This document shows, in pieces, positions 1 through 64,000 of a stretch of DNA of 64,000 nucleotides. The stretch covers positions 29,825 through 93,824 of the forward strand of contig JAMLHE010000013.1 of the NCBI GenBank assembly GCA_023957315.1. Direction: 5' to 3'. The notes under the pieces are model-generated. The model did not search any database. It was not told the DNA's origin and was given only the letters and a program-made list of their open reading frames with translations. The first letter of the stretch is position 1. Every line of letters starts with the position of its first letter. The position numbers and the translations under genes are program-made. Source of the DNA: Candidatus Kapaibacterium sp. GTDB lineage: Bacteria; Bacteroidota; Ignavibacteria; Kapaibacteriales; UBA2268.

Positions 1-1545
1 GGAATTTCCTTCAAATGCATAAATAACTTCAAAATTATTATTTCCTTGAATTATATCTTTCAAAAGGAATAAAACTAATTTCTGATTCCCGTCAGTTGTG
101 GAATATGTTGCGGATAAATAATTCCCGTCTCTTGAAATGTCGAGGTCAAATAAATTATTCCCAAATGGTAGTGTATAAAATTCTTCTATTTTGTCATAGG
201 GTGGTAAAAGTCGCGATAATATGCTTCTGCCATTATAAACTCTGATTCCCCAAAGTGATTTATCTGCTTTGTTGAAAGCGAAATCTCCAAATCTTTGAAA
301 ATCCAATTTTTTAATAATTTTTCCATTATCTCTCGAAATTAGCACTAAATCACGATAATTATTATTATTTTCGGTCATAAAAATTGTACGGGAATCTTCA
401 TCATAAGTAATTGCAGTTACAAAATGCAACCTTGGAGACATCACTGGTGCGATTTTGCGTATATCACCTGTACCCAGATTAATTTCTGCTAAATGTGCTA
501 ATTGTCCCGGATAATTAATTGCCAAAATAATTGAATTGCTGTTTTTATCATAAAACTGCCTCGAAGCAGAGCCGAGCGGTATATCAGTAATTTCTCTATG
601 TGTAGTTATTTCATTTTCTAAAATTCGATTAAGATTCTCATTTTGGTAATTATTTTCAAAATCAATCCAATTTTTCCATTCTGAAATTAAATCATTACCA
701 TAAACATTTTTGAATTGTGTGGCAAAAAAGCGGCTACTCGAATCACTTCGGTTATAAAATTCGAGTAGTTTATCAACTCCATGTCTATCCGCAAGATAAC
801 TTATAAACCGTGCCCCATAAAGATAGGCATTTGCTCCCACTTTAAAATCTACTGTTGTGCCCTCTGTTTCGAGCCCAACAGGCAAATAGAAATAAGCACT
901 ATCCAAGACCATCGTTCTGAAAACCATCTCGTCATATCCTCCGAGAGCTCTTCCGTATCCGCCATTCATGAAGGTTTCAGCAAAAATAGCAATTCCTTCC
1001 AGGTACCATCGTGGGCTGTACCATCGCGGTGTTGCCAAATAACTGTAAATCATGGAAAGTGGGTTGCTATTGTCATTAATCGGCTTACCGAAGAAAATTG
1101 TTCTAAAAAAAGAATCACTTTTCTCGGCTTTGTCGCATACAACTATATGATTTAATTCATGTGTTGCGAGCCACTGCATTCGTTCATTTGCGGGCATAAT
1201 TTCATAAATGTTATCAAATGGATTAATACCCAAAGTGACAAAATTATGAGGCAATGTTATCGCACCACCGTTACCGTAATCGCTGAAATCATGCACGAAA
1301 ACGGATATTATCTCCTTAGAATCATAATCAAACAGCTTTCTATTCATTTCATAGCCATTTATGAATGACTTGGCTGTATGTGGAATCAAATATGAATAAC
1401 CGCGTCCATAATAGATAAAATCAAAATTTCCGACTTTGTAGCTGTAAATGTCAATATTTTCACTGCCCTTGCAAATAGTTGGTTGTAAAGGATTGATAAT
1501 AAAAAAACAAAAAATACTGTACAATATCCATCTGCGGTTTTTCAT
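1..1545 (-). CDS. Secreted peptidase-MA-like metalloprotease with C-terminal beta-propeller (3' end outside window)
   Basis: The reading frame starts at ATG 1543-1545 and stays open for 515 codons to the window edge, so the C-terminus is missing. The N-terminus (about residues 1-27) is a signal peptide. A zinc-binding HELNH motif lies at about residues 129-133 and is followed by the WYLEGIAIFAE segment (about 180-190), whose Glu is the usual third ligand in gluzincins of the peptidase-MA type. From about residue 265 the sequence becomes TolB/WD40-like blades. I infer an envelope or extracellular protein combining a peptidase-like domain with a propeller; substrate unknown. It is transcribed away from the hydrolase at 1649 but on the same strand, with a 103-base gap. 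Confidence 0.75.
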   Translation of the reverse strand, partial: MKNRRWILYSIFCFFIINPLQPTICKGSENIDIYSYKVGNFDFIYYGRGYSYLIPHTAKSFINGYEMNRKLFDYDSKEIISVFVHDFSDYGNGGAITLPHNFVTLGINPFDNIYEIMPANERMQWLATHELNHIVVCDKAEKSDSFFRTIFFGKPINDNSNPLSMIYSYLATPRWYSPRWYLEGIAIFAETFMNGGYGRALGGYDEMVFRTMVLDSAYFYLPVGLETEGTTVDFKVGANAYLYGARFISYLADRHGVDKLLEFYNRSDSSSRFFATQFKNVYGNDLISEWKNWIDFENNYQNENLNRILENEITTHREITDIPLGSASRQFYDKNSNSIILAINYPGQLAHLAEINLGTGDIRKIAPVMSPRLHFVTAITYDEDSRTIFMTENNNNYRDLVLISRDNGKIIKKLDFQRFGDFAFNKADKSLWGIRVYNGRSILSRLLPPYDKIEEFYTLPFGNNLFDLDISRDGNYLSATYSTTDGNQKLVLFLLKDIIQGNNNFEVIYAFEGNS

Positions 1546-1648
1546 TTATCCTTAAGTTTATCCAAAATAATTTAACAAACTTATTAATTTATATTTGCAA
1601 ATTTCAACCATGTAAAGTATAACATTTCAATCAAATAAAAAAGCGATT

Positions 1649-2347
1649 TTAATCAAGTAGAAAATCTGTAATGTGTGTGATAAGAATCTCCGGTCTAATC
1701 CTATCAATCGGATGAATGACATTGGGCAGAACAGCCAAAGTGGCGTTTTTAAGTCTGCGATAAACTGAAATGCTTTCTTCGATACTTACCATCACATCTT
1801 TGTCGCCAACCATGATTTGTACCGGACATTTGATATCACTATAATCTTCAATTTTGAGAGCCTGATTTTCTCCAAGTTCAAGCATCATTTTCGCTGTGGC
1901 GTTGACAACATTTTCCCAATTCTGTTCGCCGTATTTGTCTATCAAAGTTTGGACAAAGGCAGGGATTTTGTCTTTCATTTTTTGAGGTTTCAACATTGAC
2001 GCTTCCAATGCAGCACTATCCGGATTCCAATTGAACTTTGTACCGAGAGTCATGATTTTGCCAATTCGTCCGGGATATATTTTCTCGTGGTGCAAAGCAA
2101 CGTAACCACCCATACTGTATCCGAAAATGGCAATTTCATCTGGTGGTGTGTCTTCAAGGTGCTTTGTAATATAATTGCCTAAGTCGCCCGAAAATTGCTC
2201 TATTGTAAATGGATGAACAGGGTGAGTGCCATCATGACCCAAGAAATCAAATCTATGTATGTGGAACTGCTCTGAGAGCCCGGAAGCAAGAGTGTCGAAT
2301 TGCTTATGATTGCCCAAAGCACCGTGTAAAAGTATCAAATTTTTCAT
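1649..2347 (-). CDS. Alpha/beta hydrolase
   Basis: A 232-residue soluble protein with the full alpha/beta-hydrolase signature. An HGALG oxyanion segment is near residues 8-12, the nucleophile elbow GYSMGG has Ser78, an acidic residue lies in GDKD (about 182-184), and the catalytic His is at about 212 in NVIHP. The length and the short lid region (about 105-170) fit the MenH/BioH-like single-domain hydrolases. Substrate cannot be told from the sequence; no menaquinone or biotin genes are nearby. No signal peptide, so cytoplasmic. Confidence 0.85.
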   Translation of the reverse strand: MKNLILLHGALGNHKQFDTLASGLSEQFHIHRFDFLGHDGTHPVHPFTIEQFSGDLGNYITKHLEDTPPDEIAIFGYSMGGYVALHHEKIYPGRIGKIMTLGTKFNWNPDSAALEASMLKPQKMKDKIPAFVQTLIDKYGEQNWENVVNATAKMMLELGENQALKIEDYSDIKCPVQIMVGDKDVMVSIEESISVYRRLKNATLAVLPNVIHPIDRIRPEILITHITDFLLD

Positions 2348-2488
2348 CTATATTTAAAATTAGTTTATCAATTTAGCTTTGACTAAAATACGCAAATCCA
2401 AAGTTTTTTGCAACTAAATTTTGGTAAATATTTATATAGAAACTTCACACAATCTTAATATTTTTGTGTAAATTCATAGATATTTTGT

Positions 2489-2496
2489 TATTTTTG
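2489..2496 (+). promoter_or_regulatory. Candidate Bacteroidota-type promoter for the sulfatase-fold gene
   Basis: The -7 element TATTTTTG (TAnnTTTG) is at 2489-2496, with TTTG at 2463-2466 and a 22-base spacer, slightly long. The start codon of the downstream gene is 26 bases after the -7 element. Confidence 0.4.
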
Positions 2497-2522
2497 CACT
2501 AAATTTATGAAAAAAATGAAAT

Positions 2523-4505
2523 ATGATGAAAGTTAGAAACTTCCGAAACCTGATAGTTATTTCACAATTATATATCACTTTTATATTTATCTGTACCGCT
2601 TTTCGTTTGATTTTATTCATTTCGGAAATTGACAGATTGCACAGCATATCCTCAAGTTTCCCCAATATTTTATTGGCATTTATGCAGGGTGTGCGATTCG
2701 ATATAGTGATTGCAGGATATATTTTGCTTCTCCCATTCTTAGTGCTGACGGTTATGTCCGTTATTAACCGAAGAAGTGTCATTGTTGATATAGTGTTGCG
2801 TTCATTTGTGTTCTTGGCTTTCAGCTTAGTATTTCTAATTTGTGCTTCCGATATACCCTATTTTGGTCAGTTTTTCCAAAGATTTTCTGTTGGTGCTTTC
2901 CAATGGGCGGATAGTCTCAGTTTTGTAAGCTCAATGATATTACAAGAACCGAAGTACTTCCTATACGCAATTCCGTTCCTTGCTTCAACTATAACTTTGT
3001 ATTATATATTAAGAAACATCTTTAATTATAAATTTGAATCGAAACCGGAAAGAGGGTATTTCATAAAATCAATCATTGGAATTTTGGCTCTTTTGCTGAT
3101 TATTGTCGGTATTCGTGGTCGGATTCACCACAAGGCGCCAATATCCGTTGGTACTGCTTATTTTTGTGACGATGCGTTTTTGAATCAACTCGGTCTTAAT
3201 CCTACTTTTACTTTATTACGGAGTTATCTCGACCAACTTGATGAGCGAAATTCAACAATAGAGCTGATGGATGATGATTTAGCTATCAATAAGGTTCGGT
3301 CTGACATGAAAATTCAAACACTATTTAAGAGTTCGCCGATTGCACGCTTAGTAAATTATGACTCAACCAAATCAGCTAAAATGAACGTTGTAATTGTTAT
3401 CATGGAGAGTATGTCTGCCGCTAAAATGAGACGACACGGTAATGACAAAGAGCTCACACCATTTTTAGACAGTATCTCAAATCACGGTTATTATTTCGAA
3501 AATGTTTACACATCAGGTATTCATACTTTCAGTGGCATATTTAGTACCTTATTTTCCATGCCTACAATTTACAGAAAGCATCCCATGAAAGAGGCTGTAA
3601 TCAAAAAATACAATGGAATGGCGACAAGTTTAAAATTGCATGGCTATTCAACAGCTTATTTCACAACGCACGATGGACAATTTGACAATGTTGAGGGTTT
3701 TTTGCGACATAATGATTTTGATTATGTTATTACTGAGCACGATTTTCCCGGACATGAAGTAAAATCTACTTTAGGTGTTCCTGATGATGTTATGTTCAAA
3801 TATTCAATATCCAAATTAGATAATCTGCATTCTGAAAGAAAACCATTCTTCGCCACATTCATGACTTCGAGTGACCATGGTCCATACTATGTTCCTGAGT
3901 ATTTTCATGCCAAAAGTAAAGATATTAAGTTGCAATGCGTTGAGTATGCAGATTGGTCACTCAGGCAATTTATTAAGCTCGCATCCGAGAAAGAATGGTT
4001 TGAAAACACATTGTTTGTGTTTGTTGCAGACCACGGAGCCCCTCTCAGAGCTGATTATGATATATCTCTTGATTATCATCACACGCCACTTTTATTTTAC
4101 TCGCCCAAAAATATCACAAATCACAATTCTTATACTCAATTGGGCAGCCAAATTGATGTGTTCCCGACGGTGATGGGATTACTCAAATTACCATATCTTA
4201 ACAATAGTTTAGGCATTGATTTACTTTCGGAAGAGAGACCATTTACAATTCTGAATAATGATGACAAGATTGGAGTTATCAATCACGAATACCTTTTGAT
4301 TTTGAAAAAGGATATTAGGACCTTGTTCAGATACAGCCAAAATGACAAGAAAAACTGTTGTGATGAGGAAAACCAATTGGCAGATGAGATGGAGCTATAC
4401 GCAAGGTCGCAATTGCAAACTTACCAATATCTGCTGAAAACTAATAAATTGTACATCAATAAAGAAGCAGCACCTACTACTGAACTGAATTTGAAAATTA
4501 AATAG
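2523..4505 (+). CDS. LTA synthase / MdoB-family sulfatase-fold membrane phosphotransferase
   Basis: 660 residues with five predicted membrane helices in the first about 200 residues, then a large extracytoplasmic alkaline-phosphatase/sulfatase domain. Metal-site signatures are visible: VVIVIMESMSA (about 295), the TSGIHTFSG segment carrying the likely nucleophilic Thr, TSSDHGPYY and FVFVADHGAPL near the C-terminus. This matches the lipoteichoic-acid synthase / phosphoglycerol transferase family, which moves glycerol-phosphate or phosphoethanolamine head groups from phospholipids to surface glycans. In a diderm the acceptor is more likely a periplasmic glucan or lipid A-type glycan (inference). 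The start has two adjacent ATGs (2523 and 2526). It converges with the next gene, 3 bases apart. Confidence 0.85.
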   Translation: MMKVRNFRNLIVISQLYITFIFICTAFRLILFISEIDRLHSISSSFPNILLAFMQGVRFDIVIAGYILLLPFLVLTVMSVINRRSVIVDIVLRSFVFLAFSLVFLICASDIPYFGQFFQRFSVGAFQWADSLSFVSSMILQEPKYFLYAIPFLASTITLYYILRNIFNYKFESKPERGYFIKSIIGILALLLIIVGIRGRIHHKAPISVGTAYFCDDAFLNQLGLNPTFTLLRSYLDQLDERNSTIELMDDDLAINKVRSDMKIQTLFKSSPIARLVNYDSTKSAKMNVVIVIMESMSAAKMRRHGNDKELTPFLDSISNHGYYFENVYTSGIHTFSGIFSTLFSMPTIYRKHPMKEAVIKKYNGMATSLKLHGYSTAYFTTHDGQFDNVEGFLRHNDFDYVITEHDFPGHEVKSTLGVPDDVMFKYSISKLDNLHSERKPFFATFMTSSDHGPYYVPEYFHAKSKDIKLQCVEYADWSLRQFIKLASEKEWFENTLFVFVADHGAPLRADYDISLDYHHTPLLFYSPKNITNHNSYTQLGSQIDVFPTVMGLLKLPYLNNSLGIDLLSEERPFTILNNDDKIGVINHEYLLILKKDIRTLFRYSQNDKKNCCDEENQLADEMELYARSQLQTYQYLLKTNKLYINKEAAPTTELNLKIK

Positions 4506-4508
4506 AAA

Positions 4509-5276
4509 TTAAAGTCCAACAGAATTGAAATCGGATTTGATTCTTCCTAAGACATCCGAATAAAGTTGTTCGCCGAAAATTTTGTTATCTTTTATATCTT
4601 CTACTTCCACTACAGTTTTTTCTACATAAAAGACTATTTTGTTTTCATTTTCCGGGTCGGATTTGGCTATAAGTCTTGATTTGACAAATGAATTGTTCCC
4701 TTCATTTTGGTAATACCAACTTGTAACTATATAGCCCGGAAGCCCTTCTTCAATTCTTAGATCATTTGAGCGGATGGCTTTCTTTATAATCGAATATGCT
4801 TTGGTAAAAGATGCTCCCGAACCGATTTGTGATTCTGATTGCTTAATTGCATTATTATCATCTGGCAAGAACATTACATCGAGAATAGTCGTCAAAGTTT
4901 TGATGTTTTGCGGTTCGCTTTTCGATAGAATTAACTTGTAGCTAATTAACTCCGCTTCAGATGTATTTGCATCTAACGCATTCGAAATTTCTTGGTTGGA
5001 AACGTTTTGGGTATTTAGCTGTGTAAACAAAAACCAACCCGATAATAAGATAAATACCGTCGCCAATGGATATTTCAGCAGCTTAAGCCCGGAAAATGAT
5101 TTGGATTTGGAATCAATTTCCGATTGATGCAAGCCATTCAACCCCATCTCAAGCTCATGTTGAAGTCGCGTTTTTGGTTCAACACTTGCTAAGCTTTCAT
5201 CATCATTCTGCAAACTCGTTAAATACGAGCTGATGAGTTCTTGCTTATTTCCAGATTCGACTTTTTTCGTTGTCAT
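4509..5276 (-). CDS. Single-pass membrane protein of unknown function
   Basis: 255 residues. An acidic, soluble N-terminus of about 85 residues precedes one hydrophobic helix (about residues 90-107), followed by a polar domain of about 145 residues predicted to be extracytoplasmic. The topology resembles anti-sigma factors or periplasmic-domain sensor proteins, but no sigma gene is adjacent and I do not recognise the family. It is convergent with the phosphotransferase gene. Confidence 0.55.
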   Translation of the reverse strand: MTTKKVESGNKQELISSYLTSLQNDDESLASVEPKTRLQHELEMGLNGLHQSEIDSKSKSFSGLKLLKYPLATVFILLSGWFLFTQLNTQNVSNQEISNALDANTSEAELISYKLILSKSEPQNIKTLTTILDVMFLPDDNNAIKQSESQIGSGASFTKAYSIIKKAIRSNDLRIEEGLPGYIVTSWYYQNEGNNSFVKSRLIAKSDPENENKIVFYVEKTVVEVEDIKDNKIFGEQLYSDVLGRIKSDFNSVGL

Positions 5277-5378
5277 ATTATCTACCCTCTACGGATTTAG
5301 ACGAACATCTGTAAAATCTAATTTTGTTTTTTCATCTATACTTACAATAAAAATAGTAAAAAAATTTGAATAAACAAA

Positions 5379-6404
5379 CTATCTTTCTTGCGCCCTAACT
5401 TTTATTTTAACTTGAATACCTCCGTTTACAGATTTATTTGCAAGTATTGCCTGCTCGATATGTGGGTTGAACGGCACAGCATCATCTTTGAAAGGCAGTA
5501 TAGTACCATATATTCCAATATCTGTATCATCTGTACCGTAATCTTTGCCTGCTGAATCATCTTTAAGGTGATAATCTGCTGTAAACGAATGATTACTATT
5601 TTGAGCGTGCATCTCAAGATGATTATGAATATTCTCATTCGTCAGTGAGTTTGCATCAACATTATCAGTTGAACTGATTTGTGTATATGTCGTTAATAGA
5701 TTATTATAAGTTCTGTTGCTGTTGGAAGTGTTAAAGAAATAACTCTGTAAATGAAATAGGTTATTTGATAAATTATTGTTGTGTGAATTATCCAATCTGC
5801 TTGTAACAGAATTCAAGAATAGGCAGTTATTTATGATTGAGTTGTTGAGATGCCTGAATGTATAAAAGGTTTGGCTACCTGTTACAAAAGTGCTAATACA
5901 CCTAGATATGGAAAAATTAGTCAATTTCTTTGTTGCCGTGCCCGATATTTCATTAAAAATACATTCATCAATCATCCATCCGTCAATATTGGCATCTGAT
6001 TCAATTTTTGTGAAATAGCAACGCCAAACAACGATATCATCTGCTGCACCATTCAATATAGCAAACTTCATTCCAATAAATGCTGTGCCATCGCCACCTG
6101 CGACAACTTTTATGGTGTTGCTAATTGAAGTAGGCTCTGTAGCTACGACTCCCATAGGATTATATCCTGCACCGATGAATTGCAACTTTTTATCAATTAC
6201 TGTTGCTGAATTACAAAATGAGAATACTCCACCAGAAAGATATACTACAGCATCAGGCGAGGCTTCGTTTATGGCTTGGTCTAAGCATGTTGTATAATAA
6301 ACCGTAATATCTTCACCTTCTTGGACGACGATACACTCTTGAGCGTTCAAACTTAATGCAGTTAAAGCAACAATAAGTGCTATAAAAAAAACTGTGGTTT
6401 TCAT
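5379..6404 (-). CDS. Secreted right-handed beta-helix protein, paralog 1
   Basis: 341 residues with an N-terminal signal peptide (about 1-21, ending near LNAQ). The body has the short irregular repeats rich in Asn, Ile and Phe typical of a parallel beta-helix (pectate-lyase-like fold). The C-terminal part carries a GTDDTDIGIYG segment and ends in NGGIQVKIKVRAQ. The same start (EC/VQ-G-D) and end patterns occur in the genes at 8446 and 46058, so the three are one family. No recognisable T9SS sorting domain. It is last in a three-gene minus-strand run after the YEYW-repeat gene (26-base gap). Enzymatic activity is not evident; surface structural or polysaccharide-binding roles are possible. Confidence 0.7.
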   Translation of the reverse strand: MKTTVFFIALIVALTALSLNAQECIVVQEGEDITVYYTTCLDQAINEASPDAVVYLSGGVFSFCNSATVIDKKLQFIGAGYNPMGVVATEPTSISNTIKVVAGGDGTAFIGMKFAILNGAADDIVVWRCYFTKIESDANIDGWMIDECIFNEISGTATKKLTNFSISRCISTFVTGSQTFYTFRHLNNSIINNCLFLNSVTSRLDNSHNNNLSNNLFHLQSYFFNTSNSNRTYNNLLTTYTQISSTDNVDANSLTNENIHNHLEMHAQNSNHSFTADYHLKDDSAGKDYGTDDTDIGIYGTILPFKDDAVPFNPHIEQAILANKSVNGGIQVKIKVRAQER

Positions 6405-6430
6405 TTTAGACTCCTTAATAAATTGATGGT

Positions 6431-8401
6431 TTAATTTCCTTGATAAAATAAAGTTGATGATTTGATTAAATAAATCTGATAGCCTTGCCCCGGAAGCATA
6501 TTTTCAATATCGTTTATGCCGAACTCCGGATAGAAAATCTGTCCTAAATTGTTTTTTGCGATTATCAATGCTTCATCGTCAGTCAGTGACATCATTGCTG
6601 TTTCGATGTTTTGCGGGGTCGTTCTGAAGTATGATATGATGTTCCATCCTGTATTCAATTCAATCGGGTTATCTTCAGGCACAATCTTAAAACCTTCAAG
6701 ACTCAATGTCGCAGCATTAGTCATGTAAACTTGATAACCTTCTAATATGTTCCAGTTACCGATGTCGTTTATGCCGAATTCCGGATAATAAATCTGCCCC
6801 AGATTGTTCTTAACTATGACAACATCGTCTTCAATTGGCATTAGCATGCTTGCAATGTCGGCATCCTGTGGATTGATAAATGTGGATATTATATTCCATC
6901 CGGCTGAAAGAGATATGTCCTGATTAGCAAGTCCCGTTATAAAGTTCCACTCCTCAGACCACAGGCTAATGTCAGCACCCTTGATGGAGCGTACCCGCCA
7001 AAAATATTTGTAGCCAAAATTCAAATTTAACAATTCAAATTCTACAATATCATCTGTCAACTCTTCGATGTCGTCTATATCTACAATCGTCGAACTGAAA
7101 TCTGATTTTGTCGAAACTTGCAATTGATATTTTTCAATTGCGGCTTGGTCAGCCCATTGAAGATTGAATTGTGTAAGCGATTCGTTGTGATTGTCAGCAG
7201 GGGCTATCAAATACGGCGCTGCTATGCCATATTCATCGAAGAAGAATTCTTGCGAAATTGGAACACTCCAAATTCCATTTTGGTCCATAAATTGAATCCC
7301 AAACATGTGATTTTGTTGCTCTTCGATTGCAGGTATCTGTAAGTTATTGGCGAAATCAATTTCTACCATTGGGCTTTTAAATTCGGCATATGTCGTACTT
7401 GCACTATCATTGTTAAACCAATAGCGATATGCTTTTATAGTATTGCCCCCGGATATAGCTTGAGACCCTATATTATAAAAATATCTTGTCAGTGGTGTGC
7501 TCCAGTATCCGGCTTTATCTTTAAATCTAATTGTTATGGCATTAATTCCTTGTGGGAGTGAGTCAACTTCAAAAGTCTCGTCCAGCAAGAAAAGCTCGAC
7601 ACCTGCAAAGTTTGCCGTTGTAACATTTGCCGTATCATTGCCGAACCAATATTGGTATGATACAATTTCATTGTCTGTAACTAAATTCTCTGTACCGGTA
7701 TTATAAAAATATCTTGTCAAGGGGATGCTCCACAATTCACCGGAATCCTTGAATCGAACTGTAAAAGAGTTTAGTCCATGAGTTAGATTCGAAAAATCAA
7801 TTTTGTCGTCGAGGAAAAAGAATTCCTCACCTGCTATGTTTACAGTGTCTCCGTTTGTATAATCATTGCCGAACCAATATTGGTAAGTGACAATTTGATT
7901 GGTTGCCGGCAAGCTTTGGGTTCGGTAGAACATCCTTGTCAGAGGAATGCTATACATATTGGCATTTGTTTTGAACCGGACAGTCACAAAATGCAGTCCT
8001 AAAGGCAATCCTGTCACATCGATATTTCCATCCCATATAAAGAAGTTAGTTTCTGTGATGTTTACTTTTATTTTGTTGGTAATCACTCCATCTAACCAAT
8101 ATTCGTAACTACTCAATTGACCGTAATCATCAGGTAAATAGTAAAAATTTCGAGATAGAATTTTCCAATTGTCAGCTGTATCTCTAAACATAAAATTCAA
8201 TCTATGGACACCTACGTTCAGGTTGGCAACTTCGACATCAATAATAGTATCTATAACAAGAAGTTCGACAGGCTCATCGAGAATCGTTTCAACCGCCGAA
8301 TCAAAGTCATCATCAAACCAATATAACCATTTATCAATATGATTTGCATTTGTATTAGCAACAATGATGAGTAACAACAAGCATAATAGAATTCTTTTCA
8401 T
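6431..8401 (-). CDS. Secreted YEYW-repeat protein with Fn3-like domain and tandem GWN C-terminal modules
   Basis: 656 residues: signal peptide (about 1-19), five repeats of about 75-90 residues each opening with a Y-x-YWF/YWL motif and closing with a W(S)xPLTRxFY-like segment, a fibronectin-III-like domain (about 400-490, ending SLWSEEWNF), then two tandem copies of a module of about 75 residues that begins GWNIIS and contains KNNLGQI(Y/F)YPEFGINDI and a GYQ(V/I)Y segment. The last module ends the protein. This architecture is shared with the gene at 44264. I infer an extracellular structural protein; the C-terminal modules occupy the place where a T9SS domain would be expected. Same strand as its two beta-helix neighbours (26- and 44-base gaps), probably one operon. 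Confidence 0.7.
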   Translation of the reverse strand: MKRILLCLLLLIIVANTNANHIDKWLYWFDDDFDSAVETILDEPVELLVIDTIIDVEVANLNVGVHRLNFMFRDTADNWKILSRNFYYLPDDYGQLSSYEYWLDGVITNKIKVNITETNFFIWDGNIDVTGLPLGLHFVTVRFKTNANMYSIPLTRMFYRTQSLPATNQIVTYQYWFGNDYTNGDTVNIAGEEFFFLDDKIDFSNLTHGLNSFTVRFKDSGELWSIPLTRYFYNTGTENLVTDNEIVSYQYWFGNDTANVTTANFAGVELFLLDETFEVDSLPQGINAITIRFKDKAGYWSTPLTRYFYNIGSQAISGGNTIKAYRYWFNNDSASTTYAEFKSPMVEIDFANNLQIPAIEEQQNHMFGIQFMDQNGIWSVPISQEFFFDEYGIAAPYLIAPADNHNESLTQFNLQWADQAAIEKYQLQVSTKSDFSSTIVDIDDIEELTDDIVEFELLNLNFGYKYFWRVRSIKGADISLWSEEWNFITGLANQDISLSAGWNIISTFINPQDADIASMLMPIEDDVVIVKNNLGQIYYPEFGINDIGNWNILEGYQVYMTNAATLSLEGFKIVPEDNPIELNTGWNIISYFRTTPQNIETAMMSLTDDEALIIAKNNLGQIFYPEFGINDIENMLPGQGYQIYLIKSSTLFYQGN

Positions 8402-8445
8402 AATTTCTCCGTTTCAATTTGAAGAATGATTTATCTAATTTTGAT

Positions 8446-9477
8446 TTATTTGCTTTGTGCTTCGATTTTCAGTTTTACTTTGATTCCACCATTTAAAGAT
8501 TTGTTAGCAACTACAGCTTCCTGAATATGTGGGTTGAAAGGCAAGGCATTGTCTTTGAAGGGGTCGTCAGTGCCGTAAACACCAACGTCATACCCGTCTG
8601 TGCCATATTCTTTTCCTGCCGATTCGTCTTTCAGATTATAATTGTTACTAAAAGAAAAAGGTGTGTTATTGCCAGAGCCGTAACTCACAAAATGGTTTGC
8701 TGCACTTTGATTTATAAGTGTGTTGGAATCAACATTGTTGGATGAACTTAAAGAATTAAAATTGGTAAGTATGCAATTAAATGTAAAATTATCTGAACAG
8801 AAATAGTAAAAATATCCTACATGAGCGGAAAAGATATTATTTGATATTATGTTATCATACAGTCTATCGAATCTGATGTAGGGGTCGCCGAGAAAAGCAT
8901 TGTTGTTGATTTGAGAGGAATTGACATATCTAAGAGAATACGTGTTCGTACTATGAAAAGTATTGATAAAATTTTTCATAATAATGAAATAAGATGATTT
9001 GAATGCTGATGAATTTATCCCATCAAAAATACTTTCCTCTATCAGCCAATTATTAATGTGTGCTTGTGGCACCAAAGTCGTAAAGTTGCATCTCGAGATT
9101 GTAATATCGTCAACAGTAGCTTGTAACTCATTAAATTTTAGCCCCGTGAGAATAGTACCTTCAGCACCGGGTCGAAGCTTCAAATTTCCGTTGATTTTTG
9201 TTCGATTTGTTGCTGTTGTTGCGACGGGATAAACTCCGGCTCCAAAAATAGTCAGCTTCTTGTCAACCACTGTAGCCCCATCACAGAAGGAAAAGTTTCC
9301 GCCGGAGATATAGATAGTTGAGCCATCGAGAGCATCATTAAAAGCATCATCCAAGCAACTATCGTAATAGATTGTCATATCTTCGCCGTTCTGGACAATT
9401 ATGCACTCTTGTGAATTTGCATTGATTACACTAATATATGTTAGTAAAATCAAAAGTCTTAGAAATATTTTCATCAT
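8446..9477 (-). CDS. Secreted right-handed beta-helix protein, paralog 2
   Basis: 343 residues, paralogous to the gene at 5379 along its whole length: signal peptide, QECIIVQNGEDM start of the mature protein, beta-helix coils rich in Asn/Ile/Phe, GTDGYDVGVYGTDDPFKD, and an end in NGGIKVKLKIEAQ. It is the first gene of the minus-strand run and is followed by the YEYW-repeat gene. This beta-helix then YEYW order recurs at 46058/44264. Confidence 0.7.
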   Translation of the reverse strand: MMKIFLRLLILLTYISVINANSQECIIVQNGEDMTIYYDSCLDDAFNDALDGSTIYISGGNFSFCDGATVVDKKLTIFGAGVYPVATTATNRTKINGNLKLRPGAEGTILTGLKFNELQATVDDITISRCNFTTLVPQAHINNWLIEESIFDGINSSAFKSSYFIIMKNFINTFHSTNTYSLRYVNSSQINNNAFLGDPYIRFDRLYDNIISNNIFSAHVGYFYYFCSDNFTFNCILTNFNSLSSSNNVDSNTLINQSAANHFVSYGSGNNTPFSFSNNYNLKDESAGKEYGTDGYDVGVYGTDDPFKDNALPFNPHIQEAVVANKSLNGGIKVKLKIEAQSK

Positions 9478-9887
9478 ATACCTCGAAAAATTTGTAATTA
9501 AAGACTAATCTATCGGTTTGAAGTCAGGAAATTGGATTACCTAAGACCCTATAAATCATATTTCGTCTGAAATAAAAATTAAAATGTCAAATCAAACATG
9601 ATTCTAAAATATATAAATATTGGTAAATAAAAAAAATATTTTTGATTTCTTGAAAAATTATAAGCATTTGAAATGTTGATAATTAGCCAATTTGATATAA
9701 ATATATTTATTGTGAATTTATTCTATTTTAAAATGAATAAAAATCACTTAATAAATAACCCTGACTATATTAAACGATATTAATTTCACAAGCAAGTATA
9801 AAATATTAAGAAAAATTAATTTGCACAGTAGTATTTTTTTTTTTAAGTTTACATATCACTTTCAAAACATTTTTTTAGGAGCTAATT
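9478..9887. other. Divergent AT-rich intergenic region between the two halves of surface locus 1
   Basis: About 410 bases, very AT-rich, separating the minus-strand beta-helix/YEYW genes from the plus-strand fiber gene. It holds the candidate promoter of the fiber gene (TTTG 9820-9823, TAAGTTTA 9844-9851) and an AGGAG ribosome site at 9877-9881. I found no clear promoter for the leftward genes and no RNA gene. Confidence 0.5.
9820..9851 (+). promoter_or_regulatory. Candidate promoter of the locus-1 fiber gene
   Basis: TTTG at 9820-9823 and TAAGTTTA at 9844-9851, spacer exactly 20 bases; the -7 element differs from TAnnTTTG only in the last base. A run of T lies in the spacer. The start codon is 37 bases further on. 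Confidence 0.45.
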
Positions 9888-12629
9888 ATGAAGAATTTCC
9901 TACAAATTGTACTTTTGGTTATCTTTGTCGGTATAATACATATATCGGCGCAAGTCCCCAACCAAATCAGTTGGCAAGGTGTACTCACAGACGCTCAAGG
10001 CGATGCCTTGCAAGGACAAAACGAAATAATTATCAGAATTTTTTCGAGCGATGACAATGTTAACGACTTAATACCACTTTGGACAGAGACTTATAATTTG
10101 AATTTAATGGACGGATTGGTCAATTTAGCTTTAGGAGATAATCCGGGCAATCCAATAAATTTGAATTTCAACCAAGCATTATGGCTTGAAATAGTGGTCA
10201 ATGGCGGCAATCCACTCAATAGAATAAAATTGACCTCAGTGCCATACAGTATTATGTCTAAAGATGTCGAAGATGGTGCTGTAGTACGTTCTTTAGGCAA
10301 AGATGAGCAATTGAAAGACGATATCAAATTGGTGGAAGGCAAAAATGTTATCATCGAAGACAATATGCCAAACGAAAATGACATTAGGATATCCGCACTA
10401 CCCGAACTGAAAATTGAACAGAACATTGATAATAGTACGAGTATATTTATCTGGAATCCGGTTACGAATATTTACAATATATGGATTATAGTTTTCCCAA
10501 CCGGTGAAGTATGGTGGTTCCGTGAACTAATAATCTACGAAACGCTAATTATCAAACATGAGGAAAGCGAGCGTAGTGTTGAAATTACGGCTGGTGAAGG
10601 TATCACTCTCCGTGGTCCCGACGGAGAAATAACAGGCAGATGGAATACAGACGGAACATCTGAACATATGGGCGAAGAGACATTCCATGGTGGGATTAAA
10701 ATTCCTTTAGTGGGTGGTGGCGAAATCCTAATTGATGACGAAGGTATAACAATTTATGATGCAGAGGGTAACGTGGTAACTGATTTTGCACCTGACGGCA
10801 CTTCATATCATAGTGGTCTCGAAACTTTTGAAGGAGGGATTGAAGTTCCATTAGCTGGTGATGGAAAAATCCTAATCGGTGACCAAGGAATAAAAATTTA
10901 CGATGCTGAGGGGAACGTGCTTACAGAATTCGCACCGGACGGCACTTCTTTGCATAAAGGGCTCGAAACTTTTGAAGGTGGGATTAGTGTTCCTCTCTTG
11001 AGCGGTGGTAGATTTGATATTGATAAATGGGGATTTAACGTATATGATGTTGACGGATTCTTAAAAGGTGGACTTATACATTCTGAAGAAGGAGTCTCTT
11101 TCGGAGTACTTAGCTCTAATGGCTACATCACTATGGATGAACAAGGGTTGACTATTAAGGATAATAATTCTAATGTGATAACACAATTCAAAATGGACGG
11201 AACTTCATTTCATAGTGGTAAGGAAACTTTTGAAGGTGGGATTGAAGTTCCTCTCTCAAACGGAGGCAAATTAGAAATTCATGAATCTGGAGTTTCTGTT
11301 TACGATGCTGAAGATAATTACAAAGGCGGGATTTTGCAAGATGAGCAGAAGACATACGTGGGTGTCAAAAGTGATGAGGGGAAAATATGGATGGGAGAAG
11401 ACGGTTTAACATTATGGAATGCTGATGATGAAATAGTCGGTTCTTGGAATTTCGACGGCACTTCTTTTCATAGAGGTAAGGAAACTTTTGCCGGAGGAAT
11501 TGATGTCCCTCTCACAGATGGAGGGAAAATGCAATTTAATATCGGAAGTACACCTTTACAACTATCTGGTTTGGGCGGAAACGATGTCTTAACTGTATCG
11601 CAAAATGGTGCCACTGAACAATCCGGTATAGGTACTTTTAAAGCAGGAATTGAAGTGCCTCTAACAGATGGTGGGACAATTCAAATTCATCCCGGTTCTA
11701 CACCTTTATTAATAAATGGTTCGGACGGAGACGATGTCCTAAGTGTATCAAGTGATACTAATGGCACGAGCCTTAATATATTAAATGACCTTGGTAGTCT
11801 GAAATTTGGTTCAACGGGAATTGTAGTTTCTAATACTGATGCGATAGTAGCAACAGTTAACTATGACGGTTCTGCTTCATTCGGCGGACCTGTTACCATA
11901 GGAGATAAGGTGACGATTCTTAATAGTGATGGTGATAAAAAGTTTGAGTTTGACAATAGTGCACTTTGGATATTTAATACTACGGGTACTTGCACAAATT
12001 TGATGGGGCAGGATGGCAGTACTGTGCAATTGGGCTTAGCACAATTCTGGGGCGGTTTCCAAGTTGCAAACGGAAATACACAATTGAAAAACACTACTAT
12101 TACAGGAACTTTGTCAACATCAGGCGCATTAACAGTGAATAGCAGTGCATCACTTAGCGGAAATTGCTCTGTCGGGGGTAATCTTACTGTTATAGGCGAT
12201 TTAAACGTTACCGGCAACAAGAATTTCCGAATTGACCATCCCGACGACCCGTATAATAAGTATCTGTTTCATGCTTCTATCGAATCAGACGAAGTGTTGA
12301 ACCAATATTCCGGAAATGTTATTACAGATGCGAATGGTGTAGCAATTGTCACTTTGCCGGATTACGTCGAAAAAATCAATATTGATTTCCGATACCAATT
12401 GACTGTAATTGGTGATTTTGCTCAAGCAATAATCTCGAAAAAAATTCAAAATAATCAATTTGAAATCAGAACAGATAAAGCAAACATGGAAGTGAGTTGG
12501 ATGATTACTGCCAAACGTAACGATTCCGTCCTACAATACAGACCTTTCCAAGCAGTTCGTGATAAAAGTCCTGCTGATAGAGGTAAATTACTTTTTGATT
12601 TGAACAAATTATCTAATTTAGGAGATTAA
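9888..12629 (+). CDS. Fiber-like surface protein: ISWQG N-domain, GGIEVPL repeats, FRIDHP C-terminal domain
   Basis: 913 residues. Signal peptide (about 1-23), then an N-terminal domain (about 24-130) starting VPNQISWQGVL and ending near RIKLTSVPYSIMSK, the same domain as in the four fiber genes at 48193-61141. The middle (about 220-680) has repeats of the form GTSxHxGxETFEGGIEVPLxxGG followed by G(I/V)xxYDAEGN, resembling a trimeric beta-structured shaft. The C-terminus (about 780-900) holds a FRIDHPDDPYNKYL domain with FRYQLTVIGDFAQAI, a domain I have seen at the ends of other bacterial fiber-like proteins. Unlike the locus-2 fibers it has no YadA-head repeats and no S74 chaperone. AGGAG lies 6 bases before the ATG. 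The partner gene follows after one base. Confidence 0.65.
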   Translation: MKNFLQIVLLVIFVGIIHISAQVPNQISWQGVLTDAQGDALQGQNEIIIRIFSSDDNVNDLIPLWTETYNLNLMDGLVNLALGDNPGNPINLNFNQALWLEIVVNGGNPLNRIKLTSVPYSIMSKDVEDGAVVRSLGKDEQLKDDIKLVEGKNVIIEDNMPNENDIRISALPELKIEQNIDNSTSIFIWNPVTNIYNIWIIVFPTGEVWWFRELIIYETLIIKHEESERSVEITAGEGITLRGPDGEITGRWNTDGTSEHMGEETFHGGIKIPLVGGGEILIDDEGITIYDAEGNVVTDFAPDGTSYHSGLETFEGGIEVPLAGDGKILIGDQGIKIYDAEGNVLTEFAPDGTSLHKGLETFEGGISVPLLSGGRFDIDKWGFNVYDVDGFLKGGLIHSEEGVSFGVLSSNGYITMDEQGLTIKDNNSNVITQFKMDGTSFHSGKETFEGGIEVPLSNGGKLEIHESGVSVYDAEDNYKGGILQDEQKTYVGVKSDEGKIWMGEDGLTLWNADDEIVGSWNFDGTSFHRGKETFAGGIDVPLTDGGKMQFNIGSTPLQLSGLGGNDVLTVSQNGATEQSGIGTFKAGIEVPLTDGGTIQIHPGSTPLLINGSDGDDVLSVSSDTNGTSLNILNDLGSLKFGSTGIVVSNTDAIVATVNYDGSASFGGPVTIGDKVTILNSDGDKKFEFDNSALWIFNTTGTCTNLMGQDGSTVQLGLAQFWGGFQVANGNTQLKNTTITGTLSTSGALTVNSSASLSGNCSVGGNLTVIGDLNVTGNKNFRIDHPDDPYNKYLFHASIESDEVLNQYSGNVITDANGVAIVTLPDYVEKINIDFRYQLTVIGDFAQAIISKKIQNNQFEIRTDKANMEVSWMITAKRNDSVLQYRPFQAVRDKSPADRGKLLFDLNKLSNLGD

Positions 12630-12630
12630 A

Positions 12631-13344
12631 ATGAAAAATCTATTTTTAATATTTGTATTATTTGCATCTGTATCGATACTACAAAGCCAAGATTATATAA
12701 TCAAAAAGCATGTTTTCGGCTCAAGTGCCCAAACGGCATCAAATTCTGAACATGTTTTCAAAAGCACTGTTGGGCAATCAACTGCCGGATATGCTGAAAA
12801 TGAAGACATCAAGCTATTTTCGGGCTTCTGGAAAGAGACACTCTCAACCATAAATTTGCATTCTGTGAATCTAATAGCAGGCTGGAACATAATTTCCACC
12901 TACCTCACTCCGATTAATGCATCAATTGAGATGATATTTTCGCAAATTGTGGACGATATTGTAATAGTCAAAAATAATATCGGTCAAATCTATTATCCGG
13001 AATTTGGCATCAATGATATTGGCAATTGGAGCATTTACGAAGGGTACCAAGTATATACAAGCCAATCTATAACACTTGAGATTTTGGGGGCAGTTATTTC
13101 CCCTCAAGATACGCCAATTGATTTAGGCATCGGGTGGAGTATTGTGCCCTACTTACGTTCCGGACAGATGAATATCGAAGATGCTATGGTTACTTTGACC
13201 GATGACGAAGCTCTTGTCATTGCCAAGAATAATCTCGGGCAGATATATTACCCGGCTTTCGGTATCAACGACATCGGGAATATGCTCGCGGGGCAAGGCT
13301 ATCAGATTTATTTGATTAAAACTGGAACTCTGACATACCCGTAA
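12631..13344 (+). CDS. Short GQ..GFW-motif protein with tandem GWN C-terminal modules
   Basis: 237 residues: signal peptide (about 1-19), a domain of about 50 residues with the pattern VFGSSA...SNSEHVFKSTVGQ...GFW, then two GWN modules (GWNIISTY... and GWSIVPYL...) that end the protein. The GSS-TVGQ-G-GFW pattern is common near the N-terminus of secreted Bacteroidota proteins. Its start follows the fiber stop by one base with AGGAG just upstream, so the two are co-transcribed and probably translationally coupled. The same pair (fiber then short protein) is at 52032-47467. The function is unknown; a fiber-anchoring or capping partner is one hypothesis. Confidence 0.65.
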   Translation: MKNLFLIFVLFASVSILQSQDYIIKKHVFGSSAQTASNSEHVFKSTVGQSTAGYAENEDIKLFSGFWKETLSTINLHSVNLIAGWNIISTYLTPINASIEMIFSQIVDDIVIVKNNIGQIYYPEFGINDIGNWSIYEGYQVYTSQSITLEILGAVISPQDTPIDLGIGWSIVPYLRSGQMNIEDAMVTLTDDEALVIAKNNLGQIYYPAFGINDIGNMLAGQGYQIYLIKTGTLTYP

Positions 13345-13371
13345 AATTGAGCAAAGTCAGTTTGTGCATTT

Positions 13372-13406
13372 AACTAAGCTTTTACTTTTTGCGGAAAAGC
13401 TTAGTT
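13372..13406. terminator. Bidirectional terminator hairpin between convergent genes
   Basis: Perfect 12-base arms AACTAAGCTTTT (13372-13383) and AAAAGCTTAGTT (13395-13406) with an 11-base loop. It lies after the plus-strand surface gene and overlaps the stop codon and last codons of the antiporter gene. Confidence 0.65.
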
Positions 13407-15526
13407 ATTGTTGTGCTGATTTCATCATAATCTTTCAGGGGAACTGAAACTGAAGTTGAAATGAAAGTATCTTCCGTCGAATCTATAAAAACAGATTGCT
13501 TCGGATAAATGACTATGAAACTATTCTTGCTTGATAGCTCGTTGAGGTATTCAGGTATTTTGTTCATTTGGCTATTGTACGAAATTCCGTTTTTACGGCT
13601 GAATACGATAATCAGATTATCATCAAACTTTAAGTCTCCTGTAATGATAGGGAAATTCCTCCAATCATTCATCGTAATGAATTCTGAAGATATTGGATGC
13701 AGCTTATTGATATTGCGAATGTAATTTAAGGTGACATCATGAGCATAGAATACTAATTTGGAGCCTGTATTCCGAGCGATGTTCCAAATTTTGATTAGCC
13801 AAAATGGAAAACCAATTTCCTTTTCGGCATTTCTGGGAATTACAATCAGATGGCGTTTAATAGTGTTCAGTGGTTGAACGGCATTATAAATTAAAGTTGT
13901 AGTATTGCAAGATTTTAGTATTTCTTCGGTTAGTTCTCCTAAAAAAGAATGTGTCAATCCCGTTTGTTTGTGTAATCCTATAATCAAATCGGTGATTTTC
14001 TTTTCTTTAACGACGTTTGTGATTCCGTTTACGATATCGAGGTCATATCTCAGAATCTGCTTGAAGACGCTATCAGTCGAAGAAGCACATATAGCTGCTT
14101 TTTCTAAAATTTTCTTAGCTCTCCTCTCCGCAAACTCATCAGATAAAGAATTTGCAATCACATTCAAGCCATACAATGGTGTTAAACTTTTCTTTGATTT
14201 TATTGTTACGCTAAGATTGATTAACTCGTTTGCATTTTCAATATTATTCATAGGAATCAAAATGCTTTCATCTAAACTATTCAATTTTGTGTCGCTTTCT
14301 GTCAATTCTTGTAATGCTAAATTCTGTGCACCCTTTTGAGTATATAGCGAAGCAATAGTCGAAGTTACTAATATCATCAAAATCGTGCCATTAAGTACGC
14401 TATCATTCAAAAGTCTGATTGGCGCTCCGGAAGTATCGTAGCCTAAAATTATATTATAACCAACCAATACTGCCGCAAGAACTGCTGAAGCTTTAGAATT
14501 ACTTAGTCCAAAAATCAATCGTCGTTCATCAAGACTATATTTGAATGATTTTTGTGCAAGCCATGCAGCTAAAAACTTGCCTGTTGTAGCAATTACCGTC
14601 ATAGTTACAGCAACAAAAATCGTATCAAAATCTTTGATAAAGGCTCTGAAATCCACCAACATCCCAACTCCGATTAAAAAGAAGGGGATAAAGAGAGCAT
14701 TGCCGGCGAATTCAATCCTATTCATCAATGCTGAGGTTTGAGGAATCAAACGATTAAGTGCCAATCCGGCTAAAAACGCACCAATTATTGCTTCAACTCC
14801 TGCTACTTCAGCTAAGAACGCTGCTAAAAACACTAAACCAAGCACAAAAATGTATTGGGATATATTATCAGTATAGTTCTTGAAAAACCATCTTCCAAGT
14901 ATTGGAAATCCAATCATTACAATCAAAGCAAAAATCGAAATGGACACTGCGAGTTGAATCCAAAAGTTCTCATCTAAAGTACCGGTAGTCATATTAACAA
15001 TTACGGCAAGCACCAATAGGGCTAAGGTGTCTGTAATTATCGTTCCGCCAATTGTGATTGTAACAGCCCGATTTTTAATAACTCCAAATTGCCCAAGAAT
15101 GGGATAAGTCAATATAGTGTGCGAGGCGAACATACTCGCTAAGAGGACAGATGTAGGTAAAGAAAAATTTAAAATATAAAAACCTGTCACAGTACCCAAA
15201 ACCATTGGTATCAAAAAAGTATAGAGACCGAATATTATACTTTTGTTACTGTTTCGCTTGAAATCGCCCAAGTCAATTTCCAAACAAGCAAGAAACATGA
15301 TATAAAGTAATCCTACCGTCCCAAACAAAGTTATACTACTATCACGCAGCATTAGATTTAGTCCGTTAGGACCAATAAGAGCACCGGCGATAATAAGACC
15401 GATTAGGTGTGGAATTTTCAGCTTGTTGAAAAGTATGGGCGCGAAGAGTATGATGAACAATATCAACGCAAATATCAAAACCGGATTACTCAACGGCAAG
15501 CTTAATTCTAAAAGCTTTTGGGGCAT
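13382..15526 (-). CDS. CPA2-family cation:proton antiporter with C-terminal USP-like domains
   Basis: 714 residues. About residues 15-400 form 11-13 membrane helices with typical CPA2 features: LKIPHLIGLIIAGALIGPNG near the N-terminus, the GGTIITDTLALLVLA segment with the likely ion-binding Asp, and EVAGVEAIIGAFLAGLALNR. The remaining about 310 residues are soluble and resemble two universal-stress-protein-like units. Likely role: K+ or Na+/H+ exchange across the inner membrane with cytoplasmic regulation. No KefG/KefF partner is adjacent. A TAATTTTG-like -7 element lies at 15552-15559 on the complementary strand, without a clear -33 element. Confidence 0.85.
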   Translation of the reverse strand: MPQKLLELSLPLSNPVLIFALILFIILFAPILFNKLKIPHLIGLIIAGALIGPNGLNLMLRDSSITLFGTVGLLYIMFLACLEIDLGDFKRNSNKSIIFGLYTFLIPMVLGTVTGFYILNFSLPTSVLLASMFASHTILTYPILGQFGVIKNRAVTITIGGTIITDTLALLVLAVIVNMTTGTLDENFWIQLAVSISIFALIVMIGFPILGRWFFKNYTDNISQYIFVLGLVFLAAFLAEVAGVEAIIGAFLAGLALNRLIPQTSALMNRIEFAGNALFIPFFLIGVGMLVDFRAFIKDFDTIFVAVTMTVIATTGKFLAAWLAQKSFKYSLDERRLIFGLSNSKASAVLAAVLVGYNIILGYDTSGAPIRLLNDSVLNGTILMILVTSTIASLYTQKGAQNLALQELTESDTKLNSLDESILIPMNNIENANELINLSVTIKSKKSLTPLYGLNVIANSLSDEFAERRAKKILEKAAICASSTDSVFKQILRYDLDIVNGITNVVKEKKITDLIIGLHKQTGLTHSFLGELTEEILKSCNTTTLIYNAVQPLNTIKRHLIVIPRNAEKEIGFPFWLIKIWNIARNTGSKLVFYAHDVTLNYIRNINKLHPISSEFITMNDWRNFPIITGDLKFDDNLIIVFSRKNGISYNSQMNKIPEYLNELSSKNSFIVIYPKQSVFIDSTEDTFISTSVSVPLKDYDEISTTITKLFRKK

Positions 15527-15736
15527 ATTATATAATGTTTATTACTGTTGTCAAAATTAGCCCCTATATAGTTGAATTTTATTTCAATATTTGTATATTA
15601 ATTTTTTCATAATTTCATTTGACAAAGTTAATGATAAAAGTTTTAATTTGCAAATTGATTGCTCGGAGAATTTTTTTAATTTAATTTTGACATAAATTTT
15701 TCTTTAAAAATCCAAAAATATGTTTATTTTTACATT

Positions 15737-16426
15737 ATGGGATATAATGATAATAATACTGCTGTTGTGCTTTTGAGCGGAGGAATGGATTCCGCAGTTT
15801 GTGCGGCTTTAACTGTTTACGAAGGTTATCAACCTGCTGTTCTTCATTTGAATTACGGGCAGCGAACTCAAAAGCGAGAACTCAAAGCTTTTCACGAAGT
15901 CGCTGACCATTATGAAATTAACAAACGCTTGATTGTAGATGTTTCGTACTTGTCGCAAATTGGCGGCTCGAGCTTGACAGATACATCAATCGAAATCGAA
16001 AAAGCCAAATTTGATAAAGACCATATTCCCAATACATATGTGCCGTTCCGCAATGGGAATATTATAGCAATTGCCGTTAGTTGGGCAGAAGTAATCGGCG
16101 CCCGAGCGATTATAATTGGTGCAATGGAGCAAGATTCCAGTGGCTATCCCGATTGCCGTTCGACTTTCTTCGATGCGATAAATTTGGCAATAAAATTGGG
16201 CACCAAACCCGAAACTGAAATCCGCGTGCTCACCCCGATTATTGACATGACAAAATCCGAAATTATCAAACGTGGCACTGAATTGGGCGTACCTTTCGAG
16301 AAAACTTGGAGTTGCTACAAAAATTCTGATTTGGCTTGTGGTGTATGCGAATCTTGTGCTTTACGTCTGAAAGGATTTGCCGGAGCCGGTTATCGCGACC
16401 CTATCAAATACGAACCGAAGAGCTAA
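15737..16426 (+). CDS. queC: 7-cyano-7-deazaguanine synthase QueC
   Basis: 229 residues. Converts 7-carboxy-7-deazaguanine to preQ0 with ATP and ammonia in queuosine biosynthesis. The PP-loop ATP-binding motif LLSGGMDSAV is at about residues 12-21, and the zinc site is Cys193, Cys201, Cys204 and Cys207 in SCYKNSDLACGVCESC. Length is normal for the family. Other queuosine genes are not in the window, so it stands alone. Its stop abuts the end of the convergent OM-protein gene. Confidence 0.95.
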   Translation: MGYNDNNTAVVLLSGGMDSAVCAALTVYEGYQPAVLHLNYGQRTQKRELKAFHEVADHYEINKRLIVDVSYLSQIGGSSLTDTSIEIEKAKFDKDHIPNTYVPFRNGNIIAIAVSWAEVIGARAIIIGAMEQDSSGYPDCRSTFFDAINLAIKLGTKPETEIRVLTPIIDMTKSEIIKRGTELGVPFEKTWSCYKNSDLACGVCESCALRLKGFAGAGYRDPIKYEPKS

Positions 16427-17005
16427 TTAAAAAGCGTACCGAATCCCGAATCCACCACCGATTCCAATATAGCTTGTTCCGCTTGGATTTCGGTCTATGA
16501 ACTTAGTATCATCTGACACTTCTGAGGTCTGATAATGCAATCCAAGTTCAATATTCAAAACAAGTCTATCCATAACTTTGTGCTCTAATCCACCGATCAG
16601 TCCAAAATTATAAATTCGGTTCATATCCTTATTGATAACTTTTGTAATAAGGTCATTTTCGCGAATGAATTTGAAAGTCCTATCTTCAATATACCAAAAA
16701 GATACAGTCGGTGCCACGTAGTATCTGGTGTTTTCGGTTTTGTGCAAGTTAAACTGATATTGAATTCCCAAACTTGCGTAAAAATCCAAGTCATCAGGCG
16801 GAGCGTCTGATTGATAATAAGTAAAGAATGTGAATGCCCAAGCATTGTGTGGGGAAGTTTCGACTTGGTAATTCAAGCCAATCCCGGAAATTGTTGAGAG
16901 CGCGATGCCGAATTGGTGCTTAGGGTATGAGCGCTTTTGACTCATCGAATCATAAGTTGAAAAAAACATCAATATAATTATGGCAATCAAAAACTTTCTA
17001 AGCAT
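16427..17005 (-). CDS. Outer-membrane beta-barrel protein
   Basis: About 192 residues from ATG at 17003-17005; an upstream in-frame GTG (17035) would add ten residues before the signal peptide and is less likely. Signal peptide about 1-23, then alternating aromatic strands such as WAFTFFTYYQS, LGIQYQFNLH, YYVAPTVSFWYI, NIELGLHYQTS and a terminal strand IGIGGGFGIRYAF ending in Phe, as in proteins assembled by BAM. About eight strands. No specific family recognised. Confidence 0.65.
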   Translation of the reverse strand: MLRKFLIAIIILMFFSTYDSMSQKRSYPKHQFGIALSTISGIGLNYQVETSPHNAWAFTFFTYYQSDAPPDDLDFYASLGIQYQFNLHKTENTRYYVAPTVSFWYIEDRTFKFIRENDLITKVINKDMNRIYNFGLIGGLEHKVMDRLVLNIELGLHYQTSEVSDDTKFIDRNPSGTSYIGIGGGFGIRYAF

Positions 17006-17156
17006 CGAATTCACTACGTTAAAAACTATTGTCACGAAAATAGATACTAAATATTGATATTACTTGTCTTGTAATTCATTTATCCTTAACTCTTTTTATT
17101 GCAATTTTGCTTATTTTCGAGTTGAAAATAATTTAAATTTGCGAATTGAGGTTTGA

Positions 17157-19847
17157 ATGAATAAAACGTTGATACTAATTGCAATAATTCTTATGATTTC
17201 ATGTGCCGAACTGTTGAGCCAAACAGGCGGAGTGAAAGGTGTACTCAGGTCTGCCGAAGACGATAGCCCGATTATCGGCGCTTCCGTTATGGTGCAAGGC
17301 ACTACAATGGGCACTCGAACCAATACTTTGGGCGAATACACTTTAGAGGGAATTCCTCAAGGCAATCACCAAATTCTTTTCAGGTCAATCGGCTATAAAG
17401 AGACGATAATTGAAGTGGTTGTAAAAGCTCAATCTATGGCTTTAGTTAATGTGAGACTCGAACCCGCTGAAATCATGAGCGAAACTGTACAGGTAATAGC
17501 GTCCAGAGCTGAATTCCGCGAAACTCCTGTTGCATTCTCGAATGTTTCTAAGCAAGATTTGGAGCTAAATCCGGGAACAATGGAAATACCGCTAATTTTG
17601 AGCGAAACACCAAGTCTTTATTCATCGGAAGGTGGCGGCGGTTTCGGCGATTCACGTATGAATTTGCGCGGATTCAAGCAAAACAACGTGGCTGTTATGG
17701 TGAATGGGGTGCCCGTAAATGATATGGAAAACGGTTGGGTATATTGGAGCAATTGGAACGCACTCCGTGATGCGAGTGCTTCTATTCAGGTCCAACGCGG
17801 ACTTGGTGCAAGCCGTATAGCTAATCCCTCTGTTGGCGGTACTGTCAATATCATTTCAGATGCCGCTGACAACAGACGCGGTGTCAAATTGAAGCAAGAA
17901 TACGGTAGCTCAGAATTTCTTAAATCTACGATTGTTGCAAATTCCGGTAAAATGAATGATTTCGCAGTTACCTTTATGGGCTCGCGTACTACCGGAAACG
18001 GAGTTATAGACAAAACCTGGATTGATGATTGGTCATATTATCTTGCTTTGAGTTACGATGTGAACAAAAATCATAAATTGGACTTCTATTTAGTCGGAAC
18101 ACCCCAACAACACGGGCAACGTTCCTTCAAGCAAGGAATGGCAGTGTTCGACAAAGATTTCGCACTGAAAAACGGCATGAATGAAGAGTTTGTAATCATC
18201 GAAAATGAACGCGGAATCACTTATAATGAAAATTGGGGAAGGATTGCAAATCCGGGCAAAGAATATTATAACGGCGAAATTCATGATGCAAGATTCGAAG
18301 ATATGCTAATGACACGTCAAAACTATTATCATAAACCGCAGATGAATCTCAATTGGCTTTGGACACCGAATGAATCTTTCAGCTTAACAAATGTGTTCTA
18401 TGTTTCATTAGGCTCCGGTGGTGGTGTCGGCAATCAAAGAGTCGGAGGTACGAGTTTCCCGCTTGATTCAAATCGCCAAACGGATTTGCAGGGAGTTTAT
18501 GAATTTAATTCCGGCAATAGCCGTATTGACCCGAATTACGACCCAACACGCAAGAAATCAAATTACATTCTGACAAATAGCGTAAACGAACACTTTTGGA
18601 TAGGTTACCTCGGGACTGCAGATTTTACAATCTCGGAAAACAGCAAATTCCAGGGAGGCATTGACTTCAGATACTACGAAGGCTATCACTGGCGCGAAAT
18701 TAGGAATTTATTAGGCGGTGATTATTACATTGATATGGCTGATTCGACAGTTGATTACAGAGCCAATCCTCAAGCTGCTGTCAAAGGTCTGGGCGATAAG
18801 ATTGGCTATCACAACGATGGAATCATTCGCCAAGCCGGCACATTTTTGCAATATGAATATAAAAAACGAAATCTGACTACATATGCTAACGTAACAACTT
18901 CGCTGAATAGCCAAAAAAGATTAGATTATTTCCGCCGCCCGGATATGCCCGGCTCTAACGAAAGTGATTGGCAGAACTTTTTGGGATTTACAGTGAAAAC
19001 AGGTGCAAATTACAATCTGAGCAAGATTTTCAATGTTTACGGCAATGTTGGCTATTACAGTTTACCTCCACATTTAAATAATATTTTCAGGCTCGACAAT
19101 ACTGTTTATAATTCTGTCGGAAATGAAGAAGTGATGGGATTTGAATTAGGTGTCGGTACTTGGACACGAGAATTAAAAACGAATTTGAATCTCTACTATA
19201 CAATTTGGAATAATCAGACTTTACGGTATAGACGATTTGACGAAAACGATAATGAATTCAATTTCACTCTTCCGGGACTTGATGCTTTGCATATGGGAGC
19301 CGAATTTGATATGGAATGGAGACCGATTAGAGATTTGAGATTGCGTGGCATGGTTTCGATTGGGAATTGGACTTGGACAAGCGATATTATTGGGGAATAT
19401 TCTCCTGAGCAATCACCAAATACTATATTTCCCGTTGAAGCATATTTGGACGGGATTAAAGTTGGTGACGCTGCACAAACTTCGTTTTCTTTTTCAGCGA
19501 CTTATTATCCAATTCGTCGGAGTTCGATTAGTTTGAGCTATCGCCACTTTTCAAACTATTTTGCTGATTTCGACCCCGAATTCAGAACTGCTGCACAAAA
19601 GGGCATTCAACCTTGGGAGCTTCCTTCTTATGGCATATTTAACTTGTTTACGCGATTCACGATTCCAATGCGAGCTATTGTTGGTGTCACTTTGATGGCA
19701 AACGTGCTGAACATGCTGGACACAAAATACATTGCCGATGCAGATGACGCCAGAATCAATTCCGGTGGCGACCCCGCAGATAGAGCAAGAGTGTATTTCG
19801 GACGCCCGCGAACATTTGTTATAGGTGTCGAGCTCGAATTCAGATAG
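17157..19847 (+). CDS. TonB-dependent receptor with carboxypeptidase-regulatory-like N-domain
   Basis: 896 residues. Signal peptide (about 1-22), CarboxypepD_reg-like domain (about 25-110: GGVKGVLRSAEDDSPIIGAS...), plug domain (about 125-235: NLRGFKQNNVAVMVNGVPVND, VQVQRGLGA-like region) and a long 22-strand-type barrel ending GVELEFR. It imports an unknown ligand across the outer membrane with TonB energy. No SusD partner or transport operon is adjacent, so a glycan-utilisation role is not supported. A TAAATTTG sequence sits at 17134-17141, close to the start, with a poorly spaced TTTG upstream. Confidence 0.88.
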   Translation: MNKTLILIAIILMISCAELLSQTGGVKGVLRSAEDDSPIIGASVMVQGTTMGTRTNTLGEYTLEGIPQGNHQILFRSIGYKETIIEVVVKAQSMALVNVRLEPAEIMSETVQVIASRAEFRETPVAFSNVSKQDLELNPGTMEIPLILSETPSLYSSEGGGGFGDSRMNLRGFKQNNVAVMVNGVPVNDMENGWVYWSNWNALRDASASIQVQRGLGASRIANPSVGGTVNIISDAADNRRGVKLKQEYGSSEFLKSTIVANSGKMNDFAVTFMGSRTTGNGVIDKTWIDDWSYYLALSYDVNKNHKLDFYLVGTPQQHGQRSFKQGMAVFDKDFALKNGMNEEFVIIENERGITYNENWGRIANPGKEYYNGEIHDARFEDMLMTRQNYYHKPQMNLNWLWTPNESFSLTNVFYVSLGSGGGVGNQRVGGTSFPLDSNRQTDLQGVYEFNSGNSRIDPNYDPTRKKSNYILTNSVNEHFWIGYLGTADFTISENSKFQGGIDFRYYEGYHWREIRNLLGGDYYIDMADSTVDYRANPQAAVKGLGDKIGYHNDGIIRQAGTFLQYEYKKRNLTTYANVTTSLNSQKRLDYFRRPDMPGSNESDWQNFLGFTVKTGANYNLSKIFNVYGNVGYYSLPPHLNNIFRLDNTVYNSVGNEEVMGFELGVGTWTRELKTNLNLYYTIWNNQTLRYRRFDENDNEFNFTLPGLDALHMGAEFDMEWRPIRDLRLRGMVSIGNWTWTSDIIGEYSPEQSPNTIFPVEAYLDGIKVGDAAQTSFSFSATYYPIRRSSISLSYRHFSNYFADFDPEFRTAAQKGIQPWELPSYGIFNLFTRFTIPMRAIVGVTLMANVLNMLDTKYIADADDARINSGGDPADRARVYFGRPRTFVIGVELEFR

Positions 19848-19855
19848 TCCTGTTT

Positions 19856-21250
19856 TTATCGTTTCCGGCTCAAACTTATCGGCATAAGCCCTGAGCTATA
19901 ACTGAGCATTTGCCAAATATAAGCAAAGGCATCTGTCATGTCGTCGTGATTTGAGTTAGGGAATGCGGTCAATTCATGCTCGAAATCGCTCAACCATGCC
20001 GCATTTGCTTTGAAGAATACTTTGCCCGATTCGACAAGTGCCGACATCGGTATAGCGCGGCTGAATTTGTCCCTGTCAGGTCTCAATTCCTTTACGGGCA
20101 AACCCATTTCTCTTGCATTTTGAATCAATGCCGTTTGATATTGCACAGATTCAATCCCAATCAATGTCAGATTGTGGGATTGGTAAATATTTTTGATTAA
20201 ATCAATATGCTTGTTGGGTGCGATTCGCTCTGCAATAACGTCCACAATAAAAATGTCTCGCTCGGGCGAAACAGCAAATATGATTACAGCCGTAAAATCC
20301 GAACGCTCGTTAGTACTTATTGCTAAATCTATTGTTGCATATTTCGTGCAACTCGTCTTGATGACCCTTTCTAATGTGTTGTTTTTGATGAAGAAATTAG
20401 CGTCATCGGTGAAGTAATTGAATTTTGTGCGTTTGAATATTCCATCGCCCATCGGAGTTGGGTTTTGCATATAAAGCGACGAAAACCAATAAGCTCCAAT
20501 TGATTCTTTGATTTTCAGCAATTGCTCTTTCGAGAATCGCTCTTCCCAAAGTGCATCGCTAATTTCCCTACCGATAGAATCCTTTTCTTGAGCAATTGCC
20601 GGAAGTGAAATCAATTTCCATTCATCAGGATTATTCATCAGCAATCGTCCTGTCAAATCGTCCTCGTGCCATCGTGTCATCACAAGTATGATGCACCCGC
20701 CGGGTTCAATCCTTGTGAAAACCGTAGAACGAAACCAATCCCATAGCAAATCTCGTTGGTGTTTGCTGTTGGCTTCCGCATCATTTTTAATCGGGTCGTC
20801 AATAATTAGCAAATCGGCGCCGCGTCCGGTGAGAGCACCACCGGCACCAACGCAAATCATTCCTCCGTGAGTGTCTTTCAATCTGAAAATATTTGCTGCA
20901 AACGATGATTTATCGGTTGATATGCCGAATCTTTCGCCAAAATTCTCAACCAAATCCCTCACTTTTCTGCCCCAGCTTGTGGCAAATTGAGATTCATAGG
21001 TAGTGAGAATAACCGTTTTGTCGGGATGATTTACCAAAAACCAAAAGGGCAAATATTTGGAGATTAATTCCGATTTGCCATGTCTCGGAGGCATATTCAC
21101 AATCATTTTGCCATTTCCCGCGGCAATCATCTTCGTTAATTCTGCATCCAAGAATTGAATATGCTTTGGCAAAGCGAAATTAGGTTCAAGATTGTATGCC
21201 AACCATGCCGGACTCAGCTTCGGGTCGAATATTCTTTTGTAATCTATCAT
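19856..21250 (-). CDS. Phage terminase large subunit-like protein
   Basis: About 464 residues from the internal ATG at 21248-21250 (MIDYKRIFDPKLSPAW); an upstream start at 21289 adds 13 hydrophobic residues and looks less likely. The ATPase half has Walker A PPRHGKSE and Walker B LLIIDDP with a following coupling segment VMTRWHEDDL. The nuclease half has YATIDLAIS...DFTAVIIFAV and the late HDDMTDAFAY acidic motif of RNase-H-like terminases. Both domains look intact. No small terminase, portal, capsid or integrase genes are nearby, so it is a stand-alone gene, a phage remnant or domesticated. Confidence 0.85.
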   Translation of the reverse strand: MIDYKRIFDPKLSPAWLAYNLEPNFALPKHIQFLDAELTKMIAAGNGKMIVNMPPRHGKSELISKYLPFWFLVNHPDKTVILTTYESQFATSWGRKVRDLVENFGERFGISTDKSSFAANIFRLKDTHGGMICVGAGGALTGRGADLLIIDDPIKNDAEANSKHQRDLLWDWFRSTVFTRIEPGGCIILVMTRWHEDDLTGRLLMNNPDEWKLISLPAIAQEKDSIGREISDALWEERFSKEQLLKIKESIGAYWFSSLYMQNPTPMGDGIFKRTKFNYFTDDANFFIKNNTLERVIKTSCTKYATIDLAISTNERSDFTAVIIFAVSPERDIFIVDVIAERIAPNKHIDLIKNIYQSHNLTLIGIESVQYQTALIQNAREMGLPVKELRPDRDKFSRAIPMSALVESGKVFFKANAAWLSDFEHELTAFPNSNHDDMTDAFAYIWQMLSYSSGLMPISLSRKR

Positions 21251-21349
21251 TAAAAGCACAAAAATCGGACGGAAATAGCCCAAATACAAATCATTGATTT
21301 GAAATTCATTACTAATAATTGTACTTCTCGATTCAGAATAATTTAGAAT

Positions 21350-21379
21350 TTTGCTGTAAAATACGTACTTTTAAATTTG
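21350..21379 (+). promoter_or_regulatory. Candidate Bacteroidota-type promoter of the HD-GYP to smpB operon
   Basis: TTTG at 21350-21353 and TAAATTTG at 21372-21379 with an 18-base spacer. Both elements match the consensus. The first gene starts 60 bases downstream. Confidence 0.5.
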
Positions 21380-21439
21380 GATATTTCATTACTTGAATTT
21401 TTATATATTCGTCATAGAATTTGATTCTAAGAGCTAATA

Positions 21440-22336
21440 ATGCAAGATAATAAAGACAGTAAGATACAAGAACTCGAGGCAATTGTAGATAATTTTGCGG
21501 ATTCATTGGCGGAAAGCTTGTTTCACGCTACCCAGATATTGTCCAAAATTGTCGAAACGACAGAAAGATACTACGACGGCAGCCACTCTCGATTTGTCGC
21601 CGATAGGTCTGCTCTTGTAGCTACGGAATTGGGGATGAATGAAGCCGATGTAACGACTATTAAGATTGCGGCACAACTACATGACATTGGCAAAGTTGGA
21701 ATGCCGGACACTTTGTTGTTCAAATATCAAAACGAAATGAGCGACAAGGAATTAAACCAATACAGACAACATCCGGAACTCGGTTATAATATTTTGAAAC
21801 TTCACCCGAATTTTAGTGAGATTGCCCAGATTATACTTCAGCATCACGAAAAGATAGATGGAAGCGGGTTCCCAAGATTTCTGACACGTGATTCAATTCA
21901 CATTGGCGCCAAAATAATTGGAGTGGTTAGTTATTATCACAACCAACTTCATTTACGGCAAAGAGCCAAAGGGGAGAATTTTCAAGGTTCAGTCCAATAC
22001 AGTAGCACTTCGGCATTTTTGACTTCTACTCGAGAAAGATATAACTCCGCGATGAATTACCTAAACCGTAAAGCCGGAGTATTGTATGATAAGAAAATTG
22101 TTTCAATTTTTACCGGAATAATCGAAGCAGAACGTCGTGAAATGGGGCTTAGGTCTATCATGAGATTGCCTATTAACGCAATCGAGCCGGGCATGGTTTT
22201 TGCCGAAGATTATTTCACTTCTTTTGGCATGCTGATTGCTGCCAAGGGTGAAAGTACAACGAAGGAATCAATCAGAGCGCTTAGCAAATTTTTTGATTCA
22301 GGGGAATTGCCACATAGAATGTTAGTAATGAAATAG
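21440..22336 (+). CDS. HD-GYP domain phosphodiesterase-like protein
   Basis: 298 residues. HD-GYP core: HDIGKVG at about 81-87, HPELGYNIL at 111, HHEKIDGSGFP at about 135-145 (GFP in place of GYP). The metal-binding His/Asp residues are kept, so c-di-GMP hydrolysis is plausible. The N-terminal about 40 residues may form a helix; there is no receiver domain of its own, but a stand-alone receiver follows after 16 bases, which probably works with it. First gene of a tight plus-strand run. Confidence 0.85.
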   Translation: MQDNKDSKIQELEAIVDNFADSLAESLFHATQILSKIVETTERYYDGSHSRFVADRSALVATELGMNEADVTTIKIAAQLHDIGKVGMPDTLLFKYQNEMSDKELNQYRQHPELGYNILKLHPNFSEIAQIILQHHEKIDGSGFPRFLTRDSIHIGAKIIGVVSYYHNQLHLRQRAKGENFQGSVQYSSTSAFLTSTRERYNSAMNYLNRKAGVLYDKKIVSIFTGIIEAERREMGLRSIMRLPINAIEPGMVFAEDYFTSFGMLIAAKGESTTKESIRALSKFFDSGELPHRMLVMK

Positions 22337-22352
22337 ATAAAGTAGAAATACC

Positions 22353-22799
22353 ATGAGAATTGGAAATTTGACTGATGAACAAATGCACGAAATTGATTTT
22401 TCGGGGTTAACTGTGCTTATCGTTGATGATGATGAGACTTTTAGGAAATTCCTCGAAAAAGTAATAAGCAAGTTCTTGAAAGCGGAAGTAGTCCATGCCT
22501 CAAATCCTAAAGATGCCTTCGAAATTATGGAGAAGAGCGTACCGGATTTGATGATTTTGGATTTGCAGATGCCTGTCATGGACGGCATGACTGCACTTCA
22601 TTATATCCGAACTAATGATTCGACTTCAGATTTGCCCGTCATTATTTGCACAGCGCTGGGCTTTGAATCATTGATTGTCAGACTGTCGCATCAAAAAATT
22701 GCATCATTCATTGTCAAACCCGTCACTTTCGAAATCATTCTCGAAAAGATTTATAATGTTTTAGTTAATTTAAAATCAAAAGTTAGAAATGATGATTGA
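22353..22799 (+). CDS. Stand-alone response-regulator receiver (CheY-like)
   Basis: 148 residues, a single receiver domain. The acidic pocket is DDD at about 25-27, the phospho-acceptor is Asp70 in LMILDLQMPVMDG, and the conserved Lys is in IVKPV (about 122). No output domain. The position between HD-GYP and holA suggests it regulates the HD-GYP protein; no histidine kinase is in the window. It overlaps the holA start by 11 bases. Confidence 0.9.
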   Translation: MRIGNLTDEQMHEIDFSGLTVLIVDDDETFRKFLEKVISKFLKAEVVHASNPKDAFEIMEKSVPDLMILDLQMPVMDGMTALHYIRTNDSTSDLPVIICTALGFESLIVRLSHQKIASFIVKPVTFEIILEKIYNVLVNLKSKVRNDD

Positions 22800-23892
22800 T
22801 GCTGCTAAAATTAATTCAATTGCCAATATTCCAAATATTATTCTTGTTTTTGGCGATGAAGAAATGCTGATTGAGGAATTCCGCAATAAATTACTTAATA
22901 TATTAGTTGATGACGAAAATAAGAAATTTAATACTGATATTTTAGATGCTTCAAATACCGAATTGATGAAAATTATTGAAATCGCCAGAGCTTACCCTAT
23001 GATGAGCGATTACCGAGTTATTGTTGTCAAAAATTTCGAAAAATTATTTTCCGGCAGAGCATCAAAAAAAATCGAAGAAAATTCCCCAATAAATAAATTA
23101 ATTGACAATCCGCCACCTACGACTTATCTAATAATGGAAGCCAAAATTGATTCGGCAAGCGGAATTTCCAAAGGCTCAAAAAATGGTGTGCTTTCAGCTG
23201 CCGGGCAAAAGAAATTAGCTTCCGTCAAATTCCCATTTAAAAGATTTATTAACGAAGCGGCTTGGATTGAATTTCCGCGAATTTACGAAAGTGCATATCC
23301 GAGATGGATTATCGAAAGAGTGAAATTTCGCGGAAAAATTATTAACGAGAAGGGCGCTGAATTGATTGCAGCTCGTGCTAAACGTAATTTACGCGATATT
23401 AATTCGGAAATTGAGAAATTAATGATTTATGCCAACGATAAAAGTAATATCTCACTCGAAGACGTCTTATTTGTAACGGGTTACAATCATGACTATAATG
23501 TGTTTGAATTGCAAAATCAAATTGGCAGAAAAAATATTGGGAAATCAATCGAAATATTGACCAGATTGCTCGCCGATGACCGTCAAGAAATGCTGATTTT
23601 GAGCATCTTGACAAGATTCTTTGTGATAATGTTCAAATATAGCGAACTAAAAACAAAGGGCATGAACGAGTACAGTTTGGCAAGCGCATTAGGCGTATAT
23701 CCCGGGCAATTGGGCGATTATTCCGTTGCCGCAGAAAAATACTCGCTGAATGAAATTACAAATGCACTAAAAGTGCTGTGCGATACTGACGAAATGCTCA
23801 AATCCGGTAAGGGCGAGAGCATCACAACAATGATTATGATGATTGATTCGATTATTAATGCAAATAACAAAACTGAAGCAGGTGTGCGATGA
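22789..23892 (+). CDS. holA: DNA polymerase III subunit delta
   Basis: 367 residues, normal length for HolA, the clamp-loader delta subunit that opens the sliding clamp. Visible features: N-terminal IILVFGDEEMLIEEF, the RAYPMMSDYRVIVVKNFEKL segment, the middle RNLRDINSEIEKLMIY with VTGYNHDYNVFEL, and the C-terminal helical domain with DDRQEMLILSILTRFF. It overlaps the receiver gene upstream and shares an ATGA overlap with nadB downstream. Confidence 0.9.
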   Translation: MMIDAAKINSIANIPNIILVFGDEEMLIEEFRNKLLNILVDDENKKFNTDILDASNTELMKIIEIARAYPMMSDYRVIVVKNFEKLFSGRASKKIEENSPINKLIDNPPPTTYLIMEAKIDSASGISKGSKNGVLSAAGQKKLASVKFPFKRFINEAAWIEFPRIYESAYPRWIIERVKFRGKIINEKGAELIAARAKRNLRDINSEIEKLMIYANDKSNISLEDVLFVTGYNHDYNVFELQNQIGRKNIGKSIEILTRLLADDRQEMLILSILTRFFVIMFKYSELKTKGMNEYSLASALGVYPGQLGDYSVAAEKYSLNEITNALKVLCDTDEMLKSGKGESITTMIMMIDSIINANNKTEAGVR

Positions 23893-25433
23893 AAAAAACT
23901 GAAATCTTAGTGCTCGGTTCGGGATTAGCGGGATGTATTGCGGCTTTGGCAGCGGCTGATTACGGTCGCGAAGTGACAATTGTGACCAAAGAAGACGATT
24001 TGTTGAGCGGAAATACGCCTTGGGCTCAAGGTGGAATTATCTACAAAGGTGTTCGCGACACTCCCAAAAAGCTAAAAGCCGACATCATGGCTGCGGGCGA
24101 CGGGCATTGTTGGGAAACTGCAGTCAATCAATTATGCGAGTTGGGTCCAAAATTAATCGAAAAATATCTATTCGACCGCTTGAATGTAGATTTCGACCGC
24201 GATAAAGAAGGCAAAGTCCATCTAACTGCCGAAGGAGCGCATTCGGAGCCACGTATTATTCATTCAAAAGATAGTACCGGACAATCGATTCACGAAGCTG
24301 TCATTCGCGAAGTTAAAAAAAATCCGCATATTAAAATACTGACAAATCAGACAGTTGTTGATTTGCTGACTTTGTCGCATCATTCGACAAATACATTGGA
24401 TATTTACAAAAAGCCTGCTTGTTTTGGGGCTTACGTTATTGATAACACTTCTTCAAAACTATATCCGATATATGCCAATGAGACTATTCTTGCTCTCGGC
24501 GGTGTTGGTCAAATTTATCTCCATTCAACAAATCCGGCAGAAACAACCGGCGATGGCATTGGAGTGGCATGGCGAGCAGGTGCTCGGTGCTTTAATTTGC
24601 AATTTATTCAGTTCCACCCGACGACATTTTACAATCAACGAGATAGATTCCTAATCTCCGAAGCTGTTCGTGGTGAAGGTGGCATATTGATTGACAAATC
24701 CGGCAAAGAATTCATGAAAGATTTTCACGAATCGGGCTCATTGGCGCCGCGTGATATCGTTGCCCGTGCCATTCATCAAACTATGCTCGAAACGCATCAT
24801 CCATGCGTTTACTTGGATATTAGCTCCAAAGATTCGACTTGGGTGAAGGACAGATTTCCGTCAATTTACAAGCATTGCCTCACAGGCGGTGTGGATATGA
24901 CAAGCGAGCCTATTCCTGTCGTTCCGGCAGCACACTACCTTTGTGGTGGTGTTGGAGTTAGCCTCAAAGGCAAAACCTCTCTCCAAAGGCTTTATGCAGT
25001 GGGCGAAGTGTCTTGCACCGGCGTTCATGGCGCTAACAGGCTTGCTTCTACGTCATTGCTCGAATGCGTCGTTTGGGGGCATATTGCGGGTTCGCAAGCG
25101 GCTCTGAATAGCGAGGATAATGATTATTTCCCCGATATTTACGATTGGAAGGAAGAAACTGAATTCATTGACCCTGCTTTGATTTCGCAAGATTGGCTGA
25201 CGATTAAAAATACTATGTGGAATTATGTCGGATTGGTTCGCACAAGGCAAAGATTGCTCCGTGCCACAACAATATTGCGACATTTGCAAACCGAAATTGA
25301 GCAATTTTACCAAAAAGCGAGAATGACCAAAAAAATCATCGAATTGCGTAATGGTGTCCAAACTGCAATTGCCGTAACATCAGCCACTTTGGAAACCAGA
25401 GTTAGCAAAGGCACGCATTATATCACCGATTAA
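23889..25433 (+). CDS. nadB: L-aspartate oxidase NadB
   Basis: 514 residues. FAD-dependent oxidation of L-aspartate to iminoaspartate, first step of de novo NAD synthesis (with NadA, which is not in this window). FAD-binding GSGLAGCIAALAAA at about 8-21, NTPWAQGGI at about 43-51, QFHPTTFY, RGEGGILID, the conserved SCTGVHGANRLASTSLLE segment and the C-terminal helical domain. Four-base overlap with holA indicates coupled translation. Confidence 0.95.
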   Translation: MKKTEILVLGSGLAGCIAALAAADYGREVTIVTKEDDLLSGNTPWAQGGIIYKGVRDTPKKLKADIMAAGDGHCWETAVNQLCELGPKLIEKYLFDRLNVDFDRDKEGKVHLTAEGAHSEPRIIHSKDSTGQSIHEAVIREVKKNPHIKILTNQTVVDLLTLSHHSTNTLDIYKKPACFGAYVIDNTSSKLYPIYANETILALGGVGQIYLHSTNPAETTGDGIGVAWRAGARCFNLQFIQFHPTTFYNQRDRFLISEAVRGEGGILIDKSGKEFMKDFHESGSLAPRDIVARAIHQTMLETHHPCVYLDISSKDSTWVKDRFPSIYKHCLTGGVDMTSEPIPVVPAAHYLCGGVGVSLKGKTSLQRLYAVGEVSCTGVHGANRLASTSLLECVVWGHIAGSQAALNSEDNDYFPDIYDWKEETEFIDPALISQDWLTIKNTMWNYVGLVRTRQRLLRATTILRHLQTEIEQFYQKARMTKKIIELRNGVQTAIAVTSATLETRVSKGTHYITD

Positions 25434-25466
25434 AATATTTTTTGCTCTCGACACTCAATATTCTTT

Positions 25467-26240
25467 ATGATTGAAATTCATAACATATCGAAAAGCTTCG
25501 GACCAAAAGTTGTCCTTCAGGGAGTCAATTTGACTATTCCCGAGGGCGATTCTATTTGCATTATCGGCAAATCAGGCTCAGGCAAAAGCGTATTGCTCAA
25601 GCATATCGTCGGTTTGCTCTCGTCGGACGAAGGCTACGTCAAGGTGGATGGCGAGCGTATGGACCAGCTCACAAAATGGCAGCTTTTCATTCTTCGCCGC
25701 ACAATGGGATTCGTATTCCAAGGAGCGGCATTATTTGACTCGCTGACTGTTTTCGAAAATGTGATTCTGGGGCTTTACGAACATGGCGAGCGCGATATCG
25801 AAACCCTCGAAAATGAGGCTAAGCGAGTGCTATCGGCAGTGCAGCTATTGCCCGAAATAAACAGTATCGGCGATTATGAATTTTCGCGAGAGTGGAATAT
25901 ATTGAAAAATATCAAGCCGTCCGATTTATCGGGTGGTATGAAAAAGCGCGTCGGTGTGGCTCGTGCACTTGTTGGCAATCCCAAATATATTTTCTACGAC
26001 GAGCCGACCACCGGGCTTGACCCCGTGACTTCCGAGCAGATTGACTTGCTGATAGCAGATTTGACCAACAAATTGAATGTGACTTCAGTTGTCATCACTC
26101 ACGATATGTTTTCGGTGTTCAAAATTGCGAAATCGGTGGCAATGCTCCACGATGGAAAAGTAAGATTTTCAGGTACGGCAGAAGAATTACAAAAATCGGA
26201 AGACCCCGTAGTAATCGAATTTATCAGTAGGTTTATGTAA
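25467..26240 (+). CDS. ABC transporter ATP-binding protein, MlaF/Ttg2A type
   Basis: 257 residues: Walker A GKSGSGKSVLLKH (about 33-45), Q-loop GFVFQGAALFDSLTVFENV, signature LSGGMKKRVGVARAL and Walker B YIFYDEPTTGLDP, with His in VITHD. The FQ(G)AALFDSLTVFENV and SGGM features are typical of the MlaF group that drives phospholipid or sterol transport between membranes. No mlaE permease or MCE substrate-binding gene is adjacent, so its partner lies elsewhere. Confidence 0.85.
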   Translation: MIEIHNISKSFGPKVVLQGVNLTIPEGDSICIIGKSGSGKSVLLKHIVGLLSSDEGYVKVDGERMDQLTKWQLFILRRTMGFVFQGAALFDSLTVFENVILGLYEHGERDIETLENEAKRVLSAVQLLPEINSIGDYEFSREWNILKNIKPSDLSGGMKKRVGVARALVGNPKYIFYDEPTTGLDPVTSEQIDLLIADLTNKLNVTSVVITHDMFSVFKIAKSVAMLHDGKVRFSGTAEELQKSEDPVVIEFISRFM

Positions 26241-26241
26241 A

Positions 26242-26715
26242 ATGGCAAATATAGAAGCAGTTAGAGAGCGTAAGCAAAGGCTCATCACGTCCAATCGTAA
26301 AGCAAGGTTCGAGTACGAAGTGGTCAGTACGCTCGAATGTGGAATCGTATTGACCGGCACGGAAGTGAAATCATTGCGTACCGGACGATGCAGTTTGCAG
26401 GATTCGTACGCAGCTATCGAAGTAAACGAATTGATTATTTACAACATGCACATCAACGAATATGACCACGGCAATCGCCAAAATCACATACCCAAGCGTG
26501 ACCGTAAGTTGCTTGTTCATGAGCGAGAATTGAATAAATTGCGTAATGCCGTCAACGAGAAAAGCATGACTCTTGTGCCGCTTTCGATTTACTTTTCCGG
26601 GCATCTTGTCAAAGTGGAGCTTGCATTAGTGCGGGCAAAACGCAAATATGACAAACGCGAAACCACCAAAAAACGCGAAACAGAACGCGAAATCAGGCGC
26701 AGTTTTAAGAGATGA
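26242..26715 (+). CDS. smpB: SsrA-binding protein SmpB
   Basis: 157 residues. Partner of tmRNA in trans-translation. Typical N-terminus (ITSNRKARFEYEV), ECGIVLTGTEVKSLR, YNMHINEY, and the basic C-terminal tail ending REIRRSFKR. One base after the ABC gene. No tmRNA gene was found in the following 540 bases. Confidence 0.97.
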   Translation: MANIEAVRERKQRLITSNRKARFEYEVVSTLECGIVLTGTEVKSLRTGRCSLQDSYAAIEVNELIIYNMHINEYDHGNRQNHIPKRDRKLLVHERELNKLRNAVNEKSMTLVPLSIYFSGHLVKVELALVRAKRKYDKRETTKKRETEREIRRSFKR

Positions 26716-26885
26716 GAAGGCTCTAAGCAAGATAGAGAGAGAAAGAACAAGAATTTTAGGACAAAATAGAAAAAAAGTAAAATATTTTCAATTTATATTT
26801 GGAAATAAGAAATTTTTTATATATTAGCAATGTACAATCATTCAAAATGGAAATTTGATGTTGAAAATTTGTAAAATAGGGATTT

Positions 26886-26962
26886 CTACAGAGCTACAGA
26901 GCTACAGAGCTACAGAGCTACAGAGCTACAGAGCTACAGAGCTACAGAGCTACAGAGCTACA
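26886..26962. repeat. Microsatellite (GAGCTACA)9
   Basis: Nine perfect copies of the octamer GAGCTACA at 26891-26962, preceded by a partial CTACA. The last repeat runs into GAGGAGCG. Unit length 8 is not a multiple of three, so copy-number change would shift any frame crossing it. Confidence 0.95.
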
Positions 26963-26975
26963 GAGGAGCGACGAG

Positions 26976-27137
26976 ATGCTAAAATCTTATTGTATCCTAT
27001 TGCACAGAACTTTTCCACATTCAAATACACTTGAAACACACAAGAATCATAGTCTCAGTTTAATAACCAAACTCTCGCAAAGTTCATTGACATACTATAA
27101 ATCGTATTCGCTCATAAACAAGCGAGGTCGGATATGA
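26976..27137 (+). CDS. Possible small protein (53 residues), low confidence
   Basis: ATG at 26976 with AGGAG at 26964-26968, at good spacing, directly after the microsatellite. The frame reads MLKSYCILLHRTF... to TGA at 27135-27137. The product is basic and Ser/Leu-rich with no signal peptide or known motif. It could be chance; the only support is the ribosome-binding site. Confidence 0.2.
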   Translation: MLKSYCILLHRTFPHSNTLETHKNHSLSLITKLSQSSLTYYKSYSLINKRGRI

Positions 27138-27254
27138 TTGTCAGCTAAGCACCTGAAGCACGGGGAGCTTTTGGGGGTGACTTATACCCACCGCGGGAAA
27201 TTTTATATTTATTGGTTTTTAAAAAATTTTATTAATAATTATGGAAATTAATCT

Positions 27255-28184
27255 ATGAAAAAGAAAAATAATTATATGCTAATAGTAACAATGTTAGCTT
27301 TTGCTTCGATTTTGTTTTTTGTGCCAAAAAACTCAAATTCGCAAACAAATTGTGCATGGGAATGTGATCAAGGTCAATGGATACCTGCAGAACCTGGTTT
27401 GGCCATGTATTATGTTTCAGGTTATACATTAATAGGGCATGAAGATTGTATAGGTTGTGAAATCCGCGTTTATTATAGATATCGGCAAGAAATATGCTCA
27501 GATGGCACAACACAAATTCAATACGCAATTAAAAAAATAACATTAACCGACTGTGTAGGTTGTTATATGGTTGATGGGCTTATTGATTTAGCAGTTTCTA
27601 GTTTTGTAAGACAAATGATTTCAACACATGGCCATCCTGGGATTAATGAGCTTGTAACTTTTAGTATGGGTACTTGTTGGAAAGGAGAATGGCATTTGAT
27701 ACACCCATCTATGCCCCCTGAATATATTTGGGAGCCTTGTGCGGAGGATTGTTGCAAATACGAATATTTACTTATTTCTGAAGGAGGAATTTGGCCACCA
27801 ACTATAATTCAAACCGTTCATGTTCCTTATACTGATTGTTCTTTTACTAATGACCCTGATTGTAGATTGGCTTGTAAAATGCAAGGTTGGTTAGAAAAGA
27901 AAGGTATCGAAGATAACTCTATTGATATGGGGCGCAGTCATGTTTTTCCTAATCCATCTGAAGGTTCTCCAACCATTTCATTTACCAATAGTGAAACGGG
28001 AATATTCGATATCCAAATTATAAATTCACAAGGCAAATTAGTAAGAAAGTTTCAATTTCAAAAAAATTCAGAGCAAATTGAATTTGCCATTGATTTAGAA
28101 GGATTAGCAAATGGACGATATGGATACATAATAACACACAACGGAAATATTAATTCAGAAGGTAGCATCAATTTGAATAAATAA
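27255..28184 (+). CDS. Secreted Cys-rich protein with T9SS type A sorting domain
   Basis: 309 residues. Signal peptide about 1-30 (basic start, hydrophobic core, ending near NSNSQ). The mature protein (about 31-225) has many cysteines in short patterns (CAWECDQGQW, CIGCEI, CVGCYMV, CAEDCCKYEY), suggesting disulfides. The last about 75 residues are a T9SS sorting domain beginning VFPNPSEGSPTISF, with IINSQGKLV, and ending GSINLNK. It should be exported by Sec and then through T9SS. Function of the Cys-rich part unknown. Confidence 0.65.
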   Translation: MKKKNNYMLIVTMLAFASILFFVPKNSNSQTNCAWECDQGQWIPAEPGLAMYYVSGYTLIGHEDCIGCEIRVYYRYRQEICSDGTTQIQYAIKKITLTDCVGCYMVDGLIDLAVSSFVRQMISTHGHPGINELVTFSMGTCWKGEWHLIHPSMPPEYIWEPCAEDCCKYEYLLISEGGIWPPTIIQTVHVPYTDCSFTNDPDCRLACKMQGWLEKKGIEDNSIDMGRSHVFPNPSEGSPTISFTNSETGIFDIQIINSQGKLVRKFQFQKNSEQIEFAIDLEGLANGRYGYIITHNGNINSEGSINLNK

Positions 28185-28241
28185 TTTTTAAATAACAATA
28201 AGGGGCGACTTTTATGTAGCTCCTTAATTAAAGGACTTGAT

Positions 28242-29630
28242 ATGAAACTCATTTATTTATGTATATTTGGTATTGCTGTACAAATATTGTTCCTTAAAAT
28301 GAAAGCTAAAGCTGATGATTACAACTATATTCACAACCCGGTATTGCATTCAAATTTGTTGCCCGACTCAACCGATGCACCGTACGCAACGCGGGAAATA
28401 ATCAGAATAAATGAAACTTCTCTTATCGCAGCATTAACCACTTCAATGCCATTTGATTATTATTATAATATTTTCTTACGTAGCGATAATAATGGTCAAT
28501 CGTGGTATGAAATTAATAAATGGTCGAACGATTATCATGCAGGAATAAATACAATTATCTGGGGTATGGATTATAATAATAATGGAGTAATATTAGTAGC
28601 GCACACACACCACGAAGCTAAAGGTACTCCAATCGGAAGAATCTATAAAATGAATTTGCAAGATTATTCACTTGATACCCTATATACGGGATATTCAATG
28701 TATAACCCAAAAGTTAAATTTTTAACAGATTCGCTTGTTTATATTGTTTCACATTATGGAGCTATTTACTCAGAAGACTGTGGCAATACTTGGAATGAAG
28801 TTAAGGTTGTGGACCAAAATAACAAGCAACTTACAAATTTCTATGCATTTCAAATTATTGACAAAAACCATTTATATTTTACAATAAATGTAATTGAAAA
28901 TGAAGAAAGGAAAGACTATTTTATTCGTACTACTGATGGGGGTGTATCATGGGAAACGACCGAAATGCCGGTTAGAATTGATGTCGTTGAATTTATTGAC
29001 ACAAAAATTGGTTGGATAGGAGCCAGAAAATCTAGAAGTCCAATTGGTGGTGACATTGCAGATTTTTCATTTCATCTTTATAAGACAGAGGATGGAGGCG
29101 ATACCTGGATAAATAAAGTTGACTCCTCTTTTTATTTCGCCACAACAAATTTCAGACTCCCAAATGGTTTTGGATATATTAAATTTTATAATGAGAATGT
29201 TGGAATATTTTCATCTTTTACTCCAAAATATATGCCAAGCAGCTATACATTGGACGGTGGTAAGACTTGGAAAAGATATTCACTTTCGCATACAATCACT
29301 GGATTCTTTTATTTAAATGAATTGGAAATTTTGTTATTGCCTTTTATTAACGTAGATTTATATAATTTAAAGATAGACCCGACTTCTGTCGAGTATGATA
29401 ATTCAAATTTCGAACATTTGATGATTTTCCCAAATCCTGCTACAGACTATATTACGATCCAAACTTCGGAAGTTTCCGATGTTAAAATCATCAATACTCT
29501 TGGTGAATGTGTAATGACCGTAGAGACACTGGATGCCGTGCCTCTACAAAGAATTAATGTGTCGCATCTGCCTCTTGGCATGTATTTCATTAAAATAGGA
29601 AAACAAATTCAGAAATTTATAAAGTTGTAG
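28242..29630 (+). CDS. T9SS-exported Asp-box beta-propeller protein, paralog 1
   Basis: 462 residues: signal peptide, then repeated Asp-box motifs of the S-x-D-x-G-x-(T/S)-W type (DNNGQSWYE, EDCGNTWNE, TDGGVSWET, EDGGDTWIN, LDGGKTWKR), as in sialidase/YCF48/VPS10-type propellers, and a C-terminal T9SS domain from about 390 (MIFPNPATDYITIQTSE...). AAGGA lies before the ATG. A 28-base near-palindrome at 29520-29547 lies in frame inside the sorting-domain coding sequence. Catalytic sialidase residues are not evident. Paralog of the next gene. Confidence 0.7.
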   Translation: MKLIYLCIFGIAVQILFLKMKAKADDYNYIHNPVLHSNLLPDSTDAPYATREIIRINETSLIAALTTSMPFDYYYNIFLRSDNNGQSWYEINKWSNDYHAGINTIIWGMDYNNNGVILVAHTHHEAKGTPIGRIYKMNLQDYSLDTLYTGYSMYNPKVKFLTDSLVYIVSHYGAIYSEDCGNTWNEVKVVDQNNKQLTNFYAFQIIDKNHLYFTINVIENEERKDYFIRTTDGGVSWETTEMPVRIDVVEFIDTKIGWIGARKSRSPIGGDIADFSFHLYKTEDGGDTWINKVDSSFYFATTNFRLPNGFGYIKFYNENVGIFSSFTPKYMPSSYTLDGGKTWKRYSLSHTITGFFYLNELEILLLPFINVDLYNLKIDPTSVEYDNSNFEHLMIFPNPATDYITIQTSEVSDVKIINTLGECVMTVETLDAVPLQRINVSHLPLGMYFIKIGKQIQKFIKL

Positions 29631-29742
29631 ATATAGTTACCTCTGGTGTAACTCAAGACGAGACAAAATAAAATTGCAGATATTTTAATCAAGAGTAAAA
29701 CCTGACGGACAAAATAAATTAAAGATAAATAGGAGAAATCAA

Positions 29743-31095
29743 ATGAAAATATTTTTATTAACAATTATGGCAATGCTGTTATCAATACAATGCTTGGAAG
29801 CAGATAATGATACTTATATTCATAAACCTATCGCTTATTCCAAACTTCTGCCGGACTCTGTCAATGCCGATTACGAAGTGAGAGATATAATCAGAATTGA
29901 CGAATCAACACTTCTCGCAGCTATAAGCACCCAAGCAGGGGTTCCGTATTATTTTAATATTTTCATCCAAAGTAATGACAATGGTCAATCATGGTTCGAA
30001 GTTATTAAATGGTCGGACGCCTGGTCTGCAGGAGAGAACCGAAGAATTAACAGCATGGATTATAACCAAAATGGTGTAATAATAGTCGCCAATAATTCGA
30101 GTGGGATGGGGCCCAATATTGGCTGTATATACAAAATTAACTTCAACGATTATACATTGGATACGATATGTACAGGGTATCAAATAAACTCACCGGAAGT
30201 TAAGTTCATTACTGATTCATTAGTTTATATTTTTTACAACCATGGATTGATAAAGTCAAACGATTGTGGCAATACTTGGGAGCAGGTCTTGATTAAGGAC
30301 AATAATGGAGTTGTGCATCCTATGAGGGAATTCCAAATTATTGACAAAGACCATTTATATTTCTCTAGCGATATGGGACAAAAGCAATCTAATTTCATAC
30401 GGACGACTGATGGCGGTCATACATGGAATACGAGCGAACTTCCGGCGAGAGTTAGTGCCATGAATTTTATTGATTCCGAGTATGGTTGGATTGCAGGTTG
30501 GAAGGCTAACAGCGAGCTCGGCGGCACAATTGCGGACTATTCGTATCATATATTCAAAACTGAAGATGGTGGACAAAGCTGGGAGAGTATTTTAGATTCA
30601 AATTATTATTATGATACCCCCAATTTCAAACTTCACGATTTTCGATGGATTAAATTTATTAATGAAAATGTGGGTATTTATTATTTAAATCAGAATTCAC
30701 TTTTTCCTGATAGTTACACATTAGATGGCGGAAAAACTTGGAAATTATGGGAATCGTTCACACAATTAACAGGTATTTTCTTTTTGAATGAATTTGAAAT
30801 TTTACTTACACCCAGATACGACTTAAATGTTTATAATCTAAAAATAGACCCGACTTCCGTCGAGACTGATTATTCAAATTTAGACAATTTGATGATTCAC
30901 CCCAACCCGGCAACGGAATATATTGAAATCCAAACTTCGGAAGTTTCGGAGATTAGCATTTTGAATTTGCTTGGAGAAATTGTGTCATCAATCAATTTGG
31001 AATCACAAAGCAATAGAATTGATGTTTCATCTTTAGCACACGGAATGTATTTTATCAAAATCGGAAACAAAGTACAGAAATTTATAAAGTTATAG
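29743..31095 (+). CDS. T9SS-exported Asp-box beta-propeller protein, paralog 2
   Basis: 450 residues, same architecture as the previous gene: signal peptide, five Asp-box motifs (NDNGQSWFE, NDCGNTWEQ, TDGGHTWNT, EDGGQSWES, LDGGKTWKL) and a T9SS domain (MIHPNPATEYIEIQTSE ... KVQKFIKL). Clear AGGAG ribosome site. The sorting domain lacks the palindromic VET...LQR segment of its neighbour and is two residues shorter there, which makes the pair useful for dating that insertion. Tandem duplication is likely. Confidence 0.7.
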   Translation: MKIFLLTIMAMLLSIQCLEADNDTYIHKPIAYSKLLPDSVNADYEVRDIIRIDESTLLAAISTQAGVPYYFNIFIQSNDNGQSWFEVIKWSDAWSAGENRRINSMDYNQNGVIIVANNSSGMGPNIGCIYKINFNDYTLDTICTGYQINSPEVKFITDSLVYIFYNHGLIKSNDCGNTWEQVLIKDNNGVVHPMREFQIIDKDHLYFSSDMGQKQSNFIRTTDGGHTWNTSELPARVSAMNFIDSEYGWIAGWKANSELGGTIADYSYHIFKTEDGGQSWESILDSNYYYDTPNFKLHDFRWIKFINENVGIYYLNQNSLFPDSYTLDGGKTWKLWESFTQLTGIFFLNEFEILLTPRYDLNVYNLKIDPTSVETDYSNLDNLMIHPNPATEYIEIQTSEVSEISILNLLGEIVSSINLESQSNRIDVSSLAHGMYFIKIGNKVQKFIKL

Positions 31096-31103
31096 TTTAT
31101 CCT

Positions 31104-31128
31104 CCCGTCAGGTGTAACACCTGACGGG
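31104..31128. repeat. Dispersed palindrome, copy 1 (CCCGTCAGGTGT type)
   Basis: Twelve-base arms CCCGTCAGGTGT / ACACCTGACGGG around a single base. Further copies at 39096-39118 and 61514-61538. Located just after the stop of the propeller gene, where it could also act as a terminator. Confidence 0.85.
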
Positions 31129-31150
31129 ACTATTCTTTGTTGTCTCTCCA

Positions 31151-31170
31151 TTCGACAGGCTCAGGGAACG
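31151..31170. repeat. Dispersed TTCGACAGG repeat, copy 1
   Basis: TTCGACAGGCTCAGGGAACG. A related inverted copy is at 39176-39198. This core is a common intergenic repeat in many bacterial genomes. Confidence 0.6.
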
Positions 31171-31282
31171 AAAATATAAAAATTCTTTTACATATTTTTC
31201 CAATCAAAGTACAACTTTATCGTATAATATTTATATTAGTATGTATAAATATGTAGAAGTTAAATACTTTTTGAGGTGAATT

Positions 31283-32131
31283 ATGATTAAGAGAATTCTT
31301 TTACCTTTAGATGGCTCTGAATATAGCAAGAAGGCGCTCGAACTTGCGATATGGCTCGCTAAGTACCACGATGCAGAATTGACCGGCATGGTAATCTTAG
31401 ATGTGCCCGGCATAAAATACTCCTTTGGTTCAATTCCGCTGGGTGCCACTTACTACACCAAATTGCTAAGCGATTCGCGTTTGATAACTGCAAAAGAACG
31501 GATTAACGGGCTAATCCATAATTTTAATGCCAAATGTGAAAAGCACTCCGTTCGTTACGCTGACTACAAAATCGAAGGCGTCCCGAGCGATGCCATTCTC
31601 GACGCATCTAAATATTACGATGTGATGATAGTCGGCAAACGGACTTTCTTTGAGTTTGATAGCGAGGAAACCGATGGTCAATCATTCGAGAAGCTCTTGG
31701 ATTACTCAATTACACCCGTGATTGCAGTCCCTAAGGAGCTAAATTTAGAAAAACATACGAATGAAGCACGTAAGTATCTTATAATGTTCGATGCAAGTCT
31801 CCCGTCATGCCGTGCCTTGCAAAGGTTTGCTCAAATGGCTGTTACGGGCAATATCGAAGTCAAACTTTTTATGTCGCATGATGACGAAGACTACCGGAAT
31901 CATGAGCTAAGTCAGGCAAAAGATTTGCTCAATGCTCATGGATTTGATAGGGTTACTGCCGAAGGTTCGGACATTGACATCAAAAAGCTGTTCACACCGG
32001 AAGAAATGAAAGAATATGACGGCGTAGTGCTGGGTTCTAATTCAAAAAGCACTCTTGCCACATTTTTCACCGGCAGCTTCACTCGCTACGTTATCGAAAA
32101 CAGCAAGAGAGTCGTATTTATCGGGCAGTAA
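31283..32131 (+). CDS. Tandem universal stress protein (two USP domains)
   Basis: 282 residues: a full N-terminal USP domain (about 1-150, starting IKRILLPLDGSEYSKKALELA, with VGKRTFF near its end) and a second, shorter one (about 160-282) ending VLGSNSKSTLATFFTGSFTRYVIENSKRVVFIGQ, which keeps a glycine-rich ATP-binding pattern. Cytoplasmic; role in stress response inferred from the family. Good ribosome site (GAGGTG). Followed by a strong terminator. Confidence 0.88.
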   Translation: MIKRILLPLDGSEYSKKALELAIWLAKYHDAELTGMVILDVPGIKYSFGSIPLGATYYTKLLSDSRLITAKERINGLIHNFNAKCEKHSVRYADYKIEGVPSDAILDASKYYDVMIVGKRTFFEFDSEETDGQSFEKLLDYSITPVIAVPKELNLEKHTNEARKYLIMFDASLPSCRALQRFAQMAVTGNIEVKLFMSHDDEDYRNHELSQAKDLLNAHGFDRVTAEGSDIDIKKLFTPEEMKEYDGVVLGSNSKSTLATFFTGSFTRYVIENSKRVVFIGQ

Positions 32132-32227
32132 ATAGATATTTTGCGAATAGAAAAGTAGCTGTTACCTCACCCCGACCCTCTCCGAATGTGAGGGCGGAAG
32201 ACAAACAAAAATACCCAGAAAGCCTTT

Positions 32228-32256
32228 CCCCCTCTTGCAAGAGGGGGATTTTGTTT
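32228..32256 (+). terminator. Rho-independent terminator after the universal stress gene
   Basis: Perfect 20-base palindrome CCCCCTCTTGCAAGAGGGGG at 32228-32247 followed by ATTTTGTTTTT. A CCTCACCCCGACCCTCTCC-type dispersed repeat lies just before it (about 32166-32200). Confidence 0.75.
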
Positions 32257-32298
32257 TTATGAATTTTTGATTGAGTGAAAAAATAAAATGATTCGGCA

Positions 32299-33369
32299 CT
32301 AAATTATTTTTTTGTCGATGTACTTTGAATTGATGATTCGCAAAGTACCCATGTAATCCATCTTGAATTGCAGAAAATCGCCAACTTTGTACTTATTTTC
32401 ATTATCACCAAGGTCAATCACCAACATATCCGAGCTTGCACCTACGAAGCTCATATCGGGGTCAATCGGAGTAATGTGGCGCTCATCAACGTCGAGCAAA
32501 CCAATATCAATTATTGCTCGGTAGGACTTTTGCCCCACCAAATCTTGGTTGAATTCAAAGCTGTGCCCGTCAACATTTGTCCCGAAATCACCCATTGGCA
32601 CAACAGGTTTTTCGATTAATTCGATAATTTCGGCATAAAGTCTGAAAACGTCGTTGTTCATTTTATTCAGTGGCTTGTCGTTATAGACATCTGTCCCGAG
32701 AAATAAGGTTTCGCCTACGCGAAAATGATTGATACCTTTGGGTAGTAATTTCTGAAAAATCAACGGTATTGTAACTGATGAGCCGCCCGAGACAAATGGC
32801 AATGCACGGTTGAATTTTGCTTCAATCAATTGCTTGTACAAACTGAGCTGAATCAGCTTGTCCGGATTTGGCAGCACTCCGTACAAACACGATAAATTGG
32901 TGCCGATTCCGACAACTTCGATGTTTTTGAGCTTGAATACATTTGAATAGAAGTTTACAAAATCATCGCCCATGACGCCTTCACGTAGCTCGCCAAGTTC
33001 AATCATTATGATGATTTTATGTGTTTTCTGCTGTTTTTGGGCTTCTTCGGATAGCAAGCGTATTGTTTCAATCTGAGTGTTCATGCTGATATCGGCATAT
33101 TTGACAACGCTGTTTACTACGTTGCTTGCAGGGGGCTTTATGTAAACCGTTTCAATCTCGGGATTGATAGATTTGACCATTCTCAGATTTGAAATTCGCG
33201 AATCGCAAACTTGTTTGATATTCAGCTTCAGCAGGACTGCAAGATAATCTTTGATACCGCATAGCATCTTAGTCACAACAGACCATTGTATGCCGTTTTT
33301 GTTGAATAATTTTTCGAGATAATCGAAATTATGTTTCAACTTTTTTGAATCTAAAGTAACATAAGCCAT
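32299..33369 (-). CDS. Alanine/ornithine-racemase-like PLP enzyme
   Basis: 356 residues, a fold-type III PLP-dependent racemase barrel. The likely PLP lysine is Lys34 in VVTKMLCG. YIKPPAS, IMIELGELREGV and VSGGSSVTIPL (phosphate-binding region) follow, with a C-terminal beta domain. The sequence resembles ornithine-racemase-type members more than classical Alr, but substrate specificity is uncertain. It starts one base after the acetyltransferase stop, so the two are co-transcribed; an amino-acid modification pair is a reasonable guess. Confidence 0.8.
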   Translation of the reverse strand: MAYVTLDSKKLKHNFDYLEKLFNKNGIQWSVVTKMLCGIKDYLAVLLKLNIKQVCDSRISNLRMVKSINPEIETVYIKPPASNVVNSVVKYADISMNTQIETIRLLSEEAQKQQKTHKIIIMIELGELREGVMGDDFVNFYSNVFKLKNIEVVGIGTNLSCLYGVLPNPDKLIQLSLYKQLIEAKFNRALPFVSGGSSVTIPLIFQKLLPKGINHFRVGETLFLGTDVYNDKPLNKMNNDVFRLYAEIIELIEKPVVPMGDFGTNVDGHSFEFNQDLVGQKSYRAIIDIGLLDVDERHITPIDPDMSFVGASSDMLVIDLGDNENKYKVGDFLQFKMDYMGTLRIINSKYIDKKII

Positions 33370-33370
33370 T

Positions 33371-33811
33371 TTATTTTATCAGTCTCATTTCTAAATATTT
33401 ACTCGTAAACCCAAGTTTTTCATAGAGATACCTTGCAGGATTTTCCGGTTCGACATGTAGTGCAATATTGCCTTTTGCAGCATTGATAGCTTCAGTCATC
33501 AATTTCTTGCCGACGCCCTTGCCTCGCATATTTTTGTGCGTAGCGATGTAAACGAGAATGTTTTCGGGGATATAACCCTCCATGCCCGTTTCGTTGACCA
33601 CGACAGCGCATGACATTTCTGTACCTTCGCGGCTCACCATAACAAATCCACCCGGAGATAGGCTCTCTTTGATGGCATAGTTGATAGCTTTTTCGATGTC
33701 AACTTTCTTGTCACCGAATTGGTCTAAATTGTGAAACAAGAAATCAACAATTTCTTGCTTTTCAGCCACTGATGGCTTCATTTCGGAGTTAAATAATTTC
33801 GTTTCAGTCAT
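33371..33811 (-). CDS. GNAT-family N-acetyltransferase
   Basis: 146 residues from the ATG at 33809-33811 (MTETKLF), preceded by GAGAG at good spacing; an upstream GTG at 33826 would add five residues. The acetyl-CoA pyrophosphate loop RGKGVGKKLM is at about 105-114 of the chosen form, preceded by VYIATHKNM, and a final LYEKLGF motif is present. Acceptor unknown. Upstream partner of the racemase gene. Confidence 0.85.
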   Translation of the reverse strand: MTETKLFNSEMKPSVAEKQEIVDFLFHNLDQFGDKKVDIEKAINYAIKESLSPGGFVMVSREGTEMSCAVVVNETGMEGYIPENILVYIATHKNMRGKGVGKKLMTEAINAAKGNIALHVEPENPARYLYEKLGFTSKYLEMRLIK

Positions 33812-34078
33812 AATAAATACTCTCACAAATTAATAATATTATCTAAACAAATAGCATATAATATAATTTCCGACACTAATAAAAAATTTATAAATATCAA
33901 AATTATGTATATGAAAATGAATAGATTACTAAAATACGCATAATAATTGGATTAACCAAATAATTCACGAATAATCATCATAATTATCGCAAATTAATTG
34001 TCAAATAATCCCTATTTATAGTATATTTCAGCGATTATTTGGAGCAATATTTTTAAGAATATTATCTGTTGAATATTG

Positions 34079-34438
34079 TTAGATTCGTTCCAAATTCTGC
34101 CTTGTTAACTCGCCTTTGGTGTCACCTGTGTTGAGCGTAGTCGCCGGCTCGAACAACATTAAGGCAACCTCTTTCTCAGCGACGGGGCGATGCTCGATTC
34201 CACGCGGAACAATCAGGAATTCATCTTTTTTGATTGTCACTGTCTTGTCGCGAAATTCCATCTTCAGCTCTCCATCGAGAACGTAGAAGAGTTCGTCCTC
34301 ATTTTCGTGCTTGTGCCAGACGAATTCGCCTAATAGCTTTGCGAGCTTGACATGTTGCCCGTTCAATTCGCCTACGATTCGCGGATTGTAATAATCGTCG
34401 AACTTCGCAAGTTTTTCAAATATATTAACTTTATTCAT
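34079..34438 (-). CDS. Cupin-domain protein
   Basis: 119 residues, one cupin barrel. Metal-binding motif 1 is WHKHENEDELFYVLDGE (HxH...E pattern, about residues 38-54), and motif 2 is the PRGIEHRPVAE segment with its His. Small cytoplasmic metalloprotein; substrate or sensing role unknown. Flanked by AT-rich DNA, single-gene unit. Confidence 0.85.
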   Translation of the reverse strand: MNKVNIFEKLAKFDDYYNPRIVGELNGQHVKLAKLLGEFVWHKHENEDELFYVLDGELKMEFRDKTVTIKKDEFLIVPRGIEHRPVAEKEVALMLFEPATTLNTGDTKGELTRQNLERI

Positions 34439-34507
34439 ATTTTACTCTATTTTGAAAATTGCTTAGTAAAATAATGCAATATAAGTGATTATTGCAAATT
34501 ATGAAAA

Positions 34508-34537
34508 ATAAAAAAAAAGGAGAGCGTTGCCCTCCTT
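34508..34537 (-). terminator. Terminator of the ECF sigma / anti-sigma operon
   Basis: On the minus strand an AAGGAGGGC / GCTCTCCTT hairpin (one mismatch, 3-base loop) is followed by a run of T (A-run at 34508-34518 on the plus strand). It lies 32 bases after the stop of the gene at 34570. Confidence 0.65.
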
Positions 34538-34569
34538 CTTGTGGTTATTATCATGATTTCAAGTTAAAT

Positions 34570-36186
34570 TTATTCTATTACAATTCTTTGCAAAGTCTGC
34601 TCGCCGTAATGCGTTTGGGCTACGAGCAAATACATTCCGGGAGTTAACTTTGCCAAATTGAAATTCTCGCGGAATTCACCTTTGCGAATTAGAGTTTCAG
34701 GCGAAAGTGTCAGCAATAATTTCCCGGTTAGGTCATGAATCGTGAGTTTCACTTTTCTATCTTCTTTCAGTTGGAAATTGACAGAAACCGGACCGTTTGT
34801 AGGATTTGGGTAAACCAACATGTTTTCGATTGCTCCGCTGCACGAGCGCCAAACGTCCATTATAGTTTCGGAGCCTGTTTCGGGAGCCGCTTTGCAAATA
34901 TCTTCACTGCTGTTAATCGCTTCAATTTCGGCTTCGAGACGCGATTTGATGTTATCGGGTACTACTTCGAGTAGTTCATCTGTAGGTTCAAACCAGAAGA
35001 TTATATCTGCGCCGCCACCCGGGACATCAAATCGGACAGGAATTAATTTATTGACAGTCAATTCAGACAGCATTTTGAGGCGTCCGTCAAGATGGAAATA
35101 ATTCTCTTTGGGCAAAGTTTCTTGTTTAGTCATAGTACTTTCCGGCAACATAATTTGTATTCTTTGCGATGTGTTTAATTCCGCACTATCTAATAAATCA
35201 ATTTTCGAACCACTATTTTGCCGCTTAATTATGATTCTTTTATCAATATTATTGCTACTATCAGATTTATCTAAATCAATTTGAATTCTCTTGGTGGTCA
35301 ATAATGAATCAACATCTATATTATCAGAATTATTCATATGTATAGATAATTTATTTATATCTATCTTAAATTTACCTAAATTATCTGTATCACCAAGATG
35401 AGATAAGAATGAATCAATGGATGCAGGAGACATCTGTTTCAAAATCTCTAAATCGAAATCAGCTAAATCATCAATTCTTTCTGTATAAAGTACTTGATTT
35501 TGACTACCTTCATTCCATTTAGGATAATTACTATCATTTTTGTTTAGAAACGCTATTTTCACATTTCCATTAGCCGAAGTAATTAGTTTAGGTACTAATT
35601 TATGGTCAGAATCATTAGACTCAGCGTTGGATAGGAATTGCGTTTTCATATCCGGAGCTATCGCAACTTTCATCTTGCCACTTGTAACTTCATAATTATT
35701 AGTTTCCGAGTCAAATTTAATATTATATAATTCTAAATATTCATACGGCAAAGTAATTGCATTGATTCCGTTAATTTTGTCTGTTGATTTGGGCAAATCA
35801 ACTTTATCATCAACATTGTATGTATTTATAGCGACATCATCGTGCTTAACTTGACGTCTATTGATGTCTTTATTTTCATCGTCGGGTAGTTTTTCTATCA
35901 CATCGGGGGTGGATTTTGCAGTTGATATTTCAACCGAGGCTTGCTTATTTTCGGACACTTGTTTATCAGAATCAATTACATTGAATAGTACCAATCCCGA
36001 AATAACAAGAGCTGCCATTGAACTTAAAATAGTCATTTTATTTACTCCGTAATTAAAAATACCTGTACTCACCGGATTTACGGTACTTGTGTTAATGAGT
36101 TCGCGAACCTCATTATCGTTCAAAACCGGTTCCAGATTTCGAGCTTTATCAAAAATATTATCAATATTTGTATATTTGTTATTCAT
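34570..36186 (-). CDS. Anti-sigma-like membrane protein ending in a T9SS sorting domain
   Basis: 538 residues. A cytoplasmic N-terminus of about 50 residues (NIDNIFDKARN...NDNEVRELI) precedes one membrane helix (about 52-71), a long polar, Asp/Asn/Ser-rich extracytoplasmic region (about 75-455), then a canonical T9SS type A domain (about 456-538: VYPNPTNGPVSVNF ... LTIHDLTGKLLL ... TPGMYLLVA). It begins one base after the ECF sigma gene, which is the main reason to call it an anti-sigma factor; no classical zinc anti-sigma motif is visible. A T9SS domain on a protein with an internal membrane helix is unusual: it may stay tethered to the inner membrane and report on secretion. Confidence 0.65.
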   Translation of the reverse strand: MNNKYTNIDNIFDKARNLEPVLNDNEVRELINTSTVNPVSTGIFNYGVNKMTILSSMAALVISGLVLFNVIDSDKQVSENKQASVEISTAKSTPDVIEKLPDDENKDINRRQVKHDDVAINTYNVDDKVDLPKSTDKINGINAITLPYEYLELYNIKFDSETNNYEVTSGKMKVAIAPDMKTQFLSNAESNDSDHKLVPKLITSANGNVKIAFLNKNDSNYPKWNEGSQNQVLYTERIDDLADFDLEILKQMSPASIDSFLSHLGDTDNLGKFKIDINKLSIHMNNSDNIDVDSLLTTKRIQIDLDKSDSSNNIDKRIIIKRQNSGSKIDLLDSAELNTSQRIQIMLPESTMTKQETLPKENYFHLDGRLKMLSELTVNKLIPVRFDVPGGGADIIFWFEPTDELLEVVPDNIKSRLEAEIEAINSSEDICKAAPETGSETIMDVWRSCSGAIENMLVYPNPTNGPVSVNFQLKEDRKVKLTIHDLTGKLLLTLSPETLIRKGEFRENFNLAKLTPGMYLLVAQTHYGEQTLQRIVIE

Positions 36187-36187
36187 A

Positions 36188-36796
36188 TTATATACCTATT
36201 TTCATTAATTTATCATTATTTTTTGAAAATTCGCTTCGTTCAGTTGAGTAATTCTTGTTCATTTTATGTGTAATTCTATCATTCATCAATTCGCTTAATT
36301 TCTCTCGCCCTCTTTTCAATCTGGATTTGACTCCCGAAATTGTTCCACCTTGAATTTCTTTGATTTCTTCGATTGTAAATCCTGAAATTTCGTACAAAAT
36401 GATTGCTTCCTTCATCTTTTCAGGCAATTTGTCCAAAGTGTCATATAGCACTTTTATATCGTGAGAAATATCGGGCATCGGGTCGTGATTGATTAAGTTA
36501 TCTGTTGCCATATCATCCAATTCCTCAAAATTCTTCATTTTAGACTTACGCTTACGATGCAATCTCACCGCTATAGTAAAGATGTAACTACTGAAAGCCT
36601 CTTTGTTCTTAATCTTGTCAAAATTTTCGTACGCAGCCAACACAGTATCGCTAACCAAGTCTCGCGCATTCTCAGCATTGCGAGTGATGGCTCTCGCAAA
36701 ACCCGAGAGCTTGAATTTCACTCGGTCATAATAAATCATGAACTCGTTTTGTTTACTGTCTATCAAATCAATTTCCAAATTTTGTTCTCTACTCAT
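36188..36796 (-). CDS. ECF-type RNA polymerase sigma-70 factor
   Basis: 202 residues with sigma region 2 (about 20-90: YYDRVKFKLSGFARAITRNAENARDLVSDTVLAAYENF ... SSYIFTIAVR) and region 4 (about 110-165: LPEKMKEAIILYEISGFTIEEIKEIQGGTISGVKSRLKRGREKL). No region 1.1 or 3, as for the ECF group. Met20 is an alternative start. The putative anti-sigma gene follows after one base. Two identical-spacing box pairs upstream (36796-36829 and 36981-37014) suggest autoregulation. Confidence 0.9.
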   Translation of the reverse strand: MSREQNLEIDLIDSKQNEFMIYYDRVKFKLSGFARAITRNAENARDLVSDTVLAAYENFDKIKNKEAFSSYIFTIAVRLHRKRKSKMKNFEELDDMATDNLINHDPMPDISHDIKVLYDTLDKLPEKMKEAIILYEISGFTIEEIKEIQGGTISGVKSRLKRGREKLSELMNDRITHKMNKNYSTERSEFSKNNDKLMKIGI

Positions 36797-36829
36797 AATA
36801 TAAGTGTCACAAATTCTAAAAAAGTTTCA
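36796..36829 (-). promoter_or_regulatory. Candidate ECF promoter/operator box pair, proximal copy
   Basis: On the plus strand TAATATAAGTG (36796-36806), 15 bases, AAGTTTCA (36822-36829); on the minus strand TGAAACTT-N15-CACTTATATTA. The TGAAACTT box resembles an ECF -35 element. The downstream box overlaps the annotated start codon of the sigma gene. Confidence 0.45.
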
Positions 36830-36980
36830 CGCAATCAGTAAAAAATCTCAAAATACTTTTACTAAGAGCTATTTCAATGAATTAGAATCCTGTTACTATT
36901 CATAAAATGATTAGACTCATTTCTTCAAAACAAATTTTTCAAAAATTCTTTCAAGCAAAATATTTTTTCATGCCCTCTAA

Positions 36981-37014
36981 TAATATAAGTGGTGCAATTC
37001 CGTAAAAAGTTTCA
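36981..37014 (-). promoter_or_regulatory. Candidate ECF promoter/operator box pair, distal copy
   Basis: Same two boxes with the same 15-base spacing: TAATATAAGTG (36981-36991) and AAGTTTCA (37007-37014), 185 bases from the proximal copy. It also lies 28 bases before the divergent TraB/GumN gene and could act on either. Confidence 0.45.
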
Positions 37015-37041
37015 TGTAGTTTATAATTTAATAAAGTTAAT

Positions 37042-37917
37042 ATGAAATTTACAAAATATGCCTTTTTTACTCTGATTTTAGCTTTCGTAGCTTGTTCATC
37101 GGTTGATTCGGGCTCGCAGAAGAAGAATTTGCTTTGGAAGGTCGAATCAGGCGGCAATGTCGTCTATTTGCTTGGCTCTATTCACATCGCCGATGAAAGC
37201 TTGTACCCCTTGGATACAGTAATAATCGAATCTTTCGAGGAATGTGAATATCTCGTGCTCGAGCTGGACCCGAGTGCTCATAGTGCTTTCGACATTTACA
37301 AATATATGTCCTACGAAGGCGATACATTGCTGAAGAATATGATTACAGCCGACCAATACGCAAAAATCAAAGAATACATGGACAAGCACAATGTTCCCGA
37401 GATGGCTTTCGGTAGCTTCAAACCATGGGCAGCTGTGATGACACTGCAATCCTTGGAAATGCTGAGTAATGGCTTTTCGCAACACGAAGGCATCGACATG
37501 CACTTCCTCGAGAGAGCAAAATCGTCCGGCAAAATGGTGAAAGAGCTCGAATCATTAGAATTTCAAATGTCAATGATGAATAGATTGAACGCTTATACCG
37601 GCGAATATTTGGATTATACATTAGCCGAGCTTGAGGATACCAAAAAATATGTAAAGGAGCTGATTGACGCATGGAAGCAGGGCGATTCTGACATGATTTA
37701 CAATATTTCTCAGGAAGGCAATCAGCATGAAGGATTTGAACAAGTGATGGAAGATTTGAATTACTCGAGAAATGTCACTATGATGAAGAAAATCGAGGAA
37801 TATATCGCCTCGGGAGAGAAGCACTTCATTGTGGTCGGCTCGCTTCATTTATTAGGTGAACGTGGAATAGTACAGCTTTTGGAAAGCAAAAATAAATATA
37901 AAATCAAACAATTATAG
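37042..37917 (+). CDS. TraB/GumN-family lipoprotein
   Basis: 291 residues. Lipoprotein signal peptide with lipobox LAFVACSS (Cys near residue 19). Family motifs: VVYLLGSIHIADESLYPL, the acidic EYLVLELDPS segment and the C-terminal HFIVVGSLHLLGERGIVQLL. TraB/GumN proteins belong to the Tiki/EreA-like superfamily of putative metal-dependent hydrolases or proteases; these GxxH residues are the likely metal ligands. Envelope location; substrate unknown. 13 bases before the SDR gene, probably one operon. Confidence 0.85.
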   Translation: MKFTKYAFFTLILAFVACSSVDSGSQKKNLLWKVESGGNVVYLLGSIHIADESLYPLDTVIIESFEECEYLVLELDPSAHSAFDIYKYMSYEGDTLLKNMITADQYAKIKEYMDKHNVPEMAFGSFKPWAAVMTLQSLEMLSNGFSQHEGIDMHFLERAKSSGKMVKELESLEFQMSMMNRLNAYTGEYLDYTLAELEDTKKYVKELIDAWKQGDSDMIYNISQEGNQHEGFEQVMEDLNYSRNVTMMKKIEEYIASGEKHFIVVGSLHLLGERGIVQLLESKNKYKIKQL

Positions 37918-37930
37918 GAATAATCATTAA

Positions 37931-38701
37931 ATGTTAAAAAACAAAATCACTCTAATCACAGGTGCGTCAGCCGGAATTGGCAAAGCGTGTGCGGAAGTAT
38001 TCGCAGAAGCAGGTTCAGACCTGATTTTAGTTGCCCGAAGAATCGAATTGGCAGAAGAATTAGCAAGCAATTTGAGCGAAAAATATGGCGTAGAATGCAT
38101 CGCCATCCAGCTTGATGTCCGAAATTACGACGAAGTTGCCGACCGACTGGGAAATTTACCCGAAAAATGGCAAAATGTTGACATTTTAATCAATAACGCC
38201 GGATTAGCCCGCGGATTGGACAAAATCCAAGATGGCAGCCTTGATGATTGGGAAGAAATGATTGACACCAATCTAAAGGGCTTGCTCTATGTGTCGAAAT
38301 TGATTTTGCCCGGAATGGTAGCACGCGACAGCGGGATGGTCATCAATATTGGCTCAATAGCAGGCAGAGAAGTCTATCCCAAAGGCAATGTTTACTGTGC
38401 CACCAAACACGCTGTCAGAGCGATTTCCCAATCAATGGTTATAGACCTAAACGGCACAAATGTCCGCACGTGCAACTTAGACCCGGGCATGGTCGAAACC
38501 GAATTTTCGCTCGTCCGATTTCGCGGAGATGCACCAAAAGCGGAGCAAGTTTACAAAAGTTTCAAACCATTAAGTGGGGAGGACGTTGCCCAAATAGCAC
38601 TATTTGCAGCCAGCAGACCGCCACACGTCAACATTCAGGACATCATGGTGACTGCGATATCCCAAGCGAGCGCCCAAATTGTTAATCGCACAGGCGTCTA
38701 A
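37931..38701 (+). CDS. SDR-family oxidoreductase (YdfG-like)
   Basis: 256 residues, classical short-chain dehydrogenase: cofactor motif TGASAGIGKA (about 10-19), NNAG (88-91), catalytic Ser142 in NIGSIAG, Tyr155 and Lys159 in YCATK. ARR at about 35-37 after the second strand suggests NADP(H). Similar in layout to YdfG 3-hydroxy acid dehydrogenases; the actual substrate is not shown. Confidence 0.88.
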   Translation: MLKNKITLITGASAGIGKACAEVFAEAGSDLILVARRIELAEELASNLSEKYGVECIAIQLDVRNYDEVADRLGNLPEKWQNVDILINNAGLARGLDKIQDGSLDDWEEMIDTNLKGLLYVSKLILPGMVARDSGMVINIGSIAGREVYPKGNVYCATKHAVRAISQSMVIDLNGTNVRTCNLDPGMVETEFSLVRFRGDAPKAEQVYKSFKPLSGEDVAQIALFAASRPPHVNIQDIMVTAISQASAQIVNRTGV

Positions 38702-38709
38702 AAATTTCA

Positions 38710-38741
38710 TTTGGAAATAACAAAATTTTGTTATACTTTTG
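38710..38741 (+). promoter_or_regulatory. Bacteroidota-type promoter of tRNA-Ser
   Basis: TTTG at 38710-38713 and TACTTTTG (TAnnTTTG) at 38734-38741 with a 20-base spacer. Both boxes are perfect. The tRNA starts 35 bases after the -7 element. Confidence 0.7.
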
Positions 38742-38775
38742 CTAACTGCATTTAAGCCAATGTATCTTTAGAAAC

Positions 38776-38865
38776 GGAGAGGTGGCAGAGAGGCTGAATG
38801 CACCGGTTTGCTAAACCGACGTAGTGGTACAACCGCTACCGAGGGTTCGAATCCCTCCCTCTCCG
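38776..38865 (+). tRNA. tRNA-Ser (anticodon GCT)
   Basis: 90 bases, class II. Acceptor GGAGAGG pairs with CCTCTCC (38858-38864). The anticodon loop TTGCTAA gives GCT, reading AGC/AGT. The long variable arm is GTAGTGGT-ACA-ACCGCTAC. The T arm is GAGGG-TTCGAAT-CCCTC. Discriminator G. CCA is not encoded. The first anticodon-stem pair appears to be a C-A mismatch. Confidence 0.95.
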
Positions 38866-38879
38866 CTAAGTGAATTCAT

Positions 38880-38919
38880 AAGCCCTTGTAATATAATATG
38901 TTACGAGGGCTTGTTTTTT
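38880..38919 (+). terminator. Terminator after tRNA-Ser
   Basis: Arms AAGCCCTTGTAA (38880-38891) and TTACGAGGGCTT (38901-38912), one mismatch, followed by GTTTTTTG. Confidence 0.75.
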
Positions 38920-39258
38920 GTTTCCAACATATTACCGGATTCATATTTAAAAATATACTTAGTAGGGACCCTAACAGCATTCAGCCCGAACAGTTGGTCA
39001 TTCTGTGACGAAGTCGAAGAATCAAGTTTTTGTGAAAGAGGTGGTTTCTTCACTTCGTTCAGAATGACGAAAGAGATAGTTCAGACAAGCTTTTTCCGCC
39101 AGGTGTTACACCTGACGGAGAAAAACAAACACTTGTAGGGACAAAACAGCATTCTGTCCCTACAATATATTTATCCGCTTCCTGAACCTGTCGAAGGGAA
39201 GAGTGCATCTAAGAAACGCCTCGTTATGTTAAACATAGGCATACACGAAGATGCAACA
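38920..39258. repeat. Mosaic of dispersed palindromic repeats
   Basis: No gene. In order: an inverted repeat of the CATTCTG...GAAGTCGAAGAATC type (about 38998-39068, a common Bacteroidota intergenic element), the CCGTCAGGTGT palindrome (39096-39118), a perfect 11-base inverted repeat TTGTAGGGACA / TGTCCCTACAA (39133-39143 and 39155-39165), and an inverted TTCGACAGG-type repeat (39176-39198). Confidence 0.7.
39096..39118. repeat. Dispersed palindrome, copy 2 (CCCGTCAGGTGT type)
   Basis: Core CAGGTGTTACACCTG flanked by CCGC / ACGG; one mismatch in the arms relative to the copies at 31104 and 61514. Confidence 0.75.
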
Positions 39259-39801
39259 TTAACTTCTATAAAAAATGCTTTTTCTATTTTGGTTAAAGTT
39301 TTTGGAGTATAAATGAATTAGAAATTCTTCAATTGCAGAAATACTACCAAAAACACAAATTAAAAACATCAACAAATCTGATTGAATAAAAAATGGAACC
39401 AAGAATAAAAGAATGGCTGTTATTTTAATTCCAATAGTATGAAGTATTCCCAAAGTCTGATATTTGAATAAGACGATGATAATAGATATAAGTCTTAATA
39501 TTGCAATTGCAGCAATGCAAAGAATGACATCATTGGATACATCAATATAAGGGTACAAAACAACCCCTAAGACCACAACCCAAAAAATGTCAGCCATAGA
39601 ATCGAGTTTCTCACCCAGTTTAGTTTCTACTTTGAATTTTCTAGCAATGTATCCGTCAAGCACATCGGTAATACCACATAAGAAATGTACTATTAAAAAC
39701 TCTATACTAAACGGCTTTAAGAAAATTAGCGCAAGGACAAGAAATATTCGTGTAACTGATAGCGAATTTGGCAATATCTTAATATCAATATTTTTTAGCA
39801 T
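39259..39801 (-). CDS. CDP-alcohol phosphatidyltransferase
   Basis: About 180 residues from the ATG at 39799-39801 (MLKNIDIKILPNSLSVTRI); an upstream start at 39912 would add 37 residues unlike the family. The diagnostic motif is complete: TDVLDGYIARKFKVETKLGEKLDSMAD fits D-x2-D-G-x2-A-R-x8-G-x3-D-x3-D (written here across 27 positions as two parts: TDVLDGYIAR and KLGEKLDSMAD). Four to six membrane helices. PgsA/PssA-type phospholipid synthase; the alcohol acceptor cannot be told. Confidence 0.85.
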   Translation of the reverse strand: MLKNIDIKILPNSLSVTRIFLVLALIFLKPFSIEFLIVHFLCGITDVLDGYIARKFKVETKLGEKLDSMADIFWVVVLGVVLYPYIDVSNDVILCIAAIAILRLISIIIVLFKYQTLGILHTIGIKITAILLFLVPFFIQSDLLMFLICVFGSISAIEEFLIHLYSKNFNQNRKSIFYRS

Positions 39802-39930
39802 ATTTTCATTCAAATTGGAAATTGTATAATCATCTGCTTTGAAACAGAAGGACTCCACTTTTAAAGAGGAGTCCACCAAAAATCGATTTTTTACACCATA
39901 CCGGAGATTCAAGAAGGGTATAACATATTT

Positions 39931-41334
39931 CTATTCCTCCCGAATAAGACGGACAGACAAGCCATAATTTCTTTGATAACCGGAAGTATATATTTTTGTA
40001 CTTTCGTATTCTAAACCCCTGTAAGTGGGCCAATTGTTCCCTGTAAATTCGTCTTTATAATATGACCACCATTGAGCATCATATCCTTCACCAAAGAAAT
40101 GTCCATTGGCACGAAAACCTGCGGGAAAACCATAAAATCCACTTTTATTAAAATCAGGATGTTCGCTTATGAGGTCTGGTCCCCAACCATCCCACAAATC
40201 TTTGCCACCTGCTAATTTAGCTCCCTCAGTTGTACCTCTTTCTCCTTGTTTATCTGCTTCTTCCTGACTCATTCCCAAATACATTTCCAACTCTTTCCAA
40301 TCATCGTCACTTGGCACTCGCCAACCCACAGGTGCTAAACCCCGTGGATCATTTACAGCCCAAAAGTTATATAACTTTCCGTATAATTCAACATTTTTGG
40401 GGTCATTATGTAGATAGCACCAAGCTCCTGTTGTCAACTTGTCCCATTCTTGCGGATCTTGCACTTGAGGTATCTTATCTCCATTTCTGTAGTGTGATAC
40501 ATCAAGATTCCTTGTCATCCATGTTTGGTTACCGATTATTACAGCATCTGATTTCGGGCGGTCTCCGGCTCCCAGCCAATCCGGAGGAAAGAGATTGATT
40601 ATTATTTCTTCGCCATCTAATAGCAACAATATCCCTCCTACAAGTCCGTATTCCTCATTAAATACAAAAGTAACTTTCTCTGCAATTAAAAAGTCTTTCA
40701 AGTTCTCTTCAACTCTAATAGTTTTTAGTTTTCCCATATTGGTTTCCCAATCAGGCACTGAGCTTTTGTGTACAACTCTTCGTTCTCGATAAATTCCTTC
40801 ATCGCATGTGAAAGCATATACATCTCCAACTTTAGAAGAATATTTGACTAATGTGTTCGGTTTACTTAAATCACCTTTAGAAAGATAAAAGTCTTGGATT
40901 CCCTCGCTGGTAATTTTTAGCTTTAAATCATGACCTACTTTAAACCCTTCTGTGCTATTAGTATCAAAAGTAATACCACGTTTTGTAGCATAATCAAATA
41001 TTTCATTATCGCTGATAATATCAGGCATGTATTTTGATTTCAAAGTCATAAAATCTTCCACACTGATTTCAGCTATGCCTTCTGTAGTGACAATACCTTG
41101 GTTATTAGAAGTTATTTTTATTGATCTCTTGATTTTCTCAAATTCCGGGCTTCCCTTTTCGATAATTACCTTAAATTCATTACCCGGTTTTGTCAAATCA
41201 AGTTCGGTTTCGCCGCCTATATCAATAACTCCGTTGCCACCGTTTTTGTCTGGACCACTTGATTCATCACACGCAAATAAGCCTATCAGTGCTAAAACTG
41301 ATATTAAATAAAATACTTTAATGAAACTGTTCAT
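39931..41334 (-). CDS. FISUMP-domain lipoprotein
   Basis: 467 residues. Lipoprotein signal peptide with lipobox IGLFAC (Cys about 22). The N-terminal half (about 40-250) is of unknown fold. The C-terminal half (about 265-467) is a Fibrobacter-succinogenes-major-paralogous (FISUMP) domain: IGNQTWMTRNLDVSHYRNGDKI ... GAWCYLHNDP ... YGKLYNFWAVNDPRGLAPVGWRVPSDDDW ... GFPAGFR ... GLSVRLIREE. FISUMP domains are found on many surface lipoproteins and secreted proteins of this group; function unknown. Lies 27 bases after a small membrane protein gene on the same strand. Confidence 0.8.
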   Translation of the reverse strand: MNSFIKVFYLISVLALIGLFACDESSGPDKNGGNGVIDIGGETELDLTKPGNEFKVIIEKGSPEFEKIKRSIKITSNNQGIVTTEGIAEISVEDFMTLKSKYMPDIISDNEIFDYATKRGITFDTNSTEGFKVGHDLKLKITSEGIQDFYLSKGDLSKPNTLVKYSSKVGDVYAFTCDEGIYRERRVVHKSSVPDWETNMGKLKTIRVEENLKDFLIAEKVTFVFNEEYGLVGGILLLLDGEEIIINLFPPDWLGAGDRPKSDAVIIGNQTWMTRNLDVSHYRNGDKIPQVQDPQEWDKLTTGAWCYLHNDPKNVELYGKLYNFWAVNDPRGLAPVGWRVPSDDDWKELEMYLGMSQEEADKQGERGTTEGAKLAGGKDLWDGWGPDLISEHPDFNKSGFYGFPAGFRANGHFFGEGYDAQWWSYYKDEFTGNNWPTYRGLEYESTKIYTSGYQRNYGLSVRLIREE

Positions 41335-41361
41335 TTCAAAAACTCCTTAATAGTTAAAAAA

Positions 41362-41937
41362 TTAATTTTGTTCTCTATTTGTAGTGTTAACAAATAACAT
41401 AATTAATTCAGACAAAAAATGAGACAGAAAGATTATAAGAAATCCGTAAATTGGCATTAGAACAATCATCAAAAAACCTGTCCCAAGAAAACTAACTCCA
41501 ATGATTTTATAAAGCAATTCAACTTTCTGACCTAATAAGATTGATGTAGTTGAAGCAAAGACAAATCCTATAATGCCAACCCACAATCCCGACCAAATCC
41601 CAAATGTTCTCAATAGATGTATAAACTTGTAAATCAAAATAGGTTGATTGATTGTATCATTATTATAAGGTATAGTTTTTCTCATTTCTCGCCATATTAA
41701 AAAACTTACCCATCCCATAATAAGAAGTGCTACCCACAATATCATGAAAGATAAAGTAAATTTCATCGGTATTTTAAAAATACTGTTTGAGTAGGCGAGA
41801 TATAACACATATAAAGGGAAAATCAAATTTGTAATTGCAATCAAATCATAAAGCCATAGGAATGGTTTATCAAAGAAATCTCTTTTCTCAATTGATATAA
41901 GTAACCTCCTAATCCTAGAAACTGTTTGTTTCGGCAT
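41362..41937 (-). CDS. Small integral membrane protein
   Basis: 191 residues with about four hydrophobic helices (about 28-50, 60-80, 115-135, 145-180) and basic ends. Not recognised. Upstream partner of the FISUMP lipoprotein gene, so perhaps functionally linked. Confidence 0.55.
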   Translation of the reverse strand: MPKQTVSRIRRLLISIEKRDFFDKPFLWLYDLIAITNLIFPLYVLYLAYSNSIFKIPMKFTLSFMILWVALLIMGWVSFLIWREMRKTIPYNNDTINQPILIYKFIHLLRTFGIWSGLWVGIIGFVFASTTSILLGQKVELLYKIIGVSFLGTGFLMIVLMPIYGFLIIFLSHFLSELIMLFVNTTNREQN

Positions 41938-42505
41938 AGATCAATTCCTAAATATTAATGTACAAAATACTGGGTTCTCATATTTGGCGAAGTCACACTA
42001 ATATGAGAAGATAAATAGAGCCACTTGACCGTGTGATGCCACATACGGATTCTTTAGAAGCAAGTCATTAGGTAGTTACTAATGGATATTGAATAGGTAT
42101 AAGTATTCCATGTTTACTTTTTGATATTATATCCATTTTATGATAGAAAAGAATGTAAAATTATTAAAACTTATTAACAAAAACTTTAACAATTTGTATC
42201 GACATACACATTTTTCAAAGAACATCTTAAGATTTTCACTTAATCATTAATTTAAATATAAATAATATTCACATTACTTACAAACAAAATATTACTTTAT
42301 TTATGCTTTAAGTAGTAAATATATCATGGGGAAAACTAAATATATAATTAATATCCTCTATATTATCTTTTATATCAATACAAACTATTATTTATTTAAT
42401 ACTAATTATTATGTTAGACTTGTTAAATTATATAATATGATGCTGAATAGTACTATTTTATCAGACATATTCAGCATCTATGAAAGAAATATTTAAATAT
42501 AAATT
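41938..42505. other. Long AT-rich intergenic region
   Basis: 568 bases, no convincing ORF or RNA gene. The only clear structure is an inverted repeat with perfect 11-base arms GATGCTGAATA (42439-42449) and TATTCAGCATC (42468-42478), about 30 bases after the stop of the gene at 42506; it lacks a T-run, so a terminator role is uncertain. Confidence 0.5.
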
Positions 42506-44071
42506 CTAATTCTCCGGATATGTCAACGTCGCTCCGCTTATTAGGTAAATCTGATAGCCTTGCCCCGGGAGCATATCGCCAATCATGTTGATATCGAAAG
42601 CGGGATAGAAGACGTTGCCCATGTTGTCCTTTGCGATTACGAGTTTATCATCAGCAACGAGCGAAGCAAGGGCAATCTCAATATCCATAGCATTATCGCG
42701 TAGGTATGCGAGCATATTCCAACCCGTTGTGAGAGTGATTTCAGTCGTTTCAGGTACAACTTTCTCGCCCGAAATCGTGAGTGTTTCAGCGCTCGACATA
42801 TAGACTTGATAGCCCTGCTTCACGTCCCAATTTCCAATATCGTTAATATCAAACTCGGGATAGTAAATCTGCCCGGAATTATTCTTCACGATGACGGTAC
42901 TTCCCTCAATTGCGGAGAAAACATTTTCGAGTGCAGCAAATTCCGGTTCAACATATGTAGAAATCAGATTCCAACCGAGGTTGAGTGTAATGTTGTGTTC
43001 GAAAATATCTATTGATTCAAAATCAATTATTTTAATATTTTGAATTGATATGCTCTCGACCATACCATTTTTGAAATATATCATTAACGAATCATTTGCA
43101 GAAACTGACCCTACAATACAACGAACTGAAAAGCCTTTAACCCTACTAGTGTACCAACTGTCTAGAATAGAGCTCCAGTTGATCAAGTACCTCCAATAGG
43201 CGCCCGACCCTTGGCTTGCAGAAGCCGTCCACCAGTTACCTCCTGAATTTAGACCGTTGAAGCCACCATTTAATTCACGTAAACCGCCAGGAAGAGAGGA
43301 AAAGCCACTGCTGTTATTAGAATTTAAGTTATTTCCAATACAACAAGTTGCATTATTAGTATTCCACCTCTCCTTTGCTGCAAGCGACTTTGCGATAAGG
43401 TGATTGTTATTGTTGCACCAATATTGGTTATTAGTTCTTAAATAGGAATGTAGTGTTGACCAATCCACTTCACTCGGTATAAGATAGCCGGATGGTGCTA
43501 ATCCACGTGAATCATTTACTGCATACCAGTTATACAGTTTCCCGTATATTGCACCGTTGGCAGGGTCATTGTCGTAATAACACCAGGCACCTTCATTTTT
43601 ATTTCCAGCATCTACCCAGTCTGCATCACTTACTGCGTGTCGTATTGTATCGCCATTTCGGTAATGACTTAAATCAAGATTTTTAACCATCCAAACTTGA
43701 TTGCCAATGGTTACAGTTTCGAAATTGTCCTGATTTTGAATGAATATGATACTGTCTATATCTGATACTAAATAGGACTTAGTTAAGTCAGAATAATAAA
43801 TGTTAAAGTACTTTAAATCATTTCCGGTTAGAAATTTCAACGAATCTAATGCCGATATCTGATATGATGCAGATGAATCTATCTTGTAATATACTTTCAT
43901 TGTATAGTTATTATTGAATTTTTTAATCTCTAATTTATCGATATCATTAATATCATATACTATTGTATCATTGCTAGCATTTGTAGAAAATTTTATCATA
44001 GTTTTTGAAGCTGAATATGTTACTACAAATGATAAAAACAAGATACATAAAGCTGTTATAACTCTCTTCAT
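42506..44071 (-). CDS. Secreted FISUMP-domain protein with tandem GWN C-terminal modules
   Basis: 521 residues from the ATG at 44069-44071 (MKRVITAL), which has GGAG six bases upstream; the earlier ATG at 44083 has none. Signal peptide, an N-terminal region (about 22-115) of unknown fold with repeated LDSLKF/DSIIFI-type strands, a FISUMP domain (about 120-325: VTIGNQVWMVKNLDLSHYRNG ... GFSVRCI), then two GWN modules (GWNLISTYVEPEF... and GWNMLAYL...) to the end, almost identical in DNA to those of the genes at 44264 and 47467. This swaps a GWN tail onto a FISUMP domain, showing the tail is a portable unit. Confidence 0.7.
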   Translation of the reverse strand: MKRVITALCILFLSFVVTYSASKTMIKFSTNASNDTIVYDINDIDKLEIKKFNNNYTMKVYYKIDSSASYQISALDSLKFLTGNDLKYFNIYYSDLTKSYLVSDIDSIIFIQNQDNFETVTIGNQVWMVKNLDLSHYRNGDTIRHAVSDADWVDAGNKNEGAWCYYDNDPANGAIYGKLYNWYAVNDSRGLAPSGYLIPSEVDWSTLHSYLRTNNQYWCNNNNHLIAKSLAAKERWNTNNATCCIGNNLNSNNSSGFSSLPGGLRELNGGFNGLNSGGNWWTASASQGSGAYWRYLINWSSILDSWYTSRVKGFSVRCIVGSVSANDSLMIYFKNGMVESISIQNIKIIDFESIDIFEHNITLNLGWNLISTYVEPEFAALENVFSAIEGSTVIVKNNSGQIYYPEFDINDIGNWDVKQGYQVYMSSAETLTISGEKVVPETTEITLTTGWNMLAYLRDNAMDIEIALASLVADDKLVIAKDNMGNVFYPAFDINMIGDMLPGQGYQIYLISGATLTYPEN

Positions 44072-44221
44072 AGCGAACTCCATAATTTAAAAAAAAATCA
44101 AATCGTCAATCTCAAATATCTTGTTAATACAATGTTGAATAATGCTTTAGAAACATAAATCAAATTGTTTGTGAATTCAAGAATAATCCTTCACCTGAGA
44201 AAAAAATGAAGATTTAAAAGT

Positions 44222-44254
44222 ATCCTTCCGAAGCTTGCGAACCTTCGGAAAGAT
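44222..44254 (-). terminator. Terminator-like CTTCCGAAG hairpin after the YEYW-repeat gene
   Basis: Imperfect inverted repeat, arms about 15 bases around a 3-base loop (ATCCTTCCGAAG... / ...CTTCGGAAAGAT). Ten bases after the stop on the minus strand. Same family as the hairpin at 47425. Confidence 0.5.
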
Positions 44255-44263
44255 AAAATTATT

Positions 44264-46048
44264 CTAATTCTCCGGATATGTCAACGTCGCTCCGCTTATC
44301 AGGTATATTTGATAGCCTTGCCCCGGGAGCATATCGCCAATCATGTTGATATCGAAAGCGGGATAGAAGACGTTGCCCATGTTGTCCTTTGCGATTACGA
44401 GTTTATCATCAGCAACGAGCGAAGCAAGTACAATCTCAATATCCATAGCATTATCGCGTAGGTATGCGAGCATATTCCACCCCGTTGTGAGAGTGATTTC
44501 GGTCGTTTCAGGCACCACTTTTTCACCCGAAATCGTGAGTGTTTCAGCGCTCGACATATAGACTTGATAACCCTGCTTTATGTCCCAATCTCCTATATCA
44601 TTAATATCAAACTCAGGGTAGTAAATCTGCCCGGAATTATTCTTTACTATGACAGTGCTTCCTTCAATTTCGGAGAAAACGTCTTCGAGTGCAGCAATCT
44701 CCGGCTCTACATAGGTGGAAATCAGATTCCAGCCTGTATTTAGCGAAATACTTTGCGCAGCCTCCACAGTCGTAAATGACCATACTTCCGACCAATCACT
44801 ATAAATGTCCTCATATTCTGCTTTAATTCGCCAATAATAAGTTTTTAAATCAACTAAATTAATTTCATATTGAGTTACATTTGTAAGCGAATCATACACC
44901 ATAATATTGGAAAAATCATTTGTATCTGATATTTGAATATAATATTTGCTAATGTACGGAATAATATTCCATTTTAAAATTGTATCAGTTTTTATGTTTG
45001 AATTATTGGCAGGGGATTTTAATATCGGTTTGGAAACTTCAAATCCTTCATAAATAAATGTATCCGACACTGCGACACTCCATTTTCCAACTGAATCCAT
45101 ATATTGCATGTGTAACACGTGCAAACCCAATGTATCCAATTCGGGACATTGCAAATTAATTATTTCTGAAAATGTTTCTTCTTTATTATCTAATATTAAT
45201 GTAAAAATAGTTTCAAGATTGTTATCAAACCAATAGCGATATCCGTAAATTTTATTCGACGAATATTCGATTTCATTAAATTCAGTATCATCAGGAATGT
45301 AAAAATAGCTGGTTTGAGCAATAGACCACTTGTCATGGTTATCTTGGAATCTGATTACGAATTTGTGAATTCCAGAGTTTATATTCTCAAATAAAAAGTT
45401 AGAATCAAGATTCAAAAGGGATGTATTTGGGTTTATCGCCCCATATTTTCTATCAACATAATTATCATCAATCCAATATTCATAAGCTGTGAGAGTATTA
45501 TTTGGATAATTATAATTATCCATTAATGAATCATTTGCAGGTTTGTAGAAAAAACTTGTTTGAGCAACTGACCACTTGCCAAAGCTATCTTTGAATCTGA
45601 TTACGAATTTATGAATTCCTGAATTTATGTTCTCAAATAAGAAGTTAGAATCAAGATTCAAAAGAGATGTATTTGGGTTTATCACCCCATATTTTCTATT
45701 TACAAAATCATCATCAACCCAATATTCATAAGCTGTGAGAGTATTATTTGGATAATTATAATTATCCATTAGTGAATCATTAGCCGGTTTGTAGAAAAAA
45801 CTTGTTTGAGCAACTGACCATTTATTTAAACTATCCCGAAACCGAATGTTGAATGTATGAATTCCTTGAACCAAATGTGTTAAATCTATGTTTTCTGATA
45901 AATATAGATTGGAATCTGCATCGTTAATTACATTTTGAATTCTATTTTCAAAACCATAATCAATCCAATATTCATAATTTGTTAATTTATTTGCAAAAAT
46001 AACATTAACGGAAAGAAAAATAATGGAATATAGTAAAATGTTTCTCAT
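44264..46048 (-). CDS. Secreted YEYW-repeat protein with Fn3-like domain and tandem GWN modules (locus 2)
   Basis: 594 residues, same architecture as the gene at 6431: signal peptide (about 1-19), four repeats opening (Y)EYW(I/V)D or RYWFDN and closing KWSVAQTSFFY, an Fn3-like domain (about 345-430, ending DWSEVWSF), then two GWN modules. Repeats 2 and 3 are recent duplicates with a 246-base period in the DNA. It begins nine bases after the beta-helix gene at 46058, so co-transcribed. Function unknown; extracellular structural protein by inference. Confidence 0.7.
   Translation of the reverse strand: MRNILLYSIIFLSVNVIFANKLTNYEYWIDYGFENRIQNVINDADSNLYLSENIDLTHLVQGIHTFNIRFRDSLNKWSVAQTSFFYKPANDSLMDNYNYPNNTLTAYEYWVDDDFVNRKYGVINPNTSLLNLDSNFLFENINSGIHKFVIRFKDSFGKWSVAQTSFFYKPANDSLMDNYNYPNNTLTAYEYWIDDNYVDRKYGAINPNTSLLNLDSNFLFENINSGIHKFVIRFQDNHDKWSIAQTSYFYIPDDTEFNEIEYSSNKIYGYRYWFDNNLETIFTLILDNKEETFSEIINLQCPELDTLGLHVLHMQYMDSVGKWSVAVSDTFIYEGFEVSKPILKSPANNSNIKTDTILKWNIIPYISKYYIQISDTNDFSNIMVYDSLTNVTQYEINLVDLKTYYWRIKAEYEDIYSDWSEVWSFTTVEAAQSISLNTGWNLISTYVEPEIAALEDVFSEIEGSTVIVKNNSGQIYYPEFDINDIGDWDIKQGYQVYMSSAETLTISGEKVVPETTEITLTTGWNMLAYLRDNAMDIEIVLASLVADDKLVIAKDNMGNVFYPAFDINMIGDMLPGQGYQIYLISGATLTYPEN
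45347..45830. repeat. Two tandem 246-bp coding repeats
   Basis: Matching positions are offset by exactly 246 bases (82 codons), e.g. 45347 to 45593 and 45481 to 45727, with few differences. They encode YEYW repeats 2 and 3. Confidence 0.8.
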
Positions 46049-46057
46049 TTTTCATTC

Positions 46058-47110
46058 CTATTCAGTTTGAGATTCAACTTCTACGTTCACTTCAAGCGTT
46101 CCATTCACAGTTTTATTTGCTGAATTATAGCTCTTAATGTATGGAATAATTGGAATACCTAATTCTTTGTATGGATAAGTACCGCCATAAATCCCTAAAT
46201 CAGTGCCGTCAGTTCCATAATCCTTTCCTAAACAATTTTCATTAAGGTGATAATCGAAATCTTCAGAAAAACTATAAATATCCAATGTATCAACAAATAT
46301 CGAATCCTTGTTTTGATTAATAAGGCAATCTACATTGTAATTATCAACTCCCCAATCAGTCTGATTATAAACAGACAAACAATTTACAAAACCGTTATTT
46401 AAGCCCAGACTTTTAAGTTCATAAGTATTCAAGAATATGCAATTCTCAAAAAGGTTAAAAGCAGAATTAGACGCCCAAAATAAACCTTTTGAACCATTGA
46501 CATCAGGATAATGCAGAATACAATTAATATAACTTGTATTGTAAGATTCAAAAATAAGCCCATAAATTGTAGAACCTGGATTGGGGTCAATTATCGAATT
46601 GTAAACTTTGATACCTACAGCTTTCGAAGAGATTGTTGGATTATACAAAACGCAATCTTTGAAAGTGTGAAACTTCGATGTATCTGCTTTTGCCACATCC
46701 AGTCCCCTGATATTACATTTTCTAAACATTAAATTGGAAACTTTGTGAGTTGCAGTATATGAAATTCTGAGTACGTTACTAATATATACTCCTTCTAATA
46801 AAGTGCTGTCGCTTCCTGAATTAAAAATAACAATCCCCAAAATAGTCTTTCCCGTTTCATTTGTTGCAGATGAATAGAAACCTGTCCCGTATATGTTAAG
46901 TTTTTTTCTAATTGTGATAGTTGTGCCGGAAAAATCATAGCCGGGTAGATACACGTCCGAACCAACTGCTGCCGAATCAAGTGCTTTTTGCAACTCGGTA
47001 ACCTGATACAATTTTGCATCATTGCCATTTTGAACAATGATAGCTTTGTAAGAATATAAATTAATTGTCGAAATGACAATAATTATCAAAATCATCAAAA
47101 CCCTATTCAT
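46058..47110 (-). CDS. Secreted right-handed beta-helix protein, paralog 3
   Basis: 350 residues, related to the genes at 5379 and 8446: signal peptide, AIIVQNGNDAKLYQ start, beta-helix coils, DYGTDGTDLGIYGGTYPYKE and the C-terminal NGTLEVNVEVESQ. A well-placed promoter (47224-47254) drives it and the YEYW-repeat gene that follows. Confidence 0.7.
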   Translation of the reverse strand: MNRVLMILIIIVISTINLYSYKAIIVQNGNDAKLYQVTELQKALDSAAVGSDVYLPGYDFSGTTITIRKKLNIYGTGFYSSATNETGKTILGIVIFNSGSDSTLLEGVYISNVLRISYTATHKVSNLMFRKCNIRGLDVAKADTSKFHTFKDCVLYNPTISSKAVGIKVYNSIIDPNPGSTIYGLIFESYNTSYINCILHYPDVNGSKGLFWASNSAFNLFENCIFLNTYELKSLGLNNGFVNCLSVYNQTDWGVDNYNVDCLINQNKDSIFVDTLDIYSFSEDFDYHLNENCLGKDYGTDGTDLGIYGGTYPYKELGIPIIPYIKSYNSANKTVNGTLEVNVEVESQTE

Positions 47111-47223
47111 AAAAGCACTCCCAATATTTTTAAGAATATATTAAAATTCTATGTATTATTCATTAATAGGACTTGTATTTATAATTCACATATACTTTCA
47201 CACTTATGAACAAAACACTTAGG

Positions 47224-47254
47224 CAAATATAACTAAAAAATTATAAAAAACAAA
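47224..47254 (-). promoter_or_regulatory. Bacteroidota-type promoter of the beta-helix/YEYW operon
   Basis: Read on the minus strand: TTTG (47254-47251), 19-base spacer, TATATTTG (47231-47224). Both boxes perfect and spacing typical. Start codon about 114 bases downstream. Confidence 0.65.
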
Positions 47255-47417
47255 TCAGAAATCTCATTCATTCAAAATAAAAAATTATATACAACTAAAC
47301 AATCGAATATTTTCATTTGTCTATATTCATTTTGTTTCTGATAGGAAAAATTTGATTTGCGGCAATATAATAGGCAGAGTTTGGAGACTGCGAGTTAGGG
47401 GTATGAGTTTACTACAT

Positions 47418-47457
47418 ATAAAAAAACCTTCCGAAGTTTGCGAAACTTCGGAAGGTT
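47418..47457 (-). terminator. Strong terminator after the GQ..GFW gene
   Basis: Perfect 15-base arms AACCTTCCGAAGTTT (47425-47439) and AAACTTCGGAAGGTT (47443-47457) around GCG. On the minus strand it is followed by a run of T. Same palindrome family as 44222. Confidence 0.8.
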
Positions 47458-47466
47458 AAAATTATT

Positions 47467-48183
47467 CTAATTCTCCGGATAGGTCAGCGTTGCTCCGCTT
47501 ATCAGGTAAATTTGATAGCCCTGACCGGGGAGCATATCGCCAATCATGTTTATGTCGAAAGCGGGATAGAAGACGTTGCCCATGTTGTCCTTTGCGATGA
47601 CGAGCTTGTCATCAGCAACGAGCGAAGCAAGGGCAATCTCAATATCCATAGCATTATCGCGTAGGTATGCGAGCATATTCCAACCCGTTGTGAGAGTGAT
47701 TTCGGTCGTTTCAGGTGCAACTTTCTCGCCCGAAATCGTGAGTGTTTCAGCGCTCGACATATAGACTTGATAACCCTGCTTTACGTCCCAATCTCCAATA
47801 TCATTAATATCAAACTCAGGATAATAAATCTGCCCGGAATTATTCTTTACTATGACAGTGCTTCCCTCAATCTCGGAGTAAATGTCTTCGAGTGCAGCAA
47901 ATTCCGGTTCAACATATGTAGAAATCAGATTCCAACCGAGGTTTAAATATATAATATGCATACCATCAGCCGTTTTACCGATTGTGTACCAAAATCCCGA
48001 ACCTATAATATTATCTACGTTCTGGATTTTGCCAATTGCGGGCTGTCCTAATGTGCTCCTAAAATTATAATCGCTGTTGGAAACAGTCGTAGCAGAGCTA
48101 CCAACTACATGATTTTTAATTTGATAGGTCTGTGAATGCAAATTAATTGCAAAAAATAAGAAAATTAAGATTAAGTGTTTCAT
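47467..48183 (-). CDS. Short GQ..GFW-motif protein with tandem GWN modules (locus 2)
   Basis: 238 residues, ortholog-like copy of the gene at 12631: signal peptide (about 1-18), VVGSSATTVSNSDYNFRSTLGQ ... GFWYT domain (about 25-75; pattern given in parts), then GWNLISTYVEPEF... and GWNMLAYL... modules. It starts nine bases after the stop of the large fiber gene, repeating the fiber-then-partner order of locus 1. Confidence 0.7.
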   Translation of the reverse strand: MKHLILIFLFFAINLHSQTYQIKNHVVGSSATTVSNSDYNFRSTLGQPAIGKIQNVDNIIGSGFWYTIGKTADGMHIIYLNLGWNLISTYVEPEFAALEDIYSEIEGSTVIVKNNSGQIYYPEFDINDIGDWDVKQGYQVYMSSAETLTISGEKVAPETTEITLTTGWNMLAYLRDNAMDIEIALASLVADDKLVIAKDNMGNVFYPAFDINMIGDMLPGQGYQIYLISGATLTYPEN

Positions 48184-48192
48184 TATTAATTC

Positions 48193-51100
48193 CTATTTAT
48201 TTTCAGAAAATTTTATCAAAAGTTGTTCAAGTTTCCGCTCGAGTTCATCAATTTTGGTATTTTGCGATTCAATTAATTGTTGTTGCTCTTTAATTGCTTC
48301 TGCCAATACGGCAGTCATTTCGGCATAATTAATTCCCATGTAGCCATCGGCAGGATTGGTAAAAGAAAGTTCGGGCATAACATTTTCAAATTCTTGTGCT
48401 ATAAAGCCAATGCGAGTGCCATATTCAGGGTTACTTTTCCATGTAAAACTGACGCCACGCAATTGCATAACTCGCTCAAGACTATTCTCTAAAGTTTCAA
48501 TATTTTCCTTAAATCGAATATCCGAAGTTGCAGTTGTGAGCGTACCGTCGGAAGTGCGGTTAACAACACCCGCATATGCCCCTGAACTGATACTGCGAAA
48601 ACGGGCATTACCGTTTACATCAAGACGCTGACTTGGACTGCTTGTACCTATACCAATATATGCGTTGGACTGTTTAGCAAACAGAGCAACAGAGTATGCA
48701 CTGTTATAGATAGAAAGCCCTGCAGCGCTTGAGTTATTAAAGATGTGCCACTTTGTTGTATCTCCCTCATAAAAACGTAAACCGGCATCTTCATCTAAAT
48801 CCGACTCAAGATAAATAAAACTGCTCGGGTGCGATGAACCTTTAAGGTGCAATCCTGCACTCGGGCTATCAGTTCCAATACCAACACGACCATTTTTTAG
48901 TACCGTTAAGGCATTACTTCGGGTAGAATTTCCCGTACCGTTGCCGATTACAAACAAGCGGTCATTTACATTCCATGATACACCGGATGAAGGAGTGTAT
49001 GTTGTGTTATATCTTCCTATAACAGTTTCATAAGCTGATGGAGATTGTATTTGATTACCTAAAACAAATGAGTAATCACCTGATGATTCAGAATAAATCC
49101 CCATAGCCGTGGAGATATATCCTGATGCTATTGTAGAATACCCCATGGCTAAGGAATTATATCCTGATGCTTTAGAAGAATTCCCCAAAGCTGTGGAGAT
49201 ACTTCCTGATGCTATTGTTGAATATCCCAAAGCAGTAGAGTAAACATTTAATGCTTTTGTGTTGTATCCCATAGCGACAGAATAGTCACCTATGCTATCT
49301 TTATCCCATTGAGTAGAACTTACTCTTCCGACTCTGAATGATGCCTTATCAGGATACCACATCATGCGGGTACCTGCACCAGATGTCGGCGGGTCACTTG
49401 GACCAGAGCCTTTAAATTCACCTTCAAAGAGTATATTTCCTTCATCTGTGTCGGTAATATGGAGAAGAGCAGCAGGAGTCGCAGTTCCAATTCCAATTCG
49501 ACCGTTTTTCAAAATCGTCATTGCATTACTTCGTGAAGTACTTCCGGTGCCGTTGCCAATTACAAAAAGTCGGTCATTTACATGCCAAGCTGAAGGCGTA
49601 GAGGGAGTATAATCAACATTCCATCTTCCCAGAACTGTTTCATATCCTGACCTTGCCTTTGTATTTGAACCCATCGCTGTAGAAGCATAACCCGAAGCTG
49701 TTGAGTTCTCTCCCATAGCCGTTGAAAATGTACTTGACGCCGTTGTACCTCCACCCATTGCAGTAGAAACATCTCCTGAAGCGATTGTATTCCCTCCCAT
49801 TGCAGTAGAAATGCCTCCTGAGGCAGTATTAGCATACCCAATTGCAGTAGAATAATCTCCGGCTGCATCTGAATTACTCCCGGTTGCTGTTGAATAATCC
49901 CCGTAAGCATAAGTGCTATGTCCCATTGCAATGGAATAATCTCCCGATGCGGTATTATTATAGCCCATAGCTACAGAATGGATTCCAATATTTGCTTTGT
50001 CCCATTGAACACCTATTACAGCGCCTGCCCTGAATGCCGCTTTATCCGGATACCACATCATACGTGTACCCGCACCACTTGCAGGAGGGTCACCGGGATC
50101 AGTTGATTTATATTCTCCTACAAATAGAATATTGCCTTCGTCTGTTCCCGTACCGTTGGTATGGAGTAGTGCTGTGGGGGTTGAAGTGCCAATACCTGTA
50201 CTACCATTTTTCAGTACTACCATTGCATCAGTTCTTGGTCCGCCAGGTGTGCCGTTGCCAATCACAAACAAACGGTCGGTGGAATGCCATGATGAGACGG
50301 ATGTAGGAGTGTATGTTGTGTTAAAAGCTCCAATTACAGTTTCATAAGCAGATGGAGATGAAACGCCAAATCCCAAAGCCGTAGAGTAATATCCTAATGC
50401 CATTGCACTAACCCCCATGGCAGTTGTGTAGTTCCCTGATGCTGTTGTACCGGCACCTAAAGATGTTGAGTAATGCCCTGAAGAAGTTGTGTTCCACCCC
50501 AAAGCAGTAGAGTGATTTCCTGATGCCTTAGTGTTATATCCCATGGCAACAGAATAATTACCGATGTTATCTTTATTCCATTGTGTACCGGTCACACTCC
50601 CAACCCTGAAAGCAGCTTTATCAGGATACCACATCATACGTGTACTTCCTTCTGAAGTTGGTGGGTCACCCGGTGTGTCTTTAAATACACCTACATGTAG
50701 TACACTACCTTCACCTGTTCCTATGCCATTAGTATGTAGCAAAGCAGTTGGGGTAGAAGTGCCAATCCCTAAATTTCCATTTTTCAAAACTGTTAATGCA
50801 TCTTTTCTTGAATCGTTTGCAGTGCCATTACCGATAACAAATAAACGATCAGTTTCACTCCAATCTGTTATTGAATTTGGAGTATAATCCGTATTAAATC
50901 TTCCGATGACTGTTTCAAAACCTGATTTAGCAGTTGTTTCTGAACCTAATGCGATAGATTTCGAACCGGATGCGTCGGTTGAAGACCCAATGGCAGTTGC
51001 ACTATATCCTGATGCTGTTGAGTACCAGCCCAATGCAGTTGAAGAATTTCCTGATGCTGTTGTATTTATACCCATTGCACTTGAAAAATCTCCGGAAGCT

Positions 51101-52032
51101 ATTGTATTTGAACCAATTGCTACGGAAAATTTTCCAATATTATCTTTGTCCCATTGTGTACCGGTCACACTCCCAGCCCTGAAAGCAGCTTTATCAGGAT
51201 ACCACATCATACGGGTGCCTGCTCCTAATGTCGGTGGGTCGCCCGGTGTGTCTTTGAATACACCCACATGTAGCACATTACCTTCTCCATCACCAAGTCC
51301 ATGAGTATGTAACAGGGCAGTAGGAGTATAAATGCCGATACCGACATTTCCGAGACGACCGATATTATTTGATACATTTCCACCGTTGTCCCAAGTTGGG
51401 TCGCTTTCTGAATACTCAGTTAAATAGCCTTCATCAGCGTGATTGCCCCACGAATAGGCTGTATTCCAGTTTGTAATATCAGTATTTAATATGCCCGATG
51501 CCGGACTTGCGGAAAATAGCGGGTCAGTTTCTGAATATTCTGTTAAATATCCTTCATCAGCGTGATTGCCCCATGAATATGCTGTATTCCAGTTTGTAAT
51601 ATCAGTATTTAATATGCCCGATGCCGGACTTGCGGAAAATTGCGGGTCAGTTTCATTTGCAGACTCTGCCGTCTTGGAATGCAAAGCATACGGCACAGAA
51701 CTAAGTTTAATCCTCGGAAGCGGACTGCCGCTCCCAACGGTGATTTCGAGCCAGTATTCATCGGCGAAATTAATACTAAAAGGTGTAACGCTTCCAAGAG
51801 TAAGATTAACAAGTCCGTCAACGATTACTACATTGCTGTGTGTTTCGCTCCAAATAGCGGTGCCGCCCGTAGCGACATCGTATAACTTGACAGTCAGGCT
51901 ATAAGTGCCCGAAAGATTTTTTGAATCAGCATCCTGCAAAATCCCCTGCCAGCTAATGGTTTGGGGAATTTGAGAATATAAAGAGCCACAAAAAATCAAG
52001 AAAAATGTGAAAATCAGTACAGTCTTTTTCAT
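48193..52032 (-). CDS. Trimeric fiber protein: ISWQG N-domain, YadA-like head repeats, S74 chaperone (fiber 1)
   Basis: 1279 residues, the only fully intact large fiber besides the one at 55645. Signal peptide (about 1-20); ISWQG domain (about 21-125); two 41-residue repeats with NTDITNWNTAYSWGNH; four supermodules of about 210 residues, each opening with ALLHT, passing a near-invariant GTRMMWYPDKAAFR, a run of YadA-head-like STAMG-x-ASG repeats, a DRLFVIGNG turn and VLKNG-x-GIGT; then a C-terminal peptidase-S74/endosialidase chaperone domain with catalytic Ser1170 and Lys1175 in SDIRFKENI, and a terminal coiled coil. The S74 domain assembles the trimer and then cleaves itself off. Adhesin or surface-fiber role inferred. 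Confidence 0.8.
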   Translation of the reverse strand: MKKTVLIFTFFLIFCGSLYSQIPQTISWQGILQDADSKNLSGTYSLTVKLYDVATGGTAIWSETHSNVVIVDGLVNLTLGSVTPFSINFADEYWLEITVGSGSPLPRIKLSSVPYALHSKTAESANETDPQFSASPASGILNTDITNWNTAYSWGNHADEGYLTEYSETDPLFSASPASGILNTDITNWNTAYSWGNHADEGYLTEYSESDPTWDNGGNVSNNIGRLGNVGIGIYTPTALLHTHGLGDGEGNVLHVGVFKDTPGDPPTLGAGTRMMWYPDKAAFRAGSVTGTQWDKDNIGKFSVAIGSNTIASGDFSSAMGINTTASGNSSTALGWYSTASGYSATAIGSSTDASGSKSIALGSETTAKSGFETVIGRFNTDYTPNSITDWSETDRLFVIGNGTANDSRKDALTVLKNGNLGIGTSTPTALLHTNGIGTGEGSVLHVGVFKDTPGDPPTSEGSTRMMWYPDKAAFRVGSVTGTQWNKDNIGNYSVAMGYNTKASGNHSTALGWNTTSSGHYSTSLGAGTTASGNYTTAMGVSAMALGYYSTALGFGVSSPSAYETVIGAFNTTYTPTSVSSWHSTDRLFVIGNGTPGGPRTDAMVVLKNGSTGIGTSTPTALLHTNGTGTDEGNILFVGEYKSTDPGDPPASGAGTRMMWYPDKAAFRAGAVIGVQWDKANIGIHSVAMGYNNTASGDYSIAMGHSTYAYGDYSTATGSNSDAAGDYSTAIGYANTASGGISTAMGGNTIASGDVSTAMGGGTTASSTFSTAMGENSTASGYASTAMGSNTKARSGYETVLGRWNVDYTPSTPSAWHVNDRLFVIGNGTGSTSRSNAMTILKNGRIGIGTATPAALLHITDTDEGNILFEGEFKGSGPSDPPTSGAGTRMMWYPDKASFRVGRVSSTQWDKDSIGDYSVAMGYNTKALNVYSTALGYSTIASGSISTALGNSSKASGYNSLAMGYSTIASGYISTAMGIYSESSGDYSFVLGNQIQSPSAYETVIGRYNTTYTPSSGVSWNVNDRLFVIGNGTGNSTRSNALTVLKNGRVGIGTDSPSAGLHLKGSSHPSSFIYLESDLDEDAGLRFYEGDTTKWHIFNNSSAAGLSIYNSAYSVALFAKQSNAYIGIGTSSPSQRLDVNGNARFRSISSGAYAGVVNRTSDGTLTTATSDIRFKENIETLENSLERVMQLRGVSFTWKSNPEYGTRIGFIAQEFENVMPELSFTNPADGYMGINYAEMTAVLAEAIKEQQQLIESQNTKIDELERKLEQLLIKFSENK
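51405..51660. repeat. Two 123-bp tandem coding repeats
   Basis: Period 123 bases (41 codons), e.g. matching sites at 51428 and 51551. They encode the WNTAYSWGNH repeats of fiber 1. Three related copies are in fiber 2 (about 54850-55240). Confidence 0.75.
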
Positions 52033-52049
52033 TGTACTTTCCCTTTTAT

Positions 52050-53639
52050 TTATTTATTTTCAGAAAATTTATGCAAAAGTTGTTCGAGTTTCCGCTCGAG
52101 TTCATCAATTCTCTTCTCTTGCTCCTCATTTATCGTTAGTTGCTTATCAATTCTCTTATTCTGTTCATCTATAATAGCTTGCTGCTCCTTCATAGCTTCA
52201 ACTAATACAGCGGTCATCTCAGCATAATTAATTCCCATAAAGCCATCGGTAGGGTTAATAAAAGCAAGCTCGGGCATAACTTTTTCAAATTCTTGTGCTA
52301 TAAAGCCAATACGAGTACCGTATTCGGGATTACTTTTCCATGTGAAACTGACACCGCGTAACTGCTTCACCCGCTCAAGACTATTTTCTAAAGTTAAGAT
52401 ATTTTCCTTAAATCGAATATCTGAAGTAGCAGTGGTGAGCGTTCCGTCGGATTTACGATTTAATACTCCGTGATATGCATCAGAAGCTATACTGCGAAAA
52501 CGTGCATTGCCATTTACATCGAGGTTTTGGGTGGGCGCAGAGGTATTGATACCCACTTGCCGTCCTTTTACAATCATAGCAACAAACCAGTTCGGGTCAT
52601 ACCCATCGCAACGCAACGAATATCCATCACCTTCCTGAATAGAAAGAATAGTTCCATCGCTTGAGTTAGTGGAAGCCCTGAGTGCTAATCCCGATGAATG
52701 AGTATTCTCAAAAAAGCCCGTAGAATTGGTTCCGCCCGAGACGCTTGAAACTACCCTAAGCCTATTACCGCCCGGATTAATTGTACCAATTCCGGTGTTG
52801 CCATTTTTCAAAACAGTCATTGCATTATGCTTGTTGGATTCACTTGTTCCGACGCCTATCTCAAATATTGGGTCGGTTAAAGTCCAATTATTGGCTTCAC
52901 CATTGCCAATATTATATCTCCCAATAGCTGTTGATGCCAATGCAGATGCAGTTGTTTGATGCCCAATAGCCGTGGAATAATTTCCCGAAGCGTTTGTGCT
53001 GCTTCCCATTGCCGTGGAATGATTTCCCGAAGCGTTTGTGCTGCTTCCCATTGCCGTGGACCAATCTCCCGAAGCGTTTGTGCTGCTTCCCATTGCAGTT
53101 GAATAATTTGCAGAAGCGGTTGTGCTGGCTCCCATTGCCGTAGAAAAATTTGCCGAAGCGTTAGTTCCGCTTCCAATGGCAACGGTATAAAATCCCGAAG
53201 CGGAAGCACCAGAACCAATTGCCGTGGTACGAAATCCCGAAGCGGTAGTATTATATCCCATTGCCGTGGAAACATCTCCCGATGCTGTTGTTTCTAATCC
53301 CATTGCCGTGGAATAATATCCCTTTGCCTTGGTGTCATAACCCAATGCCACGGAATAAATTCCAATACTGTCTTTGTTCCAATTTGTACCGGTTACATGT
53401 CCAACCCTAAATGCACCCTTATCGGGGTACCACATCATACGGGTTCCAGTTCCCGAAACTGGCGGGTCGCCGGGATCTGGGAGCTTACTCTGACCAACAA
53501 ACAGCACATTGCCTTGGCCTGTGCCTGTTCCGTTGGTATGAAGAAGTGCCGTTGGAACATCGGTGCCAATTCCTGTATTTCCGCTTTTCAGTACTGTAAT
53601 GGCATTGCTTGGTGTGCTGCTGGTACCGTTCGCCACCAC
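52050..53639 (-). CDS. Fiber 2, C-terminal part after a frameshift (YadA-head repeats and S74 chaperone)
   Basis: 529 residues. No signal peptide of its own; the first residues (MVANGTSSTPSNAITVLKSGN) are the middle of the repeated DRLFV(I/V)xNG...VLKNG segment, so it is the continuation of the reading frame at 53588-55630. It contains one ALLHT supermodule with many ASG repeats and an S74 domain (Ser406, Lys411 in SDIRFKENI), then a long coiled coil ending LEQLLHKFSENK. Joined in frame, the gene spans 52050-55630 and would encode about 1190 residues. Confidence 0.7.
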   Translation of the reverse strand: MVANGTSSTPSNAITVLKSGNTGIGTDVPTALLHTNGTGTGQGNVLFVGQSKLPDPGDPPVSGTGTRMMWYPDKGAFRVGHVTGTNWNKDSIGIYSVALGYDTKAKGYYSTAMGLETTASGDVSTAMGYNTTASGFRTTAIGSGASASGFYTVAIGSGTNASANFSTAMGASTTASANYSTAMGSSTNASGDWSTAMGSSTNASGNHSTAMGSSTNASGNYSTAIGHQTTASALASTAIGRYNIGNGEANNWTLTDPIFEIGVGTSESNKHNAMTVLKNGNTGIGTINPGGNRLRVVSSVSGGTNSTGFFENTHSSGLALRASTNSSDGTILSIQEGDGYSLRCDGYDPNWFVAMIVKGRQVGINTSAPTQNLDVNGNARFRSIASDAYHGVLNRKSDGTLTTATSDIRFKENILTLENSLERVKQLRGVSFTWKSNPEYGTRIGFIAQEFEKVMPELAFINPTDGFMGINYAEMTAVLVEAMKEQQAIIDEQNKRIDKQLTINEEQEKRIDELERKLEQLLHKFSENK

Positions 53640-55630
53640 AAAGAGGCGGTCTGAAGCATCCCAAGTATTCGCTTTTTTGGGTGTATATTCTTCGTTGTAG
53701 GCACCAATAACTGTTTCGGCATACGATGGGATGGTGCGCTCAAATTGAATCCTATTACAGCGGAATAGTCGCCGGTTGCACTGTTTTCCATGCCCATTGC
53801 CACTGATGCCTCGCCTGTTGAGTTCAGGTAGCCGCCGATTGCAACTGAAAAATTGCCGGAGGCATTCACCTCGGTTCCCATAGCAAAAGCATAATCGCCA
53901 TCGGCAGAAGCCTCGGCTCCCATGGCAAATGCATAATCGCCGGAAGCCATTCCGCCATTACCCAAAGCCACTGAAGCTTGCCCGGAAGCCGAGTTGCTTC
54001 CACCGGCTGCAAATGAATAGAGACCTTGAGCAATGCTGCCATATCCCAGCGCAACAGAGTAGTTGCCTATATTGTTCTTGTCCCATGCAGTACCACCAAC
54101 ATAGCCTGCTCTGAAAGCACCCTTGTCGGGGTACCACATCATACGGGTTCCAGTTCCCGATGCTGGCGGGTCGCCCGGGTTAGTTCCTTTGTATTCACCT
54201 TCGTGCAAAACATTTCCTTCTCCCTGCCCTTGGCCAAGTGTGTGCAACAAAGCCGAAGGTGTACTGGTTCCGATACCTATGTTGCCATTTTTTAGCACAA
54301 CCATTGCATCGCTTGGCGAGTCAAAACCGCTTCCAATTACAAACAGGCGGTCATTTGGATTCCATGAAGTGGTTGAACTCGGCTCATAATCAGTGTTCCA
54401 CCCTCCCACTGCTGTTTCAAAAGCAGATTTGGCTGTTGCGCCATTTCCAATTGCCGTGGAAAAAAATCCAGAGGCGGTAGTGGTAAATCCTAATGCCATC
54501 GAATTTTTCCCCAGAGCTTTTGTATTGTACCCAATTGCAGTGGCATCCGATCCCCTTGCCTTGCTATTATAACCCATCGCAATAGAATAGATTCCTATAC
54601 TATCTTTATCCCATTGGGTAGCAGTTACACCGCCAACCCTGAATGCAGCCTTGTCAGGGTACCACATCATACGTGTGCCGGCTCCTTGAGCAGGAGGTTC
54701 TCCCGGATCAGTTGATTTATATTCTCCCACAAACAACACACTCCCCTCTCCGGTGCCGATGCCGTTAATGTGTAGCAAAGCAGACGGTGTTTCAGTGCCA
54801 ATTCCAACATTGCCTTTCCTATATATAGAAGAGTCAGGATTTGCTTCACCATTCCATTTGGGGTCTGTTTCAGTATAACTTTTTAGATAACCTTCTGTTG
54901 AATGGTCACCCCAACCGTGTGCATTATTCCAGTTTGAAATATCGGTATTTGATATTCCTGCTGATGCACTTGCACTAAACACAGGGTCTGTTTCGGTAAA
55001 TGATTTCAAATATCCTTCAGTGGAATGGTCACCCCAAGAGTGGGCTGTATTCCAGTTCAGAATATCGGTATTTAAAATGCCCGCTGCGGGGCTAGCGGAA
55101 AATAGCGGGTCCATTTCGGTAAATGATTTCAAATATCCTTCAGTGGAATGGTCACCCCAAGAGTAGGCTGCATTCCAGTTTGTAATATCAGTATTTAATA
55201 TGCCCGATGCCGGACTTGCAGTAAATAGAGGGTCGCTTTCGGTTATAGAACCCGTTATACTTTCTGCCGTCTTTGAATGCAGTGCATACGGCACAGAACT
55301 AAGTTTAATCCTTGGAAGCGGAGTGCCGGTTCCTACGGTGATTTCGAGCCAGTATTCATCAGCGAAATTAATACTAAAAGGTGTAACGCTTCCAAGAGTA
55401 AGATTAACAAGTCCGTCAACGATTACTACGCTGCTGTGTGTTTCGTTCCAAATAGCGGTGCCGCCCGTAGCGACATCGTATAACTTGACAGTCAGGCTAT
55501 ATGTGCCCGAAAGATTTTTTGAATCAGCATCCTGCAAAATCCCCTGCCAGCTAATGGTTTGGGGAATTTGTGCTGATAAATTCAAAACAGAAAAAAATAT
55601 CGCTGTAATTATGAGGAAAGTTTTTTTCAT
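53588..55630 (-). CDS. Fiber 2, N-terminal part (frameshifted at about 53725-53734)
   Basis: Intact signal peptide, ISWQG domain (about 20-125), three WN-A-x-WGDH repeats, and two ALLHT supermodules with YadA-like ASG repeats. After FNLSAPSH the frame is lost and the last about 45 residues are out of frame (PKQLLVPTTKN...). In the other frame the expected SYAETVIGAYNEEYTP...DRLFVVANG follows directly. The cause is a 5-base duplication GATGG-GATGG (plus strand 53725-53734). Either a real frameshift (possibly slippage-driven) or an assembly error. Confidence 0.7.
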   Translation of the reverse strand: MKKTFLIITAIFFSVLNLSAQIPQTISWQGILQDADSKNLSGTYSLTVKLYDVATGGTAIWNETHSSVVIVDGLVNLTLGSVTPFSINFADEYWLEITVGTGTPLPRIKLSSVPYALHSKTAESITGSITESDPLFTASPASGILNTDITNWNAAYSWGDHSTEGYLKSFTEMDPLFSASPAAGILNTDILNWNTAHSWGDHSTEGYLKSFTETDPVFSASASAGISNTDISNWNNAHGWGDHSTEGYLKSYTETDPKWNGEANPDSSIYRKGNVGIGTETPSALLHINGIGTGEGSVLFVGEYKSTDPGEPPAQGAGTRMMWYPDKAAFRVGGVTATQWDKDSIGIYSIAMGYNSKARGSDATAIGYNTKALGKNSMALGFTTTASGFFSTAIGNGATAKSAFETAVGGWNTDYEPSSTTSWNPNDRLFVIGSGFDSPSDAMVVLKNGNIGIGTSTPSALLHTLGQGQGEGNVLHEGEYKGTNPGDPPASGTGTRMMWYPDKGAFRAGYVGGTAWDKNNIGNYSVALGYGSIAQGLYSFAAGGSNSASGQASVALGNGGMASGDYAFAMGAEASADGDYAFAMGTEVNASGNFSVAIGGYLNSTGEASVAMGMENSATGDYSAVIGFNLSAPSHRMPKQLLVPTTKNIHPKKRILGMLQTASLWWRTVPAAHQAMPLQY

Positions 55631-55644
55631 AAATCACCTTAAAT

Positions 55645-58272
55645 TTATTTATTTGACAATAATAGCATCAATTTTTCATATTTAAGTTTTAAATTATCTA
55701 TTTCATTTTGTTGAATATTAATTTTCTTACTCTGTTCATCTATAATAGCTTGCTGCTCTTTAATTGCTTCTGCCAATACAGCAGTTATCTCAGCATAATT
55801 AATTCCCATATAGCCATCGGCAGGATTGGTAAACGCAAGTTCGGGCATAACTTTTTCAAATTCTTGTGCAATAAAACCAATACGAGTACCGTATTCGGGG
55901 TTACTTTTCCAAGTGAAACTGACACCACGCAACTGCATGACTCGCTCAAGACTATTCTCTAAAGTTACGATATTTTCCTTAAATCGAATATCTGAAGTAG
56001 CAGTGGTGAGCGTTCCGTCGGAAGTGCGGTTAACAACGCCAGCATATGCACCTGAACTGATACTTCGAAAACGTGCATTGCCGTTTACGTCAAGGCTTTG
56101 AGTTGGGGCTTTGGTGCCTATACCAACCTTGCCATCGGGATTGATGCGAAGCAATTCGGCACCTCCTGCTCCGGCATAAAATCGAGTTTCACCGGTGCCT
56201 CCATCGAAGTTAAAATAGAGAATACCGGTATCGAATGCGTTTATAATTAGGTTGTTATTTGTTGAAGCCCTAATGGATGGGCGCGAGGGTGTATTTACAT
56301 AGCCTGAGTAAAGGTCTAGGTAGCCGCCAATACTAAGTTGCTGGCGGGGTGTAGTTGTTCCAATACCCACTCTTCCATTGGAACTGATTCGCATTAGTTC
56401 AACGGAGGAGTTCCCTGCAAAGAACCGTGCCTCACCGCTGCCTCCATCATAATTAAAATAAAGATTTCCAGCGTCAAATGAACTAATATACAGATGTCCA
56501 TAATTTGCCCTGACTGTTGCTGCTGTTATAGCGCTGCTACCTCCTGAATAAAGATCAAGATAATTGCCTATGCTGAGGTCTTTCCTAGGGTCATAACCCT
56601 TGATTGCAACATTTCCATTTTTTAACACTGTAAGGGCGTTGGCTGAGAAAAAACCTGTTCCGTATCCCACCACAAACAAAGGATCTGTAGCTTTCCAGTT
56701 ATACGGATCGCCAAAAGCCAGGTTCTTTTGGCCTACAGTAAAGCAACCATAAGCCTGGGAAGTAAGATCCAAACCTATTGCAGTTGAATACCATCCGGAA
56801 GCGACTGATCCAGAACCGATTGCGGTGGAGTAATATCCGGAAGCAGTGTTGTTTTGTCCCAATGCTATCGAATAATTTCCCAGGGCAGTTGAGTTTTCCC
56901 CAAATACAAGGGTTCCGGGTCCTGAAGCGTTAACAGTCTCTCCAGCAGCAAAGGAACCATCACCTGAGGCGATTGCATTTCTACCAAATGCCATTGAAAA
57001 AAGACCGATATTATCCCATTGGGTTCCATCTACATAGCCAGCTCTAAAAGCAGCCTTATCAGGAATCCACATCATCCGAGTTCCTGGACCTGATATAGGT
57101 GTTGGTACATTGAAGTCCTTTAGATTACCTTCAAAAACCACATTCCCTTGTCCGGTGCCTATTCCGCGGGTGTGCAGCAGGGCTGTTGGCGTGTCAGTGC
57201 CAATTCCTGTATTTCCATTTTTCAAAACGGTCATTGCATTGTTTTTACTGGCTGCAGATGTGCCAATTCCGATTTCAAATACCGGGTCAGTAAGCACCCA
57301 ACTGTCGGGCGTGCCTCTGTCGGGTGTGCCTCCGCCAATATTGTGTTGTCCAATGGCAAATCCTGCGTAATTAGAGGCATTGGTATAAATTCCCGTGGCA
57401 AAGGACGCATAAGCTGAAGCTTTTGTTCCCAAGCCAAACGCAGCTGAATATGGTTCCGATGCAGTGGTTCCTTCTCCTGCTGCCATGGAAGTTTCGCCTG
57501 AAGCCGTTGAGTTGGATCCCATGGCTATCGACCAGTCGCCCGAAGCGGTAGTCATTTCTCCTGCAGCCATTGATGCCCAGCCGGATGCAATAGTACTGTT
57601 TCCAAAAGCGCTTGAATAATATCCTGTTTGGATTTTATCCCATTGCGTATCGCTAGTATAACCCGCCCTGAAAGCTGCTTTATCGGGGTACCACATCATA
57701 CGTGTGCCTGCTCCGCTTGCGGGAGGGTTGCCAGGGTCTGTATAATTGATCTGCCCCGAAAATAGTACGTTGCCGCCTCCATCGCCATGTGTGTGGAGCA
57801 AAGCGGTTGGGGATGATGTCCCAATTCCCACATTACCGCTTCTACTAATAGTACCTGTTGTATTGGCATTGCCGCTCCAGGTCGGGTCTGTTTCATTTGC
57901 AGACTCTGCCGTCTTGGAATGCAGTGCATACGGCACAGAGCTAAGTTTAATCCTTGGAAGAGGAGTTCCGCTCCCAACGGTGATTTCGAGCCAGTATTCA
58001 TCACCGAAATTAATACTAAAAGGTGTAACGCTTCCAAGAGTAAGATTAACAAGTCCGTCAGCGACGGCGACATTACTGTGTGTTTCGTTCCAAATAGTGG
58101 TGCCGCCCGTAGCGACATCGTATAACTTGACAGTCAGGCTAAAGGTGCCCGAAAGATTTTTTGAATCAGCATCCTGTAAAATCCCCTGCCAGCTAATGGT
58201 TTGGGGGATTTGAGAATATAAAGAGCTTCCAAAAATCAAGAAAAATGTGAAAATCAGTACAGACTTTTTCAT
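55645..58272 (-). CDS. Trimeric fiber protein with S74 chaperone (fiber 3)
   Basis: 875 residues, intact. Signal peptide, ISWQG domain (about 20-125), two ALLHT/GTRMMWYPDKAAFR supermodules with YadA-like ASG repeats, then two shorter modules not seen in its neighbours (LSIGNYLDLYSGG and LSIGGYLDLYSGY, each with LYFN(Y/F)DGG-GE-RF-AG), and an S74 domain with Ser760 and Lys765. The C-terminal coiled coil differs (ends LKLKYEKLMLLLSNK). It follows the fiber 4 gene after 17 bases and precedes fiber 2 after 14. Confidence 0.8.
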   Translation of the reverse strand: MKKSVLIFTFFLIFGSSLYSQIPQTISWQGILQDADSKNLSGTFSLTVKLYDVATGGTTIWNETHSNVAVADGLVNLTLGSVTPFSINFGDEYWLEITVGSGTPLPRIKLSSVPYALHSKTAESANETDPTWSGNANTTGTISRSGNVGIGTSSPTALLHTHGDGGGNVLFSGQINYTDPGNPPASGAGTRMMWYPDKAAFRAGYTSDTQWDKIQTGYYSSAFGNSTIASGWASMAAGEMTTASGDWSIAMGSNSTASGETSMAAGEGTTASEPYSAAFGLGTKASAYASFATGIYTNASNYAGFAIGQHNIGGGTPDRGTPDSWVLTDPVFEIGIGTSAASKNNAMTVLKNGNTGIGTDTPTALLHTRGIGTGQGNVVFEGNLKDFNVPTPISGPGTRMMWIPDKAAFRAGYVDGTQWDNIGLFSMAFGRNAIASGDGSFAAGETVNASGPGTLVFGENSTALGNYSIALGQNNTASGYYSTAIGSGSVASGWYSTAIGLDLTSQAYGCFTVGQKNLAFGDPYNWKATDPLFVVGYGTGFFSANALTVLKNGNVAIKGYDPRKDLSIGNYLDLYSGGSSAITAATVRANYGHLYISSFDAGNLYFNYDGGSGEARFFAGNSSVELMRISSNGRVGIGTTTPRQQLSIGGYLDLYSGYVNTPSRPSIRASTNNNLIINAFDTGILYFNFDGGTGETRFYAGAGGAELLRINPDGKVGIGTKAPTQSLDVNGNARFRSISSGAYAGVVNRTSDGTLTTATSDIRFKENIVTLENSLERVMQLRGVSFTWKSNPEYGTRIGFIAQEFEKVMPELAFTNPADGYMGINYAEITAVLAEAIKEQQAIIDEQSKKINIQQNEIDNLKLKYEKLMLLLSNK

Positions 58273-58289
58273 TTTGCTTTCCCTTTTAT

Positions 58290-60665
58290 TTATTTATTTT
58301 CAGAAAATTTTTGCAAAAGTTGTTCTAGTTTCCGCTCGAGTTCGTCTATTTTCATTTGTTGCTCTTGAATAGCTTTTACAAGTATTGGAGTGAGTTTTTC
58401 ATAGTTTAGCCCCCAAAGTTCACCGTTTTCATTTTCAGGTACGCTGACAATTTCAGGAATTATTTTGAAAATATCTTGGGCAATAAAACCAATATCGCTT
58501 GCCCCAATATCGGAAATTACTAATTTACCATCGTCAAATTTTGAATTATGTTGGAAATATTTTACCGGTTGAAGCTGCAATATTTCGCTAAGTCCATATT
58601 GAATTTCTTCAGTGGCAGTTTTAATCCTTTTATCGCTGTAAGTAGTCCAAGCATTTGCGCGTCCTCTGCCGATGCCATCACTTGTACTATTTGGTAAATG
58701 TAGGGCAAATGTAGGATTTGTCACAGTTTGAATACCAATTCTGCCATTTTTGAAAATAATATTTCCACCTTGATAGATGTAAAAGTAATTGTTGGCATTA
58801 TCACTTCCAATTGCACCAACGTAAGAGTTTCCGCTATAAAAGGTAAGCTCCGATAGGGCTGTGGACGCAGATGAAACTCGCAATTTAGCAGTTCCGGTAG
58901 AATTATTTATATGCAAAAGCTCACTTGGTGATGCTGTTCCTATGCCTGTTTTTCCATTTTTTAAAACTGTCAAAGCGTTGCTTCGTGAAGTAGTGGAAGA
59001 GCCATTTCCGATTACAAATAAAGGGTCAGTTGCTTCCCATCCATATAAACCGCCGCTAATTAAATTATATCTGCCTAAGACTACTGAATATGCAGATTGA
59101 GCAGTAGTGCTATTTCCCAGAGATGTGGAATAAGCTCCCGAGGCGGTGGTCTCGTATCCCATAGATGTTGAACTAGATCCTGATGCGGTGGTTTCGTAAC
59201 CCATAGCAGTAGAAGAATTTCCGGATGCTTTTGCATTATATCCAAATGCTACAGAATTATATCCAATATTATCTTTATTCCATTGTGTACTTGCTACACG
59301 TCCTGCACGAAAAGCCGCCTTATTTGGGTACCACATCATGCGTGTTCCCGAGCCCGATACAGGTGGCTGATGAATATCATGGTCTAAATATTCGCCAACA
59401 AATACAACATTACCGCCACTGAAACCTGTTTCATGCAAATGAAGAAGTGCTGAGGGACTTGATGTACCTATCCCTAATTTTCCGTTGATGTGTACATTCC
59501 CCGTGAAGTGTCCTGCCCATAATGCGCCGCTAAAATCTTTAAACCCTATTGCACCTCTGTGATTGCCGTCATAACTACTTCCTAAAAGAGCTGCTGAATT
59601 AGTAAAATTTAAGGAGCTATAACCGGCAATACCGGCTGTATAATTATTGCCATAGTAAGAACAACCTTTAATTGCAGCATCAATACCGATTTGAGACCAA
59701 TTTGTTCCCCCTTTATGTGCTTCTACAAATCCTTCTCTATATCCATAAATTACAGCTTTGTCCGGACCATATCCGGTATTTTGTTCGGAGTGAACAAACA
59801 ATTTATAGCTATTATTATTAACAGCGTTGATTGCAATACTACTGCCTGAATTTTTTAAAAAGTAATCAGCTACCCATTCAGCCCCGTTATGTCTTAGAGA
59901 ATATAAATTTGAACCTGCGGGCAAAGATTGTCTTGTTTCCCAAGTAGCAGTGCCATTGGCGTCGCTTGTCAGCACTTTTCCTGCGCCCGGATTGCCGCCA
60001 CGAATACGCACTTGCCCGCTAACATCAAGATGATGTGTTGGGAGTTCAGTACCGATTCCAACTTTACCGTTTTTCAGCACAGTCATTGCATTGCTCGGCG
60101 CCCAATCACCCAAGCCGTTGCCTATTACAAACAAGCGGTCATTTTCACTCCAACCGAATGCATTTACAGGAGTATATTCAGTACTAAAAGAGCCCAAAAC
60201 TACTTCAAAGCCGGAATGAGCAGAAGTGTTTCTGCCCATAGCTAATGAAAAAGCGCCCAAGGCTTGGGTTCCATATCCCATGCTAAATGAATAATTACCG
60301 GATGCAGTAGTACTATGTCCGGTTGCGGTGGTAGCGATTCCTGTTGAAGATGTATTATTTCCGAAAGCCGTTGCTACATTTCCCGATGCTAAAGTACCCG
60401 CTCCAAATGCAAAAGATGCATATCCTGAAGCAACTGTTGATGAACCAAAAGCCATAGACATATCATCGCTTGCTATAGTATTGTTACCCATAGCAATTGA
60501 GGAAATTCCAATATTGCTCATATCCCAATGACTTCCCGTTACATAACCCGCCCTGAAAGCTGCTTTATCTGGATACCACATCATACGTGTGCCTGCTCCG
60601 CTTGCGGGAGGGCACCGGTCTGTGGATTGATCCCGAAAATAGCCGATTGCCGTATCTGTCTTCAT
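58290..60665 (-). CDS. Fiber 4, C-terminal part (disrupted gene): YadA-like repeats and divergent S74 chaperone
   Basis: The frame at 58290-60665 begins inside the first supermodule (ASGAGTRMMWYPDKAAFR at about residue 22), so its listed start is not a true start. It has two supermodules, a unique middle part (about 270-400: GAEWVADYFLKNSG, AIKGCSYYGNNYTAGIAGYSS) and an S74 domain of a different subtype: Ser677 and Lys682 in SDKRIKT, followed by IGFIAQDIFKIIPE and LWGLNYEKL. The N-terminal part lies at 60767-61141 after an indel-dense zone. Confidence 0.65.
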   Translation of the reverse strand: MKTDTAIGYFRDQSTDRCPPASGAGTRMMWYPDKAAFRAGYVTGSHWDMSNIGISSIAMGNNTIASDDMSMAFGSSTVASGYASFAFGAGTLASGNVATAFGNNTSSTGIATTATGHSTTASGNYSFSMGYGTQALGAFSLAMGRNTSAHSGFEVVLGSFSTEYTPVNAFGWSENDRLFVIGNGLGDWAPSNAMTVLKNGKVGIGTELPTHHLDVSGQVRIRGGNPGAGKVLTSDANGTATWETRQSLPAGSNLYSLRHNGAEWVADYFLKNSGSSIAINAVNNNSYKLFVHSEQNTGYGPDKAVIYGYREGFVEAHKGGTNWSQIGIDAAIKGCSYYGNNYTAGIAGYSSLNFTNSAALLGSSYDGNHRGAIGFKDFSGALWAGHFTGNVHINGKLGIGTSSPSALLHLHETGFSGGNVVFVGEYLDHDIHQPPVSGSGTRMMWYPNKAAFRAGRVASTQWNKDNIGYNSVAFGYNAKASGNSSTAMGYETTASGSSSTSMGYETTASGAYSTSLGNSTTAQSAYSVVLGRYNLISGGLYGWEATDPLFVIGNGSSTTSRSNALTVLKNGKTGIGTASPSELLHINNSTGTAKLRVSSASTALSELTFYSGNSYVGAIGSDNANNYFYIYQGGNIIFKNGRIGIQTVTNPTFALHLPNSTSDGIGRGRANAWTTYSDKRIKTATEEIQYGLSEILQLQPVKYFQHNSKFDDGKLVISDIGASDIGFIAQDIFKIIPEIVSVPENENGELWGLNYEKLTPILVKAIQEQQMKIDELERKLEQLLQKFSENK

Positions 60666-60766
60666 GTGTATGGAGTAAAGCAGTTAAGGGATGATGTCCC
60701 AATTCCCACATTACCACTTCTACTAATAGTACCTGTTATTATTAGTATTGCCGCTCCAGGTCAAGG

Positions 60767-61141
60767 TCAGTTTCGTTGCAGACTGCCGTTTTTGAATGCA
60801 GTGAATGGCAGATGAAAGTTTAATCCTCGGAAGAGGTTCCGCTCCCAACGGTGATTTCCGAGCCAGTATTCATCACCGAAATTAATACTAAAGGTGTAAC
60901 GCTTCCAAGATGAAAGATTAACGAGTCCGTCAGCGACGGCGACATTACTGTGTGTTTCGTTCCAAATAGCGGTGCCGCCCGAAGCGACATCGTATAACTT
61001 GACAGTCAGGCTAAAGGTGCCTGAAAGATTTTTTGAATCAGCATCCTGCAAAATTCCCTGCCAGCTGATAGTTTGGGGAATTTGAGAAAATGAGCTCGTA
61101 ATACAAAAAAGTATTGCTGCAAGGAAAGTACATTGTTTCAT
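60767..61141 (-). pseudogene. Fiber 4, broken N-terminal part
   Basis: Starts with a good signal peptide and the ISWQG domain up to VADGLVNL, then leaves frame: the sequence becomes SSWKRYTFSINFGDEYW and then GNHRWERNLFRG instead of the expected TLGSVTPFSINF and LEITVGSG. Comparison with 57890-58272 shows at least five small insertions or deletions between about 60600 and 60915. Together with 58290-60665 this was one fiber gene. Confidence 0.65.
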
Positions 61142-61696
61142 ACTTAGACTCCCTATTTGAAATATTTAGAATCAAAGAACACATAATTGATTAAAAATTA
61201 ATCAATTAGATATTTTAAAAATAGTAAACTTTTGGATATAAACAAGAAAAATTTCAATTAAATTATAAAATTCCTTGATTTTGTAGATTCATTATTTTGC
61301 ATAGCATAAGCTATTTAAAATAATTAATTTAATGTTTGAATAAAAATTAAAATATATTTAAATAAAATGCTCAACCTATGTATGGAGTAAGCGATATAGA
61401 TATTTAACCCCTTAGGGGTAAAGTACTCGGGCTCGTGTGTGTAACAGCTATAGATATAAAATCCCTTCGGGGTATGTTTTTATAGCAAAGTGATTATCCG
61501 CAGAAGTTAATGTCCCGTCAGGTGTTACACCTGACGGGATGGTTAGTCAGAACTATGATTTACATGATGAATATGATTGATATGAATTAAATATTGAAAA
61601 TCACACATATTAGACTTCGGAAGTCTTAATAATTAACATCAAGATGCTTATTAAATTCATCTATTTTGAAAATTAGACTTCCGAAGTCTTCATCTG
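61142..61696. other. Repeat-bearing intergenic region upstream of the fiber array
   Basis: 555 bases without a gene. First 230 very AT-rich. Then two short hairpins AACCCCTTAGGGGT (about 61409-61422) and TCCCTTCGGGG (about 61464-61475), the third CCCGTCAGGTGT palindrome (61514-61538), and two CTTCGGAAG palindromes (61612-61626 and 61675-61689), the last just after the stop of the gene at 61697. No clear TAnnTTTG promoter for the fiber array was found. Confidence 0.55.
61514..61538. repeat. Dispersed palindrome, copy 3 (CCCGTCAGGTGT type)
   Basis: Perfect 12-base arms CCCGTCAGGTGT / ACACCTGACGGG around one T; identical to 31104-31128 apart from the central base. Confidence 0.85.
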
Positions 61697-63148
61697 TCAC
61701 ATCTTCACAAACATTTGCGTTTGGCTGCCAATACAGAGATAATACACACCACGAGAGAGATGTGAAATATCAATTCTTTGTAGAGACAATTCATGAATTG
61801 TCTCTACGGTCATTACACATTCACCCAGAGTATTGTAGATTTTAATTTCAGCAGCTTCATCAACCCTACGGTTAACCGTAGGGTTGATATCTACAGCTAT
61901 TTCTATATATTCCGAAGCCGGATTAGGGTGGATGGAGAAAGCATACTCATTTCTTTCGTTATCCGCAATGCTGCTAACGACTGGTTTTATCATTGATACA
62001 AATAAGTTTCTATAAGTCTGTGTTCCACCTACAATCAAATTGCCGTTTGGCATTTCTTCTACTGTCAATGCGTTCGAGCTATTGGGATAATATCTCCAGC
62101 TGAAATTATTGACTATATCTCCATTTTGGTCAATGATATTAATAAATGCGTTTGTTATATATTGACCATCAACAGGTTCCGGTGCCAAGTATGTTCCATG
62201 GTAAGCAATATGACCGTTATTTAAAGTTTTTATGCCGTATAATAATTCTCTCTTGTTCATCTGTATTGGGTCTGCCCAAGTCAATTCCCCATCAAAAGTA
62301 ATAAAACCATACATGAAATACTTTTCTTCTTTATTTATTACATCTCCGCCAACTATATAGCCATTGTCCAAATAAGGTGTTAAAAAGTAAATACTGCTGG
62401 AATCAAAGCCAGGTGGATTTAATTGTAAAGCCCAATTGATATTACCTGACATATCAAAATTCAACATCGTATTTCCGACTGTTGGATTTCCCCAAATTGA
62501 AAATGATGTAAAACTATTGTTGCTATAATTCAAATATATCATAAAGGACCAAATATCAAAATCTAATTCTTCAGTATTAACAGGAGTAATATTCAATATA
62601 TCAAATCCATCGTTAAATTCAACTAATTTAAGAGATTCATCTTTTTTACTTCTTCGACCAAAAGCAAAGTTTCGTTCATTAACTCTTAAAAGTTTGTATT
62701 CAAAACTCATGTCAAAAGCTGTTGTATCAAATTCTTTTCTCAAAATTAGAGAACCATCTGCAAGAGAATAAAAGTCAAGAGTCCGTTGAGTATTTATAAG
62801 TCCGAAGTCAGCCAAACTTATCAAAAGTTTATCATTATCAATAATTTTAATCTCTTGAATATTAATTCTTTTGGGCAAAGAATCCGGATATGTTATCATC
62901 TTTTCCCATCTTTTTGTGCCATCAAGATTCAAACAATATATAGCAATTTTACTAAGCCAATTATCCATTTCAAATAATTCGAAAGCACTGATTATACAGT
63001 CATCACCTAATTTTGTGTAGTTTTTACCCGAAAGTGTCAATTCTTCTGGTATATCAATTTGATATTCCCATAAAACCTCAGGTTCAGATGAAAATAGTAA
63101 TTGAATTGTAAACAATTGAAAGAATACTATGTATAATAAATATTTCAT
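61697..63148 (-). CDS. T9SS-exported beta-propeller-like protein
   Basis: 483 residues: signal peptide (about 1-21), a WD40/PQQ-like body with repeated strands (DGTKRWEKMITYP, DGSLILRKEFD, SGNINWALQLNP, DGELTWADPI), and a T9SS domain (about 405-483: IHPNPASEYIEIAV ... IYNTLGECVMTVE ... GVYYLCIGSQTQMFVKM). Two perfect palindromes (61859-61888 and 61780-61807) lie within the sorting-domain coding sequence, in frame. Ten bases after the partial gene at 63159, same strand. Confidence 0.7.
   Translation of the reverse strand: MKYLLYIVFFQLFTIQLLFSSEPEVLWEYQIDIPEELTLSGKNYTKLGDDCIISAFELFEMDNWLSKIAIYCLNLDGTKRWEKMITYPDSLPKRINIQEIKIIDNDKLLISLADFGLINTQRTLDFYSLADGSLILRKEFDTTAFDMSFEYKLLRVNERNFAFGRRSKKDESLKLVEFNDGFDILNITPVNTEELDFDIWSFMIYLNYSNNSFTSFSIWGNPTVGNTMLNFDMSGNINWALQLNPPGFDSSSIYFLTPYLDNGYIVGGDVINKEEKYFMYGFITFDGELTWADPIQMNKRELLYGIKTLNNGHIAYHGTYLAPEPVDGQYITNAFINIIDQNGDIVNNFSWRYYPNSSNALTVEEMPNGNLIVGGTQTYRNLFVSMIKPVVSSIADNERNEYAFSIHPNPASEYIEIAVDINPTVNRRVDEAAEIKIYNTLGECVMTVETIHELSLQRIDISHLSRGVYYLCIGSQTQMFVKM
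61780..61807. repeat. Perfect 28-bp palindrome inside coding sequence
   Basis: Arms GTAGAGACAATTCA / TGAATTGTCTCTAC with no loop. Encodes part of VETIHELSLQR in the T9SS domain. Related near-palindrome at 29520-29547. Confidence 0.9.
61859..61888. repeat. Perfect 30-bp palindrome inside coding sequence
   Basis: Arms ATCAACCCTACGGTT / AACCGTAGGGTTGAT with no loop. Encodes the DINPTVNRRVD segment, which is extra relative to paralogous sorting domains. Confidence 0.9.
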
Positions 63149-63158
63149 TATAGTTCCT

Positions 63159-64000
63159 TTATATTTTTAAAAATTTTAGTTTTATATTACCTAAGACGAT
63201 TAAATAAGTCCCTGAAGCAAGGTCACCAACATACAAACTATCTATATAAATAATGTCTTCTTTTATAAGTAAACCATTTAAATCATAAATCTCAATCTTC
63301 TGGGGTACATTTAATTCTAAATTGAGATTAATTATATCATTAGCAGGTTGTGGATATATTACTATTCTCGGATATTTTTTAAATGGTTCTTCTAAATTAG
63401 TTAAATCCAATTTAAACCTAGCGATATATGGTAAACCTGCTTGTGCATCGGTTCCGTATATCAGATATTCATTATTACCTAAATATGCTAAATATTGAGT
63501 ATAAGGATACTCAAATGTTGTTGGATTATCTTCTACATACTCGTAAACAATATTAAAATCTTCATCCAAGAAAATCAGTACTCTATTGTAAGTCCGTGGT
63601 AAAGCTATCGATGCTTGTCCTCCTGCTAATACGAACATGTTTAGCTCTTCAATATAGTTCATTGCAAACATACTAAAAAATCTGTAGTAAACAGAATTCG
63701 GAACATTGTCTTTGAATATGGTCCAGTTTAGTATCTTTCCGTCGGGACTTATTCTTATTAATCCCTCCATATTATGTTCATCGCTTGCTACAAACTTTGA
63801 TATTATATCTCCGTTTTCAAGTTCAATGGCATTCATTACACCAAAATATTGTGTATTTATATTTAATACTTCGTCGTACAGAGACCAAATTATTTTTCCG
63901 TTTTTGTCTATTTTAACAGGGATTGGACGCAAAAATTTCCCATTCGTATGATTAAATGAATTTATATAAGCAAAATAATTTCCATCTTTTGTTGCAATTG
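63159..64000 (-). CDS. T9SS-exported protein, 5' end outside window
   Basis: The frame is open through the window edge: upstream of the TTG at 63932 it continues as ATKDGNYFAYINSFNHTNGKF, so the TTG is not the start and the N-terminus is missing. Visible: propeller-like repeats (DKNGKIIWSLYDE, SPDGKILNWTIF) and a T9SS domain (about the last 75 residues: IVIYPQPANDIINLNLEL ... IEIYDLNGLLIKE ... GTYLIVLGNIKLKFLKI). Probably co-transcribed with the gene at 61697 and similar in design. Confidence 0.65.
   Translation of the reverse strand, partial: IATKDGNYFAYINSFNHTNGKFLRPIPVKIDKNGKIIWSLYDEVLNINTQYFGVMNAIELENGDIISKFVASDEHNMEGLIRISPDGKILNWTIFKDNVPNSVYYRFFSMFAMNYIEELNMFVLAGGQASIALPRTYNRVLIFLDEDFNIVYEYVEDNPTTFEYPYTQYLAYLGNNEYLIYGTDAQAGLPYIARFKLDLTNLEEPFKKYPRIVIYPQPANDIINLNLELNVPQKIEIYDLNGLLIKEDIIYIDSLYVGDLASGTYLIVLGNIKLKFLKI

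What the first reader, a model, noticed from the sequence alone, without database searches (positions are those of the whole stretch)
42506..61141. Two distant loci share the same set of extracellular protein families in the same pairings: a candidate undescribed surface system
Locus 1 (5379-13344) and locus 2 (42506-61141) both contain (a) an ISWQG-domain fiber immediately followed by a short GQ..GFW/GWN protein (gaps 1 and 9 bases), and (b) a right-handed beta-helix protein immediately followed by a YEYW-repeat/GWN protein (gaps 44 and 9 bases). Conserved order of two cassettes in two places argues for function together. None of these proteins has a recognisable T9SS domain although T9SS cargo genes lie between and next to the loci. 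I infer a co-assembled surface structure made of fiber, partner, beta-helix and YEYW components.
Basis: partly seen in the sequence, partly recalled or inferred. Interest (0 to 1): 0.8.

Follow-up and report, generated by a model that had tools for sequence, protein, structure and literature searches.

The report
Paired surface genes sharing export tag
Two unrelated gene pairs, widespread in Bacteroidota, each join a large exported helix or fibre protein that has no export tag to a neighbour that usually carries the type IX export tag, which suggests that one partner takes the other to the cell surface.

Summary
The pairings are real and far beyond chance, but the four families are two independent modules, not one structure. 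Module B: a beta-helix gene (BH) directly upstream of a YEYW-repeat gene (YW). In 345 Bacteroidota genomes BH occurs in 23, YW in 29, both in 22 (p=1e-27); in an independent named sample about 77 of 78 testable BH loci have YW next. Module A: an ISWQG fibre beside a small GQ..GFW protein (25 of 26 GFW genomes, p=5e-19). A and B do not associate (p=0.3-0.7). Elsewhere the YW and GFW partners usually end in a T9SS sorting domain (63 of 87 YW ends match TIGR04183), while BH never does (0 of 72); most fibres also lack one. The one BH without YW carries its own. In the window's lineage a duplicated GWN domain sits where the sorting domain is otherwise found. Between congeneric genomes with 91-94% identical flanks, one contiguous block covering the BH body and the YW repeats, stopping before GWN, is only 39-69% identical: both partners vary as a unit. 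Best reading (inference): CTD-less solenoid or fibre exported or displayed by its CTD- or GWN-bearing neighbour. I found no paper describing either pair.

The parts
8446..9477 (-). BH2: beta-helix protein, 343 aa, directly upstream of YW1
   Evidence: no Pfam family
6431..8401 (-). YW1: five YEYW repeats, fn3-like stretch, terminal GWN double domain, 656 aa
   Evidence: fn3-like only below cut-off
5379..6404 (-). BH1: second beta-helix gene of locus 1, downstream of YW1, no YW of its own
9888..12629 (+). Fibre 1: ISWQG N-terminal domain and repetitive body, 913 aa, no S74 domain found
12631..13344 (+). GFW1: GQ..GFW domain plus terminal GWN double domain, 237 aa
42506..44083 (-). Fib_succ_major (PF09603, 123.5 bits) protein with terminal GWN, 525 aa
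44264..46048 (-). YW2: four YEYW repeats and terminal GWN, 594 aa
   Evidence: AF2 model poor overall, GWN part pLDDT about 80
46058..47110 (-). BH3: right-handed beta-helix (residues ~22-313) with C-terminal beta-hairpin tail, 350 aa
   Evidence: AF2 pLDDT 88.8, pTM 0.88; best VIA match PL6 lyase 7dmk Z 19.7
47467..48183 (-). GFW2: GQ..GFW domain plus terminal GWN, 238 aa
48193..52032 (-). Fibre 2: ISWQG domain, YadA-head repeats, C-terminal Peptidase_S74, 1279 aa
   Evidence: PF05658 195.5 bits, PF13884 63.6 bits
52050..55630 (-). Fibre 3, split by a frameshift into ORFs 53588-55630 and 52050-53639
55645..58272 (-). Fibre 4, intact, ISWQG and S74 ends, 875 aa
58290..61141 (-). Fibre 5, reading frame broken between ~60620 and ~60910; ORFs 60767-61141 and 58290-60665

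Best explanation
Two independent two-gene surface modules of Bacteroidota. In each, a large Sec-exported protein without a type IX sorting signal (a beta-helix solenoid in module B, an ISWQG fibre in module A) is encoded next to a dedicated partner with Ig/fn3-like YEYW repeats (B) or a small GQ..GFW domain (A). Shown: obligate or near-obligate adjacency; the CTD on the partner and not on BH in most genomes; GWN at that end in the window's lineage; replacement of the BH body and YW repeats as one unit. Inferred: after Sec export BH (through its conserved C-terminal hairpin tail) binds the YW repeats, and the partner's C-terminal domain takes the complex through, or anchors it at, the T9SS machinery, so the sorting signal acts in trans. 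In the window's genome the terminal GWN domain replaces the CTD as anchor or signal (least certain step). The displayed BH body with the YW repeats is a variable ligand- or glycan-binding surface unit.
For: Co-occurrence and adjacency. CTD asymmetry: 63 of 87 YW C-termini match TIGR04183 and 14 TIGR04131 (may overlap), 58 PF18962 and 24 CHU_C, against 0 of 72 BH. Complementarity: the only BH without YW in the phylum draw (L092) is fused to a LamG-like region and its own CTD and has lost the usual tail. Same rule in an unrelated family: 17 of 19 GFW-CTD genes lie beside a fibre, 12 with the ISWQG domain detected and 5 judged by eye; 11-12 of 20 further ISWQG-fibre loci have a CTD-bearing neighbour, mostly 167-195 aa. 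Pairs diverge together: Mantel r=0.61 over 100 pairs, and 0.88-1.0 among 3-5 paralogous pairs within a genome. Cassette: flanks 91-94% identical, BH body plus YW repeats 39-69%; the two congeners agree with each other (80-88%) and both differ from the window genome. YW-CTD and YW-GWN coexist in congeners G429 and G430. CTD requirement: Lauber et al. 2024 used a fusion without CTD as the control in T9SS export assays (PMC10994853).
Against: Some fibres carry their own CTD (L174, L178; possibly L182 by eye), so the fibre partner is not always needed. Some YW proteins end in dockerin-like domains (L201, L233, L247, L249). Terminal GWN as a sorting or anchoring domain is only positional inference; its predicted secondary structure includes short helices and does not obviously resemble the CTD beta-sandwich. 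Secretion of a heteromer through T9SS is, to my knowledge, undescribed. Adjacency could reflect co-function on the surface after separate export.
Confidence: 0.55

Rival explanations
1. BH (or fibre) reaches the surface by a separate route and only docks there on the partner, which is the T9SS-anchored receptor; the pair is a display unit but the signal does not act in trans.
For: The adjacency, co-divergence and cassette replacement need only binding, not co-export.
Against: BH has a Sec-type N-terminus by a simple heuristic and no other recognised export domain; a BH without YW carries its own CTD (L092).
Confidence: 0.22
2. BH stays in the periplasm as an assembly factor or envelope polysaccharide-modifying enzyme for the exported YW protein.
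For: The beta-helix fold is closest to polysaccharide lyases and epimerases.
Against: Conserved polar residues are mainly Asn ladders with no obvious catalytic cluster; BH and YW repeats vary together as exposed antigens do; BH-CTD fusion L092.
Confidence: 0.12
3. One four-component surface structure of fibre, GFW, BH and YW.
For: Locus 2 order fibre-GFW-BH-YW is kept in congener G429 (L359); the partners share GWN, 91-92% identical at DNA level within locus 2.
Against: No association between the two modules across 345 genomes; other BH-YW loci of the same genome lie far from any fibre gene (L031, L038).
Confidence: 0.06

Closest known systems
Type IX secretion cargo with type A (TIGR04183/PF18962) or type B (TIGR04131/CHU_C) C-terminal domain
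   Same: YW and GFW partners carry these domains in most genomes; the genomes checked are rich in CTD proteins
   Different: The larger partner (BH, most fibres) has no CTD; in the window's lineage the partner ends in GWN instead
Type B CTD protein with adjacent PorP/SprF-like barrel (SprB-SprF, PMC9143113)
   Same: Two-gene surface unit in which a cargo has its own dedicated partner
   Different: There the large protein has the CTD and the partner is an outer-membrane barrel; here a soluble secreted partner carries the CTD
Two-partner secretion (type Vb)
   Same: Large solenoid exported with a dedicated neighbouring gene
   Different: No filamentous-haemagglutinin secretion domain on BH; the partner is a repeat protein with CTD, not an Omp85 transporter
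YadA-type trimeric adhesins and S74-chaperoned phage fibres
   Same: YadA-head repeats and C-terminal Peptidase_S74 in fibre 2
   Different: No YadA membrane anchor; ISWQG N-domain; paired with a GFW-CTD gene
PL6 alginate lyase and related beta-helix enzymes
   Same: Right-handed parallel beta-helix fold (7dmk, Z 19.7, rmsd 3.4, 254 aligned)
   Different: 14% identity; extra conserved C-terminal hairpin; no obvious conserved catalytic cluster

Membership tests
T9SS type A/B cargo | C-terminal sorting domain on the YW partner | tested here: met
   63/87 TIGR04183, 14/87 TIGR04131; 58 PF18962, 24 CHU_C; not met for the window's own YW
T9SS type A/B cargo | C-terminal sorting domain on BH | tested here: not met
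   0/72 in NCBIfam and Pfam
T9SS type A/B cargo | Export depends on the T9SS translocon | not testable with these tools
   needs mutants
Two-partner secretion (type Vb) | N-terminal TPS (haemagglutinin activity) domain on the exported solenoid | tested here: not met
   no such hit in 72 BH members against Pfam
Two-partner secretion (type Vb) | Adjacent Omp85-type TpsB transporter | not tested
   the adjacent gene is YW in nearly all loci; wider neighbourhood not scanned for Omp85
Trimeric autotransporter (YadA) | YadA head repeats | tested here: met
   PF05658, 195.5 bits in fibre 2
Trimeric autotransporter (YadA) | C-terminal YadA membrane anchor | tested here: not met
   fibre 2 ends in Peptidase_S74 and coiled coil; no anchor hit
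Peptidase_S74 chaperoned fibres | C-terminal S74 chaperone domain | tested here: met
   PF13884, 63.6 bits in fibre 2; not found in fibre 1
PL6 polysaccharide lyase | Right-handed parallel beta-helix | tested here: met
PL6 polysaccharide lyase | Conserved catalytic Lys/Arg and metal site | tested here: inconclusive
   no conserved charged cluster in 72 sequences, but not mapped onto the PL6 site

The most novel reading that the evidence does not exclude
The type IX system exports pre-assembled heteromers whose sorting signal is supplied in trans by a dedicated partner gene, and the terminal GWN double domain is a further, undescribed C-terminal sorting or anchoring domain that can stand in for the CTD.
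Probability: 0.3. Interest if true: 0.85.

Novelty: new variant of a known kind. Interest (0 to 1): 0.64.

Why it matters
Type IX cargo is predicted genome by genome from the CTD alone. If CTD-less solenoids and fibres travel with a CTD-bearing neighbour, a whole class of surface proteins is missed, and cargo complexes, not only single chains, pass or are anchored at the translocon. Both gene families of module B are almost unrecognised by Pfam, yet form one of the tightest gene pairs one can find in the phylum, with a BH-plus-repeats cassette that is replaced as a unit between close relatives. The pair gives a direct genetic test: remove the partner's CTD and ask where the solenoid goes.

Tried and rejected
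Four-part single structure: rejected by the co-occurrence table. GWN as a module-specific domain: rejected, it occurs on 15 diverse proteins in the genome and in 29 of 345 genomes, mostly upstream of a CTD. A decayed CTD behind GWN genes: no remnant in the three intergenic stretches checked in locus 2; only 26 and 37 bp follow YW1 and GFW1. Natural BH-YW fusion in L203: rejected, a frameshift in the BH tail. Viral origin: no encoded relative in viral contigs. YW2 structure: mean pLDDT 58.9, so fold matches of the repeats (fn3-like, best Z 5.8) are only suggestive. PDB sequence searches gave only generic beta-helix matches for BH and nothing useful for YW or GWN. Literature searches found no description of either pair; the library lacks most subscription journals and preprints.

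Full report
What is in the window. The pairs are BH2-YW1 and fibre 1-GFW1 in locus 1, and fibre 2-GFW2 and BH3-YW2 in locus 2. BLASTP confirms the families; the two fibres share only their N-terminal ISWQG domain. YW1, YW2, GFW1, GFW2 and a Fib_succ_major protein (42506-44083) all end in one duplicated ~160-aa domain, here called GWN. Inside locus 2 its DNA is 91-92% identical between three different genes, with sharp edges at the domain border; between loci it is 53-67%. Pfam recognises neither BH, YW repeats, GFW nor GWN.

The genome. It is a 3.55-Mb Bacteroidota genome with at least 150 T9SS sorting domains. Congener G429 has contigs of the same lengths and locus content as HGW-Ignavibacteriae-1. 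BH has six copies: five with YW directly downstream, the sixth directly downstream of YW1. GWN has 15 copies; in 12 the protein ends with it, in 3 a sorting domain follows. A contig-end locus shows an S74 fibre followed by GFW+GWN+CTD (L033).

Module B across the phylum. In one draw of 345 genomes BH is found in 23 and YW in 29, both in 22 (Fisher p=1e-27). Of the 7 YW-only genomes, 5 have a divergent BH directly upstream and 2 lie at contig edges. In fetched neighbourhoods outside the window's genome, 38 of 39 BH genes have YW next on the same strand, skipping tandem BH copies. An independent named sample gave 73 of 79 by script; reading the rest adds L193, L203, L204 and L211, leaving L264 without YW and L256 at a contig end.

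Where the sorting domain sits. Of 87 YW C-termini, 63 match TIGR04183 and 14 TIGR04131; 58 match PF18962 and 24 CHU_C; these sets may overlap. None of 72 BH proteins matches any sorting domain. The only BH without YW in the phylum draw (L092) is fused to a LamG-like region and its own CTD and has lost the usual tail. YW+GWN+CTD exists in L211, and in congeners G429 and G430 YW-CTD and YW-GWN pairs occur in one genome.

Module A. GFW is found in 26 genomes, 25 of which also have the ISWQG domain (p=5e-19). Of 19 GFW genes inspected outside the window's genome, 17 lie beside a fibre gene (12 with the ISWQG domain detected, 5 judged by eye), in either order, and all carry a CTD. Of 20 further ISWQG fibres in genomes or contigs without a GFW hit, 11-12 have a CTD-bearing neighbour, mostly 167-195 aa. 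Modules A and B do not associate (p=0.3-0.7).

The pair varies as a unit. Over 100 BH-YW pairs the two distance matrices correlate (r=0.61, 0 of 999 shuffles; shared ancestry contributes), and within genomes with 3-5 pairs r is 0.88-1.0. At the C5 locus the flanking DNA of L038 and sister locus L255 is 91-94% identical, but one contiguous block from about BH codon 55 to YW codon 315 is 39-69% identical, while the fn3/GWN part returns to 83-94%. The two congeners agree with each other there (BH 80%, YW 88%) and both differ from the window's genome (BH 50%). At the C14 locus there is no such replacement, but the window's genome has an extra BH-YW pair.

Structure. BH3 is predicted with confidence as a right-handed parallel beta-helix (pLDDT 88.8), best match PL6 lyase 7dmk (Z 19.7, 254 aligned, 14% identity), over residues 22-313; the conserved tail beyond is a confident beta-hairpin. 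Conserved polar residues are mainly Asn ladders, without an obvious catalytic cluster. The YW2 model is poor.

Interpretation. Shown: two independent, strongly conserved gene pairs; the sorting domain lies on the partner and never on BH (L092 fusion apart); GWN takes that place in this lineage; BH body and YW repeats are replaced together. Inferred: physical binding, in-trans export or anchoring, and the role of terminal GWN. Terminal GWN also occurs in five genomes of three other families, all with 14-81 T9SS sorting domains, so it recurs, but nothing here proves that it sorts or anchors. The nearest published logic, SprB with SprF, is reversed: there the large protein carries the CTD (PMC9143113).

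Noticed in passing
window 52050-55630 and 58290-61141: Two of the four tandem fibre genes of locus 2 are broken by frameshifts; congener G429 has a single intact fibre there (L359 6734-9802).
   Followed up: partly
L174, L175, L178, L180, L183: A third gene of about 660-690 aa follows fibre-GFW in five loci; in L180 it is an OmpA-family protein (PF00691, 72 bits), possibly a three-gene module.
   Followed up: partly
L030 7896-10647: Another pair in the window's genome: a 509-aa protein resembling formylglycine-generating enzymes followed 16 bp on by a GWN-ending protein.
   Followed up: no
L201, L233, L247, L249: Some YW proteins end in a dockerin-like GDxNxDGxVD domain instead of a CTD.
   Followed up: partly
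L211 9093-11183: A 696-aa protein resembling C10 peptidases is inserted between tandem BH genes and YW+GWN+CTD.
   Followed up: no
L191, L193, L209: BH-YW pairs in MAGs labelled Gemmatimonadetes, Verrucomicrobia and Calditrichaceae: transfer or mis-binning.
   Followed up: no
window 19856-21289: Gene whose sequence resembles a phage terminase large subunit, seen by eye only.
   Followed up: no
window 5379-13344: The congeners' recovered BH loci hold no counterpart of locus 1, so it may be a recent gain.
   Followed up: partly
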